Source of the DNA: Congeria kusceri
Lineage: Eukaryota; Mollusca; Bivalvia; Myida; Dreissenidae
DNA: 64,000 bases
Reading direction: 5' to 3'
Assembly: GCA_027627225.1 (NCBI GenBank)
Contig: JAPFQT010000389.1
Location: 1-64,000, forward strand
Positions 1 through 64,000 of this stretch are shown piece by piece; the first letter of the stretch is position 1, and each line of letters starts with the position of its first letter. Both the position numbers and the translations under genes were made by a program. Under the pieces are notes generated by a model. That model saw nothing but the letters and a program-made list of their open reading frames with translations, was not told where the DNA came from and ran no database searches.

Positions 1-908
1 ACAGCTTGGTACGACCTGTTTACTGCTTCACTTTTTTGGGTTGTGGTTAAAAGTTTGGTAGCGTCAAGAGCAGCTGGACCTAAAACCATTTCAATGCATT
101 TTTTAAGGACTTGTTGGTCACTGTCAACCATTTTAACCTTTACATTGTCTGGCATGAAATTCTTAGCTTGCCTATTTGTACCAGCACAGACATAACTGTA
201 CTTTGCACAATGAGTACCGCAGTAACCACTGAAGCATAGAACAATGGTTGCGATTACATCAACCATGACCTTCTTTAGAACCTTGATGTCACCCTGGTGT
301 TTAGTGTGGGCAGCTTTAAGCTCAGCCATACACCTAGCTTTGACCGAGAGAGCGAACCGACTCCTGATATTAGACTTGGAATGACCCTTGAGCATGCCCT
401 TTGAGAAAGGCGCTTTGTTGAGCTCGCGCTTCAGCGAGTTGCCTAGGTGCCTCAGATCCTTAAGATGACCCACATTGTGACCGTGAGAGTTACGAACACC
501 TTGGAATGCCCTACTGTCCCCATCACAAGTGAAATTTGCTATTTTGATGTCCTTAGAGATCTGGTCACCTAACAACCTATTCCATTTGCCTTCATCACCT
601 ATTGGTTCCCTCTCTGAAACATTTGCAGAACAATGCCCCATATGATTGGGGCACTGAACAGGTTTACCCTTATTCCTAAGCATTGATGCAGTCCTGCATA
701 GTTTATTTGCTACTTGTACCCCTACAATTTGCTTGTTTCTGGTATTGTTTTCACACATAGTGCTTATGGCAATAGTTCCGGCTTGAAAGGGTGTCGCGTC
801 AGAGTAAAAAATTGGATTGTTGTAGCAAGTGTCCCCTTCAACATTTACCTTAGAGGGATCTTTTTGACCAATTTTGGCATTTTCAAATCTGGTACATGCT
901 TCTCTCAT
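1..908 (-). CDS. Mutator-like transposase, C-terminal ORF, array copy 1 (3' part outside window)
   Basis: This is the 416-aa ORF of the array, entered from its N-terminus at 908. It leaves the window after about 300 codons. The visible residues match the complete copies. Confidence 0.65.
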   Translation of the reverse strand, partial: MREACTRFENAKIGQKDPSKVNVEGDTCYNNPIFYSDATPFQAGTIAISTMCENNTRNKQIVGVQVANKLCRTASMLRNKGKPVQCPNHMGHCSANVSEREPIGDEGKWNRLLGDQISKDIKIANFTCDGDSRAFQGVRNSHGHNVGHLKDLRHLGNSLKRELNKAPFSKGMLKGHSKSNIRSRFALSVKARCMAELKAAHTKHQGDIKVLKKVMVDVIATIVLCFSGYCGTHCAKYSYVCAGTNRQAKNFMPDNVKVKMVDSDQQVLKKCIEMVLGPAALDATKLLTTTQKSEAVNRSYQA

Positions 909-1599
909 TTAGGGATTTAAGGGCAGTATTGACCTTATTTGCTTGTTTTTGCATAGCAAGTGGAGAGGGAGCAATGATATTGGTTGTGTTGAGAATTCTG
1001 CGGGAACCTGTGTTCCCAATAGAAGTACTTGCAACACCTATTTGGAAGCCTACATTGATCTGAGCTGCCTTTCTGCCCCTGGTACTTGATGGAACCTCAT
1101 TGTAAAGCTTATAATGCTTGCCTACATATCTGCATCTTGTACATTTTAACCTTTCCTCCCAGCCTAAGCCCCACTTTATGGAAGCACTGTCGTCAATTAC
1201 CAAGTCGCCCCTACATTTATCACTTCTTAACCTATGCTTTCTATTTTCAGAGGACATCATAGACTGGAGTAGGGCGGGGACATAGACCTTGTTCGTAAGT
1301 AAGTCGGGATGGACTTTTGATGGAGCAGGAACCCGTAACAGGTCTACATAGCGAATCTTGTTCGCTCTCGGACGCATGGGCTTAGCTGGGGTTTGAGAGC
1401 CGTCTACATCCCGAAAAGTAAGAACCTTGTCATTGTAAGCTACCCGTGCTTCAAAGGATGACCTTTCTAACCTTACATAGGTTGTGTTGGAATTTGACCT
1501 TCTTTCATAATTATGTTTTTTCCCCTTCACCGGACTAGTCCCACCTCGTTTAAAACCAACATTGAGCAACTTGTTCTTTTGCTTGGTTGTGAACCCCAT
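883..1599 (-). CDS. Mutator-like transposase, N-terminal ORF, array copy 1
   Basis: Copy 1 of the 238-aa ORF described at 4660-5376, with identical translation. It overlaps the 416-aa ORF by 26 bp. Confidence 0.65.
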   Translation of the reverse strand: MGFTTKQKNKLLNVGFKRGGTSPVKGKKHNYERRSNSNTTYVRLERSSFEARVAYNDKVLTFRDVDGSQTPAKPMRPRANKIRYVDLLRVPAPSKVHPDLLTNKVYVPALLQSMMSSENRKHRLRSDKCRGDLVIDDSASIKWGLGWEERLKCTRCRYVGKHYKLYNEVPSSTRGRKAAQINVGFQIGVASTSIGNTGSRRILNTTNIIAPSPLAMQKQANKVNTALKSLNERSMYQI

Positions 1600-2835
1600 T
1601 TTGACCAGATTGCCACCTTAAAAAAAGTCAAAGTACTTATTTTGTGCCCAAAATATGCAATTTTGTATTCCCTTAAACCTCTAAATGTGAGCAGGCAATG
1701 CAAATTGACCACCTGCTGCAGTTTAAAGGCACCCATGACATTATATACTAGAATATATAATTGGTGGCCTGTAATTAAAGAGGCTGCGACAAACAAGGTG
1801 CTTTAAAGATTTTACACTTTATTGGTTTGAAACAAGCAATTACTGGAAGCTGATTGATTTCTACACTTCAAAGTATCTTTGATCTCCCATTTTGACTAAT
1901 TTGTTAATTGTCTTGGATGAAATTGGAATTTTTTTTCTATTAAATTTACATTTTTGGGGTGATTTTTAAAAAAAAATACACAAAAAATACATTATCAAAA
2001 TGGCTTAGAGTAAAAATATCTAACAAAGTCATTCTCTCCTCACCCCACATAAGCCCCCCATACACGTTTGTTTGGTTTGTTTGGGTATTTTGTCACAAAT
2101 ATTGCAAATATCAGCTTTAATTGTTAGAGGGACATTTAAGCTTCAAGACGCTTGAAATCACCGGCTTCCGACCAAAATCACCTGTGTTTGAAAATATGAA
2201 ATAAAATGGCCAAATGGACAGATATACAAGCCAAACTTAATATATTGGTGCAATATGCATGGGAAGATAATTATATGCAAGAAAAACTAATTTTAATGAG
2301 AACAAATTTCTCTTATAGGTTACAGTATACTAAATATTTCTGGTGTGCAATGCTATACTCTCTAAATAAATCAACACCATTTATTTGAAGACACAATTTT
2401 CTGTATAGTCACTTGCCATGACTTTATTTTTGAATATTTCTTTGTACGTGTGGTAGGAAAAACATTGTTGTGTACTAAAAATTCACTGTTTCGCTTGAAG
2501 GTTGGAGACTACATGACGAGACTTTGACAGTTGGCAGTATACCTTCAACTGGAGAGTAGCCGGTAAAAAGATGGCCGTAAAACAGTGAACTTTGATTCGC
2601 GTTGAGTTCTTTCTTACATATCACATGACCTATCTTTTTTATTGTCTAACTCAATTCGGCTCAGAATGCTCTTTAAGAAAAGGTATGGTTATGAGGGTCT
2701 CTACGCGCAAAATGTTGAGTTTATTTTTTGTTGAATTTATTGCTTTTACATTGAATTTGTTAAGGAAATCTTTTAGTATATTGTGACCTAAACTGACTTT
2801 GGGTTAAAATAAAATATCGTCTGCAAGTGCAAAAT
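1600..2835. other. Non-coding part of the 3777-bp unit (recurs every 3777 bp)
   Basis: About 1.2 kb of AT-rich DNA lies between the divergent starts of the transposase ORFs and of the next nuclease gene, so it probably holds both promoters. ORFs of 60-97 aa here overlap on both strands and look random. Visible structure includes a run tatatactagaatatata near 1742-1760, a perfect 6-bp hairpin (ttcaag/cttgaa) near 2143-2157, and a larger nested inverted repeat at 2482-2589. The only base difference I found among copies is here: 1972 is A, while the equivalent base is G at 9526, 13303 and 17080. Confidence 0.7.
2482..2589. repeat. Nested inverted repeat near the unit end
   Basis: Outer arms TTCACTGTTT (2482-2491) and AAACAGTGAA (2580-2589) are perfect reverse complements. 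Inner arms TTGAAGG (2495-2501) and CCTTCAA (2542-2548) nest inside them. The structure sits about 200 bp from the unit boundary and about 250 bp upstream of the nuclease ATG, and recurs in all seven copies at 3777-bp steps. It could be a subterminal recognition structure for the transposase, a nuclease target or an operator; the sequence does not say which. Confidence 0.6.
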
Positions 2836-3377
2836 ATGGATGAGAAAGCAGATTTTTGGTCATTTCTGAGCAAAAGAGTAGAAAATAAGTGCATTAAATG
2901 CATCAATTCAGATTGTTTGGTCTGGAATGGTTGTATTTCAAATAGTTCCTTACCCTATTATGGCCGAATGAGGGCTAAATTGCCTTCGGACATAAAATCA
3001 GAGACATACTTGGTTCACCGTGTAGCGTTAATGTGCTACATGAAGTCAGCATTGAACGCCAGGGACTCTGTGAGCCACTTATGCAACAATAGCTTGTGTG
3101 TTAAGCCTGAACATTTAAACATAGAGCCCCATTCCACCAACATGGAACGGCGGACATGTTTACAGTTCGGACAGTGCAGCGGGCATGGAACTGAGCCAGC
3201 CTGCATATTTGGTAAAAACATGAATACAACAAGCTTTATCACTTCCTTTTATTCATAGAAATACACTTAAAATACATAAATGCATGTTTTTTTTCATTTT
3301 ATATCTATTTCTATTGGGTATTTTTGCCTTTTTCAGGTAGAGGAACGCCTGATGCTGACGCGAGGGCCACTTGTTAG
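2836..3377 (+). CDS. His-Me finger (I-PpoI-like, His-Cys box) homing-type endonuclease, array copy 1
   Basis: Predicted DNA endonuclease of the His-Cys box family, which nicks both strands of a long target with one metal ion. I start at the ATG at 2836; the frame opens slightly upstream with a GTG. Counting from that ATG, the proposed catalytic pair is His81 and Asn102. Zinc ligands are Cys83, Cys88, His93 (plus one upstream Cys, perhaps Cys27) and Cys108, Cys114, His117, Cys122. The spacings His-2-Cys-5-Cys-5-His-9-Asn-6-Cys are those I know from I-PpoI. The single exon would give 140 aa. A GT donor after 3211 and a ttgcctttttcag acceptor before 3337 suggest a 125-bp phase-1 intron, giving a 138-aa protein ending at TAG 3375-3377. 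It converges on the transposase-like ORF, whose stop lies 57 bp away on the other strand. The nuclease may drive spread or upkeep of the array; that role is inference. Confidence 0.82.
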
Positions 3378-3434
3378 AGGTCTCTTATGCCAAAACAGGT
3401 AATAATAACAATTTATTATCAGGTACACAATCAA

Positions 3435-4685
3435 CTAAGCATATTTATGATGCTTAAGGTGTGGAAGACTGTCATAATCAGGTTTGGGGTCACTCATGCC
3501 CTTGCCGTAGTGTAATTCCTCATGCAGTTTGTATCGATAATTCCGCGTCCTGGCACGTAAAGCTCGTGCTTTGTTGGTAGCGGATGTTTGCTTTCGGTTA
3601 AGGTCGTTGCGGTCCTCATATGCTATCTGCTTAATAATCTTTGACCCCTGGGTAAGGTTAGCATTTAGTTCAGTGGTTTTTGCAATTACAGAGTCAGCAT
3701 AGCCATTGTTTAATTTGTGAACCTGCCCGTGAATTCGACCTACACAGTTGCGTGAGAAAGTGACAGTTTTAGGATTGACAGCTTGGTACGACCTGTTTAC
3801 TGCTTCACTTTTTTGGGTTGTGGTTAAAAGTTTGGTAGCGTCAAGAGCAGCTGGACCTAAAACCATTTCAATGCATTTTTTAAGGACTTGTTGGTCACTG
3901 TCAACCATTTTAACCTTTACATTGTCTGGCATGAAATTCTTAGCTTGCCTATTTGTACCAGCACAGACATAACTGTACTTTGCACAATGAGTACCGCAGT
4001 AACCACTGAAGCATAGAACAATGGTTGCGATTACATCAACCATGACCTTCTTTAGAACCTTGATGTCACCCTGGTGTTTAGTGTGGGCAGCTTTAAGCTC
4101 AGCCATACACCTAGCTTTGACCGAGAGAGCGAACCGACTCCTGATATTAGACTTGGAATGACCCTTGAGCATGCCCTTTGAGAAAGGCGCTTTGTTGAGC
4201 TCGCGCTTCAGCGAGTTGCCTAGGTGCCTCAGATCCTTAAGATGACCCACATTGTGACCGTGAGAGTTACGAACACCTTGGAATGCCCTACTGTCCCCAT
4301 CACAAGTGAAATTTGCTATTTTGATGTCCTTAGAGATCTGGTCACCTAACAACCTATTCCATTTGCCTTCATCACCTATTGGTTCCCTCTCTGAAACATT
4401 TGCAGAACAATGCCCCATATGATTGGGGCACTGAACAGGTTTACCCTTATTCCTAAGCATTGATGCAGTCCTGCATAGTTTATTTGCTACTTGTACCCCT
4501 ACAATTTGCTTGTTTCTGGTATTGTTTTCACACATAGTGCTTATGGCAATAGTTCCGGCTTGAAAGGGTGTCGCGTCAGAGTAAAAAATTGGATTGTTGT
4601 AGCAAGTGTCCCCTTCAACATTTACCTTAGAGGGATCTTTTTGACCAATTTTGGCATTTTCAAATCTGGTACATGCTTCTCTCAT
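3435..4685 (-). CDS. Mutator-like transposase, C-terminal ORF (416 aa), array copy 2
   Basis: Likely the catalytic part of a Mutator-like transposase of the type common in molluscs and other marine invertebrates; this assignment is from remembered family motifs. Visible marks are YSDATPFQAGTI near residues 35-46, CPNHMGHC (86-93), an acidic DGDS motif at 129-132 followed by a Gly/His-rich stretch, and a second Cys cluster (225, 230, 234, 241) that looks zinc-binding. The C-terminus is basic (RALRARTRNYRYK). It starts at an ATG inside the end of the upstream 238-aa ORF, in the +1 frame, so the two may be one protein joined by frameshifting or separate products by reinitiation, or the frame may be broken. 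A minus-strand AATAAA lies at 3412-3417, just past the stop. A different DDE-type transposase cannot be excluded. Confidence 0.7.
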   Translation of the reverse strand: MREACTRFENAKIGQKDPSKVNVEGDTCYNNPIFYSDATPFQAGTIAISTMCENNTRNKQIVGVQVANKLCRTASMLRNKGKPVQCPNHMGHCSANVSEREPIGDEGKWNRLLGDQISKDIKIANFTCDGDSRAFQGVRNSHGHNVGHLKDLRHLGNSLKRELNKAPFSKGMLKGHSKSNIRSRFALSVKARCMAELKAAHTKHQGDIKVLKKVMVDVIATIVLCFSGYCGTHCAKYSYVCAGTNRQAKNFMPDNVKVKMVDSDQQVLKKCIEMVLGPAALDATKLLTTTQKSEAVNRSYQAVNPKTVTFSRNCVGRIHGQVHKLNNGYADSVIAKTTELNANLTQGSKIIKQIAYEDRNDLNRKQTSATNKARALRARTRNYRYKLHEELHYGKGMSDPKPDYDSLPHLKHHKYA

Positions 4686-5376
4686 TTAGGGATTTAAGGG
4701 CAGTATTGACCTTATTTGCTTGTTTTTGCATAGCAAGTGGAGAGGGAGCAATGATATTGGTTGTGTTGAGAATTCTGCGGGAACCTGTGTTCCCAATAGA
4801 AGTACTTGCAACACCTATTTGGAAGCCTACATTGATCTGAGCTGCCTTTCTGCCCCTGGTACTTGATGGAACCTCATTGTAAAGCTTATAATGCTTGCCT
4901 ACATATCTGCATCTTGTACATTTTAACCTTTCCTCCCAGCCTAAGCCCCACTTTATGGAAGCACTGTCGTCAATTACCAAGTCGCCCCTACATTTATCAC
5001 TTCTTAACCTATGCTTTCTATTTTCAGAGGACATCATAGACTGGAGTAGGGCGGGGACATAGACCTTGTTCGTAAGTAAGTCGGGATGGACTTTTGATGG
5101 AGCAGGAACCCGTAACAGGTCTACATAGCGAATCTTGTTCGCTCTCGGACGCATGGGCTTAGCTGGGGTTTGAGAGCCGTCTACATCCCGAAAAGTAAGA
5201 ACCTTGTCATTGTAAGCTACCCGTGCTTCAAAGGATGACCTTTCTAACCTTACATAGGTTGTGTTGGAATTTGACCTTCTTTCATAATTATGTTTTTTCC
5301 CCTTCACCGGACTAGTCCCACCTCGTTTAAAACCAACATTGAGCAACTTGTTCTTTTGCTTGGTTGTGAACCCCAT
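4660..5376 (-). CDS. Mutator-like transposase, N-terminal ORF (238 aa), array copy 2
   Basis: N-terminal half of the transposase-like protein. It begins with a basic region (residues 1-45), followed by MRPR (75-78). A segment containing KWGLGWEERLKCTRC (142-156) has a CxxC pair at 153/156. RGRKAAQINVGFQIG (174-188) leads into a Ser/Thr/Gly-rich stretch and a helical end. RGRKAA and the following GfqiG segment are what I associate with Mutator-like proteins of marine invertebrates. It ends at TGA, 26 bp past the ATG of the 416-aa ORF. No intron with normal signals fits the junction. It is divergent from the next nuclease gene, with 1.2 kb between the two starts. Confidence 0.7.
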   Translation of the reverse strand: MGFTTKQKNKLLNVGFKRGGTSPVKGKKHNYERRSNSNTTYVRLERSSFEARVAYNDKVLTFRDVDGSQTPAKPMRPRANKIRYVDLLRVPAPSKVHPDLLTNKVYVPALLQSMMSSENRKHRLRSDKCRGDLVIDDSASIKWGLGWEERLKCTRCRYVGKHYKLYNEVPSSTRGRKAAQINVGFQIGVASTSIGNTGSRRILNTTNIIAPSPLAMQKQANKVNTALKSLNERSMYQI

Positions 5377-6612
5377 TTTGACCAGATTGCCACCTTAAAA
5401 AAAGTCAAAGTACTTATTTTGTGCCCAAAATATGCAATTTTGTATTCCCTTAAACCTCTAAATGTGAGCAGGCAATGCAAATTGACCACCTGCTGCAGTT
5501 TAAAGGCACCCATGACATTATATACTAGAATATATAATTGGTGGCCTGTAATTAAAGAGGCTGCGACAAACAAGGTGCTTTAAAGATTTTACACTTTATT
5601 GGTTTGAAACAAGCAATTACTGGAAGCTGATTGATTTCTACACTTCAAAGTATCTTTGATCTCCCATTTTGACTAATTTGTTAATTGTCTTGGATGAAAT
5701 TGGAATTTTTTTTCTATTAAATTTACATTTTTGGGGTGATTTTTAAAAAAAAATACACAAAAAATACATTATCAAAATGGCTTAGAGTAAAAATATCTAA
5801 CAAAGTCATTCTCTCCTCACCCCACATAAGCCCCCCATACACGTTTGTTTGGTTTGTTTGGGTATTTTGTCACAAATATTGCAAATATCAGCTTTAATTG
5901 TTAGAGGGACATTTAAGCTTCAAGACGCTTGAAATCACCGGCTTCCGACCAAAATCACCTGTGTTTGAAAATATGAAATAAAATGGCCAAATGGACAGAT
6001 ATACAAGCCAAACTTAATATATTGGTGCAATATGCATGGGAAGATAATTATATGCAAGAAAAACTAATTTTAATGAGAACAAATTTCTCTTATAGGTTAC
6101 AGTATACTAAATATTTCTGGTGTGCAATGCTATACTCTCTAAATAAATCAACACCATTTATTTGAAGACACAATTTTCTGTATAGTCACTTGCCATGACT
6201 TTATTTTTGAATATTTCTTTGTACGTGTGGTAGGAAAAACATTGTTGTGTACTAAAAATTCACTGTTTCGCTTGAAGGTTGGAGACTACATGACGAGACT
6301 TTGACAGTTGGCAGTATACCTTCAACTGGAGAGTAGCCGGTAAAAAGATGGCCGTAAAACAGTGAACTTTGATTCGCGTTGAGTTCTTTCTTACATATCA
6401 CATGACCTATCTTTTTTATTGTCTAACTCAATTCGGCTCAGAATGCTCTTTAAGAAAAGGTATGGTTATGAGGGTCTCTACGCGCAAAATGTTGAGTTTA
6501 TTTTTTGTTGAATTTATTGCTTTTACATTGAATTTGTTAAGGAAATCTTTTAGTATATTGTGACCTAAACTGACTTTGGGTTAAAATAAAATATCGTCTG
6601 CAAGTGCAAAAT

Positions 6613-7154
6613 ATGGATGAGAAAGCAGATTTTTGGTCATTTCTGAGCAAAAGAGTAGAAAATAAGTGCATTAAATGCATCAATTCAGATTGTTTGGTCT
6701 GGAATGGTTGTATTTCAAATAGTTCCTTACCCTATTATGGCCGAATGAGGGCTAAATTGCCTTCGGACATAAAATCAGAGACATACTTGGTTCACCGTGT
6801 AGCGTTAATGTGCTACATGAAGTCAGCATTGAACGCCAGGGACTCTGTGAGCCACTTATGCAACAATAGCTTGTGTGTTAAGCCTGAACATTTAAACATA
6901 GAGCCCCATTCCACCAACATGGAACGGCGGACATGTTTACAGTTCGGACAGTGCAGCGGGCATGGAACTGAGCCAGCCTGCATATTTGGTAAAAACATGA
7001 ATACAACAAGCTTTATCACTTCCTTTTATTCATAGAAATACACTTAAAATACATAAATGCATGTTTTTTTTCATTTTATATCTATTTCTATTGGGTATTT
7101 TTGCCTTTTTCAGGTAGAGGAACGCCTGATGCTGACGCGAGGGCCACTTGTTAG
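6613..7154 (+). CDS. His-Me finger endonuclease, array copy 2
   Basis: Same sequence, start and proposed intron (6989-7113) as the copy at 2836-3377. Confidence 0.82.
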
Positions 7155-7211
7155 AGGTCTCTTATGCCAAAACAGGTAATAATAACAATTTATTATCAGG
7201 TACACAATCAA

Positions 7212-8462
7212 CTAAGCATATTTATGATGCTTAAGGTGTGGAAGACTGTCATAATCAGGTTTGGGGTCACTCATGCCCTTGCCGTAGTGTAATTCCTCAT
7301 GCAGTTTGTATCGATAATTCCGCGTCCTGGCACGTAAAGCTCGTGCTTTGTTGGTAGCGGATGTTTGCTTTCGGTTAAGGTCGTTGCGGTCCTCATATGC
7401 TATCTGCTTAATAATCTTTGACCCCTGGGTAAGGTTAGCATTTAGTTCAGTGGTTTTTGCAATTACAGAGTCAGCATAGCCATTGTTTAATTTGTGAACC
7501 TGCCCGTGAATTCGACCTACACAGTTGCGTGAGAAAGTGACAGTTTTAGGATTGACAGCTTGGTACGACCTGTTTACTGCTTCACTTTTTTGGGTTGTGG
7601 TTAAAAGTTTGGTAGCGTCAAGAGCAGCTGGACCTAAAACCATTTCAATGCATTTTTTAAGGACTTGTTGGTCACTGTCAACCATTTTAACCTTTACATT
7701 GTCTGGCATGAAATTCTTAGCTTGCCTATTTGTACCAGCACAGACATAACTGTACTTTGCACAATGAGTACCGCAGTAACCACTGAAGCATAGAACAATG
7801 GTTGCGATTACATCAACCATGACCTTCTTTAGAACCTTGATGTCACCCTGGTGTTTAGTGTGGGCAGCTTTAAGCTCAGCCATACACCTAGCTTTGACCG
7901 AGAGAGCGAACCGACTCCTGATATTAGACTTGGAATGACCCTTGAGCATGCCCTTTGAGAAAGGCGCTTTGTTGAGCTCGCGCTTCAGCGAGTTGCCTAG
8001 GTGCCTCAGATCCTTAAGATGACCCACATTGTGACCGTGAGAGTTACGAACACCTTGGAATGCCCTACTGTCCCCATCACAAGTGAAATTTGCTATTTTG
8101 ATGTCCTTAGAGATCTGGTCACCTAACAACCTATTCCATTTGCCTTCATCACCTATTGGTTCCCTCTCTGAAACATTTGCAGAACAATGCCCCATATGAT
8201 TGGGGCACTGAACAGGTTTACCCTTATTCCTAAGCATTGATGCAGTCCTGCATAGTTTATTTGCTACTTGTACCCCTACAATTTGCTTGTTTCTGGTATT
8301 GTTTTCACACATAGTGCTTATGGCAATAGTTCCGGCTTGAAAGGGTGTCGCGTCAGAGTAAAAAATTGGATTGTTGTAGCAAGTGTCCCCTTCAACATTT
8401 ACCTTAGAGGGATCTTTTTGACCAATTTTGGCATTTTCAAATCTGGTACATGCTTCTCTCAT
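7212..8462 (-). CDS. Mutator-like transposase C-terminal ORF, array copy 3
   Basis: Identical translation to 3435-4685. Confidence 0.68.
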   Translation of the reverse strand: MREACTRFENAKIGQKDPSKVNVEGDTCYNNPIFYSDATPFQAGTIAISTMCENNTRNKQIVGVQVANKLCRTASMLRNKGKPVQCPNHMGHCSANVSEREPIGDEGKWNRLLGDQISKDIKIANFTCDGDSRAFQGVRNSHGHNVGHLKDLRHLGNSLKRELNKAPFSKGMLKGHSKSNIRSRFALSVKARCMAELKAAHTKHQGDIKVLKKVMVDVIATIVLCFSGYCGTHCAKYSYVCAGTNRQAKNFMPDNVKVKMVDSDQQVLKKCIEMVLGPAALDATKLLTTTQKSEAVNRSYQAVNPKTVTFSRNCVGRIHGQVHKLNNGYADSVIAKTTELNANLTQGSKIIKQIAYEDRNDLNRKQTSATNKARALRARTRNYRYKLHEELHYGKGMSDPKPDYDSLPHLKHHKYA

Positions 8463-9153
8463 TTAGGGATTTAAGGGCAGTATTGACCTTATTTGCTTGT
8501 TTTTGCATAGCAAGTGGAGAGGGAGCAATGATATTGGTTGTGTTGAGAATTCTGCGGGAACCTGTGTTCCCAATAGAAGTACTTGCAACACCTATTTGGA
8601 AGCCTACATTGATCTGAGCTGCCTTTCTGCCCCTGGTACTTGATGGAACCTCATTGTAAAGCTTATAATGCTTGCCTACATATCTGCATCTTGTACATTT
8701 TAACCTTTCCTCCCAGCCTAAGCCCCACTTTATGGAAGCACTGTCGTCAATTACCAAGTCGCCCCTACATTTATCACTTCTTAACCTATGCTTTCTATTT
8801 TCAGAGGACATCATAGACTGGAGTAGGGCGGGGACATAGACCTTGTTCGTAAGTAAGTCGGGATGGACTTTTGATGGAGCAGGAACCCGTAACAGGTCTA
8901 CATAGCGAATCTTGTTCGCTCTCGGACGCATGGGCTTAGCTGGGGTTTGAGAGCCGTCTACATCCCGAAAAGTAAGAACCTTGTCATTGTAAGCTACCCG
9001 TGCTTCAAAGGATGACCTTTCTAACCTTACATAGGTTGTGTTGGAATTTGACCTTCTTTCATAATTATGTTTTTTCCCCTTCACCGGACTAGTCCCACCT
9101 CGTTTAAAACCAACATTGAGCAACTTGTTCTTTTGCTTGGTTGTGAACCCCAT
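8437..9153 (-). CDS. Mutator-like transposase N-terminal ORF, array copy 3
   Basis: Identical translation to 4660-5376. This unit carries the G variant at 9526 in the adjacent non-coding part. Confidence 0.68.
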   Translation of the reverse strand: MGFTTKQKNKLLNVGFKRGGTSPVKGKKHNYERRSNSNTTYVRLERSSFEARVAYNDKVLTFRDVDGSQTPAKPMRPRANKIRYVDLLRVPAPSKVHPDLLTNKVYVPALLQSMMSSENRKHRLRSDKCRGDLVIDDSASIKWGLGWEERLKCTRCRYVGKHYKLYNEVPSSTRGRKAAQINVGFQIGVASTSIGNTGSRRILNTTNIIAPSPLAMQKQANKVNTALKSLNERSMYQI

Positions 9154-10389
9154 TTTGACCAGATTGCCACCTTAAAAAAAGTCAAAGTACTTATTTTGTG
9201 CCCAAAATATGCAATTTTGTATTCCCTTAAACCTCTAAATGTGAGCAGGCAATGCAAATTGACCACCTGCTGCAGTTTAAAGGCACCCATGACATTATAT
9301 ACTAGAATATATAATTGGTGGCCTGTAATTAAAGAGGCTGCGACAAACAAGGTGCTTTAAAGATTTTACACTTTATTGGTTTGAAACAAGCAATTACTGG
9401 AAGCTGATTGATTTCTACACTTCAAAGTATCTTTGATCTCCCATTTTGACTAATTTGTTAATTGTCTTGGATGAAATTGGAATTTTTTTTCTATTAAATT
9501 TACATTTTTGGGGTGATTTTTAAAAGAAAATACACAAAAAATACATTATCAAAATGGCTTAGAGTAAAAATATCTAACAAAGTCATTCTCTCCTCACCCC
9601 ACATAAGCCCCCCATACACGTTTGTTTGGTTTGTTTGGGTATTTTGTCACAAATATTGCAAATATCAGCTTTAATTGTTAGAGGGACATTTAAGCTTCAA
9701 GACGCTTGAAATCACCGGCTTCCGACCAAAATCACCTGTGTTTGAAAATATGAAATAAAATGGCCAAATGGACAGATATACAAGCCAAACTTAATATATT
9801 GGTGCAATATGCATGGGAAGATAATTATATGCAAGAAAAACTAATTTTAATGAGAACAAATTTCTCTTATAGGTTACAGTATACTAAATATTTCTGGTGT
9901 GCAATGCTATACTCTCTAAATAAATCAACACCATTTATTTGAAGACACAATTTTCTGTATAGTCACTTGCCATGACTTTATTTTTGAATATTTCTTTGTA
10001 CGTGTGGTAGGAAAAACATTGTTGTGTACTAAAAATTCACTGTTTCGCTTGAAGGTTGGAGACTACATGACGAGACTTTGACAGTTGGCAGTATACCTTC
10101 AACTGGAGAGTAGCCGGTAAAAAGATGGCCGTAAAACAGTGAACTTTGATTCGCGTTGAGTTCTTTCTTACATATCACATGACCTATCTTTTTTATTGTC
10201 TAACTCAATTCGGCTCAGAATGCTCTTTAAGAAAAGGTATGGTTATGAGGGTCTCTACGCGCAAAATGTTGAGTTTATTTTTTGTTGAATTTATTGCTTT
10301 TACATTGAATTTGTTAAGGAAATCTTTTAGTATATTGTGACCTAAACTGACTTTGGGTTAAAATAAAATATCGTCTGCAAGTGCAAAAT

Positions 10390-10931
10390 ATGGATGAGAA
10401 AGCAGATTTTTGGTCATTTCTGAGCAAAAGAGTAGAAAATAAGTGCATTAAATGCATCAATTCAGATTGTTTGGTCTGGAATGGTTGTATTTCAAATAGT
10501 TCCTTACCCTATTATGGCCGAATGAGGGCTAAATTGCCTTCGGACATAAAATCAGAGACATACTTGGTTCACCGTGTAGCGTTAATGTGCTACATGAAGT
10601 CAGCATTGAACGCCAGGGACTCTGTGAGCCACTTATGCAACAATAGCTTGTGTGTTAAGCCTGAACATTTAAACATAGAGCCCCATTCCACCAACATGGA
10701 ACGGCGGACATGTTTACAGTTCGGACAGTGCAGCGGGCATGGAACTGAGCCAGCCTGCATATTTGGTAAAAACATGAATACAACAAGCTTTATCACTTCC
10801 TTTTATTCATAGAAATACACTTAAAATACATAAATGCATGTTTTTTTTCATTTTATATCTATTTCTATTGGGTATTTTTGCCTTTTTCAGGTAGAGGAAC
10901 GCCTGATGCTGACGCGAGGGCCACTTGTTAG
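10390..10931 (+). CDS. His-Me finger endonuclease, array copy 3
   Basis: Same sequence and structure as 2836-3377; proposed intron 10766-10890. Confidence 0.82.
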
Positions 10932-10988
10932 AGGTCTCTTATGCCAAAACAGGTAATAATAACAATTTATTATCAGGTACACAATCAA

Positions 10989-12239
10989 CTAAGCATATTT
11001 ATGATGCTTAAGGTGTGGAAGACTGTCATAATCAGGTTTGGGGTCACTCATGCCCTTGCCGTAGTGTAATTCCTCATGCAGTTTGTATCGATAATTCCGC
11101 GTCCTGGCACGTAAAGCTCGTGCTTTGTTGGTAGCGGATGTTTGCTTTCGGTTAAGGTCGTTGCGGTCCTCATATGCTATCTGCTTAATAATCTTTGACC
11201 CCTGGGTAAGGTTAGCATTTAGTTCAGTGGTTTTTGCAATTACAGAGTCAGCATAGCCATTGTTTAATTTGTGAACCTGCCCGTGAATTCGACCTACACA
11301 GTTGCGTGAGAAAGTGACAGTTTTAGGATTGACAGCTTGGTACGACCTGTTTACTGCTTCACTTTTTTGGGTTGTGGTTAAAAGTTTGGTAGCGTCAAGA
11401 GCAGCTGGACCTAAAACCATTTCAATGCATTTTTTAAGGACTTGTTGGTCACTGTCAACCATTTTAACCTTTACATTGTCTGGCATGAAATTCTTAGCTT
11501 GCCTATTTGTACCAGCACAGACATAACTGTACTTTGCACAATGAGTACCGCAGTAACCACTGAAGCATAGAACAATGGTTGCGATTACATCAACCATGAC
11601 CTTCTTTAGAACCTTGATGTCACCCTGGTGTTTAGTGTGGGCAGCTTTAAGCTCAGCCATACACCTAGCTTTGACCGAGAGAGCGAACCGACTCCTGATA
11701 TTAGACTTGGAATGACCCTTGAGCATGCCCTTTGAGAAAGGCGCTTTGTTGAGCTCGCGCTTCAGCGAGTTGCCTAGGTGCCTCAGATCCTTAAGATGAC
11801 CCACATTGTGACCGTGAGAGTTACGAACACCTTGGAATGCCCTACTGTCCCCATCACAAGTGAAATTTGCTATTTTGATGTCCTTAGAGATCTGGTCACC
11901 TAACAACCTATTCCATTTGCCTTCATCACCTATTGGTTCCCTCTCTGAAACATTTGCAGAACAATGCCCCATATGATTGGGGCACTGAACAGGTTTACCC
12001 TTATTCCTAAGCATTGATGCAGTCCTGCATAGTTTATTTGCTACTTGTACCCCTACAATTTGCTTGTTTCTGGTATTGTTTTCACACATAGTGCTTATGG
12101 CAATAGTTCCGGCTTGAAAGGGTGTCGCGTCAGAGTAAAAAATTGGATTGTTGTAGCAAGTGTCCCCTTCAACATTTACCTTAGAGGGATCTTTTTGACC
12201 AATTTTGGCATTTTCAAATCTGGTACATGCTTCTCTCAT
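10989..12239 (-). CDS. Mutator-like transposase C-terminal ORF, array copy 4
   Basis: Identical translation to 3435-4685. Confidence 0.68.
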   Translation of the reverse strand: MREACTRFENAKIGQKDPSKVNVEGDTCYNNPIFYSDATPFQAGTIAISTMCENNTRNKQIVGVQVANKLCRTASMLRNKGKPVQCPNHMGHCSANVSEREPIGDEGKWNRLLGDQISKDIKIANFTCDGDSRAFQGVRNSHGHNVGHLKDLRHLGNSLKRELNKAPFSKGMLKGHSKSNIRSRFALSVKARCMAELKAAHTKHQGDIKVLKKVMVDVIATIVLCFSGYCGTHCAKYSYVCAGTNRQAKNFMPDNVKVKMVDSDQQVLKKCIEMVLGPAALDATKLLTTTQKSEAVNRSYQAVNPKTVTFSRNCVGRIHGQVHKLNNGYADSVIAKTTELNANLTQGSKIIKQIAYEDRNDLNRKQTSATNKARALRARTRNYRYKLHEELHYGKGMSDPKPDYDSLPHLKHHKYA

Positions 12240-12930
12240 TTAGGGATTTAAGGGCAGTATTGACCTTATTTGCTTGTTTTTGCATAGCAAGTGGAGAGGG
12301 AGCAATGATATTGGTTGTGTTGAGAATTCTGCGGGAACCTGTGTTCCCAATAGAAGTACTTGCAACACCTATTTGGAAGCCTACATTGATCTGAGCTGCC
12401 TTTCTGCCCCTGGTACTTGATGGAACCTCATTGTAAAGCTTATAATGCTTGCCTACATATCTGCATCTTGTACATTTTAACCTTTCCTCCCAGCCTAAGC
12501 CCCACTTTATGGAAGCACTGTCGTCAATTACCAAGTCGCCCCTACATTTATCACTTCTTAACCTATGCTTTCTATTTTCAGAGGACATCATAGACTGGAG
12601 TAGGGCGGGGACATAGACCTTGTTCGTAAGTAAGTCGGGATGGACTTTTGATGGAGCAGGAACCCGTAACAGGTCTACATAGCGAATCTTGTTCGCTCTC
12701 GGACGCATGGGCTTAGCTGGGGTTTGAGAGCCGTCTACATCCCGAAAAGTAAGAACCTTGTCATTGTAAGCTACCCGTGCTTCAAAGGATGACCTTTCTA
12801 ACCTTACATAGGTTGTGTTGGAATTTGACCTTCTTTCATAATTATGTTTTTTCCCCTTCACCGGACTAGTCCCACCTCGTTTAAAACCAACATTGAGCAA
12901 CTTGTTCTTTTGCTTGGTTGTGAACCCCAT
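12214..12930 (-). CDS. Mutator-like transposase N-terminal ORF, array copy 4
   Basis: Identical translation to 4660-5376. The G variant is at 13303. Confidence 0.68.
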   Translation of the reverse strand: MGFTTKQKNKLLNVGFKRGGTSPVKGKKHNYERRSNSNTTYVRLERSSFEARVAYNDKVLTFRDVDGSQTPAKPMRPRANKIRYVDLLRVPAPSKVHPDLLTNKVYVPALLQSMMSSENRKHRLRSDKCRGDLVIDDSASIKWGLGWEERLKCTRCRYVGKHYKLYNEVPSSTRGRKAAQINVGFQIGVASTSIGNTGSRRILNTTNIIAPSPLAMQKQANKVNTALKSLNERSMYQI

Positions 12931-14166
12931 TTTGACCAGATTGCCACCTTAAAAAAAGTCAAAGTACTTATTTTGTGCCCAAAATATGCAATTTTGTATT
13001 CCCTTAAACCTCTAAATGTGAGCAGGCAATGCAAATTGACCACCTGCTGCAGTTTAAAGGCACCCATGACATTATATACTAGAATATATAATTGGTGGCC
13101 TGTAATTAAAGAGGCTGCGACAAACAAGGTGCTTTAAAGATTTTACACTTTATTGGTTTGAAACAAGCAATTACTGGAAGCTGATTGATTTCTACACTTC
13201 AAAGTATCTTTGATCTCCCATTTTGACTAATTTGTTAATTGTCTTGGATGAAATTGGAATTTTTTTTCTATTAAATTTACATTTTTGGGGTGATTTTTAA
13301 AAGAAAATACACAAAAAATACATTATCAAAATGGCTTAGAGTAAAAATATCTAACAAAGTCATTCTCTCCTCACCCCACATAAGCCCCCCATACACGTTT
13401 GTTTGGTTTGTTTGGGTATTTTGTCACAAATATTGCAAATATCAGCTTTAATTGTTAGAGGGACATTTAAGCTTCAAGACGCTTGAAATCACCGGCTTCC
13501 GACCAAAATCACCTGTGTTTGAAAATATGAAATAAAATGGCCAAATGGACAGATATACAAGCCAAACTTAATATATTGGTGCAATATGCATGGGAAGATA
13601 ATTATATGCAAGAAAAACTAATTTTAATGAGAACAAATTTCTCTTATAGGTTACAGTATACTAAATATTTCTGGTGTGCAATGCTATACTCTCTAAATAA
13701 ATCAACACCATTTATTTGAAGACACAATTTTCTGTATAGTCACTTGCCATGACTTTATTTTTGAATATTTCTTTGTACGTGTGGTAGGAAAAACATTGTT
13801 GTGTACTAAAAATTCACTGTTTCGCTTGAAGGTTGGAGACTACATGACGAGACTTTGACAGTTGGCAGTATACCTTCAACTGGAGAGTAGCCGGTAAAAA
13901 GATGGCCGTAAAACAGTGAACTTTGATTCGCGTTGAGTTCTTTCTTACATATCACATGACCTATCTTTTTTATTGTCTAACTCAATTCGGCTCAGAATGC
14001 TCTTTAAGAAAAGGTATGGTTATGAGGGTCTCTACGCGCAAAATGTTGAGTTTATTTTTTGTTGAATTTATTGCTTTTACATTGAATTTGTTAAGGAAAT
14101 CTTTTAGTATATTGTGACCTAAACTGACTTTGGGTTAAAATAAAATATCGTCTGCAAGTGCAAAAT

Positions 14167-14708
14167 ATGGATGAGAAAGCAGATTTTTGGTCATTTCTGA
14201 GCAAAAGAGTAGAAAATAAGTGCATTAAATGCATCAATTCAGATTGTTTGGTCTGGAATGGTTGTATTTCAAATAGTTCCTTACCCTATTATGGCCGAAT
14301 GAGGGCTAAATTGCCTTCGGACATAAAATCAGAGACATACTTGGTTCACCGTGTAGCGTTAATGTGCTACATGAAGTCAGCATTGAACGCCAGGGACTCT
14401 GTGAGCCACTTATGCAACAATAGCTTGTGTGTTAAGCCTGAACATTTAAACATAGAGCCCCATTCCACCAACATGGAACGGCGGACATGTTTACAGTTCG
14501 GACAGTGCAGCGGGCATGGAACTGAGCCAGCCTGCATATTTGGTAAAAACATGAATACAACAAGCTTTATCACTTCCTTTTATTCATAGAAATACACTTA
14601 AAATACATAAATGCATGTTTTTTTTCATTTTATATCTATTTCTATTGGGTATTTTTGCCTTTTTCAGGTAGAGGAACGCCTGATGCTGACGCGAGGGCCA
14701 CTTGTTAG
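14167..14708 (+). CDS. His-Me finger endonuclease, array copy 4
   Basis: Same sequence and structure as 2836-3377; proposed intron 14543-14667. Confidence 0.82.
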
Positions 14709-14765
14709 AGGTCTCTTATGCCAAAACAGGTAATAATAACAATTTATTATCAGGTACACAATCAA

Positions 14766-16016
14766 CTAAGCATATTTATGATGCTTAAGGTGTGGAAGAC
14801 TGTCATAATCAGGTTTGGGGTCACTCATGCCCTTGCCGTAGTGTAATTCCTCATGCAGTTTGTATCGATAATTCCGCGTCCTGGCACGTAAAGCTCGTGC
14901 TTTGTTGGTAGCGGATGTTTGCTTTCGGTTAAGGTCGTTGCGGTCCTCATATGCTATCTGCTTAATAATCTTTGACCCCTGGGTAAGGTTAGCATTTAGT
15001 TCAGTGGTTTTTGCAATTACAGAGTCAGCATAGCCATTGTTTAATTTGTGAACCTGCCCGTGAATTCGACCTACACAGTTGCGTGAGAAAGTGACAGTTT
15101 TAGGATTGACAGCTTGGTACGACCTGTTTACTGCTTCACTTTTTTGGGTTGTGGTTAAAAGTTTGGTAGCGTCAAGAGCAGCTGGACCTAAAACCATTTC
15201 AATGCATTTTTTAAGGACTTGTTGGTCACTGTCAACCATTTTAACCTTTACATTGTCTGGCATGAAATTCTTAGCTTGCCTATTTGTACCAGCACAGACA
15301 TAACTGTACTTTGCACAATGAGTACCGCAGTAACCACTGAAGCATAGAACAATGGTTGCGATTACATCAACCATGACCTTCTTTAGAACCTTGATGTCAC
15401 CCTGGTGTTTAGTGTGGGCAGCTTTAAGCTCAGCCATACACCTAGCTTTGACCGAGAGAGCGAACCGACTCCTGATATTAGACTTGGAATGACCCTTGAG
15501 CATGCCCTTTGAGAAAGGCGCTTTGTTGAGCTCGCGCTTCAGCGAGTTGCCTAGGTGCCTCAGATCCTTAAGATGACCCACATTGTGACCGTGAGAGTTA
15601 CGAACACCTTGGAATGCCCTACTGTCCCCATCACAAGTGAAATTTGCTATTTTGATGTCCTTAGAGATCTGGTCACCTAACAACCTATTCCATTTGCCTT
15701 CATCACCTATTGGTTCCCTCTCTGAAACATTTGCAGAACAATGCCCCATATGATTGGGGCACTGAACAGGTTTACCCTTATTCCTAAGCATTGATGCAGT
15801 CCTGCATAGTTTATTTGCTACTTGTACCCCTACAATTTGCTTGTTTCTGGTATTGTTTTCACACATAGTGCTTATGGCAATAGTTCCGGCTTGAAAGGGT
15901 GTCGCGTCAGAGTAAAAAATTGGATTGTTGTAGCAAGTGTCCCCTTCAACATTTACCTTAGAGGGATCTTTTTGACCAATTTTGGCATTTTCAAATCTGG
16001 TACATGCTTCTCTCAT
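14766..16016 (-). CDS. Mutator-like transposase C-terminal ORF, array copy 5
   Basis: Identical translation to 3435-4685. Confidence 0.68.
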   Translation of the reverse strand: MREACTRFENAKIGQKDPSKVNVEGDTCYNNPIFYSDATPFQAGTIAISTMCENNTRNKQIVGVQVANKLCRTASMLRNKGKPVQCPNHMGHCSANVSEREPIGDEGKWNRLLGDQISKDIKIANFTCDGDSRAFQGVRNSHGHNVGHLKDLRHLGNSLKRELNKAPFSKGMLKGHSKSNIRSRFALSVKARCMAELKAAHTKHQGDIKVLKKVMVDVIATIVLCFSGYCGTHCAKYSYVCAGTNRQAKNFMPDNVKVKMVDSDQQVLKKCIEMVLGPAALDATKLLTTTQKSEAVNRSYQAVNPKTVTFSRNCVGRIHGQVHKLNNGYADSVIAKTTELNANLTQGSKIIKQIAYEDRNDLNRKQTSATNKARALRARTRNYRYKLHEELHYGKGMSDPKPDYDSLPHLKHHKYA

Positions 16017-16707
16017 TTAGGGATTTAAGGGCAGTATTGACCTTATTTGCTTGTTTTTGCATAGCAAGTGGAGAGGGAGCAATGATATTGGTTGTGTTGA
16101 GAATTCTGCGGGAACCTGTGTTCCCAATAGAAGTACTTGCAACACCTATTTGGAAGCCTACATTGATCTGAGCTGCCTTTCTGCCCCTGGTACTTGATGG
16201 AACCTCATTGTAAAGCTTATAATGCTTGCCTACATATCTGCATCTTGTACATTTTAACCTTTCCTCCCAGCCTAAGCCCCACTTTATGGAAGCACTGTCG
16301 TCAATTACCAAGTCGCCCCTACATTTATCACTTCTTAACCTATGCTTTCTATTTTCAGAGGACATCATAGACTGGAGTAGGGCGGGGACATAGACCTTGT
16401 TCGTAAGTAAGTCGGGATGGACTTTTGATGGAGCAGGAACCCGTAACAGGTCTACATAGCGAATCTTGTTCGCTCTCGGACGCATGGGCTTAGCTGGGGT
16501 TTGAGAGCCGTCTACATCCCGAAAAGTAAGAACCTTGTCATTGTAAGCTACCCGTGCTTCAAAGGATGACCTTTCTAACCTTACATAGGTTGTGTTGGAA
16601 TTTGACCTTCTTTCATAATTATGTTTTTTCCCCTTCACCGGACTAGTCCCACCTCGTTTAAAACCAACATTGAGCAACTTGTTCTTTTGCTTGGTTGTGA
16701 ACCCCAT
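15991..16707 (-). CDS. Mutator-like transposase N-terminal ORF, array copy 5
   Basis: Identical translation to 4660-5376. The G variant is at 17080. Confidence 0.68.
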   Translation of the reverse strand: MGFTTKQKNKLLNVGFKRGGTSPVKGKKHNYERRSNSNTTYVRLERSSFEARVAYNDKVLTFRDVDGSQTPAKPMRPRANKIRYVDLLRVPAPSKVHPDLLTNKVYVPALLQSMMSSENRKHRLRSDKCRGDLVIDDSASIKWGLGWEERLKCTRCRYVGKHYKLYNEVPSSTRGRKAAQINVGFQIGVASTSIGNTGSRRILNTTNIIAPSPLAMQKQANKVNTALKSLNERSMYQI

Positions 16708-17943
16708 TTTGACCAGATTGCCACCTTAAAAAAAGTCAAAGTACTTATTTTGTGCCCAAAATATGCAATTTTGTATTCCCTTAAACCTCTAAATGTGAGC
16801 AGGCAATGCAAATTGACCACCTGCTGCAGTTTAAAGGCACCCATGACATTATATACTAGAATATATAATTGGTGGCCTGTAATTAAAGAGGCTGCGACAA
16901 ACAAGGTGCTTTAAAGATTTTACACTTTATTGGTTTGAAACAAGCAATTACTGGAAGCTGATTGATTTCTACACTTCAAAGTATCTTTGATCTCCCATTT
17001 TGACTAATTTGTTAATTGTCTTGGATGAAATTGGAATTTTTTTTCTATTAAATTTACATTTTTGGGGTGATTTTTAAAAGAAAATACACAAAAAATACAT
17101 TATCAAAATGGCTTAGAGTAAAAATATCTAACAAAGTCATTCTCTCCTCACCCCACATAAGCCCCCCATACACGTTTGTTTGGTTTGTTTGGGTATTTTG
17201 TCACAAATATTGCAAATATCAGCTTTAATTGTTAGAGGGACATTTAAGCTTCAAGACGCTTGAAATCACCGGCTTCCGACCAAAATCACCTGTGTTTGAA
17301 AATATGAAATAAAATGGCCAAATGGACAGATATACAAGCCAAACTTAATATATTGGTGCAATATGCATGGGAAGATAATTATATGCAAGAAAAACTAATT
17401 TTAATGAGAACAAATTTCTCTTATAGGTTACAGTATACTAAATATTTCTGGTGTGCAATGCTATACTCTCTAAATAAATCAACACCATTTATTTGAAGAC
17501 ACAATTTTCTGTATAGTCACTTGCCATGACTTTATTTTTGAATATTTCTTTGTACGTGTGGTAGGAAAAACATTGTTGTGTACTAAAAATTCACTGTTTC
17601 GCTTGAAGGTTGGAGACTACATGACGAGACTTTGACAGTTGGCAGTATACCTTCAACTGGAGAGTAGCCGGTAAAAAGATGGCCGTAAAACAGTGAACTT
17701 TGATTCGCGTTGAGTTCTTTCTTACATATCACATGACCTATCTTTTTTATTGTCTAACTCAATTCGGCTCAGAATGCTCTTTAAGAAAAGGTATGGTTAT
17801 GAGGGTCTCTACGCGCAAAATGTTGAGTTTATTTTTTGTTGAATTTATTGCTTTTACATTGAATTTGTTAAGGAAATCTTTTAGTATATTGTGACCTAAA
17901 CTGACTTTGGGTTAAAATAAAATATCGTCTGCAAGTGCAAAAT

Positions 17944-18485
17944 ATGGATGAGAAAGCAGATTTTTGGTCATTTCTGAGCAAAAGAGTAGAAAATAAGTGC
18001 ATTAAATGCATCAATTCAGATTGTTTGGTCTGGAATGGTTGTATTTCAAATAGTTCCTTACCCTATTATGGCCGAATGAGGGCTAAATTGCCTTCGGACA
18101 TAAAATCAGAGACATACTTGGTTCACCGTGTAGCGTTAATGTGCTACATGAAGTCAGCATTGAACGCCAGGGACTCTGTGAGCCACTTATGCAACAATAG
18201 CTTGTGTGTTAAGCCTGAACATTTAAACATAGAGCCCCATTCCACCAACATGGAACGGCGGACATGTTTACAGTTCGGACAGTGCAGCGGGCATGGAACT
18301 GAGCCAGCCTGCATATTTGGTAAAAACATGAATACAACAAGCTTTATCACTTCCTTTTATTCATAGAAATACACTTAAAATACATAAATGCATGTTTTTT
18401 TTCATTTTATATCTATTTCTATTGGGTATTTTTGCCTTTTTCAGGTAGAGGAACGCCTGATGCTGACGCGAGGGCCACTTGTTAG
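17944..18485 (+). CDS. His-Me finger endonuclease, array copy 5
   Basis: Same sequence and structure as 2836-3377; proposed intron 18320-18444. Confidence 0.82.
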
Positions 18486-18542
18486 AGGTCTCTTATGCCA
18501 AAACAGGTAATAATAACAATTTATTATCAGGTACACAATCAA

Positions 18543-19793
18543 CTAAGCATATTTATGATGCTTAAGGTGTGGAAGACTGTCATAATCAGGTTTGGGGTCA
18601 CTCATGCCCTTGCCGTAGTGTAATTCCTCATGCAGTTTGTATCGATAATTCCGCGTCCTGGCACGTAAAGCTCGTGCTTTGTTGGTAGCGGATGTTTGCT
18701 TTCGGTTAAGGTCGTTGCGGTCCTCATATGCTATCTGCTTAATAATCTTTGACCCCTGGGTAAGGTTAGCATTTAGTTCAGTGGTTTTTGCAATTACAGA
18801 GTCAGCATAGCCATTGTTTAATTTGTGAACCTGCCCGTGAATTCGACCTACACAGTTGCGTGAGAAAGTGACAGTTTTAGGATTGACAGCTTGGTACGAC
18901 CTGTTTACTGCTTCACTTTTTTGGGTTGTGGTTAAAAGTTTGGTAGCGTCAAGAGCAGCTGGACCTAAAACCATTTCAATGCATTTTTTAAGGACTTGTT
19001 GGTCACTGTCAACCATTTTAACCTTTACATTGTCTGGCATGAAATTCTTAGCTTGCCTATTTGTACCAGCACAGACATAACTGTACTTTGCACAATGAGT
19101 ACCGCAGTAACCACTGAAGCATAGAACAATGGTTGCGATTACATCAACCATGACCTTCTTTAGAACCTTGATGTCACCCTGGTGTTTAGTGTGGGCAGCT
19201 TTAAGCTCAGCCATACACCTAGCTTTGACCGAGAGAGCGAACCGACTCCTGATATTAGACTTGGAATGACCCTTGAGCATGCCCTTTGAGAAAGGCGCTT
19301 TGTTGAGCTCGCGCTTCAGCGAGTTGCCTAGGTGCCTCAGATCCTTAAGATGACCCACATTGTGACCGTGAGAGTTACGAACACCTTGGAATGCCCTACT
19401 GTCCCCATCACAAGTGAAATTTGCTATTTTGATGTCCTTAGAGATCTGGTCACCTAACAACCTATTCCATTTGCCTTCATCACCTATTGGTTCCCTCTCT
19501 GAAACATTTGCAGAACAATGCCCCATATGATTGGGGCACTGAACAGGTTTACCCTTATTCCTAAGCATTGATGCAGTCCTGCATAGTTTATTTGCTACTT
19601 GTACCCCTACAATTTGCTTGTTTCTGGTATTGTTTTCACACATAGTGCTTATGGCAATAGTTCCGGCTTGAAAGGGTGTCGCGTCAGAGTAAAAAATTGG
19701 ATTGTTGTAGCAAGTGTCCCCTTCAACATTTACCTTAGAGGGATCTTTTTGACCAATTTTGGCATTTTCAAATCTGGTACATGCTTCTCTCAT
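18543..19793 (-). CDS. Mutator-like transposase C-terminal ORF, array copy 6
   Basis: Identical translation to 3435-4685. Confidence 0.68.
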   Translation of the reverse strand: MREACTRFENAKIGQKDPSKVNVEGDTCYNNPIFYSDATPFQAGTIAISTMCENNTRNKQIVGVQVANKLCRTASMLRNKGKPVQCPNHMGHCSANVSEREPIGDEGKWNRLLGDQISKDIKIANFTCDGDSRAFQGVRNSHGHNVGHLKDLRHLGNSLKRELNKAPFSKGMLKGHSKSNIRSRFALSVKARCMAELKAAHTKHQGDIKVLKKVMVDVIATIVLCFSGYCGTHCAKYSYVCAGTNRQAKNFMPDNVKVKMVDSDQQVLKKCIEMVLGPAALDATKLLTTTQKSEAVNRSYQAVNPKTVTFSRNCVGRIHGQVHKLNNGYADSVIAKTTELNANLTQGSKIIKQIAYEDRNDLNRKQTSATNKARALRARTRNYRYKLHEELHYGKGMSDPKPDYDSLPHLKHHKYA

Positions 19794-20484
19794 TTAGGGA
19801 TTTAAGGGCAGTATTGACCTTATTTGCTTGTTTTTGCATAGCAAGTGGAGAGGGAGCAATGATATTGGTTGTGTTGAGAATTCTGCGGGAACCTGTGTTC
19901 CCAATAGAAGTACTTGCAACACCTATTTGGAAGCCTACATTGATCTGAGCTGCCTTTCTGCCCCTGGTACTTGATGGAACCTCATTGTAAAGCTTATAAT
20001 GCTTGCCTACATATCTGCATCTTGTACATTTTAACCTTTCCTCCCAGCCTAAGCCCCACTTTATGGAAGCACTGTCGTCAATTACCAAGTCGCCCCTACA
20101 TTTATCACTTCTTAACCTATGCTTTCTATTTTCAGAGGACATCATAGACTGGAGTAGGGCGGGGACATAGACCTTGTTCGTAAGTAAGTCGGGATGGACT
20201 TTTGATGGAGCAGGAACCCGTAACAGGTCTACATAGCGAATCTTGTTCGCTCTCGGACGCATGGGCTTAGCTGGGGTTTGAGAGCCGTCTACATCCCGAA
20301 AAGTAAGAACCTTGTCATTGTAAGCTACCCGTGCTTCAAAGGATGACCTTTCTAACCTTACATAGGTTGTGTTGGAATTTGACCTTCTTTCATAATTATG
20401 TTTTTTCCCCTTCACCGGACTAGTCCCACCTCGTTTAAAACCAACATTGAGCAACTTGTTCTTTTGCTTGGTTGTGAACCCCAT
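19768..20484 (-). CDS. Mutator-like transposase N-terminal ORF, array copy 6
   Basis: Identical translation to 4660-5376. The variant base is back to A in the adjacent non-coding part. Confidence 0.68.
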   Translation of the reverse strand: MGFTTKQKNKLLNVGFKRGGTSPVKGKKHNYERRSNSNTTYVRLERSSFEARVAYNDKVLTFRDVDGSQTPAKPMRPRANKIRYVDLLRVPAPSKVHPDLLTNKVYVPALLQSMMSSENRKHRLRSDKCRGDLVIDDSASIKWGLGWEERLKCTRCRYVGKHYKLYNEVPSSTRGRKAAQINVGFQIGVASTSIGNTGSRRILNTTNIIAPSPLAMQKQANKVNTALKSLNERSMYQI

Positions 20485-21720
20485 TTTGACCAGATTGCCA
20501 CCTTAAAAAAAGTCAAAGTACTTATTTTGTGCCCAAAATATGCAATTTTGTATTCCCTTAAACCTCTAAATGTGAGCAGGCAATGCAAATTGACCACCTG
20601 CTGCAGTTTAAAGGCACCCATGACATTATATACTAGAATATATAATTGGTGGCCTGTAATTAAAGAGGCTGCGACAAACAAGGTGCTTTAAAGATTTTAC
20701 ACTTTATTGGTTTGAAACAAGCAATTACTGGAAGCTGATTGATTTCTACACTTCAAAGTATCTTTGATCTCCCATTTTGACTAATTTGTTAATTGTCTTG
20801 GATGAAATTGGAATTTTTTTTCTATTAAATTTACATTTTTGGGGTGATTTTTAAAAAAAAATACACAAAAAATACATTATCAAAATGGCTTAGAGTAAAA
20901 ATATCTAACAAAGTCATTCTCTCCTCACCCCACATAAGCCCCCCATACACGTTTGTTTGGTTTGTTTGGGTATTTTGTCACAAATATTGCAAATATCAGC
21001 TTTAATTGTTAGAGGGACATTTAAGCTTCAAGACGCTTGAAATCACCGGCTTCCGACCAAAATCACCTGTGTTTGAAAATATGAAATAAAATGGCCAAAT
21101 GGACAGATATACAAGCCAAACTTAATATATTGGTGCAATATGCATGGGAAGATAATTATATGCAAGAAAAACTAATTTTAATGAGAACAAATTTCTCTTA
21201 TAGGTTACAGTATACTAAATATTTCTGGTGTGCAATGCTATACTCTCTAAATAAATCAACACCATTTATTTGAAGACACAATTTTCTGTATAGTCACTTG
21301 CCATGACTTTATTTTTGAATATTTCTTTGTACGTGTGGTAGGAAAAACATTGTTGTGTACTAAAAATTCACTGTTTCGCTTGAAGGTTGGAGACTACATG
21401 ACGAGACTTTGACAGTTGGCAGTATACCTTCAACTGGAGAGTAGCCGGTAAAAAGATGGCCGTAAAACAGTGAACTTTGATTCGCGTTGAGTTCTTTCTT
21501 ACATATCACATGACCTATCTTTTTTATTGTCTAACTCAATTCGGCTCAGAATGCTCTTTAAGAAAAGGTATGGTTATGAGGGTCTCTACGCGCAAAATGT
21601 TGAGTTTATTTTTTGTTGAATTTATTGCTTTTACATTGAATTTGTTAAGGAAATCTTTTAGTATATTGTGACCTAAACTGACTTTGGGTTAAAATAAAAT
21701 ATCGTCTGCAAGTGCAAAAT

Positions 21721-22262
21721 ATGGATGAGAAAGCAGATTTTTGGTCATTTCTGAGCAAAAGAGTAGAAAATAAGTGCATTAAATGCATCAATTCAGATTG
21801 TTTGGTCTGGAATGGTTGTATTTCAAATAGTTCCTTACCCTATTATGGCCGAATGAGGGCTAAATTGCCTTCGGACATAAAATCAGAGACATACTTGGTT
21901 CACCGTGTAGCGTTAATGTGCTACATGAAGTCAGCATTGAACGCCAGGGACTCTGTGAGCCACTTATGCAACAATAGCTTGTGTGTTAAGCCTGAACATT
22001 TAAACATAGAGCCCCATTCCACCAACATGGAACGGCGGACATGTTTACAGTTCGGACAGTGCAGCGGGCATGGAACTGAGCCAGCCTGCATATTTGGTAA
22101 AAACATGAATACAACAAGCTTTATCACTTCCTTTTATTCATAGAAATACACTTAAAATACATAAATGCATGTTTTTTTTCATTTTATATCTATTTCTATT
22201 GGGTATTTTTGCCTTTTTCAGGTAGAGGAACGCCTGATGCTGACGCGAGGGCCACTTGTTAG
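21721..22262 (+). CDS. His-Me finger endonuclease, array copy 6 (last)
   Basis: Same sequence and structure as 2836-3377; proposed intron 22097-22221. No seventh nuclease follows, because the array ends 44 bp before where its ATG would be. Confidence 0.82.
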
Positions 22263-22319
22263 AGGTCTCTTATGCCAAAACAGGTAATAATAACAATTTA
22301 TTATCAGGTACACAATCAA

Positions 22320-23570
22320 CTAAGCATATTTATGATGCTTAAGGTGTGGAAGACTGTCATAATCAGGTTTGGGGTCACTCATGCCCTTGCCGTAGTGTAA
22401 TTCCTCATGCAGTTTGTATCGATAATTCCGCGTCCTGGCACGTAAAGCTCGTGCTTTGTTGGTAGCGGATGTTTGCTTTCGGTTAAGGTCGTTGCGGTCC
22501 TCATATGCTATCTGCTTAATAATCTTTGACCCCTGGGTAAGGTTAGCATTTAGTTCAGTGGTTTTTGCAATTACAGAGTCAGCATAGCCATTGTTTAATT
22601 TGTGAACCTGCCCGTGAATTCGACCTACACAGTTGCGTGAGAAAGTGACAGTTTTAGGATTGACAGCTTGGTACGACCTGTTTACTGCTTCACTTTTTTG
22701 GGTTGTGGTTAAAAGTTTGGTAGCGTCAAGAGCAGCTGGACCTAAAACCATTTCAATGCATTTTTTAAGGACTTGTTGGTCACTGTCAACCATTTTAACC
22801 TTTACATTGTCTGGCATGAAATTCTTAGCTTGCCTATTTGTACCAGCACAGACATAACTGTACTTTGCACAATGAGTACCGCAGTAACCACTGAAGCATA
22901 GAACAATGGTTGCGATTACATCAACCATGACCTTCTTTAGAACCTTGATGTCACCCTGGTGTTTAGTGTGGGCAGCTTTAAGCTCAGCCATACACCTAGC
23001 TTTGACCGAGAGAGCGAACCGACTCCTGATATTAGACTTGGAATGACCCTTGAGCATGCCCTTTGAGAAAGGCGCTTTGTTGAGCTCGCGCTTCAGCGAG
23101 TTGCCTAGGTGCCTCAGATCCTTAAGATGACCCACATTGTGACCGTGAGAGTTACGAACACCTTGGAATGCCCTACTGTCCCCATCACAAGTGAAATTTG
23201 CTATTTTGATGTCCTTAGAGATCTGGTCACCTAACAACCTATTCCATTTGCCTTCATCACCTATTGGTTCCCTCTCTGAAACATTTGCAGAACAATGCCC
23301 CATATGATTGGGGCACTGAACAGGTTTACCCTTATTCCTAAGCATTGATGCAGTCCTGCATAGTTTATTTGCTACTTGTACCCCTACAATTTGCTTGTTT
23401 CTGGTATTGTTTTCACACATAGTGCTTATGGCAATAGTTCCGGCTTGAAAGGGTGTCGCGTCAGAGTAAAAAATTGGATTGTTGTAGCAAGTGTCCCCTT
23501 CAACATTTACCTTAGAGGGATCTTTTTGACCAATTTTGGCATTTTCAAATCTGGTACATGCTTCTCTCAT
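22320..23570 (-). CDS. Mutator-like transposase C-terminal ORF, array copy 7 (last)
   Basis: Identical translation to 3435-4685. Confidence 0.68.
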   Translation of the reverse strand: MREACTRFENAKIGQKDPSKVNVEGDTCYNNPIFYSDATPFQAGTIAISTMCENNTRNKQIVGVQVANKLCRTASMLRNKGKPVQCPNHMGHCSANVSEREPIGDEGKWNRLLGDQISKDIKIANFTCDGDSRAFQGVRNSHGHNVGHLKDLRHLGNSLKRELNKAPFSKGMLKGHSKSNIRSRFALSVKARCMAELKAAHTKHQGDIKVLKKVMVDVIATIVLCFSGYCGTHCAKYSYVCAGTNRQAKNFMPDNVKVKMVDSDQQVLKKCIEMVLGPAALDATKLLTTTQKSEAVNRSYQAVNPKTVTFSRNCVGRIHGQVHKLNNGYADSVIAKTTELNANLTQGSKIIKQIAYEDRNDLNRKQTSATNKARALRARTRNYRYKLHEELHYGKGMSDPKPDYDSLPHLKHHKYA

Positions 23571-24261
23571 TTAGGGATTTAAGGGCAGTATTGACCTTAT
23601 TTGCTTGTTTTTGCATAGCAAGTGGAGAGGGAGCAATGATATTGGTTGTGTTGAGAATTCTGCGGGAACCTGTGTTCCCAATAGAAGTACTTGCAACACC
23701 TATTTGGAAGCCTACATTGATCTGAGCTGCCTTTCTGCCCCTGGTACTTGATGGAACCTCATTGTAAAGCTTATAATGCTTGCCTACATATCTGCATCTT
23801 GTACATTTTAACCTTTCCTCCCAGCCTAAGCCCCACTTTATGGAAGCACTGTCGTCAATTACCAAGTCGCCCCTACATTTATCACTTCTTAACCTATGCT
23901 TTCTATTTTCAGAGGACATCATAGACTGGAGTAGGGCGGGGACATAGACCTTGTTCGTAAGTAAGTCGGGATGGACTTTTGATGGAGCAGGAACCCGTAA
24001 CAGGTCTACATAGCGAATCTTGTTCGCTCTCGGACGCATGGGCTTAGCTGGGGTTTGAGAGCCGTCTACATCCCGAAAAGTAAGAACCTTGTCATTGTAA
24101 GCTACCCGTGCTTCAAAGGATGACCTTTCTAACCTTACATAGGTTGTGTTGGAATTTGACCTTCTTTCATAATTATGTTTTTTCCCCTTCACCGGACTAG
24201 TCCCACCTCGTTTAAAACCAACATTGAGCAACTTGTTCTTTTGCTTGGTTGTGAACCCCAT
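23545..24261 (-). CDS. Mutator-like transposase N-terminal ORF, array copy 7 (last)
   Basis: Identical translation to 4660-5376. Its upstream non-coding region is complete up to the array end at 25454. Confidence 0.68.
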   Translation of the reverse strand: MGFTTKQKNKLLNVGFKRGGTSPVKGKKHNYERRSNSNTTYVRLERSSFEARVAYNDKVLTFRDVDGSQTPAKPMRPRANKIRYVDLLRVPAPSKVHPDLLTNKVYVPALLQSMMSSENRKHRLRSDKCRGDLVIDDSASIKWGLGWEERLKCTRCRYVGKHYKLYNEVPSSTRGRKAAQINVGFQIGVASTSIGNTGSRRILNTTNIIAPSPLAMQKQANKVNTALKSLNERSMYQI

Positions 24262-25454
24262 TTTGACCAGATTGCCACCTTAAAAAAAGTCAAAGTACTT
24301 ATTTTGTGCCCAAAATATGCAATTTTGTATTCCCTTAAACCTCTAAATGTGAGCAGGCAATGCAAATTGACCACCTGCTGCAGTTTAAAGGCACCCATGA
24401 CATTATATACTAGAATATATAATTGGTGGCCTGTAATTAAAGAGGCTGCGACAAACAAGGTGCTTTAAAGATTTTACACTTTATTGGTTTGAAACAAGCA
24501 ATTACTGGAAGCTGATTGATTTCTACACTTCAAAGTATCTTTGATCTCCCATTTTGACTAATTTGTTAATTGTCTTGGATGAAATTGGAATTTTTTTTCT
24601 ATTAAATTTACATTTTTGGGGTGATTTTTAAAAAAAAATACACAAAAAATACATTATCAAAATGGCTTAGAGTAAAAATATCTAACAAAGTCATTCTCTC
24701 CTCACCCCACATAAGCCCCCCATACACGTTTGTTTGGTTTGTTTGGGTATTTTGTCACAAATATTGCAAATATCAGCTTTAATTGTTAGAGGGACATTTA
24801 AGCTTCAAGACGCTTGAAATCACCGGCTTCCGACCAAAATCACCTGTGTTTGAAAATATGAAATAAAATGGCCAAATGGACAGATATACAAGCCAAACTT
24901 AATATATTGGTGCAATATGCATGGGAAGATAATTATATGCAAGAAAAACTAATTTTAATGAGAACAAATTTCTCTTATAGGTTACAGTATACTAAATATT
25001 TCTGGTGTGCAATGCTATACTCTCTAAATAAATCAACACCATTTATTTGAAGACACAATTTTCTGTATAGTCACTTGCCATGACTTTATTTTTGAATATT
25101 TCTTTGTACGTGTGGTAGGAAAAACATTGTTGTGTACTAAAAATTCACTGTTTCGCTTGAAGGTTGGAGACTACATGACGAGACTTTGACAGTTGGCAGT
25201 ATACCTTCAACTGGAGAGTAGCCGGTAAAAAGATGGCCGTAAAACAGTGAACTTTGATTCGCGTTGAGTTCTTTCTTACATATCACATGACCTATCTTTT
25301 TTATTGTCTAACTCAATTCGGCTCAGAATGCTCTTTAAGAAAAGGTATGGTTATGAGGGTCTCTACGCGCAAAATGTTGAGTTTATTTTTTGTTGAATTT
25401 ATTGCTTTTACATTGAATTTGTTAAGGAAATCTTTTAGTATATTGTGACCTAAA

Positions 25455-25629
25455 GCCGAGCCGATTAGTGTGGCCATAAAAAGCGTCACAATTGGCCATA
25501 GTTAGCGTCTGAATTTCGCATCAGACCACTAAATTACACAATGATTTGGAATGATATTTTATATTAAATGTAAGAATTAATTCAATTATAACAATAAGCA
25601 ATTGGCGCATTAACATTATATATTTATTA
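25455..25629. other. Junction spacer between the 3.8-kb array and the minisatellite
   Basis: Non-repeated AT-rich sequence starts abruptly at gccgagccgattag after the last array unit. It contains two 'ggccat' fragments (near 25473 and 25494) resembling decayed edges of the neighbouring 53-bp minisatellite, so the array may have inserted into or beside its border. No gene seen. Confidence 0.6.
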
Positions 25630-28600
25630 ACAGCCAGTCACCTATGGCCACAGCAAAACACGATTTTTATGTAAAAATGTGCACATCCAGTGACCAATAG
25701 GCACAGACAATCGCGATTTCTATAACAATAGACGCATTTCAAGTGACATATGCCCACAGGTAATCGGGATTTATATGAGAATATACGCATATCAAGTCAT
25801 CTACGGCCCCAGTAAAGGGCGATTTCTATGAGAATAAAGTGGCCAATGGCAACAGCAAAGGGCGATCTGTAAAAGAAAGTACGCATATGAAGTGACCTAT
25901 GGCCACAGGCAAATGGCGATTTCTATCAGAACATACGTAAATAATGTGGCCAATTCCAAGAGCAAATGGCGATTTCTATGTGAATATAAGCATCTCAAGT
26001 CACTTATGGCCACAGTAAAGGACGACTTCAATGTAAATAATATACATATCTGAAGTCACATATGGTCACAATAAAGGACGATTTCTATGCAAATATAAGC
26101 ATATAAAGTGACCTATGGCCACAGTAAATGGCCATTTCTATGACAATATACGCACATCCAGTGGCCTATGGCCACAGTAAATGGCCTTTTCTATGTGATT
26201 ATATGCACATCCAGTGGCCTATGGCCACAGTAGATGGCCATTTCTATGATAATATACGCACATCCAGTGGCCTATGGCCACCGTAAATGGCCATTTCTAT
26301 GATAATAAAAGCACACATATTAGCATATGGCCACAGTAAATGGCCTTTTCTATGTGAATATACGCACATCCAGTGGCCTATGGCCAGAGTAAATGGCCTT
26401 TTCTTTATGAATATACTCACATATATTGGCCTATGGCCACAGTAAATGGCCATTTCTATGTGAATATACGCACTTCCAGTGGCCTATGGTCACAGTAAAT
26501 GACCCTTTCTATGTGAATATACGCACATCCAGTAGCCTATGGCAACAGCAAAAGGCCTGTTCTATATAAATATATGCACATCCAGTGGACTATGGCCACA
26601 GTTAATGGCCATTTCTATGATAATATACGCACATCAAGTGGCCTATGGCCACAGCAAATGGCCATTTCTATGCTAATATAAGCACATACAGTGGCTTATG
26701 GCCACAGTAAATGGCCTTTACTATGTGAATATACGCACATCCAGTGGACTATGGCCACAGTAAATGGCCTTTTCTATGTGAATATACGCACATCTATTGG
26801 CCTATGGCCACAGTAAAAAGCCTTTTCTATGTGAATATATGCACATCCAGTGGCCTATGACCACAGTAAATGGCATTTTCTATGTGAATATACGCACATC
26901 CAGTGGACTATGACCACAGTAAATGGCCATTTCTATGCTAATATAAGCACATCCAGTGGCCTATGGCCACAGTAAATGGCCTTTTCTTTATGAATATACG
27001 CACCTCTATTGGTCTATGGCCTATGGCCACAGTAAATGGCCTTTTATTTGTAAATATACGCACATCGAGTGGCCTATGGCCACAGCAAAAGGCCTCTTCT
27101 TTGGGGATATATGCACACCCAGTGGACTATGGCCACAGTTAATGGCCTTTTCTATGTGAATATACGCACATCCGTTGGCCTATGGGCACAGTAAATGGCC
27201 ATTTCTATGTGAATATACGCACTTCCAGTGGACTATGGCCACAGTAAATGGCCTTTTCTTTATGAATATACGCACATCTATTTGCCGATGGCCACAGTAA
27301 ATGGCCATTTCAATGTGAATATACGCACTTCCAGTGGCCTATGGCCACAGTAAATTGCCCTTTCTATGTGAATATACGCACATCCAGTGGCCTATGGCCA
27401 CAGTAAATGGCCTTTTCTTTGTAAATATACGCACATCGAGTGGCCTATGGCCACAGCAAAAGGCCTCTTCTTTGTGGATATATGCACATCCAGTGGACTA
27501 TGGCCACAGTTAATGGCGTTTTTTATGTGAATATACGCACATGCAGTGGACTACATATGACGACAGTAAATGGCCATTTCTATGCTAATATAAGCACATA
27601 CAGTGGCTTATGGCCACAGTAAATGGCCTTTTCTATGTGAACATACGCAGTTTCTGTGGACTATGGCCACATTAAATGTCCTTTTCTATGTGAATATACG
27701 CACATCCGTTGGCCTATGGGCACAGTAAATGGCCCTTTCTATGTGAATATACGCACATCCAGTGGACTATGGCCACAGTAAATGACCTTTTCTGTGTATA
27801 TAAGCACATCTATTGGCCTATGGCCACAGTAAATGGCCTTTTCTATGTGAATATATGCACATCCAGTGGCTTATGGCCACAGTAAATGACCATTTCTATG
27901 ATAATATACGCACATTCAGTGGCCTATGGCCACAGTAAATGGCCATTTCTATGATAAAACAAGCACACCAAGTAGCTTGTGGCCACAGTAATTGGCCTTT
28001 TCTATGTGAATATATGCACTTTCAGTGGACTATGGCCACACTAAATGGCCTTTTCTATGTGAATATACGCACATACAGTGGACAACGGCCACAGGAAATG
28101 GCCATTTCTCTGTGAATATACGCACTTTCAGTGGACTATGGCCACAGTAAATGGCCTTTTCTTTATGAATATACGCACATCTATTTGCCGATGGCCACAG
28201 TAAATGGCCATTTCAATGTGAATATACGCACTTCCAGTGGCCTATGGCCACAGTAAATTGCCCTTTCTATGTGAATATATGCACATCCAGTGGCTTATGG
28301 CCACAGTAAATGACCATTTCTATGATAATATACGCACATTCAGTGGCCTATGGCCACAGTAAATGGCCATTTCTATGATAAAACAAGCACACCAGTAGCT
28401 TGTGGCCACAGTAATTGGCCTTTTCTATGTGAATATACGCACTTTCAGTGGACTATGGCCACACTAAATGGCCTTTTCTATGTGAATATACGCACATACA
28501 GTGGACAACGGCCACAGGAAATGGCCATTTCTCTGTGAATATACGCACTTTCAGTGGCCCATGGTCACAGTAAATGGCCTTTTCTATCAGAATTTACGCA

Positions 28601-28885
28601 CATCCAGTGACCTATGGCCACAAAATGGCGATTTCGATCAGGATATTTGTAAATAAAGTGGCCCATGACCAGAGCAAATGACGATTTCTGAGTGAATATA
28701 TGCATCTCAAGTCACATATGGCCACAGTAAAAGACGATTTCTCTGTGAATATACGCATATAAAGAGACATATGGCTACAGTAAAGGACGATTTGTATGAG
28801 AAATATACCGGTGCGCATCTCAAATTATCTAGGGCCATAGTAAAGGACGATTTCTATGTTAATATACGCATATAAAATGACCTTA
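25630..28885 (+). repeat. 53-bp minisatellite, array A (about 60 copies)
   Basis: The repeated core reads approximately ccagtggcctatggccacag, then taaatggccttttctatg, then tgaatatacgcacat, with 53-bp spacing (for example ccagtgg at 26158 and 26211). Each unit contains the short palindrome tggcc-tat-ggcca. Central units are well conserved; units at both ends (25.6-26.1 and 28.6-28.9 kb) are diverged, as expected when unequal exchange homogenises the middle. Several multi-unit blocks are repeated inside the array (8-, 7- and 17-unit periods). ORFs of 60-70 codons here follow from the repeat and are not genes. Confidence 0.95.
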
Positions 28886-29118
28886 TACGCTTACAATCGT
28901 CACTTAAGATCTTAAAACTATTTCGGTTTAAACAATAATCCATACTTATTATGTTTTATGTGCATAAGTTACGCAATATCGGATGTAGTGGCCATTACTT
29001 GATACATACAGCTATTTGAAAAATACTCTTCGAATTATATCTCTTTTCAACTGAAAACTTGTTTACCTATCAGAAACAGATTGTCTTCTAAGACTGTTTT
29101 CTTTGTATTTGTTTTTAG
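28886..29118. other. Spacer between minisatellite A and the first exon
   Basis: Unique AT-rich sequence with no open frame. It ends in a pyrimidine-rich gtttttag that serves as a splice acceptor, so it is probably intron. Confidence 0.5.
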
Positions 29119-32100
29119 ATGAAAGCAGCATTTAAGCGATGTATCGAAATAGTGACGTTCCCTGGCCAAAAAAGGTAAAATCAGTTATTCAAAATCATGG
29201 TGACATAAAACATACAAGTTTAATCCATTGTAAAGAATTGATAAGGATATATAAAGGTGAACACTAACAAAAAGTTAACATTCATGTATGACGCTGTATT
29301 ACGCTGAATTCATTCACTGAAACAAAAGAATGCTTATTTTACTTGAATATTGTTGTTTTGTACATTTAAGTTGCTATAACATGAAATGTAATTTTGGAAG
29401 CATTGTCTTAATTTCTAGTTCATCTTGTATATGCTTTATCCTTTATAGCAAAGAGAAGTGGCTGCAACGCCACTGTGAAATTGTAACAAAGAACAATTTC
29501 CCAAGACTGAAGGGTTACGGATTCGGCGTTTTTTCACAAGAGGTATGCCTTCACCATTTTCATGTTTTGTGTCTTCAACTGAAACCTTTACATTTTGACA
29601 GAGTTATGGCCCCTTTCGGACAAGAACTCATGAAAGACCTGACATATTCAAATAATGTTCGGTACACATGTGTAAGATAATAAAAAACAGGTCAAAGCTC
29701 TTTTTTGGTTATAAACCATTTCATGTTGGCTGAATTATGACCCCTTTTCTACTTAGTTTTCCTAAAAACTGTTTCCGGAATCCTGAAAGGATTCACATAT
29801 TTAAATATAAGGTACTTATGTGTACAATCATACAAATCAGGACAAGTTCGCCTTTGGTTAAAAAAAACAACAAAAGTTGAGCGAGTTATGGCCCCTATTG
29901 AACTTAAACGTTTCCAAATACAATGTTTCCTGATGATAACCTATGAAGCGCTTAACGAAATTAAATCATTTTACTTCGCAGGTGTAAGAGCATAAACGAC
30001 AGGTCGATTTTGACTTACAAAACACCTTATGTTAACAGAATTATGGCCCCTGTTCGACTTAAAATCCTAAAAACACGGATAATATCTTTTGAAATGCTTC
30101 ACATATTAATTTTTTAGATACTTAGGTGTAACATCATAAAATACAGCTAAAGCTAGACTTTTGGCTACAAACCACTAAATGTTGACAGAGTTATGGCTCC
30201 TATTGAACATAATTGTGTCCAAATAACACAGTTAAACATTCACAAATTAAAGCATTCCCTTTGGTCTATTTCTTTCAGTTAGATGCCATAGTTTTGTGTC
30301 AAGGCCATATGGTTGCGGGTTATTCGTCATTCATGTGACAATTCTAGTTAATATGTTTTCTTTCAGGCTCTTCTGATGGTAGAACAAAACGTCAAAGATA
30401 GATTTGTGAAGATATTAGGGTAATTTGATTATGCTTCTAGTGTGCATATTAGTTGGCGTCCATGTTGTGATGTTAAGGAGCTTGTGATAGCTTAAATAAC
30501 CAGATAAAATGAGCATTATTTTTTTAACATTGAAAGAACATTGAATTTGAAACGTTTTGTAACTCAATAACATGGGATGAGCTAACGCTTTTATGTTTTA
30601 TGTACTTATATTCTGGTACTGCGATATATTGGTTTGAAAATGTCAATCAATATACCACATTCTTGTCCGCTCTCTAAGTCGACTGTTTAATCTAATATTC
30701 GCTAAACGTAAGAAGAAGCTTGTGGGCATGCGATCCCGGTAAAAATCGATATTAAGCCAAATTGACCCAGTAACAGCAGAGTAATGGCCCTTGAATTATC
30801 TTTGTTGGCCGTTTTAGCCCTGGCCGCTCTTGAAATCCAACAATTTTCATATACTTTTCCCAACCTATATATTTTAAAGATTGTTTTGGACCAAGAAAGG
30901 GCACTACAACTTTATAAACATATCGTGTTGCTACAAATTATGTTCTTTTCCCCATTTGAAATACATACACTAAAATAGGTATTATTAAATATGCCAGCTG
31001 TAGGTTTGTATATCGTGCTGTAACTGAGCATATTTATAACAGTCTGTGTATTTCTTTTTGGTGTCCAACACCAATTATATGTATTTCAGTGATTTTTTTT
31101 TAATTTCAGCCCATTTACAATTCAAGCCAGCATTTATTACGCAAACAGCAGCTCAAAACGGATGTTTTCCACAGATACGCTGTAAGTTGATTGTGGATAT
31201 ATTTGTTTCATACATGACAACTGTGCATATGTAAATCAAATCAATTTTGTAATTATTACAGTATCAAAAATAAATAAAATTTGACATTTCATAACGTTAA
31301 TAAAAATATACTTTTTATTTTAGCTTATTTTAGTTTGGTGTACATATTATTTGGTACACGTATCTGCTTAACATTGTCAGATTTATGAATAATATTTTTT
31401 TTGTTTTCATATTACAGACTAGCTTACGAGTGTGTCAGCCAAGTCTTGTTTAAAGAAGCCTTAGTTGCTATACTGGAAAATGTGAGTATCAAACTGTAAA
31501 TAAATACTACGTGTTTGTTTGGAACAGTGCCCTGAAATACAGTTTGAAACTGTTATATAGAATGCCTAAAAACGATTATATTTAAAAATAATATATTATT
31601 TGTTAGTCAACTGAAAACCTATTCGGCTCTGAAGGATATGTAAGTGGTATTAATTTCTAAAAGAATAAGAAAATGTTTCAAAGTTGTTTCAGCAATAACT
31701 GAAGATTGTGAACTGGTTTGTTAAAAAATGGAAAGCTTCGTCAATTATTTTTGTAAAAGTACTATTGTTTCAGATTTTATTTAAAACATACATATACACA
31801 CAAAAATACGAGTTATCATGTGTCTGTATCTTGTTACATAAAAAATGTAATTCTCTGCGCGTAAATTAAGATTTGTATGAAATTTTCACTGCTCTAAGAG
31901 TGTTTTACGTAGATTAAAAAAGGAATGCAACACTTGCCTGGCCGTTAAAAAAAATCACTTCTATCAAATTTTAATACTGTTTGTATAATTTTACAGGTGA
32001 AGTCATGCTCCTATGAAGAGGCTAATGCTTTGTTGACAAATACCGAAGGAAGGAAAACCTTACTGAAAGCACTTGCCGATGGACTGAACACGTGTTAGTT

Positions 32101-32323
32101 TATGTTATGTACTTTATGTATAGGTGATAACTGGATCAGCAGCTAACCTGCCTTTTCACTCTATTTTCAGACAACTAAACGTATCATATTCAATTATCCA
32201 ACAAGAAAATGAAAACAACTTTAAAAAGATATCACGTTAGTAATCAAATCAGTGAAAATGCATTAATGGTGTATGTGTGTCATTTTTACTTCACAGGCGT
32301 GAAGACGAAGCATGAACTACAAG
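29119..32323 (+). CDS. Unidentified multi-exon gene (internal exons; ends not found)
   Basis: Seven exons are supported by GT-AG borders and one continuous frame: 29119-29174, 29449-29542, 30367-30419, 31110-31181, 31418-31481, 31997-32093 and 32297-32323. Together they encode about 154 residues, beginning MKAAFKRCIEIVTFPG. They include KNNFPRLKGYGFGVFSQE, then PFTIQASIYYANSSSKRMF, then a helical ECVSQVLFKEALVAILE region. The first exon begins with ATG directly after an acceptor, so upstream exons may exist. The sixth exon could instead end at TAG 32096-32098, giving a natural C-terminus LADGLNTC. If the seventh exon is used, the frame continues past a gtgaga donor and I found no following exon. 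No signal peptide or membrane segment is seen. I do not recognise the family. The open frame through seven small exons argues for a functional gene lying between the two minisatellite arrays. Confidence 0.65.
29560..30245 (+). repeat. Degenerate ~150-bp tandem repeat in an intron
   Basis: Diverged copies recur of 'gacagagttatggccccta', followed by ttcacatatt and a 'gtacttaggtgtaa..cata' segment (near 29600, 29730, 29880, 30030 and 30190). They lie in the intron between the second and third recognised exons. Related 'ttatggccc' tandems occur elsewhere in the window. Confidence 0.6.
30765..30960 (+). repeat. Fragment of the 'atggcccttgaattatct' repeat family
   Basis: The segment agagtaatggcccttgaattat followed by tttgttggccgttttagc matches the repeat at 52.5-53.3 kb. 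A 64-aa ORF here is an accident of this repeat. Confidence 0.5.
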
Positions 32324-33345
32324 GTGAGAGTCTCCAAACATGATTTCTTCCAACTTACGGTACTTGTAGACATGCATCAGTTGGGAATTAATGTGGGACT
32401 TAATTCGCTTAATTTTATACATTTCACTGTGGGTGAAAGCACAGTTTCCACAGGTACATAGAGTAAAGAACAAACATTATAGCGTATAATTGTATACAAA
32501 TGTTTTATGCTCACATCCTTCAATGGTGCGCTGTTCAACCTTTAATGGAGATTTTTAGAAATAGTGTTTGATGTTTACTGTGAAATATTATATGTTGATA
32601 CTCCAAGCAGTTTAAAAATACATGTATGGCATTATTTGTGTATGTGATAGTATTAATTATTACAACTATTACTTATTTTAATTGTCTGCTTTATTTAGTT
32701 AAATGCAACATCAGCATATAGAAGTGTATTTTCTATACATTTTAATAATTGATAATATGACAAATTATTTCTGTAACTGTATACGTTCTTAATTGATTTA
32801 TTATTATTGTTGAAAATGTCTATGTATTTCTATGTTATTATTACTTAATACATACTGCACTGTCCGTTTATTCAGAATAGAACAGTCATATTGTACAACA
32901 ATATATTTCATTAATACGCCCATGTTTTGGTATTTGTTAATAGGAAAAACATGGCACTGCATGATAACCTATTGAATTATTTTGAAGTATATATAAGACA
33001 ATGATAGACAGATGTGCGTGTGGTAATTAGTAATTTATTTACAGTGAAGGAACAATATATTAACTACGTAACTTGTTTAATGGCATTGGAAGCCTAAAAT
33101 ACTCTACACATATGCATACTATGCATAAAATAAAAACTTAAGTATGAGTTTTATAAATTATATTATGTTGACATTTGCAAATGTGTAAGATATGAACTAT
33201 ATTCATGGTCTCTATGACTATCCCTTTGACTTACTACAACGACTATCAGCTTTTGGTAATTATCCATTTTCGTTCATAAATAAGATTCACTGTATGGCAT
33301 AAATAACCTCTTCAATAACATGTTTGTTATTTATAAGGTATTAAG
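32324..33345. other. AT-rich stretch without recognised features
   Basis: No exon with a good frame and splice signals was found. It is probably intron or 3' flank of the preceding gene. Confidence 0.4.
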
Positions 33346-33500
33346 CTCACCCGAGCCAAATTGCTCAAGGGTAAGATGTAGTGGTCATCACTGTCGGTCG
33401 TCCATTGTTCGTCGTCCTTCGTCATTAAAATTACTTTTAACAACTTGAACAATAATCGTCAAGGCATTTATCCATGAAGCTGAAAGCTGCTTCCCATCCG
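33346..33500 (+). repeat. Diverged molluscan palindromic-head repeat
   Basis: The segment agctcacccgagccaaattg followed by ctcaagggtaag, then gtcggtcgtccattgttcgtc, is a diverged relative of the palindromic head seen intact at 40667-40720. Confidence 0.6.
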
Positions 33501-33845
33501 CATGTCTGAACATTGAAAGAGTATGTTACAACTTGACATATATTATATAGGCATATTGGTCCGCTCATATCAGTACAAATCATTAGACACTATATATGTT
33601 TTTGTTTAAAACGCATTCTATTTTCTTTTTTGGTTTTCTTCTATGTCTTGCCGCAGTCTTGTTATGATCCCACTTAATGTCGATTACTAATTATAGTTAG
33701 TCAGAAAATGTTATTTTGTATGTAAGGGGAGACAACCAAATAGTAAGCGGAGATAACGAAATATTGGCAACAAATAGTTGTCAGTGAACTTGATTTATAC
33801 TTAGGTGAGCGACCACGAACACTTTGACCATCTTGTTTAGAGGAT

Positions 33846-36735
33846 GTGCTTATATTCACATAGAAAAGGCCATTTACTGTGGCCATAAGCCACTGTATGT
33901 GCTTATATTAGCATAGAAATGGCGATTTACTGTGGTCATAGGCCACTGGATGGGCGTATATTCACATAGAAAAGGCCTTTTACTGTGGCCATAGGCCACT
34001 GAAACTGCGGATATTCACATAGAAAAGGCTATTTACTCTGGCCATAGGCCAATAGATGTGCGTATATTCACATAGAAAAGGCCTTTTACTGTGGCTATAG
34101 GCCTCTGGATATGCGTACACTCACATAGAAAAGGCCATTTACTGTGGCCATAGGCCACTGAAACTGTGTATATTCACATATAAAATGCCATTTACTGTGG
34201 CCATAGGCCACTGGTAGTACGTATATTCACATAGAAAAGGACATTTACTGTGGCCATAGTAGACTGCATGTGCGTATATTCACATAGAAAAGGCCATTTA
34301 CTGTGGCCATAGGCCACTGGAATTGCGTATATTCACATAGAAATGGCCATTTACTGTGGCCATAGGACAATAGATGTGCGTACATTCACAAAGAAAATGC
34401 CATTTACTGTGGCCATAGGCCACTGGATGTGCGTACATTCATATAGAAAAGGCAATTTACTGTTTACCATAGGCCACTGAAACTGCGTATATTCACAAAG
34501 AAAAGGCCATTTACTTTGGCCATAGGCCACTGGATGTGCGCATATTCACATAGAAGGGGCCATTTACTGTGGCCATTGGCCACTGGAAGTGCGTATATTC
34601 ACATAGAAACGGCCATTTACTGTGGCCATACGAGACTGAACGTGCGTATATTCACATGAAAAGGCCATTTACTGAGGCCACACGCCACTGGATGTGCCAA
34701 TATTCACATAGAAAAGGCCATTTACTCTGGTCATAAGCTACTGGGTGTGCTTTTAATATCATAGAAATTGCCATTTAATGTGGCCATACGCCACTGGATG
34801 TGCGTATATTATCATAGAAATGGCCATTTATTGTGGCCATAGGCCACTGGATGAGCATATATTCACATAGAAAAGGCCATTTACTGTGGCCATAGACCAC
34901 TGAAACTGCGTATATTCACATACAAAAGGCCATTTACTGTGGCCATAGGCCACTGGTAGTACGTATATTCACATAGAAAATGTCATTTACTGTGGCCATA
35001 GGCCACTGGAAATGCGTATATTCACATAAGAAGGGCCATTGATTGTGGCGATAGGCCACTGGATGTGCGTATATTATCATAGAAAAGGCAAGTTACTATT
35101 GACATAGGCCACTGGTAGTACGTATATTCATATAGTAAAGGCCATTTACTGTGGCCATAGGCCACTGGATGTGCGTATATTCACAAAGAAAAGGCCATTT
35201 ACTGTGGACATGGGCCACTGAAGCTGCGTATATTCACAAAGAAAAGGCCAATTAGTGTGGCCAAAGGCCAATAGATGTGCGTATATTCACATAGAAAAGG
35301 CCTTTTACCTGGCGATAGGCCACTGGATGTGCGTACATTCACATAGAAAAGGCTATTTACTCTGGCCATAGGCCACTGGATGTGCGTATATTCACATAGA
35401 AATGGCCATTTACCGTGGCCATAGGCCACTGGATGTGCGTATATTATCATAGAAAAGGCCATTTACTGTTGCCATAGGCCACTGGCAGTACGTATATTCA
35501 CATAGTAAAGGCCTTTTACTGTGGCCATAGGCCACTGGATGTGCGTATATTCACAAAGAAAAGGCCAGTTACTGTGGCCATAGGCCACTGGATGTGCGTA
35601 TATTATCATAGAAATGGCAATTTGCTGTGGCCATAGGCCACTGAAACTTCGTATATTCACATAGAAAAGGCCATTTACTGTGGCCATTGGCCATAAGATG
35701 TGCGTATATTCACATAGAAAAGGCCTTTTACTGTGGCCATATACCACTGTATGTGCGCACGTTCACAAAGAAAATGCTATATACTGTGACCATAGGCCAC
35801 TGGATGTGGGTATATTCACATAGAAAGGGCATTTACTGTGGCCATAGGCCACTGGAAATGCGTCTATTAGCCAATAGGCCAATAGATGTGCGTATATTCA
35901 CATAGAAAAGGCCTTTTACTGTGGCCATATACCACTGGATGTGCGTACATTCACATAGAAAAGGCCATTTACTGTGGCCATAGGCCACTGAATCTGCGTA
36001 TATTCACAAAGAAAATGCCATTTACTGTGGCCATAGGCCACTGGATGTGCGTATGTTCACATAGAAAGGGCCATTTACTGTGGCCGTAAGCCACTGAAAG
36101 TGCGTATATTCACAAAGAAAATACTATTTACTGTGGCCATAGGCCACTGGATGTGCGTATATTCACATAGATTGAGCCATTTACTGTGGCCATAGGCCAC
36201 TGAAAGTGCGTATATTCACATAGAAAGATCCATTTACTGTGGCCATAGGCCACTGGAAGTGCGTATATTCACATAGAAATGGCCATTTACTGTGGCCATA
36301 GGCCGATAGATGTGCGTATATTCACAAAGAAAATGCTATTTACTGTGGCCACAGGCCACTGGATGTGCGTATATTCACATAGAAAAGGCCATTTACTGTG
36401 CCATAGGCCACTGGATGTGCGTATATTCACTTAGAAAAGGCATTTTACTGCGGCCATAGGCCACTGGGTGTGCTTATATTATTAGAGAAATGGCCATTTA
36501 CCGTGGCCATAGGCCACTGGATGTGCGTATATTATCATAGAAATCACCATTTACTGTGGCCATAGTCCACTTGATGTGCGTATATTCACATAGAAATGGA
36601 CATTTACTGTGGCCGCAGGGCACATAATTTACGTATATTATCATAGAAATCGCCCTTTTCTGTAGCGATAGGTTTCTTGATATGGCTCTTTTCTCCTAAA
36701 AATCGCCATTGGTTACCTGATATGCCAATACTCCC
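33846..36735 (-). repeat. 53-bp minisatellite, array B (inverted relative to array A)
   Basis: The same 53-bp unit as 25630-28885 appears on the opposite strand (plus-strand reading gtatattcacatagaaaagg, then ccatttactgtggccatagg, then ccactggatgtgc), about 54 copies. The left edge is abrupt, with good copies from the first unit. The right edge (36.60-36.73 kb) decays gradually. Variant types, such as 'ccaatagatg' in place of 'ccactggatg', are shared with array A. The pair therefore forms a large imperfect inverted repeat around the 28.9-33.8 kb gene segment. Confidence 0.95.
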
Positions 36736-37335
36736 ATGAAACTCTAGTTATATATATTTTAAGCATTTGTTCATTTAGGCCTTATTTTAAAATAAATAAT
36801 GCCAATGTTTAATGACTATTAGTGGATTTATATTAATTCGTAGATTTAATAAAAATTATTGTCCTTATTCCATATCAAAGTTATTTTATGATTTAGTCGT
36901 ATTAAGCCTAAAATCGTGGACTTGAGCTATGGAATAAAAGTCGCTTATGGCCACAGTGACTATCAGAGTCGTTCCCCCTTCTGTCACTATTTACTTCAAT
37001 AATCAATATACCGGATACCAAAATCAGGTAATGAACAGTAGTTTCTTTAGTGTAATTTGATGTCAGAGATACTTGTGTTGTGAGAGTTATGAGTTCCAGT
37101 ATATGTTGTTTATGAATCTCGAACATAATCCCTCCCGGAAAAAATCCCTCCTGCCAGTGATTGTTTTTCCTTATTTTAGAGGTTCGGGTCAAATGACCTA
37201 TTAAAGGCTATTTCCAATGCCAAATATGATTTATTTTTCCCAGTTAAAATGAAAAAAATCACTTGTCTCCGTCCCTCTGTATTTTTAAGTGACCAGACAC
37301 ACCAGTCATGTGTCTTGCGTCCGCATGGCCTACTG
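36736..37335. other. Stretch without recognised features
   Basis: AT-rich DNA with one stray 'cttatggccacagtgac' minisatellite-like fragment near 36945. The 94-aa minus-strand ORF has no recognisable motif. Confidence 0.4.
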
Positions 37336-37410
37336 TAGGTTCATGGTATTGAACCGGGGTCCTCTGTTTGAGAGGCAGGCTCATTAACCATGTCGCTAAA
37401 GAGCTAGCTG
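37336..37410 (-). repeat. tRNA-derived (SINE-like) sequence
   Basis: On the minus strand an A-box-like TAGCGACATGG (plus 37388-37398) and a perfect B box GGTTCAATACC (plus 37345-37355) sit at tRNA spacing, with a CCTCT/AGAGG stem between them where the anticodon arm would be. The acceptor stem is not clear, so a tRNA-derived repeat is more likely than a working tRNA. Confidence 0.5.
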
Positions 37411-38100
37411 GCAACAGCAAGTCTCTTAAACATGCCTTATGGGCCAGTTTTCCCTGAATAACCATAAATTAAAGAAAACAAAACTGTTAAGTGTCTGTTG
37501 AGATTATATACTTTTAAGTTTAATGATAAACAATATCCAGAGCAACAGATAAGGCCCATAAATGTGTGATTCTCAAACACCCTTTACATGATTAATGTAA
37601 ACTTTGATGAGAGACAGAACTCAATTAGCTACTTATCTGGCAAGTTCGTGGCCTCGGGTAAGTTCATGGATGAAACTATGACGTAATTTTCTCCTGAAGG
37701 CTGAATAACGCAACGTTGCAAGTCCGAATTATATGCAAGTATGAGACAAAGAACAGTATGACTTATGAAAGCACATATATGCGTACAAAACATAGATGAA
37801 TATACCAAGTTAGTTAATTTTATTGCAGTTATTTGTGTTTTAAACTTATGAATTTGAGACAAAATCAACCCATGGTGTTGTTAATAAACATTTTATAAGT
37901 ATTTATTTAATTAAAAACCAACAATACAATAATCAAAGAATATACACAAGGACATTTTAAAATTGTCATATTTACAGTCTCAGCAAAAGTCGTCAGACGT
38001 CAGACAAAAGCCAGTAAAACTGTACGATGTCCAGTTAAAATGACCAGAATATTGGCCCTCCTGTCTGGCGAAATCTTTTCGTCATGCAAGTAAGCTAAAT
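37411..38100. other. Stretch without recognised features
   Basis: No supported gene. Short ORFs lack motifs. Confidence 0.4.
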
Positions 38101-38107
38101 CTGTTTG

Positions 38108-38200
38108 AGTGGCCAGTGAAATAGAGCTCGGAAGAGTGAAATAGAGTTCCGGCCAGTGAAATAGAGTTCGGGCCAGTGAAATAGAGTTCGGGCCAGTTAT
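38108..38200 (+). repeat. Short ~20-bp tandem repeat
   Basis: About four copies of ggccagtgaaatagagttcg, with small differences in the first two (gagctcggaagagtg). They make an 85-aa minus-strand ORF repetitive but not gene-like. Confidence 0.75.
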
Positions 38201-38939
38201 TATTAAAAGGTTACCAGGCCTTGTGGCCAGTAAGGGATTTGGGACTGTCAAAGACACTGTATTTATATCAAAACACGAAAATCAGTGGAAGGGCCTCTGC
38301 GTTGAGTTGCCCACGAACTTACAGGAAATTAAAAAAGATCAAGGGCATTGTTAGGTCATGCTTTTTTAAGTAAGATTATGGATTTCCCAATAAATATTGG
38401 CATTTTTGACCTATAAAATAGTTTTCATTCATATCGATTTAATGTGTTTTGTTTATATTAAAACAAGTGGGGTTTCATGCGCAAATTCAAGTGTTTAACA
38501 CCCACAAACTTGCAGGTGTAGGGGCTAATATTCTGAATAATTATGCCAGAAATAATTAAAAAAAAGAGTAAAAATAATTCTCAGTATGACTAATAGTAAT
38601 ACACAATCATTCGCATGTAACAATCTACAAAATTTAACAGTTTCATATCATCAAATAGCCAGCCATAAAATACTGCAAGCTGTAAACTAACCCGCATAGC
38701 AACATAGTTTTGGTTTGCAGGAGATGCCAAAATGGTTTACTTGTCCATGGACAAGATCATTGCATAAATCTACTTGTCTGCATGCAACAGTCACTTGTCC
38801 AAATAAGATATTTTTTTCATCACAGCCCCTCCTGATATATGTTTTCATTAAATGGTAAATAAAACACTATTTGTTATTCAAATGCATAATAATAATAATA
38901 TGATAATTAACTTTCAACTTCAACATCATTTTCACACAC

Positions 38940-39043
38940 TGAAATTGTACTGGTCCATGGACAACTAGACAGGAAAAATTTACTTGTCCGACAGTAAAAT
39001 TACCCGCAGCGGACAAGTCGGGCATATGATTTCCACACCCCTG
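38940..39043 (-). repeat. MITE-like fragment, ends ..tttccacacccctg
   Basis: The reverse complement shares GTGTGGAAATC, the CCGACTTG segment and ATTTTACTGTCGGACAA with the complete copy at 48919-49090. Only one end is clear. Similar 'cttgtcc' words continue left to about 38730. Confidence 0.6.
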
Positions 39044-39542
39044 GTTTGACATCAATTGTCTTTGATGTTAAGTCTAAATGTTGCTATGAGCCTATAACAG
39101 TTCATTGGTTAAGATATGTAACCATTTTGGGAAAGTGTTAACCAGTTGTGCTTTTAGTGAACGATACTTAACTACCTATTGACAATTCAAATGCTGTTGA
39201 CAGAGCATTAGCTTTCTAGTGGTCATGTCAACAAAATGCTAAAGATACAATCACTGCAATAGATAGGCCTAAAATATTTATCTGTTGCTCTGAAACATTT
39301 TCTGAGAATGTAACTTACAGTTATGAACAGTATTGTATCTTATTTTACCAAATCTGTTTGAATACCTGTGTTTCATTACATTAAACATGGATATATATAG
39401 GCAGGCTGTTTAAAGTGATATTTCAGCATGTCCAAAAAACAATTTTTAAAAATGGAAGGTTTCTTGGTTTTCTCAAATTGCAGATTTTGGTGAACATTAA
39501 ACAATACACAAACAACGAAGGTCACAGTTTAAGACGGTCAGA
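39044..39542 (+). promoter_or_regulatory. Putative promoter/5' UTR region of the F-box gene
   Basis: About 500 bp of unique DNA upstream of the ATG at 39543. A TATA-like atatatatagg lies near 39391-39401. No other element is evident, and the transcription start is not determined. Confidence 0.3.
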
Positions 39543-42500
39543 ATGGGAGCAGTTCATGCTAGATTAAGTAAGAAGAAATCAGACCTGCAGTCAAGTGATG
39601 ATCCATCAGACAACTCCGATGATGCATATATTGCAGTAAACGAAATTCCGGATGACATTCTCTTAGAAGTTTTTCTTCGACTACCTCTAACTGACCTGAA
39701 ATCATGTTATCTAGTTTGCAAGAGATTTTCCGCGCTTCTTGACCTGCGAGGTTTCTGGAAACGGAAATGTATAAAGGACCACAACTTCTCAAATAACTTG
39801 TTGCATGCATTATGTGATGAGGAAGATTTTAGAAGCCTGTACTTAAAGAGACCATACGAGAGGAACTTGATAAAGAACTGTGATGCAACACAAGGTAATG
39901 AGTTTTGTTGTGCTTTCACAAAGTGGGAGGCATTAAGCATTGCACGTCCCCAAATTGGACTGAACTTCTCTTAAACTCAACTTGGCAAATTTCGCTTAAA
40001 ATTTCACAGCTGAAGAACCTTAACATGTAGGTGATCCTAATGGAAGTACTTTAGGCTGCAACCAATTTTAGCAGAAATATGTATCGTGGGGTCATTCATG
40101 TCTGTGACACATCTGGTTCGTATTTCCATTTTAATAGCTGTTGGTCCGTGTGCAACAGTAATGGTATGGCTACCATGAACTCGAACAGCTTGTCTACAAT
40201 TTAGATTTTTGATTTTCTATGAGATTAGGATTGAGGTTGATGCTAGGTCAAACAAATTATTAAGCCAATTTATTTCGATTCAATTGGCTCATCATAGTAC
40301 ATTTTTAAACTAAGTGAATGTTTATTGAAGATAATCATTAAGTACTGGTACTGCCATTTGAAATTCGGCTGAGGACAGTTCAACATGAAAATGCTCAGTG
40401 TTTGCGCAGTTTATGTAGCAATTTAGTCCCGATATGACCAGTAAGAGCAATAACCAGTCAATTACTTTAATGTTTATTTCAGATATGAAGTACTGGCATG
40501 TGACAGAGTCTGGCGGAAATGGATGGCAGGTGGAAAAAGAGCCCATCGGCAGTGATCCGCTTTCCCAATTTACTCACACAGGTATTTTTTTATTGCTGAC
40601 AATTATACAATTATGTCCAGGTATATACATATATTTTAGACATAGTGTTGTCATAAGATGTTTTTAGCTCACCTGAGCACAAAGTGCTCATGGTGAGCTT
40701 TTGTGATCGCCCGTTGTTCGTCGTACGTTGCGTGCGTGCGTGTGTGCTTCGTCAACTTTTAATTCAAACAACATCTCCTCCTAATCTGCCTGGCAGATTT
40801 TCACCAAACTTCACAGGAATGATCCTCTTTCAAAGTTGTTCAGATCTTTCTGGTTCGCTGAATATGCAGGTCACCAGAGCTAAAAATATCTTGAAAAAGT
40901 GAAAACATTAAAATTCTTCTATGAAACCGCAAGGCTCAGACCTTTTTCATATTTGATATGTGCCATCCTCTAGAGGTCCTCTACAAAGATTGTTCAAATT
41001 ATGCCCCTGGGGTCAAAATGGGCCACGCCCTGGGGGTCCCATTGTTTATATAGAATATATAGCAAAATGACTTTAAAAATCTTCTTCTCTGAAAGCACAA
41101 GGCCCAGAGGTTTCATATTTGGTATGTAACATCCTACAGTAGTCCTCTACAAAGATTGTTCAAATTATGCCCCTGGGGACAAAACTGGCCACGCCCCGGG
41201 GGTCTCATGGTTCATATAGAATATGTAGCAAAATGACTTTAAAAATCTTCTCCTCTGAAACCGCAAGGCCCAGAGGTTTCATATTTGGTATGTAACATCC
41301 TTTAGTGGTCTTTTACAAAGTTTGTTCAAATTATGCCCCTGGATTCAAAACGGGCCACGCCCCGGGGGTCAAATGGTTTATATAGAATATGTAGTAAATT
41401 ACTTTAAAACTCTTCTCCTATGAAACCACAAGGCCCAGAGGTTTCATATTTGGTATGTAACATCCTATAGTGGTCCTCTACAAAGATTGTTCAAATTATG
41501 CCCTGGGTCAAAACTGGCCACGCCCCGGGGGTCTCATGGTTTATATAGAATATATAGCAAAATGACTTTTCAAATCTTCTCCTCTGAAATTGCATGGCCC
41601 AGAGGTTTCATATTTGGTATGTAACATCCTTTAGTGGTCCTTTAAAACGTTTGTTCAAATTATGCCCCTGGGGTCAAAACGGACACCACCTAGGGGGTCA
41701 CATGTTTTATATAGAATATATAGCAAAATGACTTTTAAAATCTCCTCCTCTGAAACCACAAGGCCCAGAGGTTTCATATTTGAAATGTAACATCCTATAG
41801 TAGTCATCTACAAAGATTGTTCAAATTATGCCCCTGGGGTCAAAACTGGCCACCCCCAGGGGGTCACATGGTTTATATAAACGTATATAGCAAAATGTCT
41901 TAAAATCTTCTTCTCTGAATCCGCAAGGCCCAGAGGTTTTGTATTTCGTATTTAACATCCTATAGTGGTACTCTACAAAGATTGTTCAAATTATGCCCCA
42001 TGGGTCAAAATAGACCACACACCATTGGTCACATAGTTAATATAGACTTAAATAGCAAAATGACTTTAAAATTCTTCTCGTCGGAAACCGCAAGGCCTAG
42101 AGGTTTCATATTTGGTATGTAACATTGTATAGTGGTCCTCTACAAAGAATGTTCAAATTATGCCCCTGGGGTCAAAACTGGTCACGCCCGGGGGGTCAAA
42201 TGGTTTATTTAGACTTAAATAGTAAAATGACTTTAAAAATCTTCTCCTCTGAAACGGCAAGGCCCACAGCTTTCCTATATTTCTTATGTAACGTTGCATA
42301 GTGGTCCTCTCCAAAGATTGTTCAAATTATGCCCTGGGGTCAAATCTGGCCACCCCCGAGGGGTCACATGGTTTATATAGACTTAAATAGCAAAATGACC
42401 TAAAAAATCTTTACCTGAAACCGCAAGGCCCAGAGGTTTGTTCAAGGTTGTTCAACTTATGCCCCTGGGATAAAACTAAGCCACGCCTCGGGGATGCAAA

Positions 42501-45500
42501 TTCCAATTGGGTTACAAGGTCTCAAGTGAGCGTCCTAGGGCCCTCAGGGCCCTCTTGTTGTTTGTTAGTTGAAGTACACTCTAGTAGTGTTGTTTTTATT
42601 TTTATGCCGTCCAATGTGGGCATATTTAAATCAAATCGTACGTCTATCCATCCGTCTGTCCGTTAGTCGTCCGCCCAAGGTTAAAGTTTGTCATTTAGTT
42701 CAATATCTTGAATACTAACAAAGGTATTTACTTGAAACTTAAAATACTTCTTATCAACATCTCCACCAGGGAAAGCAACCCCAGTAACTCTTTTTAGTAT
42801 TTTGACAGATTTATGCCCCCTTTTTTAGCTTGCCTGAGCACATGGTGAGCTTTTGTGATCGCCTTTTGTGAACACCTTTTATCCGTGGTGCGTCGTCCGT
42901 TGTTCATTGTCAACCTTTGCCTTTTTAACACTCTAGAGGCCACATTTATTGCCCAATCTTCATGAAACTTTCTCAGAACATTTGTCCAAATGATATCTCG
43001 GCCAAGCTTGAAACTGGGTAATGTGGGGTCAAAAACTAGGTCACTAGGTCAAATTGAAGAAAACGCTTGTTAACACTCGAGAGGCCACATTTATTGCCGA
43101 ATCTTCATGAAACTTGCTCAGAACATTTGTCCCAATGATATCTCAGCCAAATTTGAAAATGGTTGCCCTCTGTTGAAAAACATGGCCACCAGGGGTGTGG
43201 CATTCCTCTTTATATGGTTATATTGAAAACTTTATTAAGCCTTTTAACACTCTAGTCTCTAGAGGCTACATTTTTTGCCCAATCAACATGAAACTTGCTC
43301 AGAACATTTTTTGTCCCAATGATATTTCGGCAGAGTTAGAAACTGGGTCATGTGGGGTCAAAACTAGGTGACTTGGTCAAATTGAAGAACAAGCTTGTTA
43401 ACACTATAGAAGTCTCATTTTTTCCCCAATCTACTTGAAATTTGCTCAAAACATTTGTTGTTATGATATCTCGGCCGAGTTCAAAAATGATTGCCCTGCT
43501 TTGAAAAACATAAACGCCAGGGGGTGGGGGAGTTTTCCTTATATGGCTATATTGAAAGCTTGTTAACACTCTAGATGCCACATCTTTTGCCCAATCAACA
43601 TGAAACTTGCTCAGAACATTTGTCCCAATGATATCTCGGGTCAAGTGGGTCAAAAACTAGGGCAACTTGAAGAAAAAGCTTGTTAACACTCTGGAAGTCA
43701 CATTTTTTGCCCAATATTCTTGAAACTTGCTCAGAACATTTGTTTTAATGATATCTCAAATGAGTTTGCAACGAGGTCACATCTGGTAAAAAACTAGGTC
43801 ACCAGGCCAAATTGAAGAAAAATCATGTGAACACTCTAGAGGCCATATTTATAGCCCAATAATCATGGAACTTACTCATACCATTTGTCCCAATGATATC
43901 TAGGACAAGTTCCAAACCAGGATACATGGGGTCAAAAAGTAGGTCACCAGGCTAAATAGAAGAAAAAGCTTGTGAACACTCTAGAGGCCAAATTCTTAGC
44001 AGAATCTTCATTATCTTTATTACTATGCTCTGGTTAAGGTTTGCGTGCAACAAGTTAATATCTTTATATCTACTACATATATTCAATCAAAACTTCACAC
44101 ATGTCTTCAGGGCCATTATATTTAAGGTCACTGGCCAAGGGTCATAATTATGACCTGCATTTTAGCAGAATTGTGCCCCTTTTTGTACTTAAAAATATTA
44201 AGGTTAAAGTTTGTGTGCTAGTACCGGTACCTATCTCTGTAACTACAACAGATATTCAGTTGAAACTTCACACATGTCTTTTGGGTCATTATGTAAGGTC
44301 ACTGACCAAGGCCTATAACTTTGACAAAAAGGTATGAAATGTCTAGCGCGCTGTCCTGAGACAGATCTTGTTACCTTTTGTTGTTACATTAAATCTTCTA
44401 AAGATAACTTCCAGTGGCCATTTGTCTTATAAATCCATGGCCTCAGCAATTTGATTACGTTATGCAAATATTAATTGTTTTGATTTTTATTTGCAAGAAT
44501 TTAACAATTACTCAGAAATAAAATTCCTGTGACTTTAGTATTTTGGCCCCTGAAATGCTCATGTTGACCATTTGAAATTTCAAACCAGTGGTCATTTGTC
44601 TTCTGGTTTTCATACTACTGTAATCCCTTGTTTCACTTTCCAAAATAATTGTGATATATCCCATAACAGTAGAGTATATATATTTATGCATTTTTCCCTA
44701 CTGCTAATAAATCCTGTCGATGTGTTAGGTTGCTACAATAATAATCAAAATGCACAAATCATGCAAGAGCCACTTTAGCGTTTTCTTCTAGAAAACATGT
44801 GTAAACAAGGAATTTAATGAAACGAGGTACCGGGTATTTGAATTTCAGATGGTCCAGTTGGCTGCTGGGCTACCTCCTATGGCTTCTGCTCTAAATACCA
44901 GGTGATAGATTTACTTGATGTAGGCTGCAGTGAACATGTCCTTGATGTTGTGAGGCCGAGCATTCGAGTATCAGAATGGTAAACTATATATACTTAGCCA
45001 AAAAGAAACCTGATGGTGTATAGTTTATCGACTTTTTAGGAAGTTGATATAGATACAGCGTAAACACTGCTTGAATATTAAAGCATAATGTTTTCAGAAC
45101 AGTTGTGGAACACAGATGTGCACTTTTAAGGCATATATTAATAAATTATTGTTGTTGACATAAGGATTACAATTTCACCCATAAACAAAAACATAATTAT
45201 GACAAGTAAGTCACTTACATAAAGTGTCCTGTTTCGTTTTTGGTTGAGTATATTTGCAATAGTTTATAAGATTTCATCAAAATCACCATACCTGAAACCT
45301 GTGTTGGAAATTTTTATAAACCCAAATGTACCTTTCTACATTAAAATCATGTTCATTGCTGGTCATTTCACTGTTTTGTACATGAAGAAGTTGTAGCCTG
45401 ACATACTGTGCCTTTCCCAACTTTGTAAACGCGTCATTAGCGAAATGGCAGGGTTAGTCCTGAAATATTGATAATTGTAAACGTAACATCTGTTTGGTAT

Positions 45501-48500
45501 AATTATTTTTCTGTCTAAACAATGCTACGATTCCCCAGCAATATTTTCCATAAGTTCAATGGCCTAAGAATCACAATGACATTAATTTACATCTATTTGC
45601 ATTTAATCAACCCAATGAATTAAATGTTGATCATCACTTTTCATGGAACTAAATGCACTTAATAACTTAATAGCCTCATTAATTTTATCTTTATTGGCAA
45701 CATTTTACCGTTTCACTTTCGATTTCTAGGTATGCATCTAGGTTTGATTGTGGAGCCGAATATACTCTAAAAGTAGCGCTGCTTACGGACAATAAGAAGG
45801 AGTTGTTTTGGAAGCAGCCCATACCAGAAAACTGCTTTTGGCGCTTTGAAGATGTACTTCCTGCAGGCAGAGACTGGTTCAAAGTAAGTTTACAGCAGCT
45901 GTTGATTTTCTCCAAACATGTTCACTTTGACAGTTGCCTTTTAATATACCTTTTTAAAGGTTTTTGATGGATTGTGATTGTGCACTAGCAACTGGGATTG
46001 GGAAGCCGTAATTTAACCTTCGCCATGGAGGTTATATTTTCGGTCAGAGTTGGTTTGTCTGTTTCTTTGTTGATTTGATTTTGGTGGCGATCTGTATCCA
46101 GGCAAGTTTTAAGTAACATTCTAACATGCTACTCGCAAAATTTTCTATACACAATGAACAAAATTATCGTTGTTAAACTACCTTATAAACAATGCAAAAA
46201 GTAGTCCCGATTCTGAGCAGAGCATAGTAAAAAGTAGTTGCAATTACAATTGCATAAACATATGTCAAATCATGTTAGAATCTTAATATTGTTTGCATTA
46301 TCGTTGTATTGGCCAATAAAAACTCTCTTGTTCTGATGCATGGCTATTAAACAACTCGGGCTAACGCCCTCGTGGTTTAATTCCTTCTCCTAATCATTGT
46401 TTATTTTCCAATAAACAATACACCGATTGACAGTTTCACGCGAGACGTTATGCAAAACGGGAAGTGCCCGGATGTGCGAGTAAAAAGTATCGATACTGCC
46501 ATCTTAGAACTGCATCGCTGTTTTTATAGTTATATGATCGAAAGTTACTCGTAAATAATGGATGATCTAGACTTCATGACAAAAGATAAATTTAAATTAT
46601 GGTCTATGAATGCACTTAAAGTGTTCCTTTCGTGTAGGAAAAAGTCTACTGAAGGAAATTTCGAGGAATTAGCAGCAAGGTCAGTCGATCGTTTTCTAGT
46701 CTAGACTTTACTTTTAGAAAAAAAAATGACTGAATTAATTCTGCGTTCGTCAGATGTCAATTCTTTATATTAAGACTGTGTATATGAGCAGTTAGGCCTA
46801 CTTAATATGTGAACAATTATTTCAAAAATAAATTGAATCAATTATTTAAATTACATAAAAACGATCAGCTGTCCTGGAAATATGATGCTTTGCAGTTTGC
46901 TACTTTTTAACGCCGTCAGGTGTCCTTAAGCTTATGTCCACTCCGTCAAATATAGCAAGGGGCTTATGACCAGTCTGTCAAATATACCAAGAGGCGTATG
47001 TTCACTCTGTCAAAAATACCCAAGGGATTGTGTCAATGTGTGCATTTTGGGACAAGGGGCTTTTGTCCAGATACTGTATGGGGCATGTACGATTGTCATT
47101 TTGAGACACCTTTGTACCGGAAGTTACCATTCATGATTATGCGGCCAGTATTTTCCAAAGAATATGTAGTCTGGTTAAAACCTTAAAGGCCAACCCTGAA
47201 GTCGACCCATCTAATTTACTGCGAACCATCATGGGAACTGACAGCACCAAGCAGGCTCTAGCCATGAAGCATGGACTCTATGGAGCCACTTGCCAAGAAG
47301 GCCTTTCCTCAACCTTATGAGAAAGACGCACAAGAAGTTTAAAGTATGGGACTCAGGCTTGAGCGTTTGCGAGACCAACCCGGCTCTGGCTGCAAGTGCT
47401 GACCTTGAAGTACAGTGCTTGTGTTGTGGGGAAGGTCTGTGTGAGATCAAATGTCCAGAGTCAATAAAGGACCAAAAACCGTCACCCGACAATGTGAAAT
47501 ATGTGGAAATGGAGAACAATGTTCTTACATTGGACAAACAACACCCATATTATTATCAAATTCAGGGGCAAATGGGTATTCTGAAAGAGCCATTCTGCGA
47601 TATCTTCATTTTCACCCATCATGGACATTTGTGCATACGGGTGCCCTTTAATGAACAGTTTTGAACTGAAATAAAGTCAGCCTTGGTCTGGTTCTGGGAC
47701 AAACATGTGCTTCCAAATCTCCTTAAGCCAAACCCGAGCATGGAAGACGCAGAGGCCAATAAGGAGAATCAGAACACTGTGCCTTCGACAACTGTGCATC
47801 TTCATGTGCCAGTGGCCAAAAAGTCGTTACAGGCAATGCTGAAGTCCCCTCAAAAACCAAAATCAAAGCGACGGAAAACAAACTTGTCAAAAAAGCCATT
47901 GTACCTGTGTGGAAAATGTGGGTCGGACTGCATGGAGGAGCCACTAACAGAAGATGCTCAGTACGTAGCCTGTGAGAAATGTGGTGTTTGGACACACTAT
48001 TCATGTGCGTCCATGAACAATGATCTTCTCGAATGTATGGAAGAGTGGTTTTGCAACAAGTGTAGATAGACCTTATTTGCATAGAAATGACTGGTTTTCC
48101 AGTTGTCATTTTTTCAGTACCTATATTTTAGTTATATTTGCATTGAAAAGGTGATTTGTGATTCAGTTTGCTAATAATTGAAATTTTAATTTTGCCTTCT
48201 ACTAAACTTATGCTTCATGTACACAAAATATATGGTGATGTTCAGAATGTTGTTCAGGGTTGAGGCAATATTTCTGTACATGTACCTTTGTAACTATTAT
48301 TTATTATATTCACACAATCCAAAGAGTACGTTTCTCAGAATGTTAAAATAGTGAAGTGCTTGTGATTATTTTGATTCTAGTCTATTTAATGCCATATGTG
48401 ATTGTTGATAAATATTATTTTCAGTCTATAATGCGTTTGTTGTTTATATTTATTTTCAATCTTTCTAGGGTTCAACTACAAAAATTATAGTCTTTATGAT

Positions 48501-51126
48501 GCCCGAAATCTGTTTCACGTATACTTTCCAAATTATGGACTCTGAGCCTCTTGAAAGCTCCTTAGTAAAAGCTTAACTGAAGTTCACAAAAAATATTCAC
48601 ATCAAAATTATTATTCATGTAATTTTAAGATCCTACCAAATTTTCGGTATTTTTTTTTTTTTTAACTTGAACAATTAATTTTAAGTCAAAAATTGACTTG
48701 GGAGCTTTAAGAAAACCGGTTTTGGTTTATAAAAACCATGTAGATATTTACCGAAATATGAACAAATAATGCTAAACAAATTTCCAATATTTTGATGTTT
48801 ATTTCATCAAACACCGTGCCCACACGCTATACAAATAAGTCAACAATAAGATGTTAATTTCATCAAATAACCATGTGGATACACTTATAGAAGCTTACAC
48901 TATATACAAATAAATTTAAGTGGTGTGGAAATCCTGTGTCCGACTTGCCCAACGTGGGTTATTTTACTGTCGGACAAATACATTTGTCCTATATTTTTAT
49001 TGGGACAAATGACTTGCTTTCGGACAAAAATAATTTTGCAATCAAATTGCACTTGGTCAGGTACACAATTTTGATATTTCCACACCCCTGAATAAGTCAA
49101 CAATACAAGTTATGTTTTGTAAATGGGTTCTTTAAAGTTGCACAATGCAGAACATAGAAGGACCATATCATCAATGTGACCAATAAGTGACAGGGAATTT
49201 CATTTGCTAATATCCTTAATGTTTTCAGTATTCGTATCACTTGCTCGATTAAAATTCTGTGGTTTGCAATGCGCTTAGTCTTTTGTACACTTGCGCTTGA
49301 CATTTGTGACTGCCCTCGTTTGCCTGGGGGAACATGCAAAGAAATCAGTCCATCATTACATTCCTTTTTAATGTTAAAACCTTTGTCGGCCATGATCACA
49401 ACATGTGGTGGCAGCAGGTCCAAGTATCCACAGTTCAATGTGAGTGCTATATCTGATTTTCTACCTGTGTAAGATGGTGAAACAAACATAATTGTACTGT
49501 AAGGGGCACATACTACCAAACGTTTAACCATGTTATGATGCTTGTAGTTACTCCACGACACTGTCTGAAGCTGACGGTCATTTGGAGTATCGATAAAAAG
49601 TTCAGTACAATCAATAATCCAATATAAGTCTGGCAAATGCCGAAATCATTCAGGTTTTGTGCTTATTAAGGTCTCTTCATCCAGAATGTATACAGCCGAT
49701 TTCAAAACTGTACAACAAGCACGCAACCATGACAAAAAATTCTTGAACATAAACTCTCGGAGATTGCAAATCGTTTGGATAAATCTTTGTTTAAAAGCCC
49801 CAAGCGGAGTTTCGTCAATGTCATTAAACATTCACTTTTAGATGTAATTTTCCTGTCTGGACCAAATCTTTAAGGAGTCTTCTTAAACTGTCGAACATTT
49901 TTCATTACAGAACCGGCACCTTTCCACCTCCTGGTAACTAATGGTGCTATCAAGGAACGAAGTTTATTGAACATATTTTTATTTGGTAGACCTGTATAAA
50001 AATTCACATCGTCATCAGTCTTCAGTATCTTTTCAGTATATACAGTGTTTTTCAACTGTTGAATTTCCAGTTTTAGTGAGGCAATTTCTGCATTTAGTTT
50101 TGTGATTTTTTTCTTCATATCAACAACCATCATACACAAACCAACAAACAATGCCATCACTGAGAATATCCATGGCATGGAATTGTCACGAGTGAGATGT
50201 TCTACTTCTGGATCTTCTGAAAAGTGTGTGTCAATGTGGGTGATGCTCTTTTCTTCACTTTTGAAGTGCACTTTAACTTTTTTGCGCTTAGGTTCTGGAT
50301 CAGGGAACTTGCACATTCGCTTCACTCTCTTTTCGGCGTCCTGATAGCCTAATTTTAAAGTAGGCAATGGCTTTAACACTGTAGGCGCTACTCCTTCAAA
50401 ATGTTCGCTGCACACCTTTTGCTGGTGACCACAGCTTGTTCCCATCCTTTTGTGTGATCAGTTGTTTCCAGTGTTCACGTCTCTGTGGATCATGCTTCCG
50501 TGTGGGAAAGATAAACAGTCTGAAATAGAAAATATTATTTCACAAAACCATCTAAACAAATATTCAAATTATACCTGAAAGTAGGTTGACATATACAGCC
50601 TTTATCCTTGTGTAAACAACCACATTGCTCACAAAACTGTTGTTTTCATTTATTTAGTCTGTATGCGCCATTTGAACATCGATTGACAGCACAGGTCAGC
50701 GCCATTGTTAACCTTTCCTTTTCCTTTGTTTTTACTCGCAATCAGGAAAAAAGCACTCTTATCGGAATTCGGACTTGCGCATGCGCAGAGCGAAACTGTC
50801 AATCGGTGTATGATAAACCAACAATTATTTAAATTTACCTTAGCGAAGGTCTGCACTTTCTGAATGCCTTCTGCTTTAAATTCTAGTATCCTCAATTAAA
50901 TAGTTGTTAAACGTTTAATATATAAACTTTATTTCAGGCTGAGCATGTGTTCAAGGACTATCCAGCAGGTGTGCGGTACATTGGCTTCTATCACAAGGGG
51001 AAGGACACACAGTTTTGGAGTGGTCACTATGGGACCAAGTTCACCCTGGCCTCAGTTGTACTTGACTTCAGTCATACAGCGTTGTTGGAATGCGATACAT
51101 TGCCTGAAGCTCTTGCATCTGTATAA
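39543..51126 (+). CDS. FBXO6-like: F-box only protein of the FBXO2/6/44 type (F-box + FBA domain), five exons
   Basis: Substrate adaptor of an SCF ubiquitin ligase; vertebrate relatives bind N-glycans of misfolded glycoproteins in ER-associated degradation. Exons are 39543-39894, 40483-40581, 44849-44978, 45730-45883 and 50938-51126 (TAA 51124-51126). All have GT-AG borders, and together they encode 307 aa. The F-box spans about residues 33-75 (EIPDDILLEVFLRLPL, CYLVCKRFSALL). The FBA domain runs from about 118 to the end: YWHVTESGGNGWQVE, GCWATSYGFCSKYQVIDLL, PSIRVSEWYASRFDCGAEYT, YPAGVRYIGFYHKGKDTQFW. Where the sugar-binding relatives have Tyr-Trp-Lys, this protein reads Phe-Trp-Ser, so glycan binding is plausible but unproven. 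Intron 2 (4.3 kb) and intron 4 (5.1 kb) are filled with repeats and a transposon. The reading frame is intact. Confidence 0.93.
40663..42560 (+). repeat. Molluscan repeat: palindromic head plus ~166-bp tandem body, in F-box intron 2
   Basis: The head contains agctcacctgagcac, aaa, then gtgctcatggtgagct, a near-perfect hairpin, followed by a gtcgtacgttgcgtg low-complexity stretch. The body is about ten copies of a unit of about 166 bp (cccagaggtttcatattt at 41103, 41269, 41434 and so on) with the recurring phrases 'ttcaaattatgcccctgggg' and 'ccacgccccgggggtc'. It ends near gggccctcttgttg at 42556. ORFs inside are not genes. Confidence 0.85.
42600..44370 (+). repeat. Further molluscan tandem repeats in F-box intron 2
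   Basis: At 42602 an 'atgccgtccaatgtgggcat' head with a gtccgtc-rich tail begins. At 42827 a second copy of the 'gcctgagcacatggtgagct' head begins. It leads into units of roughly 145-170 bp starting 'cactctagaggccac' (42929, 43074, 43246, 43400, 43566, 43686, 43833, 43977). These contain 'tgaaacttgctcagaacatt' and 'atgatatctcgg'. From 44.0 kb a related 'taaggtcactggccaagg' block follows twice. Confidence 0.75.
44371..44848. other. Remainder of F-box intron 2
   Basis: AT-rich DNA with no recognised gene or repeat; it ends in the aatttcag acceptor of exon 3. Confidence 0.5.
44979..45729. other. F-box intron 3
   Basis: A 751-bp AT-rich intron with clean gtaaac donor and tttctag acceptor. Nothing else recognised. 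Confidence 0.6.
45884..46419. other. F-box intron 4, segment before the transposon
   Basis: Begins with a strong gtaagt donor. No gene seen. It ends with the AT dinucleotide (46418-46419) that is duplicated on the far side of the transposon. Confidence 0.6.
46558..48069 (+). pseudogene. YqaJ-type exonuclease with C-terminal PHD finger, pseudogene
   Basis: The first exon is 46558-46679 (MDDLDFMTKDKFKLWSM, then KVFLSCRKKSTEG), ending at a gtcagt donor. The middle of the protein is missing or unreadable. The YqaJ nuclease core returns near 47156-47310 (DPSNLLRTIMGTDSTKQALA, then MKHG), then shifts frame around 47310. It continues as GLSVCETNPALAASADLE, CLCCGEGLCEIKCPES and HPYYYQIQGQMGI, with the catalytic-type EIK and the Q-x-QGQM motif of YqaJ. 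An in-frame TGA at 47662-47664 sits where a Trp would be expected (FNEQF*). The frame then runs on through WFWDKHVLPNLL, a basic linker, and a PHD zinc finger (CGKCGSDC ... CEKCGVWTHYSC ... WFCNKC) ending at TAG 48067-48069. It served the transposon as a putative recombination nuclease. Confidence 0.85.
46929..47025 (+). repeat. Three 32-bp tandem repeats within the exonuclease pseudogene
   Basis: Units start at 46930 (gcttatgtccactccgtcaa), 46962 (gcttatgaccagtctgtcaa) and 46994 (gcgtatgttcactctgtcaa). They lie in the unreadable part of the pseudogene. Confidence 0.8.
48070..48793. other. Transposon interior between the convergent genes
   Basis: 3' flank of the exonuclease pseudogene, AT-rich, with a t(12)-type run near 48650. 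No gene seen. Confidence 0.5.
48794..48918 (+). repeat. Local tandem duplication (second copy split by a MITE)
   Basis: The segment from gatgtttatttcatcaaaca (48794) to acaaataagtcaacaataa (ending 48849) is followed by a diverged second copy, from gatgttaatttcatcaaata (48850) to tatacaaataa. The end of the second copy, aataagtcaacaata, is found only after the inserted element, at about 49091. Confidence 0.65.
48919..49090 (+). mobile_element. MITE-like element nested in the transposon
   Basis: About 172 bp with imperfect inverted ends: agtggtgtggaaatc on the left, gatatttccacacccctg on the right. It is rich in 'tcggacaa/ttgtcc' words. It shares sequence with the fragment at 38940-39043, which is in the opposite orientation. 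The adjacent duplicated sequence supplies an apparent empty site, giving a short AATAA-like target duplication. It has no coding capacity. Confidence 0.65.
49097..50705 (-). pseudogene. THAP-DDE transposase of the ISL2EU-like element, pseudogene
   Basis: Exon 1 starts at the ATG at 50705 (MALTCAVNRCSNGAYRLNK), with an in-frame TGA where a Trp is expected, and continues to a gtataa donor (exon end at 50575). Exon 2 from 50519 carries LFIFPTRKHDPQRREHW and, after a frameshift, VCSEHF, completing the THAP zinc finger (C-x4-C ... CxxH-type end). A predicted hydrophobic stretch (IFSVMALFVGLCMMVV) and a coiled coil (KKKITKLNAEIASLKLEIQQ) follow. The frame breaks again near 49870 and a stop lies near 49646. 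The DDE core is DLYWIIDCTELFI, GRKSDIALTL, VVIMADKGFNI and NHRILIEQVIRILK, giving Asp/Asp/Glu candidates. Dead by several independent lesions. Confidence 0.85.
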
Positions 51127-51545
51127 TATTATACTATACAACACTAAATGGACTTCACATAACATAGTATATACTATGCACATAATATTAAATATAGTGC
51201 AATGTAGAATATATGATGTTGTATACATTTACTCATACAACGTTGATAGAATGTAATAATTTGCCTAAAGCCCTTCCTCTGTATATTTGTATACTTTACA
51301 ATAAATAATGAGTTTAAAATGACATAGTACCAACTATATCCGTACATATAGAAAGATATACTAGTATATTGCTATGTAAAATACATGATGTTCTATACAG
51401 TTACTCATACCCTGTAAGATATACTAGTATATTGGTATGTAAAATACATGATGTTCTGTACAGTTACTCATACCATGTTGATGGAATGTGATACTTTGCC
51501 TGAAGCCTCCTCTTCTGTATAATAGTAGACTGTACAATACATGAT
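51072..51545 (+). repeat. Degenerate repeats of the F-box gene 3' end
   Basis: The last codons of the F-box gene (cagtcatacagcgttgttgg, then aatgcgatacattgcctgaag, ending ctgtataata) reappear downstream as diverged copies at about 51230-51304 and 51466-51541. Between them a ~60-bp block (aaaatacatgatgttct.tac, then agttactcatacc) is itself duplicated. The true stop codon therefore lies inside a small repeat cluster. Confidence 0.7.
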
Positions 51546-52000
51546 GGGGTTATAAATCAACAGTGCGCATTGAGATGTGACCATGTGCTAGATGAATGGT
51601 TTCTCCCAAACATTGGTAAATCATATGAATACTATATTTGAAATGAATGGCAGACACTCAAAATAGCAATAACATTGATACCCCTGTCAAATGGACTGTG
51701 CTGATCTTGGTGTTACAGAGGTCGCTGTCGGACTATAGCATGACGTATTACACGCTATTTATATAGTATGAAATATAGTGCAATGCATAATTTACTATAT
51801 TGTATACAGTTCTAACAAATATGCCAATAAGGTCAGTATTAACTACATCATAGCTTAAAGGGACTTGTTCACAGGTTTTTGCATTTTTTTAAGTGTGCCA
51901 TTAAATCTCTTAACTTGACAGATTTAAGCATCGGAACTAAAAAGCTCAATTATAATAACTACAAAAGTATTCAGAAAAAAAAAGAAAAGAAAAAAACAAG
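51546..52000. other. 3' flank of the F-box gene
   Basis: AT-rich DNA with no gene recognised. An A-rich run (aaaaaaaaagaaaagaaaaa) at about 51977-51996 abuts the tRNA-like sequence. Confidence 0.4.
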
Positions 52001-52071
52001 GTCCCACTGGGGTTCGAACCCGGCACCTTCGAATTAAAAGGCTATCGCCTCAACCACTTGGCCATTTGGAT
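52001..52071 (-). repeat. tRNA-like sequence / tRNA-derived repeat
   Basis: The minus strand contains an A box TGGCCAAGTGG (plus 52054-52064) and a B box GGTTCGAACCC (within plus 52010-52021) at tRNA spacing, with a CCTT/AAGG arm between them. The 3' side ends GTGGGAC but the 5' side (atccaaat) cannot pair with it, so the acceptor stem fails. On the plus strand an A-rich run directly precedes it. More likely a retroposed or SINE-like sequence than a working tRNA gene. Confidence 0.55.
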
Positions 52072-52477
52072 TTCTGTATGTCACCCTGCATTATTTACTT
52101 TATGTAAGTGTTCCATGTGTTGTCAAATATTTCAACAAAAACAACAGGAACACTCCAAATTTTTCCATCGTTTAGCGTAACAAACCCTTTATAATTTTAT
52201 CAATTTAAACTGATGAGTAGTGTTATTTTGCTCCCTTGTATTCACTGTTCTTTTATTTTTGGAATGGGTGATTTTTTTTTACAATTTTAAATTGTAAATT
52301 CCTCAATCTGTGAACAGTTCCCTTTAATGTATTTCGAAGCTCAAATTAATATATTGTTTTTAGTATCTGTCATAGCAACAGTCATGAGTGAATATTTGAA
52401 CACATTTCAGGCCTGATATATTAATTGTGGAATCTAGTTTGTTAGGAAATGCCTGAGCAAAATCTTCCTATTATTAT

Positions 52478-53345
52478 GCCCCCTATTGAAGATGGCGTGG
52501 TATATTGTTTTGCTAATGTTGGTCGGTCTGTTTATCTATCGGTAGACCACTCTCATTTCGATCTCCGAATTTCAACAGTTTTCATCTGATCTTCACCAAA
52601 CTTTATGAAAATATTTTTGTGGGCATAATATCTAGGTCATGTTTGATAATTTATCTAATTGCCCCGTGAGTTATGGCCCTTGAATTATCTTAAATTGGCT
52701 GTTTTAGCTGTTTCCGCTTTCTAAGTTCAACAGTTTTCATCCAATCTTCACCAAACTTCACGAAAATGATTGTTATAATAATTTGTAGGTCATGTTCGAT
52801 AATCAGCCATATCGCCCCAGGAATTGGGGGGTTATTGCCCTTGAATGATCGGAATTGGCCTTTTTAGCAGTGTTCTTATCTTCACCAAACTTCAAAATGT
52901 TAGTTATAATATTATCTTGTCCAAGCTTGATAACCAGTCAAATATGCATAGGAATTGTGGAATTATTGTAATTGAATTATCTGAAATTAATTGGCCTTTT
53001 TAGCGGTTTCGCTCTTTAAGTCCAAAAATGTTCATCCATTCTTCACCAAACTTCATGAACATGTTTGTACTATCTCAGCCAAGTTTAATAATCTGTCAAA
53101 TAGACCCAGGGATTGTGGAGTTATGGCCCTTGAATTATCTAAAATTGGCTTTTTTAGCAGTTTCTGCTCTCTAAGTCCAACAGTTCATAGCCGATCTTTA
53201 GAAAGCTTGGTTAAGTATCTCAGTTAAGTTTGATAATCAACCAAATCGTTCCAGTAACTGGTGTTATGGCCCTTGATTATCTAAAGTTAGCTTTTTAAAC
53301 TATTTTAACCTAGAGGGGGCATACCTGTTTTACAAACAGCTCTTG
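52478..53345 (+). repeat. Molluscan repeat with 'atggcccttgaattatct' tandem units
   Basis: It begins with atgccccctattgaagatgg, then cgtggtatattg, and a cggtctgtttatctatcggt stretch. Four to five units of about 140-170 bp follow, each with 'tcttcaccaaacttca', 'aagtttgataatc', 'ttatggcccttgaattatct' and a 'ggctttttagc' segment. It ends at agagggggcatacctgtttt, then acaaacagctcttg, which mirrors the head. Confidence 0.8.
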
Positions 53346-53926
53346 TTTATCATGTGTATTAAATATATATTGATGTTATTTTGTGTTTAATATAGTTGTA
53401 ACGTTTATGTTTTATCAGACAATCGATATTCCTGTTAGTGTTTACAATAAACCTGTACCCAATTATTATTCAGTATAATTGATGTTTAGCACTATCTTTC
53501 AGATTAAAACACATGTGTTTAAATTATTGAATACATTTTAATCTGAGATGTAAATAGATTTAAAAAAAACAACAACAACAGAACTGTGTGTTTTTGTACT
53601 TTTTTATTGATGACGATAGACTTGTATTTGTTTCTTTATTTTTGCATAAAAGTATATATTAGTAAATGCCACTGAAAGAGTTTTAAATAATTCACAGAAA
53701 TGTTGACTTCTGGATGTCTTTTAAGCTAATGAGATTATGTTTCGAATTTGTCACACCAGAGATATTTATATAACTCCATATGCACGTTGAAATGTTTACA
53801 GAAAACGCTGTCCTGAGTTAATTGTACTCCAGATAATGTAAATACCATGCAACAAACAGTATAATTGCTTAAAACTATAGTGCTTTATTAAAAATGTAGC
53901 CATTGTGTAGTATTACATAACGTAGT
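53346..53926. other. Stretch without recognised features
   Basis: AT-rich. Contains a short (aac)n run near 53566-53580. No gene seen. Confidence 0.4.
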
Positions 53927-54228
53927 CATGTAGTTACGTTGTCTGGCTGTGTCGCATTTCTGTGTCACGTAGTTACGTTGTCTGGTTGTGGCGCATTACT
54001 GTGTCGCCTAGTTGTGTTTTCTGGTTGTGTCGCATTTCCGTGTCACGTAGTTGTGTTGTCTGGTTTTGTCGCATTACTGTGTCGCGTAGTTACGTTGTCT
54101 GGTTGTGTCGCATTACTGTGTCACGTAGTTGTGTTGTCAGGTTGTTTCACATTACTGTGTCTTGTAGTTTTGTTGTCTGGTTGTGTCGCATAACTGTGTG
54201 GCGTAGTTACGTTGTCTGGTTGTATCAC
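53927..54228 (+). repeat. 39-bp minisatellite (about 8 copies)
   Basis: The unit is approximately cgtagttacgttgtctggtt followed by gtgtcgcattactgtgtca. Because 39 is divisible by three, frames stay open and yield a 13-residue periodic peptide (LSGCVALLCHVVV type) and a second frame rich in V/R/C. I treat both ORFs as by-products. Confidence 0.88.
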
Positions 54229-54269
54229 ATTACATTATGTAAAACTTTATTTATTGTGTTGTTCCCTTC

Positions 54270-55085
54270 TAGAGTTTTTATTGGTTATGCCCTCACTTTA
54301 GAGGGGAGCGGGCATATAGATTTGCCCTTGTCCGTCCGTCCATCCTGTCCCATCCGTCCGCCCGTCGGATGTTTGTGCCGCGCATAACTCAAAAAGTATA
54401 ATTGCTAGAGTGATGAAACTTTATAAGCATATTTATCGGCATCAGGGCTTGTGCACCTGGGTATTTGGGTGCATTTTTTTCTGACATCAGCGGAGTTATG
54501 GTCCTTTTTAAGAAACCAAATGACATTTTTGGACTTGTGTTGTGCGTAACTCAAAAAGACGCACGTCTAGTTTACAAAAGTGTGCTAGAGTGATAAAACT
54601 TTATAAACATAGTATTTAATCAGCAAGTAAACTTGTGCACCTGGGTATTGGTGCATTTTTTCCGACATCAGCGGAGTTATGGCCCTTTTATCAAAAATGA
54701 TATTTTTGGACTTGTGTCGCGTGTAACTCAAGAAGTATTGTTGCTACAGTGATAAAACTTTATAAACATATCATTCTGTATGTGCACTTGTGTATTTTGG
54801 TGCAGTTTTTTTTCCGACATCAGCGGAGTTATGGCCCTTTTTTTAGCAATCAATGACATGTTTGGACTTGTGTTGCGCGTAACTCAAAAAGTGTTACTGC
54901 TAAAGTGATGAAACTTTATATACATATTAATCAGCATGTGAACTTGTGCACCTGGGTATTTTATTGCAGTTTTTTTCCGCCATCAGTGGAGTTATGGCCC
55001 GTATTTTAGCAAAAAATGACATTTTTTGGATTAGTGTGGCGTGTGACTCAAAAAGCATAACTGCTAGACTGATGAAACTGTATAA
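54270..55085 (+). repeat. Molluscan repeat with ~150-180-bp tandem body ('agcggagttatggccc')
   Basis: The head atgccctcactttagagggg is followed by agcgggcat and a gtccgtccgtccatcc run. About four to five units follow, containing 'tgatgaaactttataaacat', 'cttgtgcacctgggtatt', 'gacatcagcggagttatgg' and 'gcgtaactcaaaaag'. Confidence 0.8.
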
Positions 55086-57000
55086 ACATAGGGTACAGTG
55101 ATCGTGAGTCGGACAGTGATCTCAATTCGAAGATTTGAGCTATATTTAGAACTGAGAGCGGGGTTGCCCCGAACTGGTACCCAGCCTAGTATACCAACTA
55201 CGCATTTTGACCGGTTTCACGGGGAAACCAGCATATATATAGACTATATGCATGGCTAAGTTCAACTACCCCACATCGATTGTTAGTCGGACGATATTGA
55301 TATTGAGTCTGACAGTGAGATAGTTCAGTGTATATGACCATAAATTAGATGTTTTTCATTATGTTTCATGCCAATTATGTAAATAATTATGTTTTTTAAT
55401 CATGTGTTTTAATAATTGATTTATATTTTAAGTAATTAGATCTACTTTAATCGTAAGAAGAACTAAAATACACACGTTGTGCTAGGAGGGTTATCACGTT
55501 TCGCTAAATGAGCCTTTATTTAACCTTGCGATAATTGGCAATGAATATGAATTGTTCAACTATTGAAGGTTTGAAATATGAATATCAATTTTTTGTAAGC
55601 GAAAAACAAATGTATTTAAATTTGAAACTCAAATTACATTTACCTAATTACAACCCCAGCAGATTAATTGGGACCCATACGGGTCCAGTATAGGTTTCCA
55701 TGTGTGCCCTGCATGGGCAAGCCAAGCCATATGCGCCATTAGGCGACGAGTGGGGTTATTTACCCCACACTGCTTAACATTTAAAACTCTGCGTTGACTA
55801 AAACTATAATACATCCCTTCTTCGAAAGGGTGTGACACATAAAATCTTTGCAGTGTGGGTGCGGTGCTTTATATTAAAATCTATTCGCAGAAATATACAA
55901 GAAGTACATAGAAATACTGTTTTTTAAATAAATCTTTGTAAATAGTTAAGCGAGACGGCAATATATGCTTTAGAAATATATTTTCTCAATTTATGCAACA
56001 CGTGTATTAACTTTAAAATTGAATATACAGCCTTTAAGAGGAATGCGACAGTGTGTGAACCGAATTTGCATACTGAGCTTGACGCTCAAAACGGATAGTA
56101 ATTGAACAAATCAAAATTCTCGTAACTAATCCGTCTGACCAATCAGCATGAGGCTTATATAATGACGTTAGGGTTTGACGAGTACGCACTATTATGAACC
56201 ACTGCAAAGAAATATTGAAATAGATCTGCTAGATGAAAATATGCAGATTTTAATATGAAAATGTTTATGAAATTGGGAGAATTAATTTCTTTTGAATGTG
56301 ACATAATTATTTATGCTTTAATAAAGTATGAAGAAACTTTGATGAGTAATTTGTGTTTATTTATTGTTTTCTTTGCAGTTTAATACTTAGATAGAAAAGA
56401 AGAGAGATGATAGCACAACATATTAAGATTTAATGATGGAAACATAATTTTACATGTGTCATCATTTTTCTAGACCCATTTTTCAGCATATGCTGTAATG
56501 GGATTGTTGGAGTCTTATTAACTTAAAGATCTGGAAGAAATATATGATTTAATAACCATATACTTTTTAATAAGTTTGGAAACAAGGGTACAATAGTACC
56601 GGTTGTTTATTTAAAATAAAATAATGAACAGTTTAATGTTTTACCAGATCTCTAAGTGGTTCAACATAGTTTTACAGAATAGATATGATATTAGCATGTC
56701 TTTGCTACAATTTAATGCTGCCGGTATATGAAAAGGCAGAAAATTTAACACTAAGTTAATTAGAAATGCTGTCATAATAATGATACTCTGAATAAAATGA
56801 GTGTTATAATGTAATGCAATAAATGGTTGGTATTTAGGGTTCTCTAACCCTTTTTAACTGGATGTGGAGTAAGAATACTCTTTATAATAAGTAATATGGC
56901 TCAAGGGTCACTAAATAGTGAAGATTTAATATAATATAAATGAAAAAGGACTTGCATAGGCAAGTATGTTATGCGAGTAAGTAATTTTAATTTATTAACA
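55086..57000. other. Long stretch without a recognised gene
   Basis: AT-rich. The only structure I noted is a 10-bp inverted repeat, CCCACACTGC (55764-55773) with GCAGTGTGGG (55850-55859). The 64-aa minus-strand ORF across it has no motif. The 3' end of the downstream LINE may reach in from the right. Confidence 0.4.
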
Positions 57001-58161
57001 TTTGTGCGACATGCGGTTTACTTATGTTGAACGCTTGCAGACAGGGAATATAGCGAGGTGCTCCAACTTAAGACCCTGTCTGTTTTGTACCTTAAGAAAA
57101 TTGGGCTATTTTAAAATGGTAGTTCCCCCCAGGGTGGCATTAAAACATTTGTAAAAACTACATTTATTTATATACATAAAATGCAGCAATATAGGCTGCT
57201 AGTTACAAAACAGTCACCTAGATAGGGCCACTTTAAAACAATATGTTAAGACATTAACCTATAATACAGTTAAGAATTAAAGAAACAAGAACATTATTTA
57301 TAATATTTACAAGTTAAAAATATGATACTGTGTACCTTTAAGGTAATACACAGTAATGAATTAAGTAAAAGACAAGTAGCCACCCAGGGAGGAATAAAAT
57401 GGTATATTAGAAGTGTAGGATTGGGAGGCTAGCGGGGGGTTGGGGTCTGGGTTGGACAGAAGCGGAGATAATTGAATGGGAAAGGGTGTAGCTATTGGAG
57501 TTGTGTCCCATGGACCAGAGGGAGTGCACAGCATGACTAAATTATTTAAAAGTAAGCACAGACAGCAGAAAAGACATAAAATCTTAGAAAGTTGAATAAT
57601 GCAAGTAGAAATGGTACCATCTAGGTAAAAATGGACTATAATACGGGATTTTAACTAATCCCTGGTTAAAAACTTGCAAGGGGTCATATCCAGATAGTAA
57701 AAATGGATATAATTATGTAGATAAAACACAGTAGCAGACACTGTACATATCACAGTATGCCAAATATAATAGTATTAAAAGCTCCAATATCATTTAAGTG
57801 GTATTGGTCTTGATAAGATCGAATGCAAATAATTGCAAGGTTCACAGACCCTTGCGCCGTGCACTCCAGTCCAACGTGGTTCTTTGAGAATGAGAGGGGA
57901 AGGAGGGTGTCGGGGGGGAAGTGAGGGGGTGCAATGCAGTCAACTGTACCCTGGAAAATGGACGGCCCCGTCCTTTCTGATTATTAAAAACTGCAATAAA
58001 AAGGGGCTTATTAGGATACTGAGAAATGTAAATGTAGTACTAACGTAATACTCTCGTCTGGAAAATGTTTTTAAAATAAGGAATACCAGGTCAATACCAT
58101 TGACTTGGTTTAGAAAGGGCAGGGAATTCCATAGTTTCCCAATTAAAGCTAAAACAATAGT
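57000..58161 (-). mobile_element. Probable 3' UTR of the LINE
   Basis: Non-coding DNA following the LINE ORF2 remains on the minus strand. GC-rich patches (gggtgtcgggggggaagtga) alternate with AT-rich DNA. The outer end of the element is not identified, so the left coordinate is approximate. Confidence 0.35.
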
Positions 58162-61055
58162 TTAGCATTGAAAACTCATAGACAGACAATGCAATAAGAA
58201 GTATATACAGAAACTGCAATGTATCACAAAATTAATAAAAACAATTACAGGAACTGTATAGAAGTTGGTTGGGTGTTGACTGCTCCTCCCCCCCAAAGAC
58301 GTAGACCCGAAGGGGAGCGCTATGTGTTTTCGCTTAAGTATTTTACCCTTGACGAAGGTGCCGGTCCCGACAAGCTGGTTTACGGGGTGTGAACCACGCC
58401 GGGACATGGCTCTGGCCCAGAAATTAATGGACTGCTGTTTTCGGCGCAGACTCAGAGGCAGCAAGCCCGCCTCCTCCTCAAGCATGTCACTAGGGGTACA
58501 TTTCAGGGCCCTCAGAGCTATCCTAAGTGCCTTTGTTCTGAATGGCATCTACCATTTTAAGGGCGTTTGGCGTTGCAAATGCATAGATTTGGGCTCCATA
58601 ATCTATCTTTGGACGTATAAGGGACTTATAGAGAAGTAAGAGGCTATTTTTATCAGAACCGAAACCTGTGCCTCTTAACATTCTCATTAAATTTAAGTCC
58701 CTTTCGCACCTTTCAGCCAAATATTTAAAGTGCTGAATAAAGTTTATCTGTTTATCTCGGTACATACCTAGAAATTTCACCACTTTTTCAAAAACAATTT
58801 TGGTGCCGCCTAAATATAAGTCCAAAGAGTGCTTAATTTGGTCGCCAAATAACATACCTACTGTTTTGGTTGGTGAATTTTTAAATCCCCATTCTATTGA
58901 CCATTTCCATATGGAGTCTAGACCTGCTTGAGCCTTCTTTTGCAGGCGTGACATGTTAGACCCCTTTAACCAAGTGACGGAATCATCGGCAAACTGGGAG
59001 ATAACCATTCCTGAGTCTTTGATGGTTTCAGGAAGATCATTGACCAGGGAGAACAGAGTTGGGGATATTACGGACCCCTGGGGTGTACCGCGGTCAGTTA
59101 TGGCTTCCTCTGATAACTCCCCATCGACCTTGACCTGAATTTTCCTGCCCTCTAGGAAAGTTCTGAGGTAATGGAAGCAGTATCCAGTGATTACATAATC
59201 AGTAGCTTTTTTAAGATGCCAAAAGTCCAGGTGAAATCGAAGGCCGCCTGAAGGTCCAAAAATATAGCTAATATTCTTTGGCCTTGATTTTTAGCAGAAA
59301 GGATATCGTGTTGTAGTCTTGCTAGCTGATCAAGAGTTGAACGCCCTTTCCGAAAGTCAGACTGGAAGGGGTTCAGAATTTTTTTAGTTTCCTATAAGTG
59401 CTCTAATCTGTTTTTTACCATTATTTCCAATAATTTGCCAGAATGAGAGGTGAGACTTATTGGACGATATGATTTTGGATCACTTTTGTCCTTACCAGGT
59501 TTCAGAATAGGAATCACTGTGGCCTGCTTCCATTTGGGGGGGGGGGGGGGACCGTCCCTGATTTGTATACTTGATTGAATAGATCAAGCCAGATTTTAAG
59601 AGTTACGGCCGTCATATTCGTGAACATCATATATGATATTCTAACAGGGCCCGTGGCAGAGTTACTCCTACTATTAATTGCATTAGTTAATTCAATCATC
59701 GTAAAAGGTAAATTAAGAGGGTGCTATTATCCCCAGGCTCGTTTAAAATGTTTATATTCTCCGATTCAAATCGCTTTTGATAGTTCAAAGTTTCTTGAGG
59801 GAGATTTGAATCACTGGAGACAGATTTGAAATGTGTTACCAAACATTGAGCATTTTCCCTTGGGGTCGTGGCAATTTCGCCTTTATATTTTAGTAGCGGT
59901 ACAGGATTTGTGCGATTTCCTATAATTCTGTGAATCTTTTGCCAAAAATCCCTAGAATTACTTTTATTAACAACTGCTTATTCACAGAATTCTTTCCAAT
60001 TTTGAGTTTTTGCTTCCAAAATAACCAGCTTTGCTGAAATTTCTAGGGACCTATAGTTTTTGAGATTGTGCTCAGCGGGGTTCTTTTTGAGTAATTTTAA
60101 TGCTTTTTTGCTTTTCTGTACCGCTTTAGAACAAGCCTCACTCCACCAGGGCACATTCTCTCTGGCTTTTTCCTTACCGGAGGAGACGGGAATGCTGCAC
60201 TCTGCTATGGACAGGATCTTATTTGTTAAATTAAAACAAAAGGTACTGGGTTCCTGAGAGTGAACATCTGCTTGGGAAAGATCTGAACAGAGGTCCAGGA
60301 ACTGATCCCAATTTGCTTTATTTAGAACAAATTTCTGCTCTCCTGAGCTGGGGGTATCAGTTCCTTGTACAAGATAGTTGTACAATGTAACCAATTGTGC
60401 GAAATGATCAGATCCAAAGTTATCTGAGACAGTGTCGCAAACAGAAGCACTGGCTATCCCGGCACTAGCTGCAGTAAGGTCGATACATGTTGTTGACCCG
60501 GTGGGGTTAAGTCTGGTTGGCGAACCGTTATTGAGCACGACAGGGTCATACTCATCCAACCATTATATGACCCCGTGACCTGCTGCATCTGAGTTATTGG
60601 AGCCCCAAGCGGGGTGATGTGCATTAAAGTCCCCTGTGAATATTACATCATAGGTCCTTTAATGGTCCTTAAGTCTGTTAAAAGGTCATTTAAAGTCTGA
60701 AGATCACATCCTCTTGAGTAAAGATTGACCAATATAAGGGGCCGGTTCTTATTTATGACCAATTTTATTGCTAGTGCCTCAATAGCAGTGCTACCATCAA
60801 TCTTTAATTGGTTGTTCAGCCCCAGTAATTCAGAGTTAATAAAATTTTTAACATAAATGGCAAGACCGCCAGCTATATTATTGTCTGGGTTAGTATGATT
60901 TTTAAATTCGCAAGTAAAACCAGGGATTGATTAGTATTCATTTCTGGGAAATTTAGGATATTACGGTTCTCGTCTAAGTAATGTTTTAATTCAGTGTGTT
61001 TGATGGAGGTTAAACCTCCAATATTGAAAGATACGATGTTTAGGTCACTGTCCAT
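58162..61055 (-). pseudogene. LINE ORF2 (APE endonuclease + reverse transcriptase), pseudogene
   Basis: ORF2 of an APE-type non-LTR retrotransposon, probably Jockey/I-like. Read on the minus strand, the endonuclease starts with NIVSFNIGGLTSIKHTELK and has a Glu in FPEMN. It resumes after frame breaks with GDFNAHHPAWGS near 60560-60640 and GSDHFAQL near 60410. The reverse transcriptase shows KPGKDKSDPKSYRPISLTS (about 59450-59510), FRKGRSTLDQLARLQHDIL, RGTPQGSVISPTLF and QFADDSVTWLKG (about 58960-59010, a Phe-Ala-Asp-Asp variant of the catalytic box). The C-terminal part reads IQNKALRIALRAL-like, with one frameshift near 58535. Stops and at least four frame changes show it is dead; one break lies at a run of 15 G (59536-59550). 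Confidence 0.85.
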
Positions 61056-61067
61056 AGTGATTGGAAA

Positions 61068-61785
61068 TCAGTCTGCGTAGCTTGGCATGGGGGATCTGAT
61101 GGCCAGCTTATGGCCCGAGAAGGCCTCTTTGAGCTTCGCCGGGGTCCGAGCCGGCCGGGCTGGCCTGGATTTCTTTGCGGAGGGTGGTTCGGAGGTGGTT
61201 AAAGAGGGGGGTTTCAAAAGGTTGGAGGGGTTGCCGCTGTCCTGAGGGGGGGTTCCAGGGTCAGGAGGTATTGGAGGATCCTTTGTTCCAGAATGGCTTT
61301 CAGTGTCAGATATAGTGACTTTAGGGGTTACTTTGGATATAGATTCCCTGCCCCTTTTGAACCGGGAATCTATTTTACTAGTGATATAGCCGGTAACCCG
61401 ACATCCAGTTGGCCTGTCACGGTCCTTTATTATATCAGCAATTAAATCCTTCAGCTCGCTGAGATGTATATGGCGATAACGGTGACCTGTCGCTGGCGGA
61501 TCTTTAATTTTAATGTATGAGTCTCCTGAAAGCGAGTTGCGCTTACTGTTATTAAAGGAAGGAGAACTCATAGGGGCCATTAGGGATTTTGCAAACTGTT
61601 TTATATGGATCCCAGATGGGTTGCGATAGGTCACTCGAAGGTAGCAGGGTCCTTGATCTATATACAGTACGCCCGTTTCTTCCAAGGTGTCTTTGCGGCG
61701 AAGGTAACGCCGACGCCGACACAGCCCTATGTCTCCGTAGTCTCTGACCGCAATACAACCGCATTTTGTGTTGTATGCTCAAGTT
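61068..61785 (-). pseudogene. LINE ORF1 (nucleic-acid-binding protein), possibly 5'-truncated
   Basis: An open frame of at least 205 codons ends 13 bp before the ORF2 ATG. In this frame no ATG marks the start; the frame is open leftwards through a basic RRRRYLRRKD stretch to about 61785. It contains GPCYLRVTYRNPSGIHIKQF and a proline-rich C-terminal third (DPPIPPDPGTPPQDSGN), followed by a basic tail. No CCHC knuckle is evident in the readable part. The assignment rests mainly on its position before ORF2. Confidence 0.65.
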
Positions 61786-61789
61786 GACC

Positions 61790-63240
61790 CTAGTCCATTT
61801 TCCATTTCTTTATCACTTGAATTGTATATTGCAAAACGGCAACGTAGGCTAATTATACTAATCACGTCCTTCATCCCATCGTTGTTTTAACTATATTACT
61901 GTCAACCAAGGAAGCATGCTGGCTGAAATCCAGTATAACGTATGTATATTCTTTCTTGTTGGATGTTCTTAAGCAATATTTTTTATGAATAATGTATATC
62001 GTAGATCTACAGTTACTTTAAAAAAAATTGACCTTGGCGAGAGTTTTTTTATTTCTTGTTTCTCAGTTTCGCCGACCCGATTTTTCCAAAAAGCAAAAAA
62101 ATTAAATAATTTGTAGAACGTACCCGATATCGTAAAAATGACATTGTGAAACGGATTCAACCTGTTACATGGAATGCAAAAAAACGCTGAAGAAATGACT
62201 AAAGTTTATGTAACATGCATTGTGTCTGTATAGCTGTATGGTTCATATGATCTGCTCACTTAAAGTCAGAAGAAAATACCCTGTAAAAAAATTAAGATCT
62301 TACAATCATTGTATTAAATGCACATTTATAATTTTATATCAATATTATAATTAACAAATTTCATTGGTGTATATTGATTTATTAATAATATATATTCAGT
62401 TAGTTGTCACTTTATTAAACATGCTGTCATACATATAATGTGGCCACTGTCCAGCGATATCTGACGTACTGTGTTCAAGTATCAGCATATTTGAACAGTA
62501 GTTTTCATATGATAAACACTGCCTTTTACTGTTACTATTATTGGTATTAATGTCATGTTTATCATGCAGTGATTAAGTTAATGTTGTGTAATATGATTTT
62601 TGTTAGTAATAATGCATAAAGATTTTAATATCACTGCCCATTTCCATTTGTGAAATTCTAGTCATTAATTTATTCAATTCTGTAGATCTATTGTTGTTGT
62701 GTTTTTTTTCCCTCCTCCAACTTATCAAAAAATGTCCGAGAACCAAGAAATAAAACAACTCTGGCTATTTATTTCGCTATTTACCGTGTTAGCGTTACCA
62801 GTAGCTCAAAAACCCGAATGCTACTTCATTCTTGGCAGTTCATTATTTATTTGTAAGAACAGTTACGAAAAAGACAAGGTGTCAAAAGACAACAGTAACT
62901 TGCGAAAATCAAATATTGATTTGGACGTCTTATTCTGCTAAACTACTTGGAATGAATTTTATAAATTCACCATGCACGTATTTATTTATTTATTATTAAT
63001 TTTTAAATTATTATTTGTATCATTTATATATTTATAATTATTGTATTAAACGGAATATGTGTCTTATTGTGCTCCAATTATGTACGCACTAGCATTTAGT
63101 GTCAGTGAATTTAACTGGATTGCAACAGTACTGCGTACCGGTATATATAATGTCCATTTTAGGTTTATATATGCCAGTTTTTAACACATCACGGCCTGTA
63201 CCCGGATAACCCTAACGAAGTGCAGCGACCCTAACGCAGT
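61790..63240. other. AT-rich stretch with one weak small ORF
   Basis: The frame from ATG 62732 to TAA 62939-62941 would encode about 69 aa starting MSENQEIKQLWLFISLFTVL, which resembles a signal peptide before ALPVAQKPECYF. There is no homology I recognise and no splice or promoter support, so I do not call it a gene. Nothing else was found. Confidence 0.3.
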
Positions 63241-63246
63241 GCCAAT

Positions 63247-63303
63247 ATGGCGGATGGAAAGTCGGGGCTACTTTGTTTTATGCATATGTTTCTTATGCAC
63301 AGG
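63247..63303 (+). CDS. Candidate first exon of an unknown gene (weak)
   Basis: An ATG in favourable context (aatATGGCGG) opens MADGKSGLLCFMHMFLMHR and runs into a gtatgt donor at 63303-63304. This could be the first exon of a gene extending past the window. I found no second exon in the remaining 700 bp, so the call rests on start context and donor alone. Confidence 0.25.
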
Positions 63304-64000
63304 TATGTTTTGGCTGTAATATCCGTCGCCATTGATCAAATAAGTATTAAATTCAACATACCTAATGTTACATCAAGCAATTATTGGGTTGTGAGCTGGA
63401 ATTCTGAGGAACAAGGCCAAACATCCAATTAAAATATTTATAAACAATCTTAAAAAATACTTAGATACTTTAAATTGCCATATTATTTTGCTGATTGGAA
63501 GCAAACATATACTGCTTCAAAACCCCGTTTACACTGAGTTGTTATCCCATCGGATATGGACACAATACTCGTTCGAATGTGCAGACTGCGAGAAAATGGA
63601 TAAGAACCTAATCTTTAGTTGATAATAACCGAACGCAATGTATACTAGGAGCGTATAAAAACCAAACCAACGTATAAAACCTGACGAATAAACACCTAAC
63701 CGACTAATATTCTATATTATTGAATGAATATACATGTATGCTGGACGACTATAATGGACCTCTATATATTTCTATTTTCATTCCAATCGTATTGTATAAT
63801 TTGCTCGTTCGCCACTGACAATTTTTAACGTGTATTTACATATAAAACTTAATTATGAAAACCTTTGTTGAAAATCGCGAGCTTTTGCTGGACGAACATA
63901 TAGTTGGAAGTATGGGTATCGCTCGGAATTCTATCCTGATAGAGTGCCAAACGATTTGCAAAGACAAGACAAATCAATTATTTTTAAAGACGATGTAGTA

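Follow-up and report, generated by a model that had tools for sequence, protein, structure and literature searches.

The first 25,454 nucleotides of a 64,000-nt stretch of Congeria kusceri DNA (the window; contig JAPFQT010000389.1, here C389) are taken up by a repeat with a nuclease gene and a transposase gene, which raises the question of what this element is and how it was amplified. Self-comparison of the window reveals a period of 3777 bp over positions 1–25454, the exact head-to-tail spacing given by a first-pass annotation made from the sequence alone, and a chance origin of the repeat is out of the question. Neighbouring units show two mismatches, both at one shared unit position. This sole variable position (plus strand) carries G at 9526, 13303 and 17080, and A at 1972, 5749, 20857 and 24634; the three units with G are adjacent and form a contiguous variant block. 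Because the window opens at base 1 of the contig, the left end of the array is missing; its true length is open-ended to the left, and the unit count in the window may be wrong. A search of Rfam at gathering thresholds returned no match in the window.

Each unit consists of a 471-bp LTDR and a 3306-bp INT. The seven LTDRs of the window, all on the plus strand, are identical and occupy positions 2318–2788, 6095–6565 (the reference copy), 9872–10342, 13649–14119, 17426–17896, 21203–21673 and 24980–25450. Their ends, which were set by comparison with monomers, are GG...CC, and the termini form 17-bp inverted ends with two mismatches (GGTTACAGTATACTAAA / TTTAGTATATTGTGACC). The reference INT spans 6566–9871 on the same strand; other copies lie at 2789–6094, 10343–13648, 14120–17425, 17897–21202 and 21674–24979, and a partial copy at 1–2317. 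The last LTDR closes the array and is followed by TAAA (25451–25454), a probable target-site duplication seen here as the right flank only, its left partner lying outside the contig. The same TAAA/TAAA pair flanks multimers on contigs C10 and C58.

The two genes converge within each unit, and a recount gave the six complete nuclease ORFs and seven transposase ORF pairs of the first-pass annotation. The transposase is encoded on the minus strand by an amino-terminal ORF of 238 aa (8437–9153) and an overlapping catalytic ORF of 416 aa in another frame (7212–8462), each in seven copies, the first of the catalytic ORFs being cut by the contig start. The amino-terminal ORF ends at a 17-nt deletion that splits the gene. 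Every one of the seven copies in the window has this deletion, as have 29 of the 31 single copies read. Both ORFs match the Pfam family PF20700 'Mutator' (3.8e-19 and 1.6e-17). Among 30 of 56 relatives plus the window, residues D262, C307, C322, H325, C329, D367, H390, C461, C466, C470, C477 and E530 (P0003 numbering) are near-invariant. From the alignment, we read them as the probable DDD/E, CCHC, C/DxxH and zinc-finger motifs of a KolobokP transposase, split over two frames in the window gene; the published enzyme has a DDD/E triad whose first D is followed by a CCHC motif and whose E is preceded by a zinc finger, along with a C/DxxH motif (PMC9587614).

The nuclease ORF (6604–7035, plus strand; other copies start at 2827, 10381, 14158, 17935 and 21712) lies downstream of the transposase on the opposite strand and encodes 143 aa from a GTG, with an in-frame ATG three codons on as the likely start (6613). 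It matches PF05551 (1.9e-10), so that both protein families proposed earlier have profile support, and it gives a profile match to I-PpoI at 3.7e-6. A search of the PDB with a single nuclease sequence returned nothing up to an E-value of 10; the search by profile found I-PpoI, which is also the best match of the predicted nuclease model, with an E-value of only 0.022. Residues H84, C86, C91, H96 and N105 are invariant in 13 nuclease sequences and align to SHLC...C..P.HL...N of I-PpoI. The likeness to this Physarum group I intron homing endonuclease thus covers the His-Cys box, the aligned H and N, the zinc-binding Cys/His residues and the PF05551 family; the array nuclease, however, sits in a DNA transposon, and I-PpoI in an rDNA intron. 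A spliced carboxy-terminus was also considered, and was dropped on finding a family 2 copy with a stop without splicing.

Single copies elsewhere in the genome help to identify the element. Complete LTDR-INT-LTDR monomers were found in 19 of 20 fetched; in L027, one LTDR is split by an insertion. The two genes are linked in all 19 complete monomers and in four loci of a second family (L053, L054, L056 and L061, the four whose ORFs were listed), so their linkage extends beyond the array. Perfect target-site duplications flank 16 of the 19 monomers; 15 of these duplications are 4 bp long and one is 6 bp, and L016, L019 and L020 have no perfect repeat. Elements of the Mutator/MuDR superfamily produce target-site duplications of about 9–11 bp, and an assignment to that superfamily was rejected on these sizes. 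Of the earlier description as 'Mutator-like', the Pfam name stands; the termini and the 4-bp duplications fit Kolobok instead.

The repeat is almost certainly a (LTDR-INT)n-LTDR multimer of KolobokP, spanning positions 1–25454 of the plus strand and truncated on its left side where the contig begins. The first-pass annotation knew of no described system with this pairing, but the published account of KolobokP already includes the transposase-nuclease pair, such multimers and the two Dreissena species (Kojima & Bao 2022, PMC9587614). The identification rests on the gene pair and its orientation, the seven LTDRs with inverted ends, the 19 monomers and the match to that account, which describes LTDRs in two size classes, about 450 and about 660 bp, with inverted ends of 11–18 bp, 5'-RR...YY-3' termini and duplications of 3–5 bp, and also solo LTDRs (PMC9587614). 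The LTDR studied here is of the ~450-bp class and has RR...YY termini; duplications of the published size are found for the family, in monomers, and are not readable at the window array. The LTDR-INT-LTDR build, the DDE transposase with a convergent, opposite-strand His-Me finger nuclease of I-PpoI type, the LTDR-sharing multimers and the INT-INT junctions with losses of 3–4 bp are likewise those of KolobokP. By contrast, the Congeria subfamily with its 17-nt deletion, the INT-only arrays with a fixed junction and an array with 26 nucleases listed differ from it. The split subfamily, these INT-only arrays and the sharing of LTDR variants go beyond the published account, with which the comparison was made apart from its supplementary sequences, so that the family itself may already be catalogued. 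Following a comparison drawn in the same work (PMC9587614), the element resembles the composite transposons of bacteria and translocatable units of the IS26 type: a centre with genes lies between direct copies of a small mobile end, an end can be lost by itself, and growth is head to tail. It differs from them in its eukaryotic Kolobok lineage, in an LTDR in which no gene was found and in a transposase placed in the centre. A pairing that was striking in the raw sequence is now placed in a described transposon lineage, and the array copies and their junctions offer testable clues to how such arrays grow.

As a whole, the array is very probably explained by a single KolobokP insertion that grew in place to (LTDR-INT)n-LTDR. 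The transposase would have inserted the element at TAAA with a 4-bp duplication, of which the right side is seen and the left presumed. Because the 17-nt deletion splits the transposase gene of the subfamily, its mobility probably depended on transposase provided in trans by copies that lack the deletion. Homologous exchange between neighbouring units would then have multiplied the 3777-bp unit and kept the units alike, as their pattern suggests. Growth in place by recombination, which we consider likely, is supported by the adjacent block of G variants and by matching 4-bp outer duplications (TTAA, TAAA and TAAA) in three of the four multimers with both ends fetched. Arrays are common: 118 of the 150 scored nuclease matches (the best of 5019) fall in 23 clusters, which, for family 1, lie among 55 places with scored matches. 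Cluster sizes differ widely; in one array, the 26 nucleases listed stretch across about 92 kb.

LTDRs are at times cut out of arrays, as indicated by the four junction forms among 16 LTDR-less junctions in the C20 array, and INT-only units can keep multiplying. Each INT-only array has a single junction form, in 7/7 stretches read on C14 and 5/5 on C1, and INT therefore multiplied after losing its LTDR. The 'self-propagating gene-bearing satellite' of the first-pass annotation holds in part, in that INT-only arrays were amplified as such; propagation by the nuclease is plausible.

Cuts made inside a unit or at its border by the unbroken I-PpoI-like nuclease could raise the rate of exchange, and the authors of KolobokP already propose that it promotes multimers (PMC9587614). 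That it is needed for growth, or strongly stimulates it, is possible but somewhat doubtful. No stop was found in any of the 150 scored nucleases, as against the deletion in nearly all single copies read; these nucleases are the 150 closest among 5019 candidates, however, so intactness is partly selected by the search, and selection counts in family 1, whose loci were picked by nuclease similarity, are biased. In the second family, which was picked by transposase, the nuclease has a pN/pS of 0.80 and the transposase one of 0.33, so that the nuclease is under weaker constraint than the transposase and gives no sign of being specially constrained. Nonautonomous KolobokP families also make multimers (PMC9587614), and the nuclease is therefore unneeded in cis. 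Unaided unequal crossing-over, building and trimming arrays with the nuclease irrelevant, is a tenable reading, if short of probable: it requires repeats only and accounts for the contiguous variant block, the INT-only arrays and the differences in cluster size, yet it leaves unexplained the commonness of arrays (23 clusters of 55 places) and the retention in the lineage of a nuclease present in most families, six animal-wide examples aside (PMC9587614). If the nuclease does drive growth, this would be a homing endonuclease amplifying tandem DNA in the nucleus of an animal. The genome is suited to testing the published idea, offering arrays that are nearly identical, some having LTDRs and others lacking them, a subfamily with a split transposase beside an unbroken nuclease, and a candidate junction.

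We regard as rather unlikely the insertion of circles (model b of Kojima & Bao, PMC9587614), in which a released circle of one LTDR plus one INT integrates again at an LTDR, so that units are added and each element acquires matching LTDRs. In two informative cases, a variant is common to the two LTDRs of one monomer: those of L016 have one absent from every other compared copy, and L022 and L030 have G at position 250 in both LTDRs of each. Such sharing is expected from a one-LTDR intermediate, but the birth of monomers from arrays accounts for it equally well; moreover, INT-only arrays multiply without an LTDR target, and the second family has no clear pairing of LTDRs. An assembly artefact, in which the assembler repeated a single copy or short array, would suit near-identical units starting at contig base 1, but is very improbable given that the multimers on C16, C10 and C58 are bordered on either side by unique sequence and a matching duplication, and given the spacings and LTDR-loss footprints that vary within arrays, and the multimers published for other molluscs (PMC9587614).

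Growth in place would take a further form if INT were a self-amplifying nuclease satellite, with a putative cut where the INT end TTCTCTTA meets the LTDR GGT, a site that recalls the I-PpoI rDNA site, and repair from a neighbour adding copies. We consider this improbable; if true, the split-transposase subfamily, even its LTDR-less INT, would multiply by homing into its own array, and the transposase would be needed only for founding new arrays. Scored for likeness to the I-PpoI site, the INT/LTDR junction shares first place within its unit in each of the two families. Markov-shuffled units (40 for each) score as high or higher, with maxima of 10–12 and 10–13, and site likeness alone is therefore no evidence. 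The octamer TTCTCTTA is common to the INT end of both families. Among 5000 random 40-mer pairs, some of which may be homologous coding pairs, 23 shared as much or more; four boundaries were compared. TCTCTTA adjoins the LTDR in seven of eight family 2 INT ends (the exception being L083), and L060 reads CTCATA; these ends are not independent, as the loci form one related group. The junction is kept as a weak lead to a putative nuclease target.

Searches of IMG/VR and GTDB genome contigs returned no transposase relatives; three distant nuclease-like loci occur in IMG/VR.

The array repeats with a period of 3777 bp, and its last base was placed at 25454 by self-comparison. The window starts inside the array. 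It covers the opening 64 kb of contig C389, which therefore lacks the left part of the array. Each unit carries one nuclease ORF on the plus strand (Pfam PF05551) and, on the minus strand, a transposase in two overlapping frames, both of which match PF20700. The composite tandem array described in the first-pass annotation is real, and profile searches support both protein families. The pairing is already described, since the array belongs to KolobokP, a published lineage of DNA transposons coding for a transposase and an I-PpoI-like nuclease (Kojima and Bao 2022, PMC9587614). That paper had already put forward both the multimers of KolobokP and their multiplication with the help of the nuclease, Dreissena polymorpha and D. 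rostriformis are listed in its Table 1, and the family of the window (family 1) may already be among its consensus sequences. Relative to the available text of that paper, the additions are a subfamily with a split transposase, fixed junctions in arrays of the gene-bearing centre (INT, 3306 bp) alone, variants common to both direct repeats (LTDRs) in monomers of two kinds, and a junction that is a candidate target of the nuclease. The units differ at a single variable position, with the G form in three adjoining units among the seven that hold the site.

The LTDR (471 bp; 6095-6565) begins with GG and finishes with CC, and inverted repeats at 6093-6111 and 6549-6567 mark its ends. Its seven copies in the window show zero differences, and the final copy terminates the array. 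Starting from nuclease matches, 20 single copies were fetched in the same genome (1.55 Gb, 1071 contigs), of which 19 are LTDR-INT-LTDR monomers with both LTDRs present and one, L014, has a single LTDR and a truncated INT. Perfect direct repeats flank 16 of the 19 monomers, with a length of 4 bp in 15 (TATA, TACA, TCTA, TGTA, TTAA, TAAA, ATAA, ATTA and ACAA) and 6 bp in L023; none was found at L016, L019 and L020. A family 1 monomer at locus L027 (3006-7729) sits mid-way in another LTDR, with a TATA duplication.

In keeping with arrays that probably grew in place, matching 4-bp sequences were found at both outer ends of three of the four multimers fetched on both sides, namely TTAA (C16), TAAA (C10) and TAAA (C58). 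The fetched left stretch of the fourth (C48) lies inside the array, and one outer end each was reached for the C20 and C12 arrays. TAAA directly follows the window array.

In five older monomers the same variants relative to the window LTDR are present on both LTDRs, except that L016 and L030 each have a single additional change; L019 and L020, which have one LTDR with an indel each, were left out of this base-by-base comparison. Most of these variants say little because they are common to several copies. Two positions are informative: the variant at position 111 occurs in L016 only, on both its LTDRs, and L022 and L030 each carry the one at position 250 on both of theirs. Such paired variants would fit either a single-LTDR intermediate or birth from an array.

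The same genome holds a second KolobokP family (family 2; L052-L061 and L082-L089), about 80% identical to the database protein P0013. Its LTDRs measure about 474 bp, and it forms arrays of its own, for example at C14:13.39-13.41 Mb and C1:51.79-51.84 Mb. Within-monomer pairing is not clear in its five LTDR pairs, which score 0.968-0.993 within monomers, the between-monomer values having a mean of 0.974 and reaching 1.0.

The 150 nuclease matches that were scored, the best among 5019 candidates of a first look, all have their full length and no stop. When neighbouring nucleases at most 8 kb apart are grouped, 118 fall in 23 clusters and the other 32 are single. The 95 spacings comprise 45 of exactly 3777 bp, 15 more at 3768-3783, 22 at 3295-3307 (the length of INT without LTDR), five at 3317-3319 and eight double ones; none comes close to 3794, which an undeleted INT together with its LTDR would give. 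The C20 cluster contains 26 nucleases across about 92 kb, and its 25 spacings include 6 with an LTDR, 17 without and 2 double. Sixteen LTDR-less junctions of C20 represent four sequences (counts 7, 6, 2 and 1), as expected if LTDRs were excised repeatedly with differing footprints. A single junction form was found in the INT-only array of family 2 on C14 (7/7 stretches) and in the family 1 copies on C1 (5/5); because each array has one form, LTDR loss came first and INT multiplication later. INT-INT junctions are attributed in PMC9587614 to excision within multimers, an account to which we add the multiplication of INT alone.

The transposase forms a single frame of 652 aa in L016 and in relatives such as P0003. 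In the window and most copies, 17 nt are missing from the stretch that joins the amino-terminal part to the first catalytic Asp, and the protein is divided into ORFs of 238 and 416 aa. The deletion is present in 29 of 31 single copies (17/19 complete monomers and 12/12 further copies), L016 and L021 being without it, a tally that is no census because the loci were chosen by nuclease or INT similarity. Beyond these 31, L004, L006-L011 and L049 are deleted and L005 and L051 undeleted; L102 and L103 gave no match at the deletion region. Deleted copies lie at many sites with duplications and therefore moved after the deletion. We favour their putative mobilisation in trans by undeleted copies over the alternative that the two ORFs may still function together.

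Where INT ends beside the LTDR, the sequence of family 1 is TTTCTCTTATA/GGTTAC, and family 2 has GTTCTCTTAA/AGGTCA at this place. I-PpoI cuts 28S rDNA at the site CTCTCTTAAGGTAGC, and the likeness of the INT/LTDR junction to this site is not above that of shuffles. The INT ends of both families have an octamer in common, which is unusual (roughly 1 in 200 for a single boundary; the comparison covered four). The junction is put forward as a candidate nuclease target, purely as a lead.

The 416-aa transposase ORF is 89% identical to P0003 of Dreissena polymorpha (zebra mussel), its closest named protein. The closest named protein to the nuclease is P0002 of the same species (73%), and P0001, from a 3875-bp contig, is nearer (78%). 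Nuclease relatives numbered 2 with a single query and 10 with a profile of three; the transposase ORF has 56, of which 30 were aligned. Against the PDB, a profile built from 13 nucleases finds I-PpoI (3.7e-6). AlphaFold gave a modest model of the nuclease (the best of five reached pLDDT 76.8, the other four 38.6-48.5); its top four structure matches are I-PpoI entries and the fifth is I-HmuI, the best E value being 0.022 and none falling below 0.001.

Distant nuclease relatives (31-32% identity) are coded on three viral-collection contigs of IMG/VR (L001, L002 and L003). Two Mactra antiquata transposases (P0021 and P0031) are publicly named 'lens induction in camera-type eye', probably a transferred label. 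Many transposase relatives come from metagenome contigs some 3-4 kb long, near the length of one INT or unit, which are perhaps arrays collapsed by assemblers.

Immediately to the right of the array, a 53-bp tandem repeat occurs in two oppositely oriented blocks (25630-28808 and 33842-36672), with arms of at least 600 bp that are about 84-87% complementary. The blocks enclose about 5 kb and may be the termini of a further mobile element. An F-box ORF (39501-39974) and a PHD-finger ORF (47242-48069), the latter after a weak YqaJ-like match under its cut-off, are on the plus strand. The minus strand carries a DDE_Tnp_4 transposase ORF (49097-49645) and pieces of a non-LTR retrotransposon (58523-61778), with its reverse transcriptase (58523-59290; PF00078) and a weak endonuclease match under its Pfam cut-off (59978-60562). 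Further tandem repeats have periods of 166 bp (40914-42439), 39 bp (53925-54233) and 164 bp (54583-55090).
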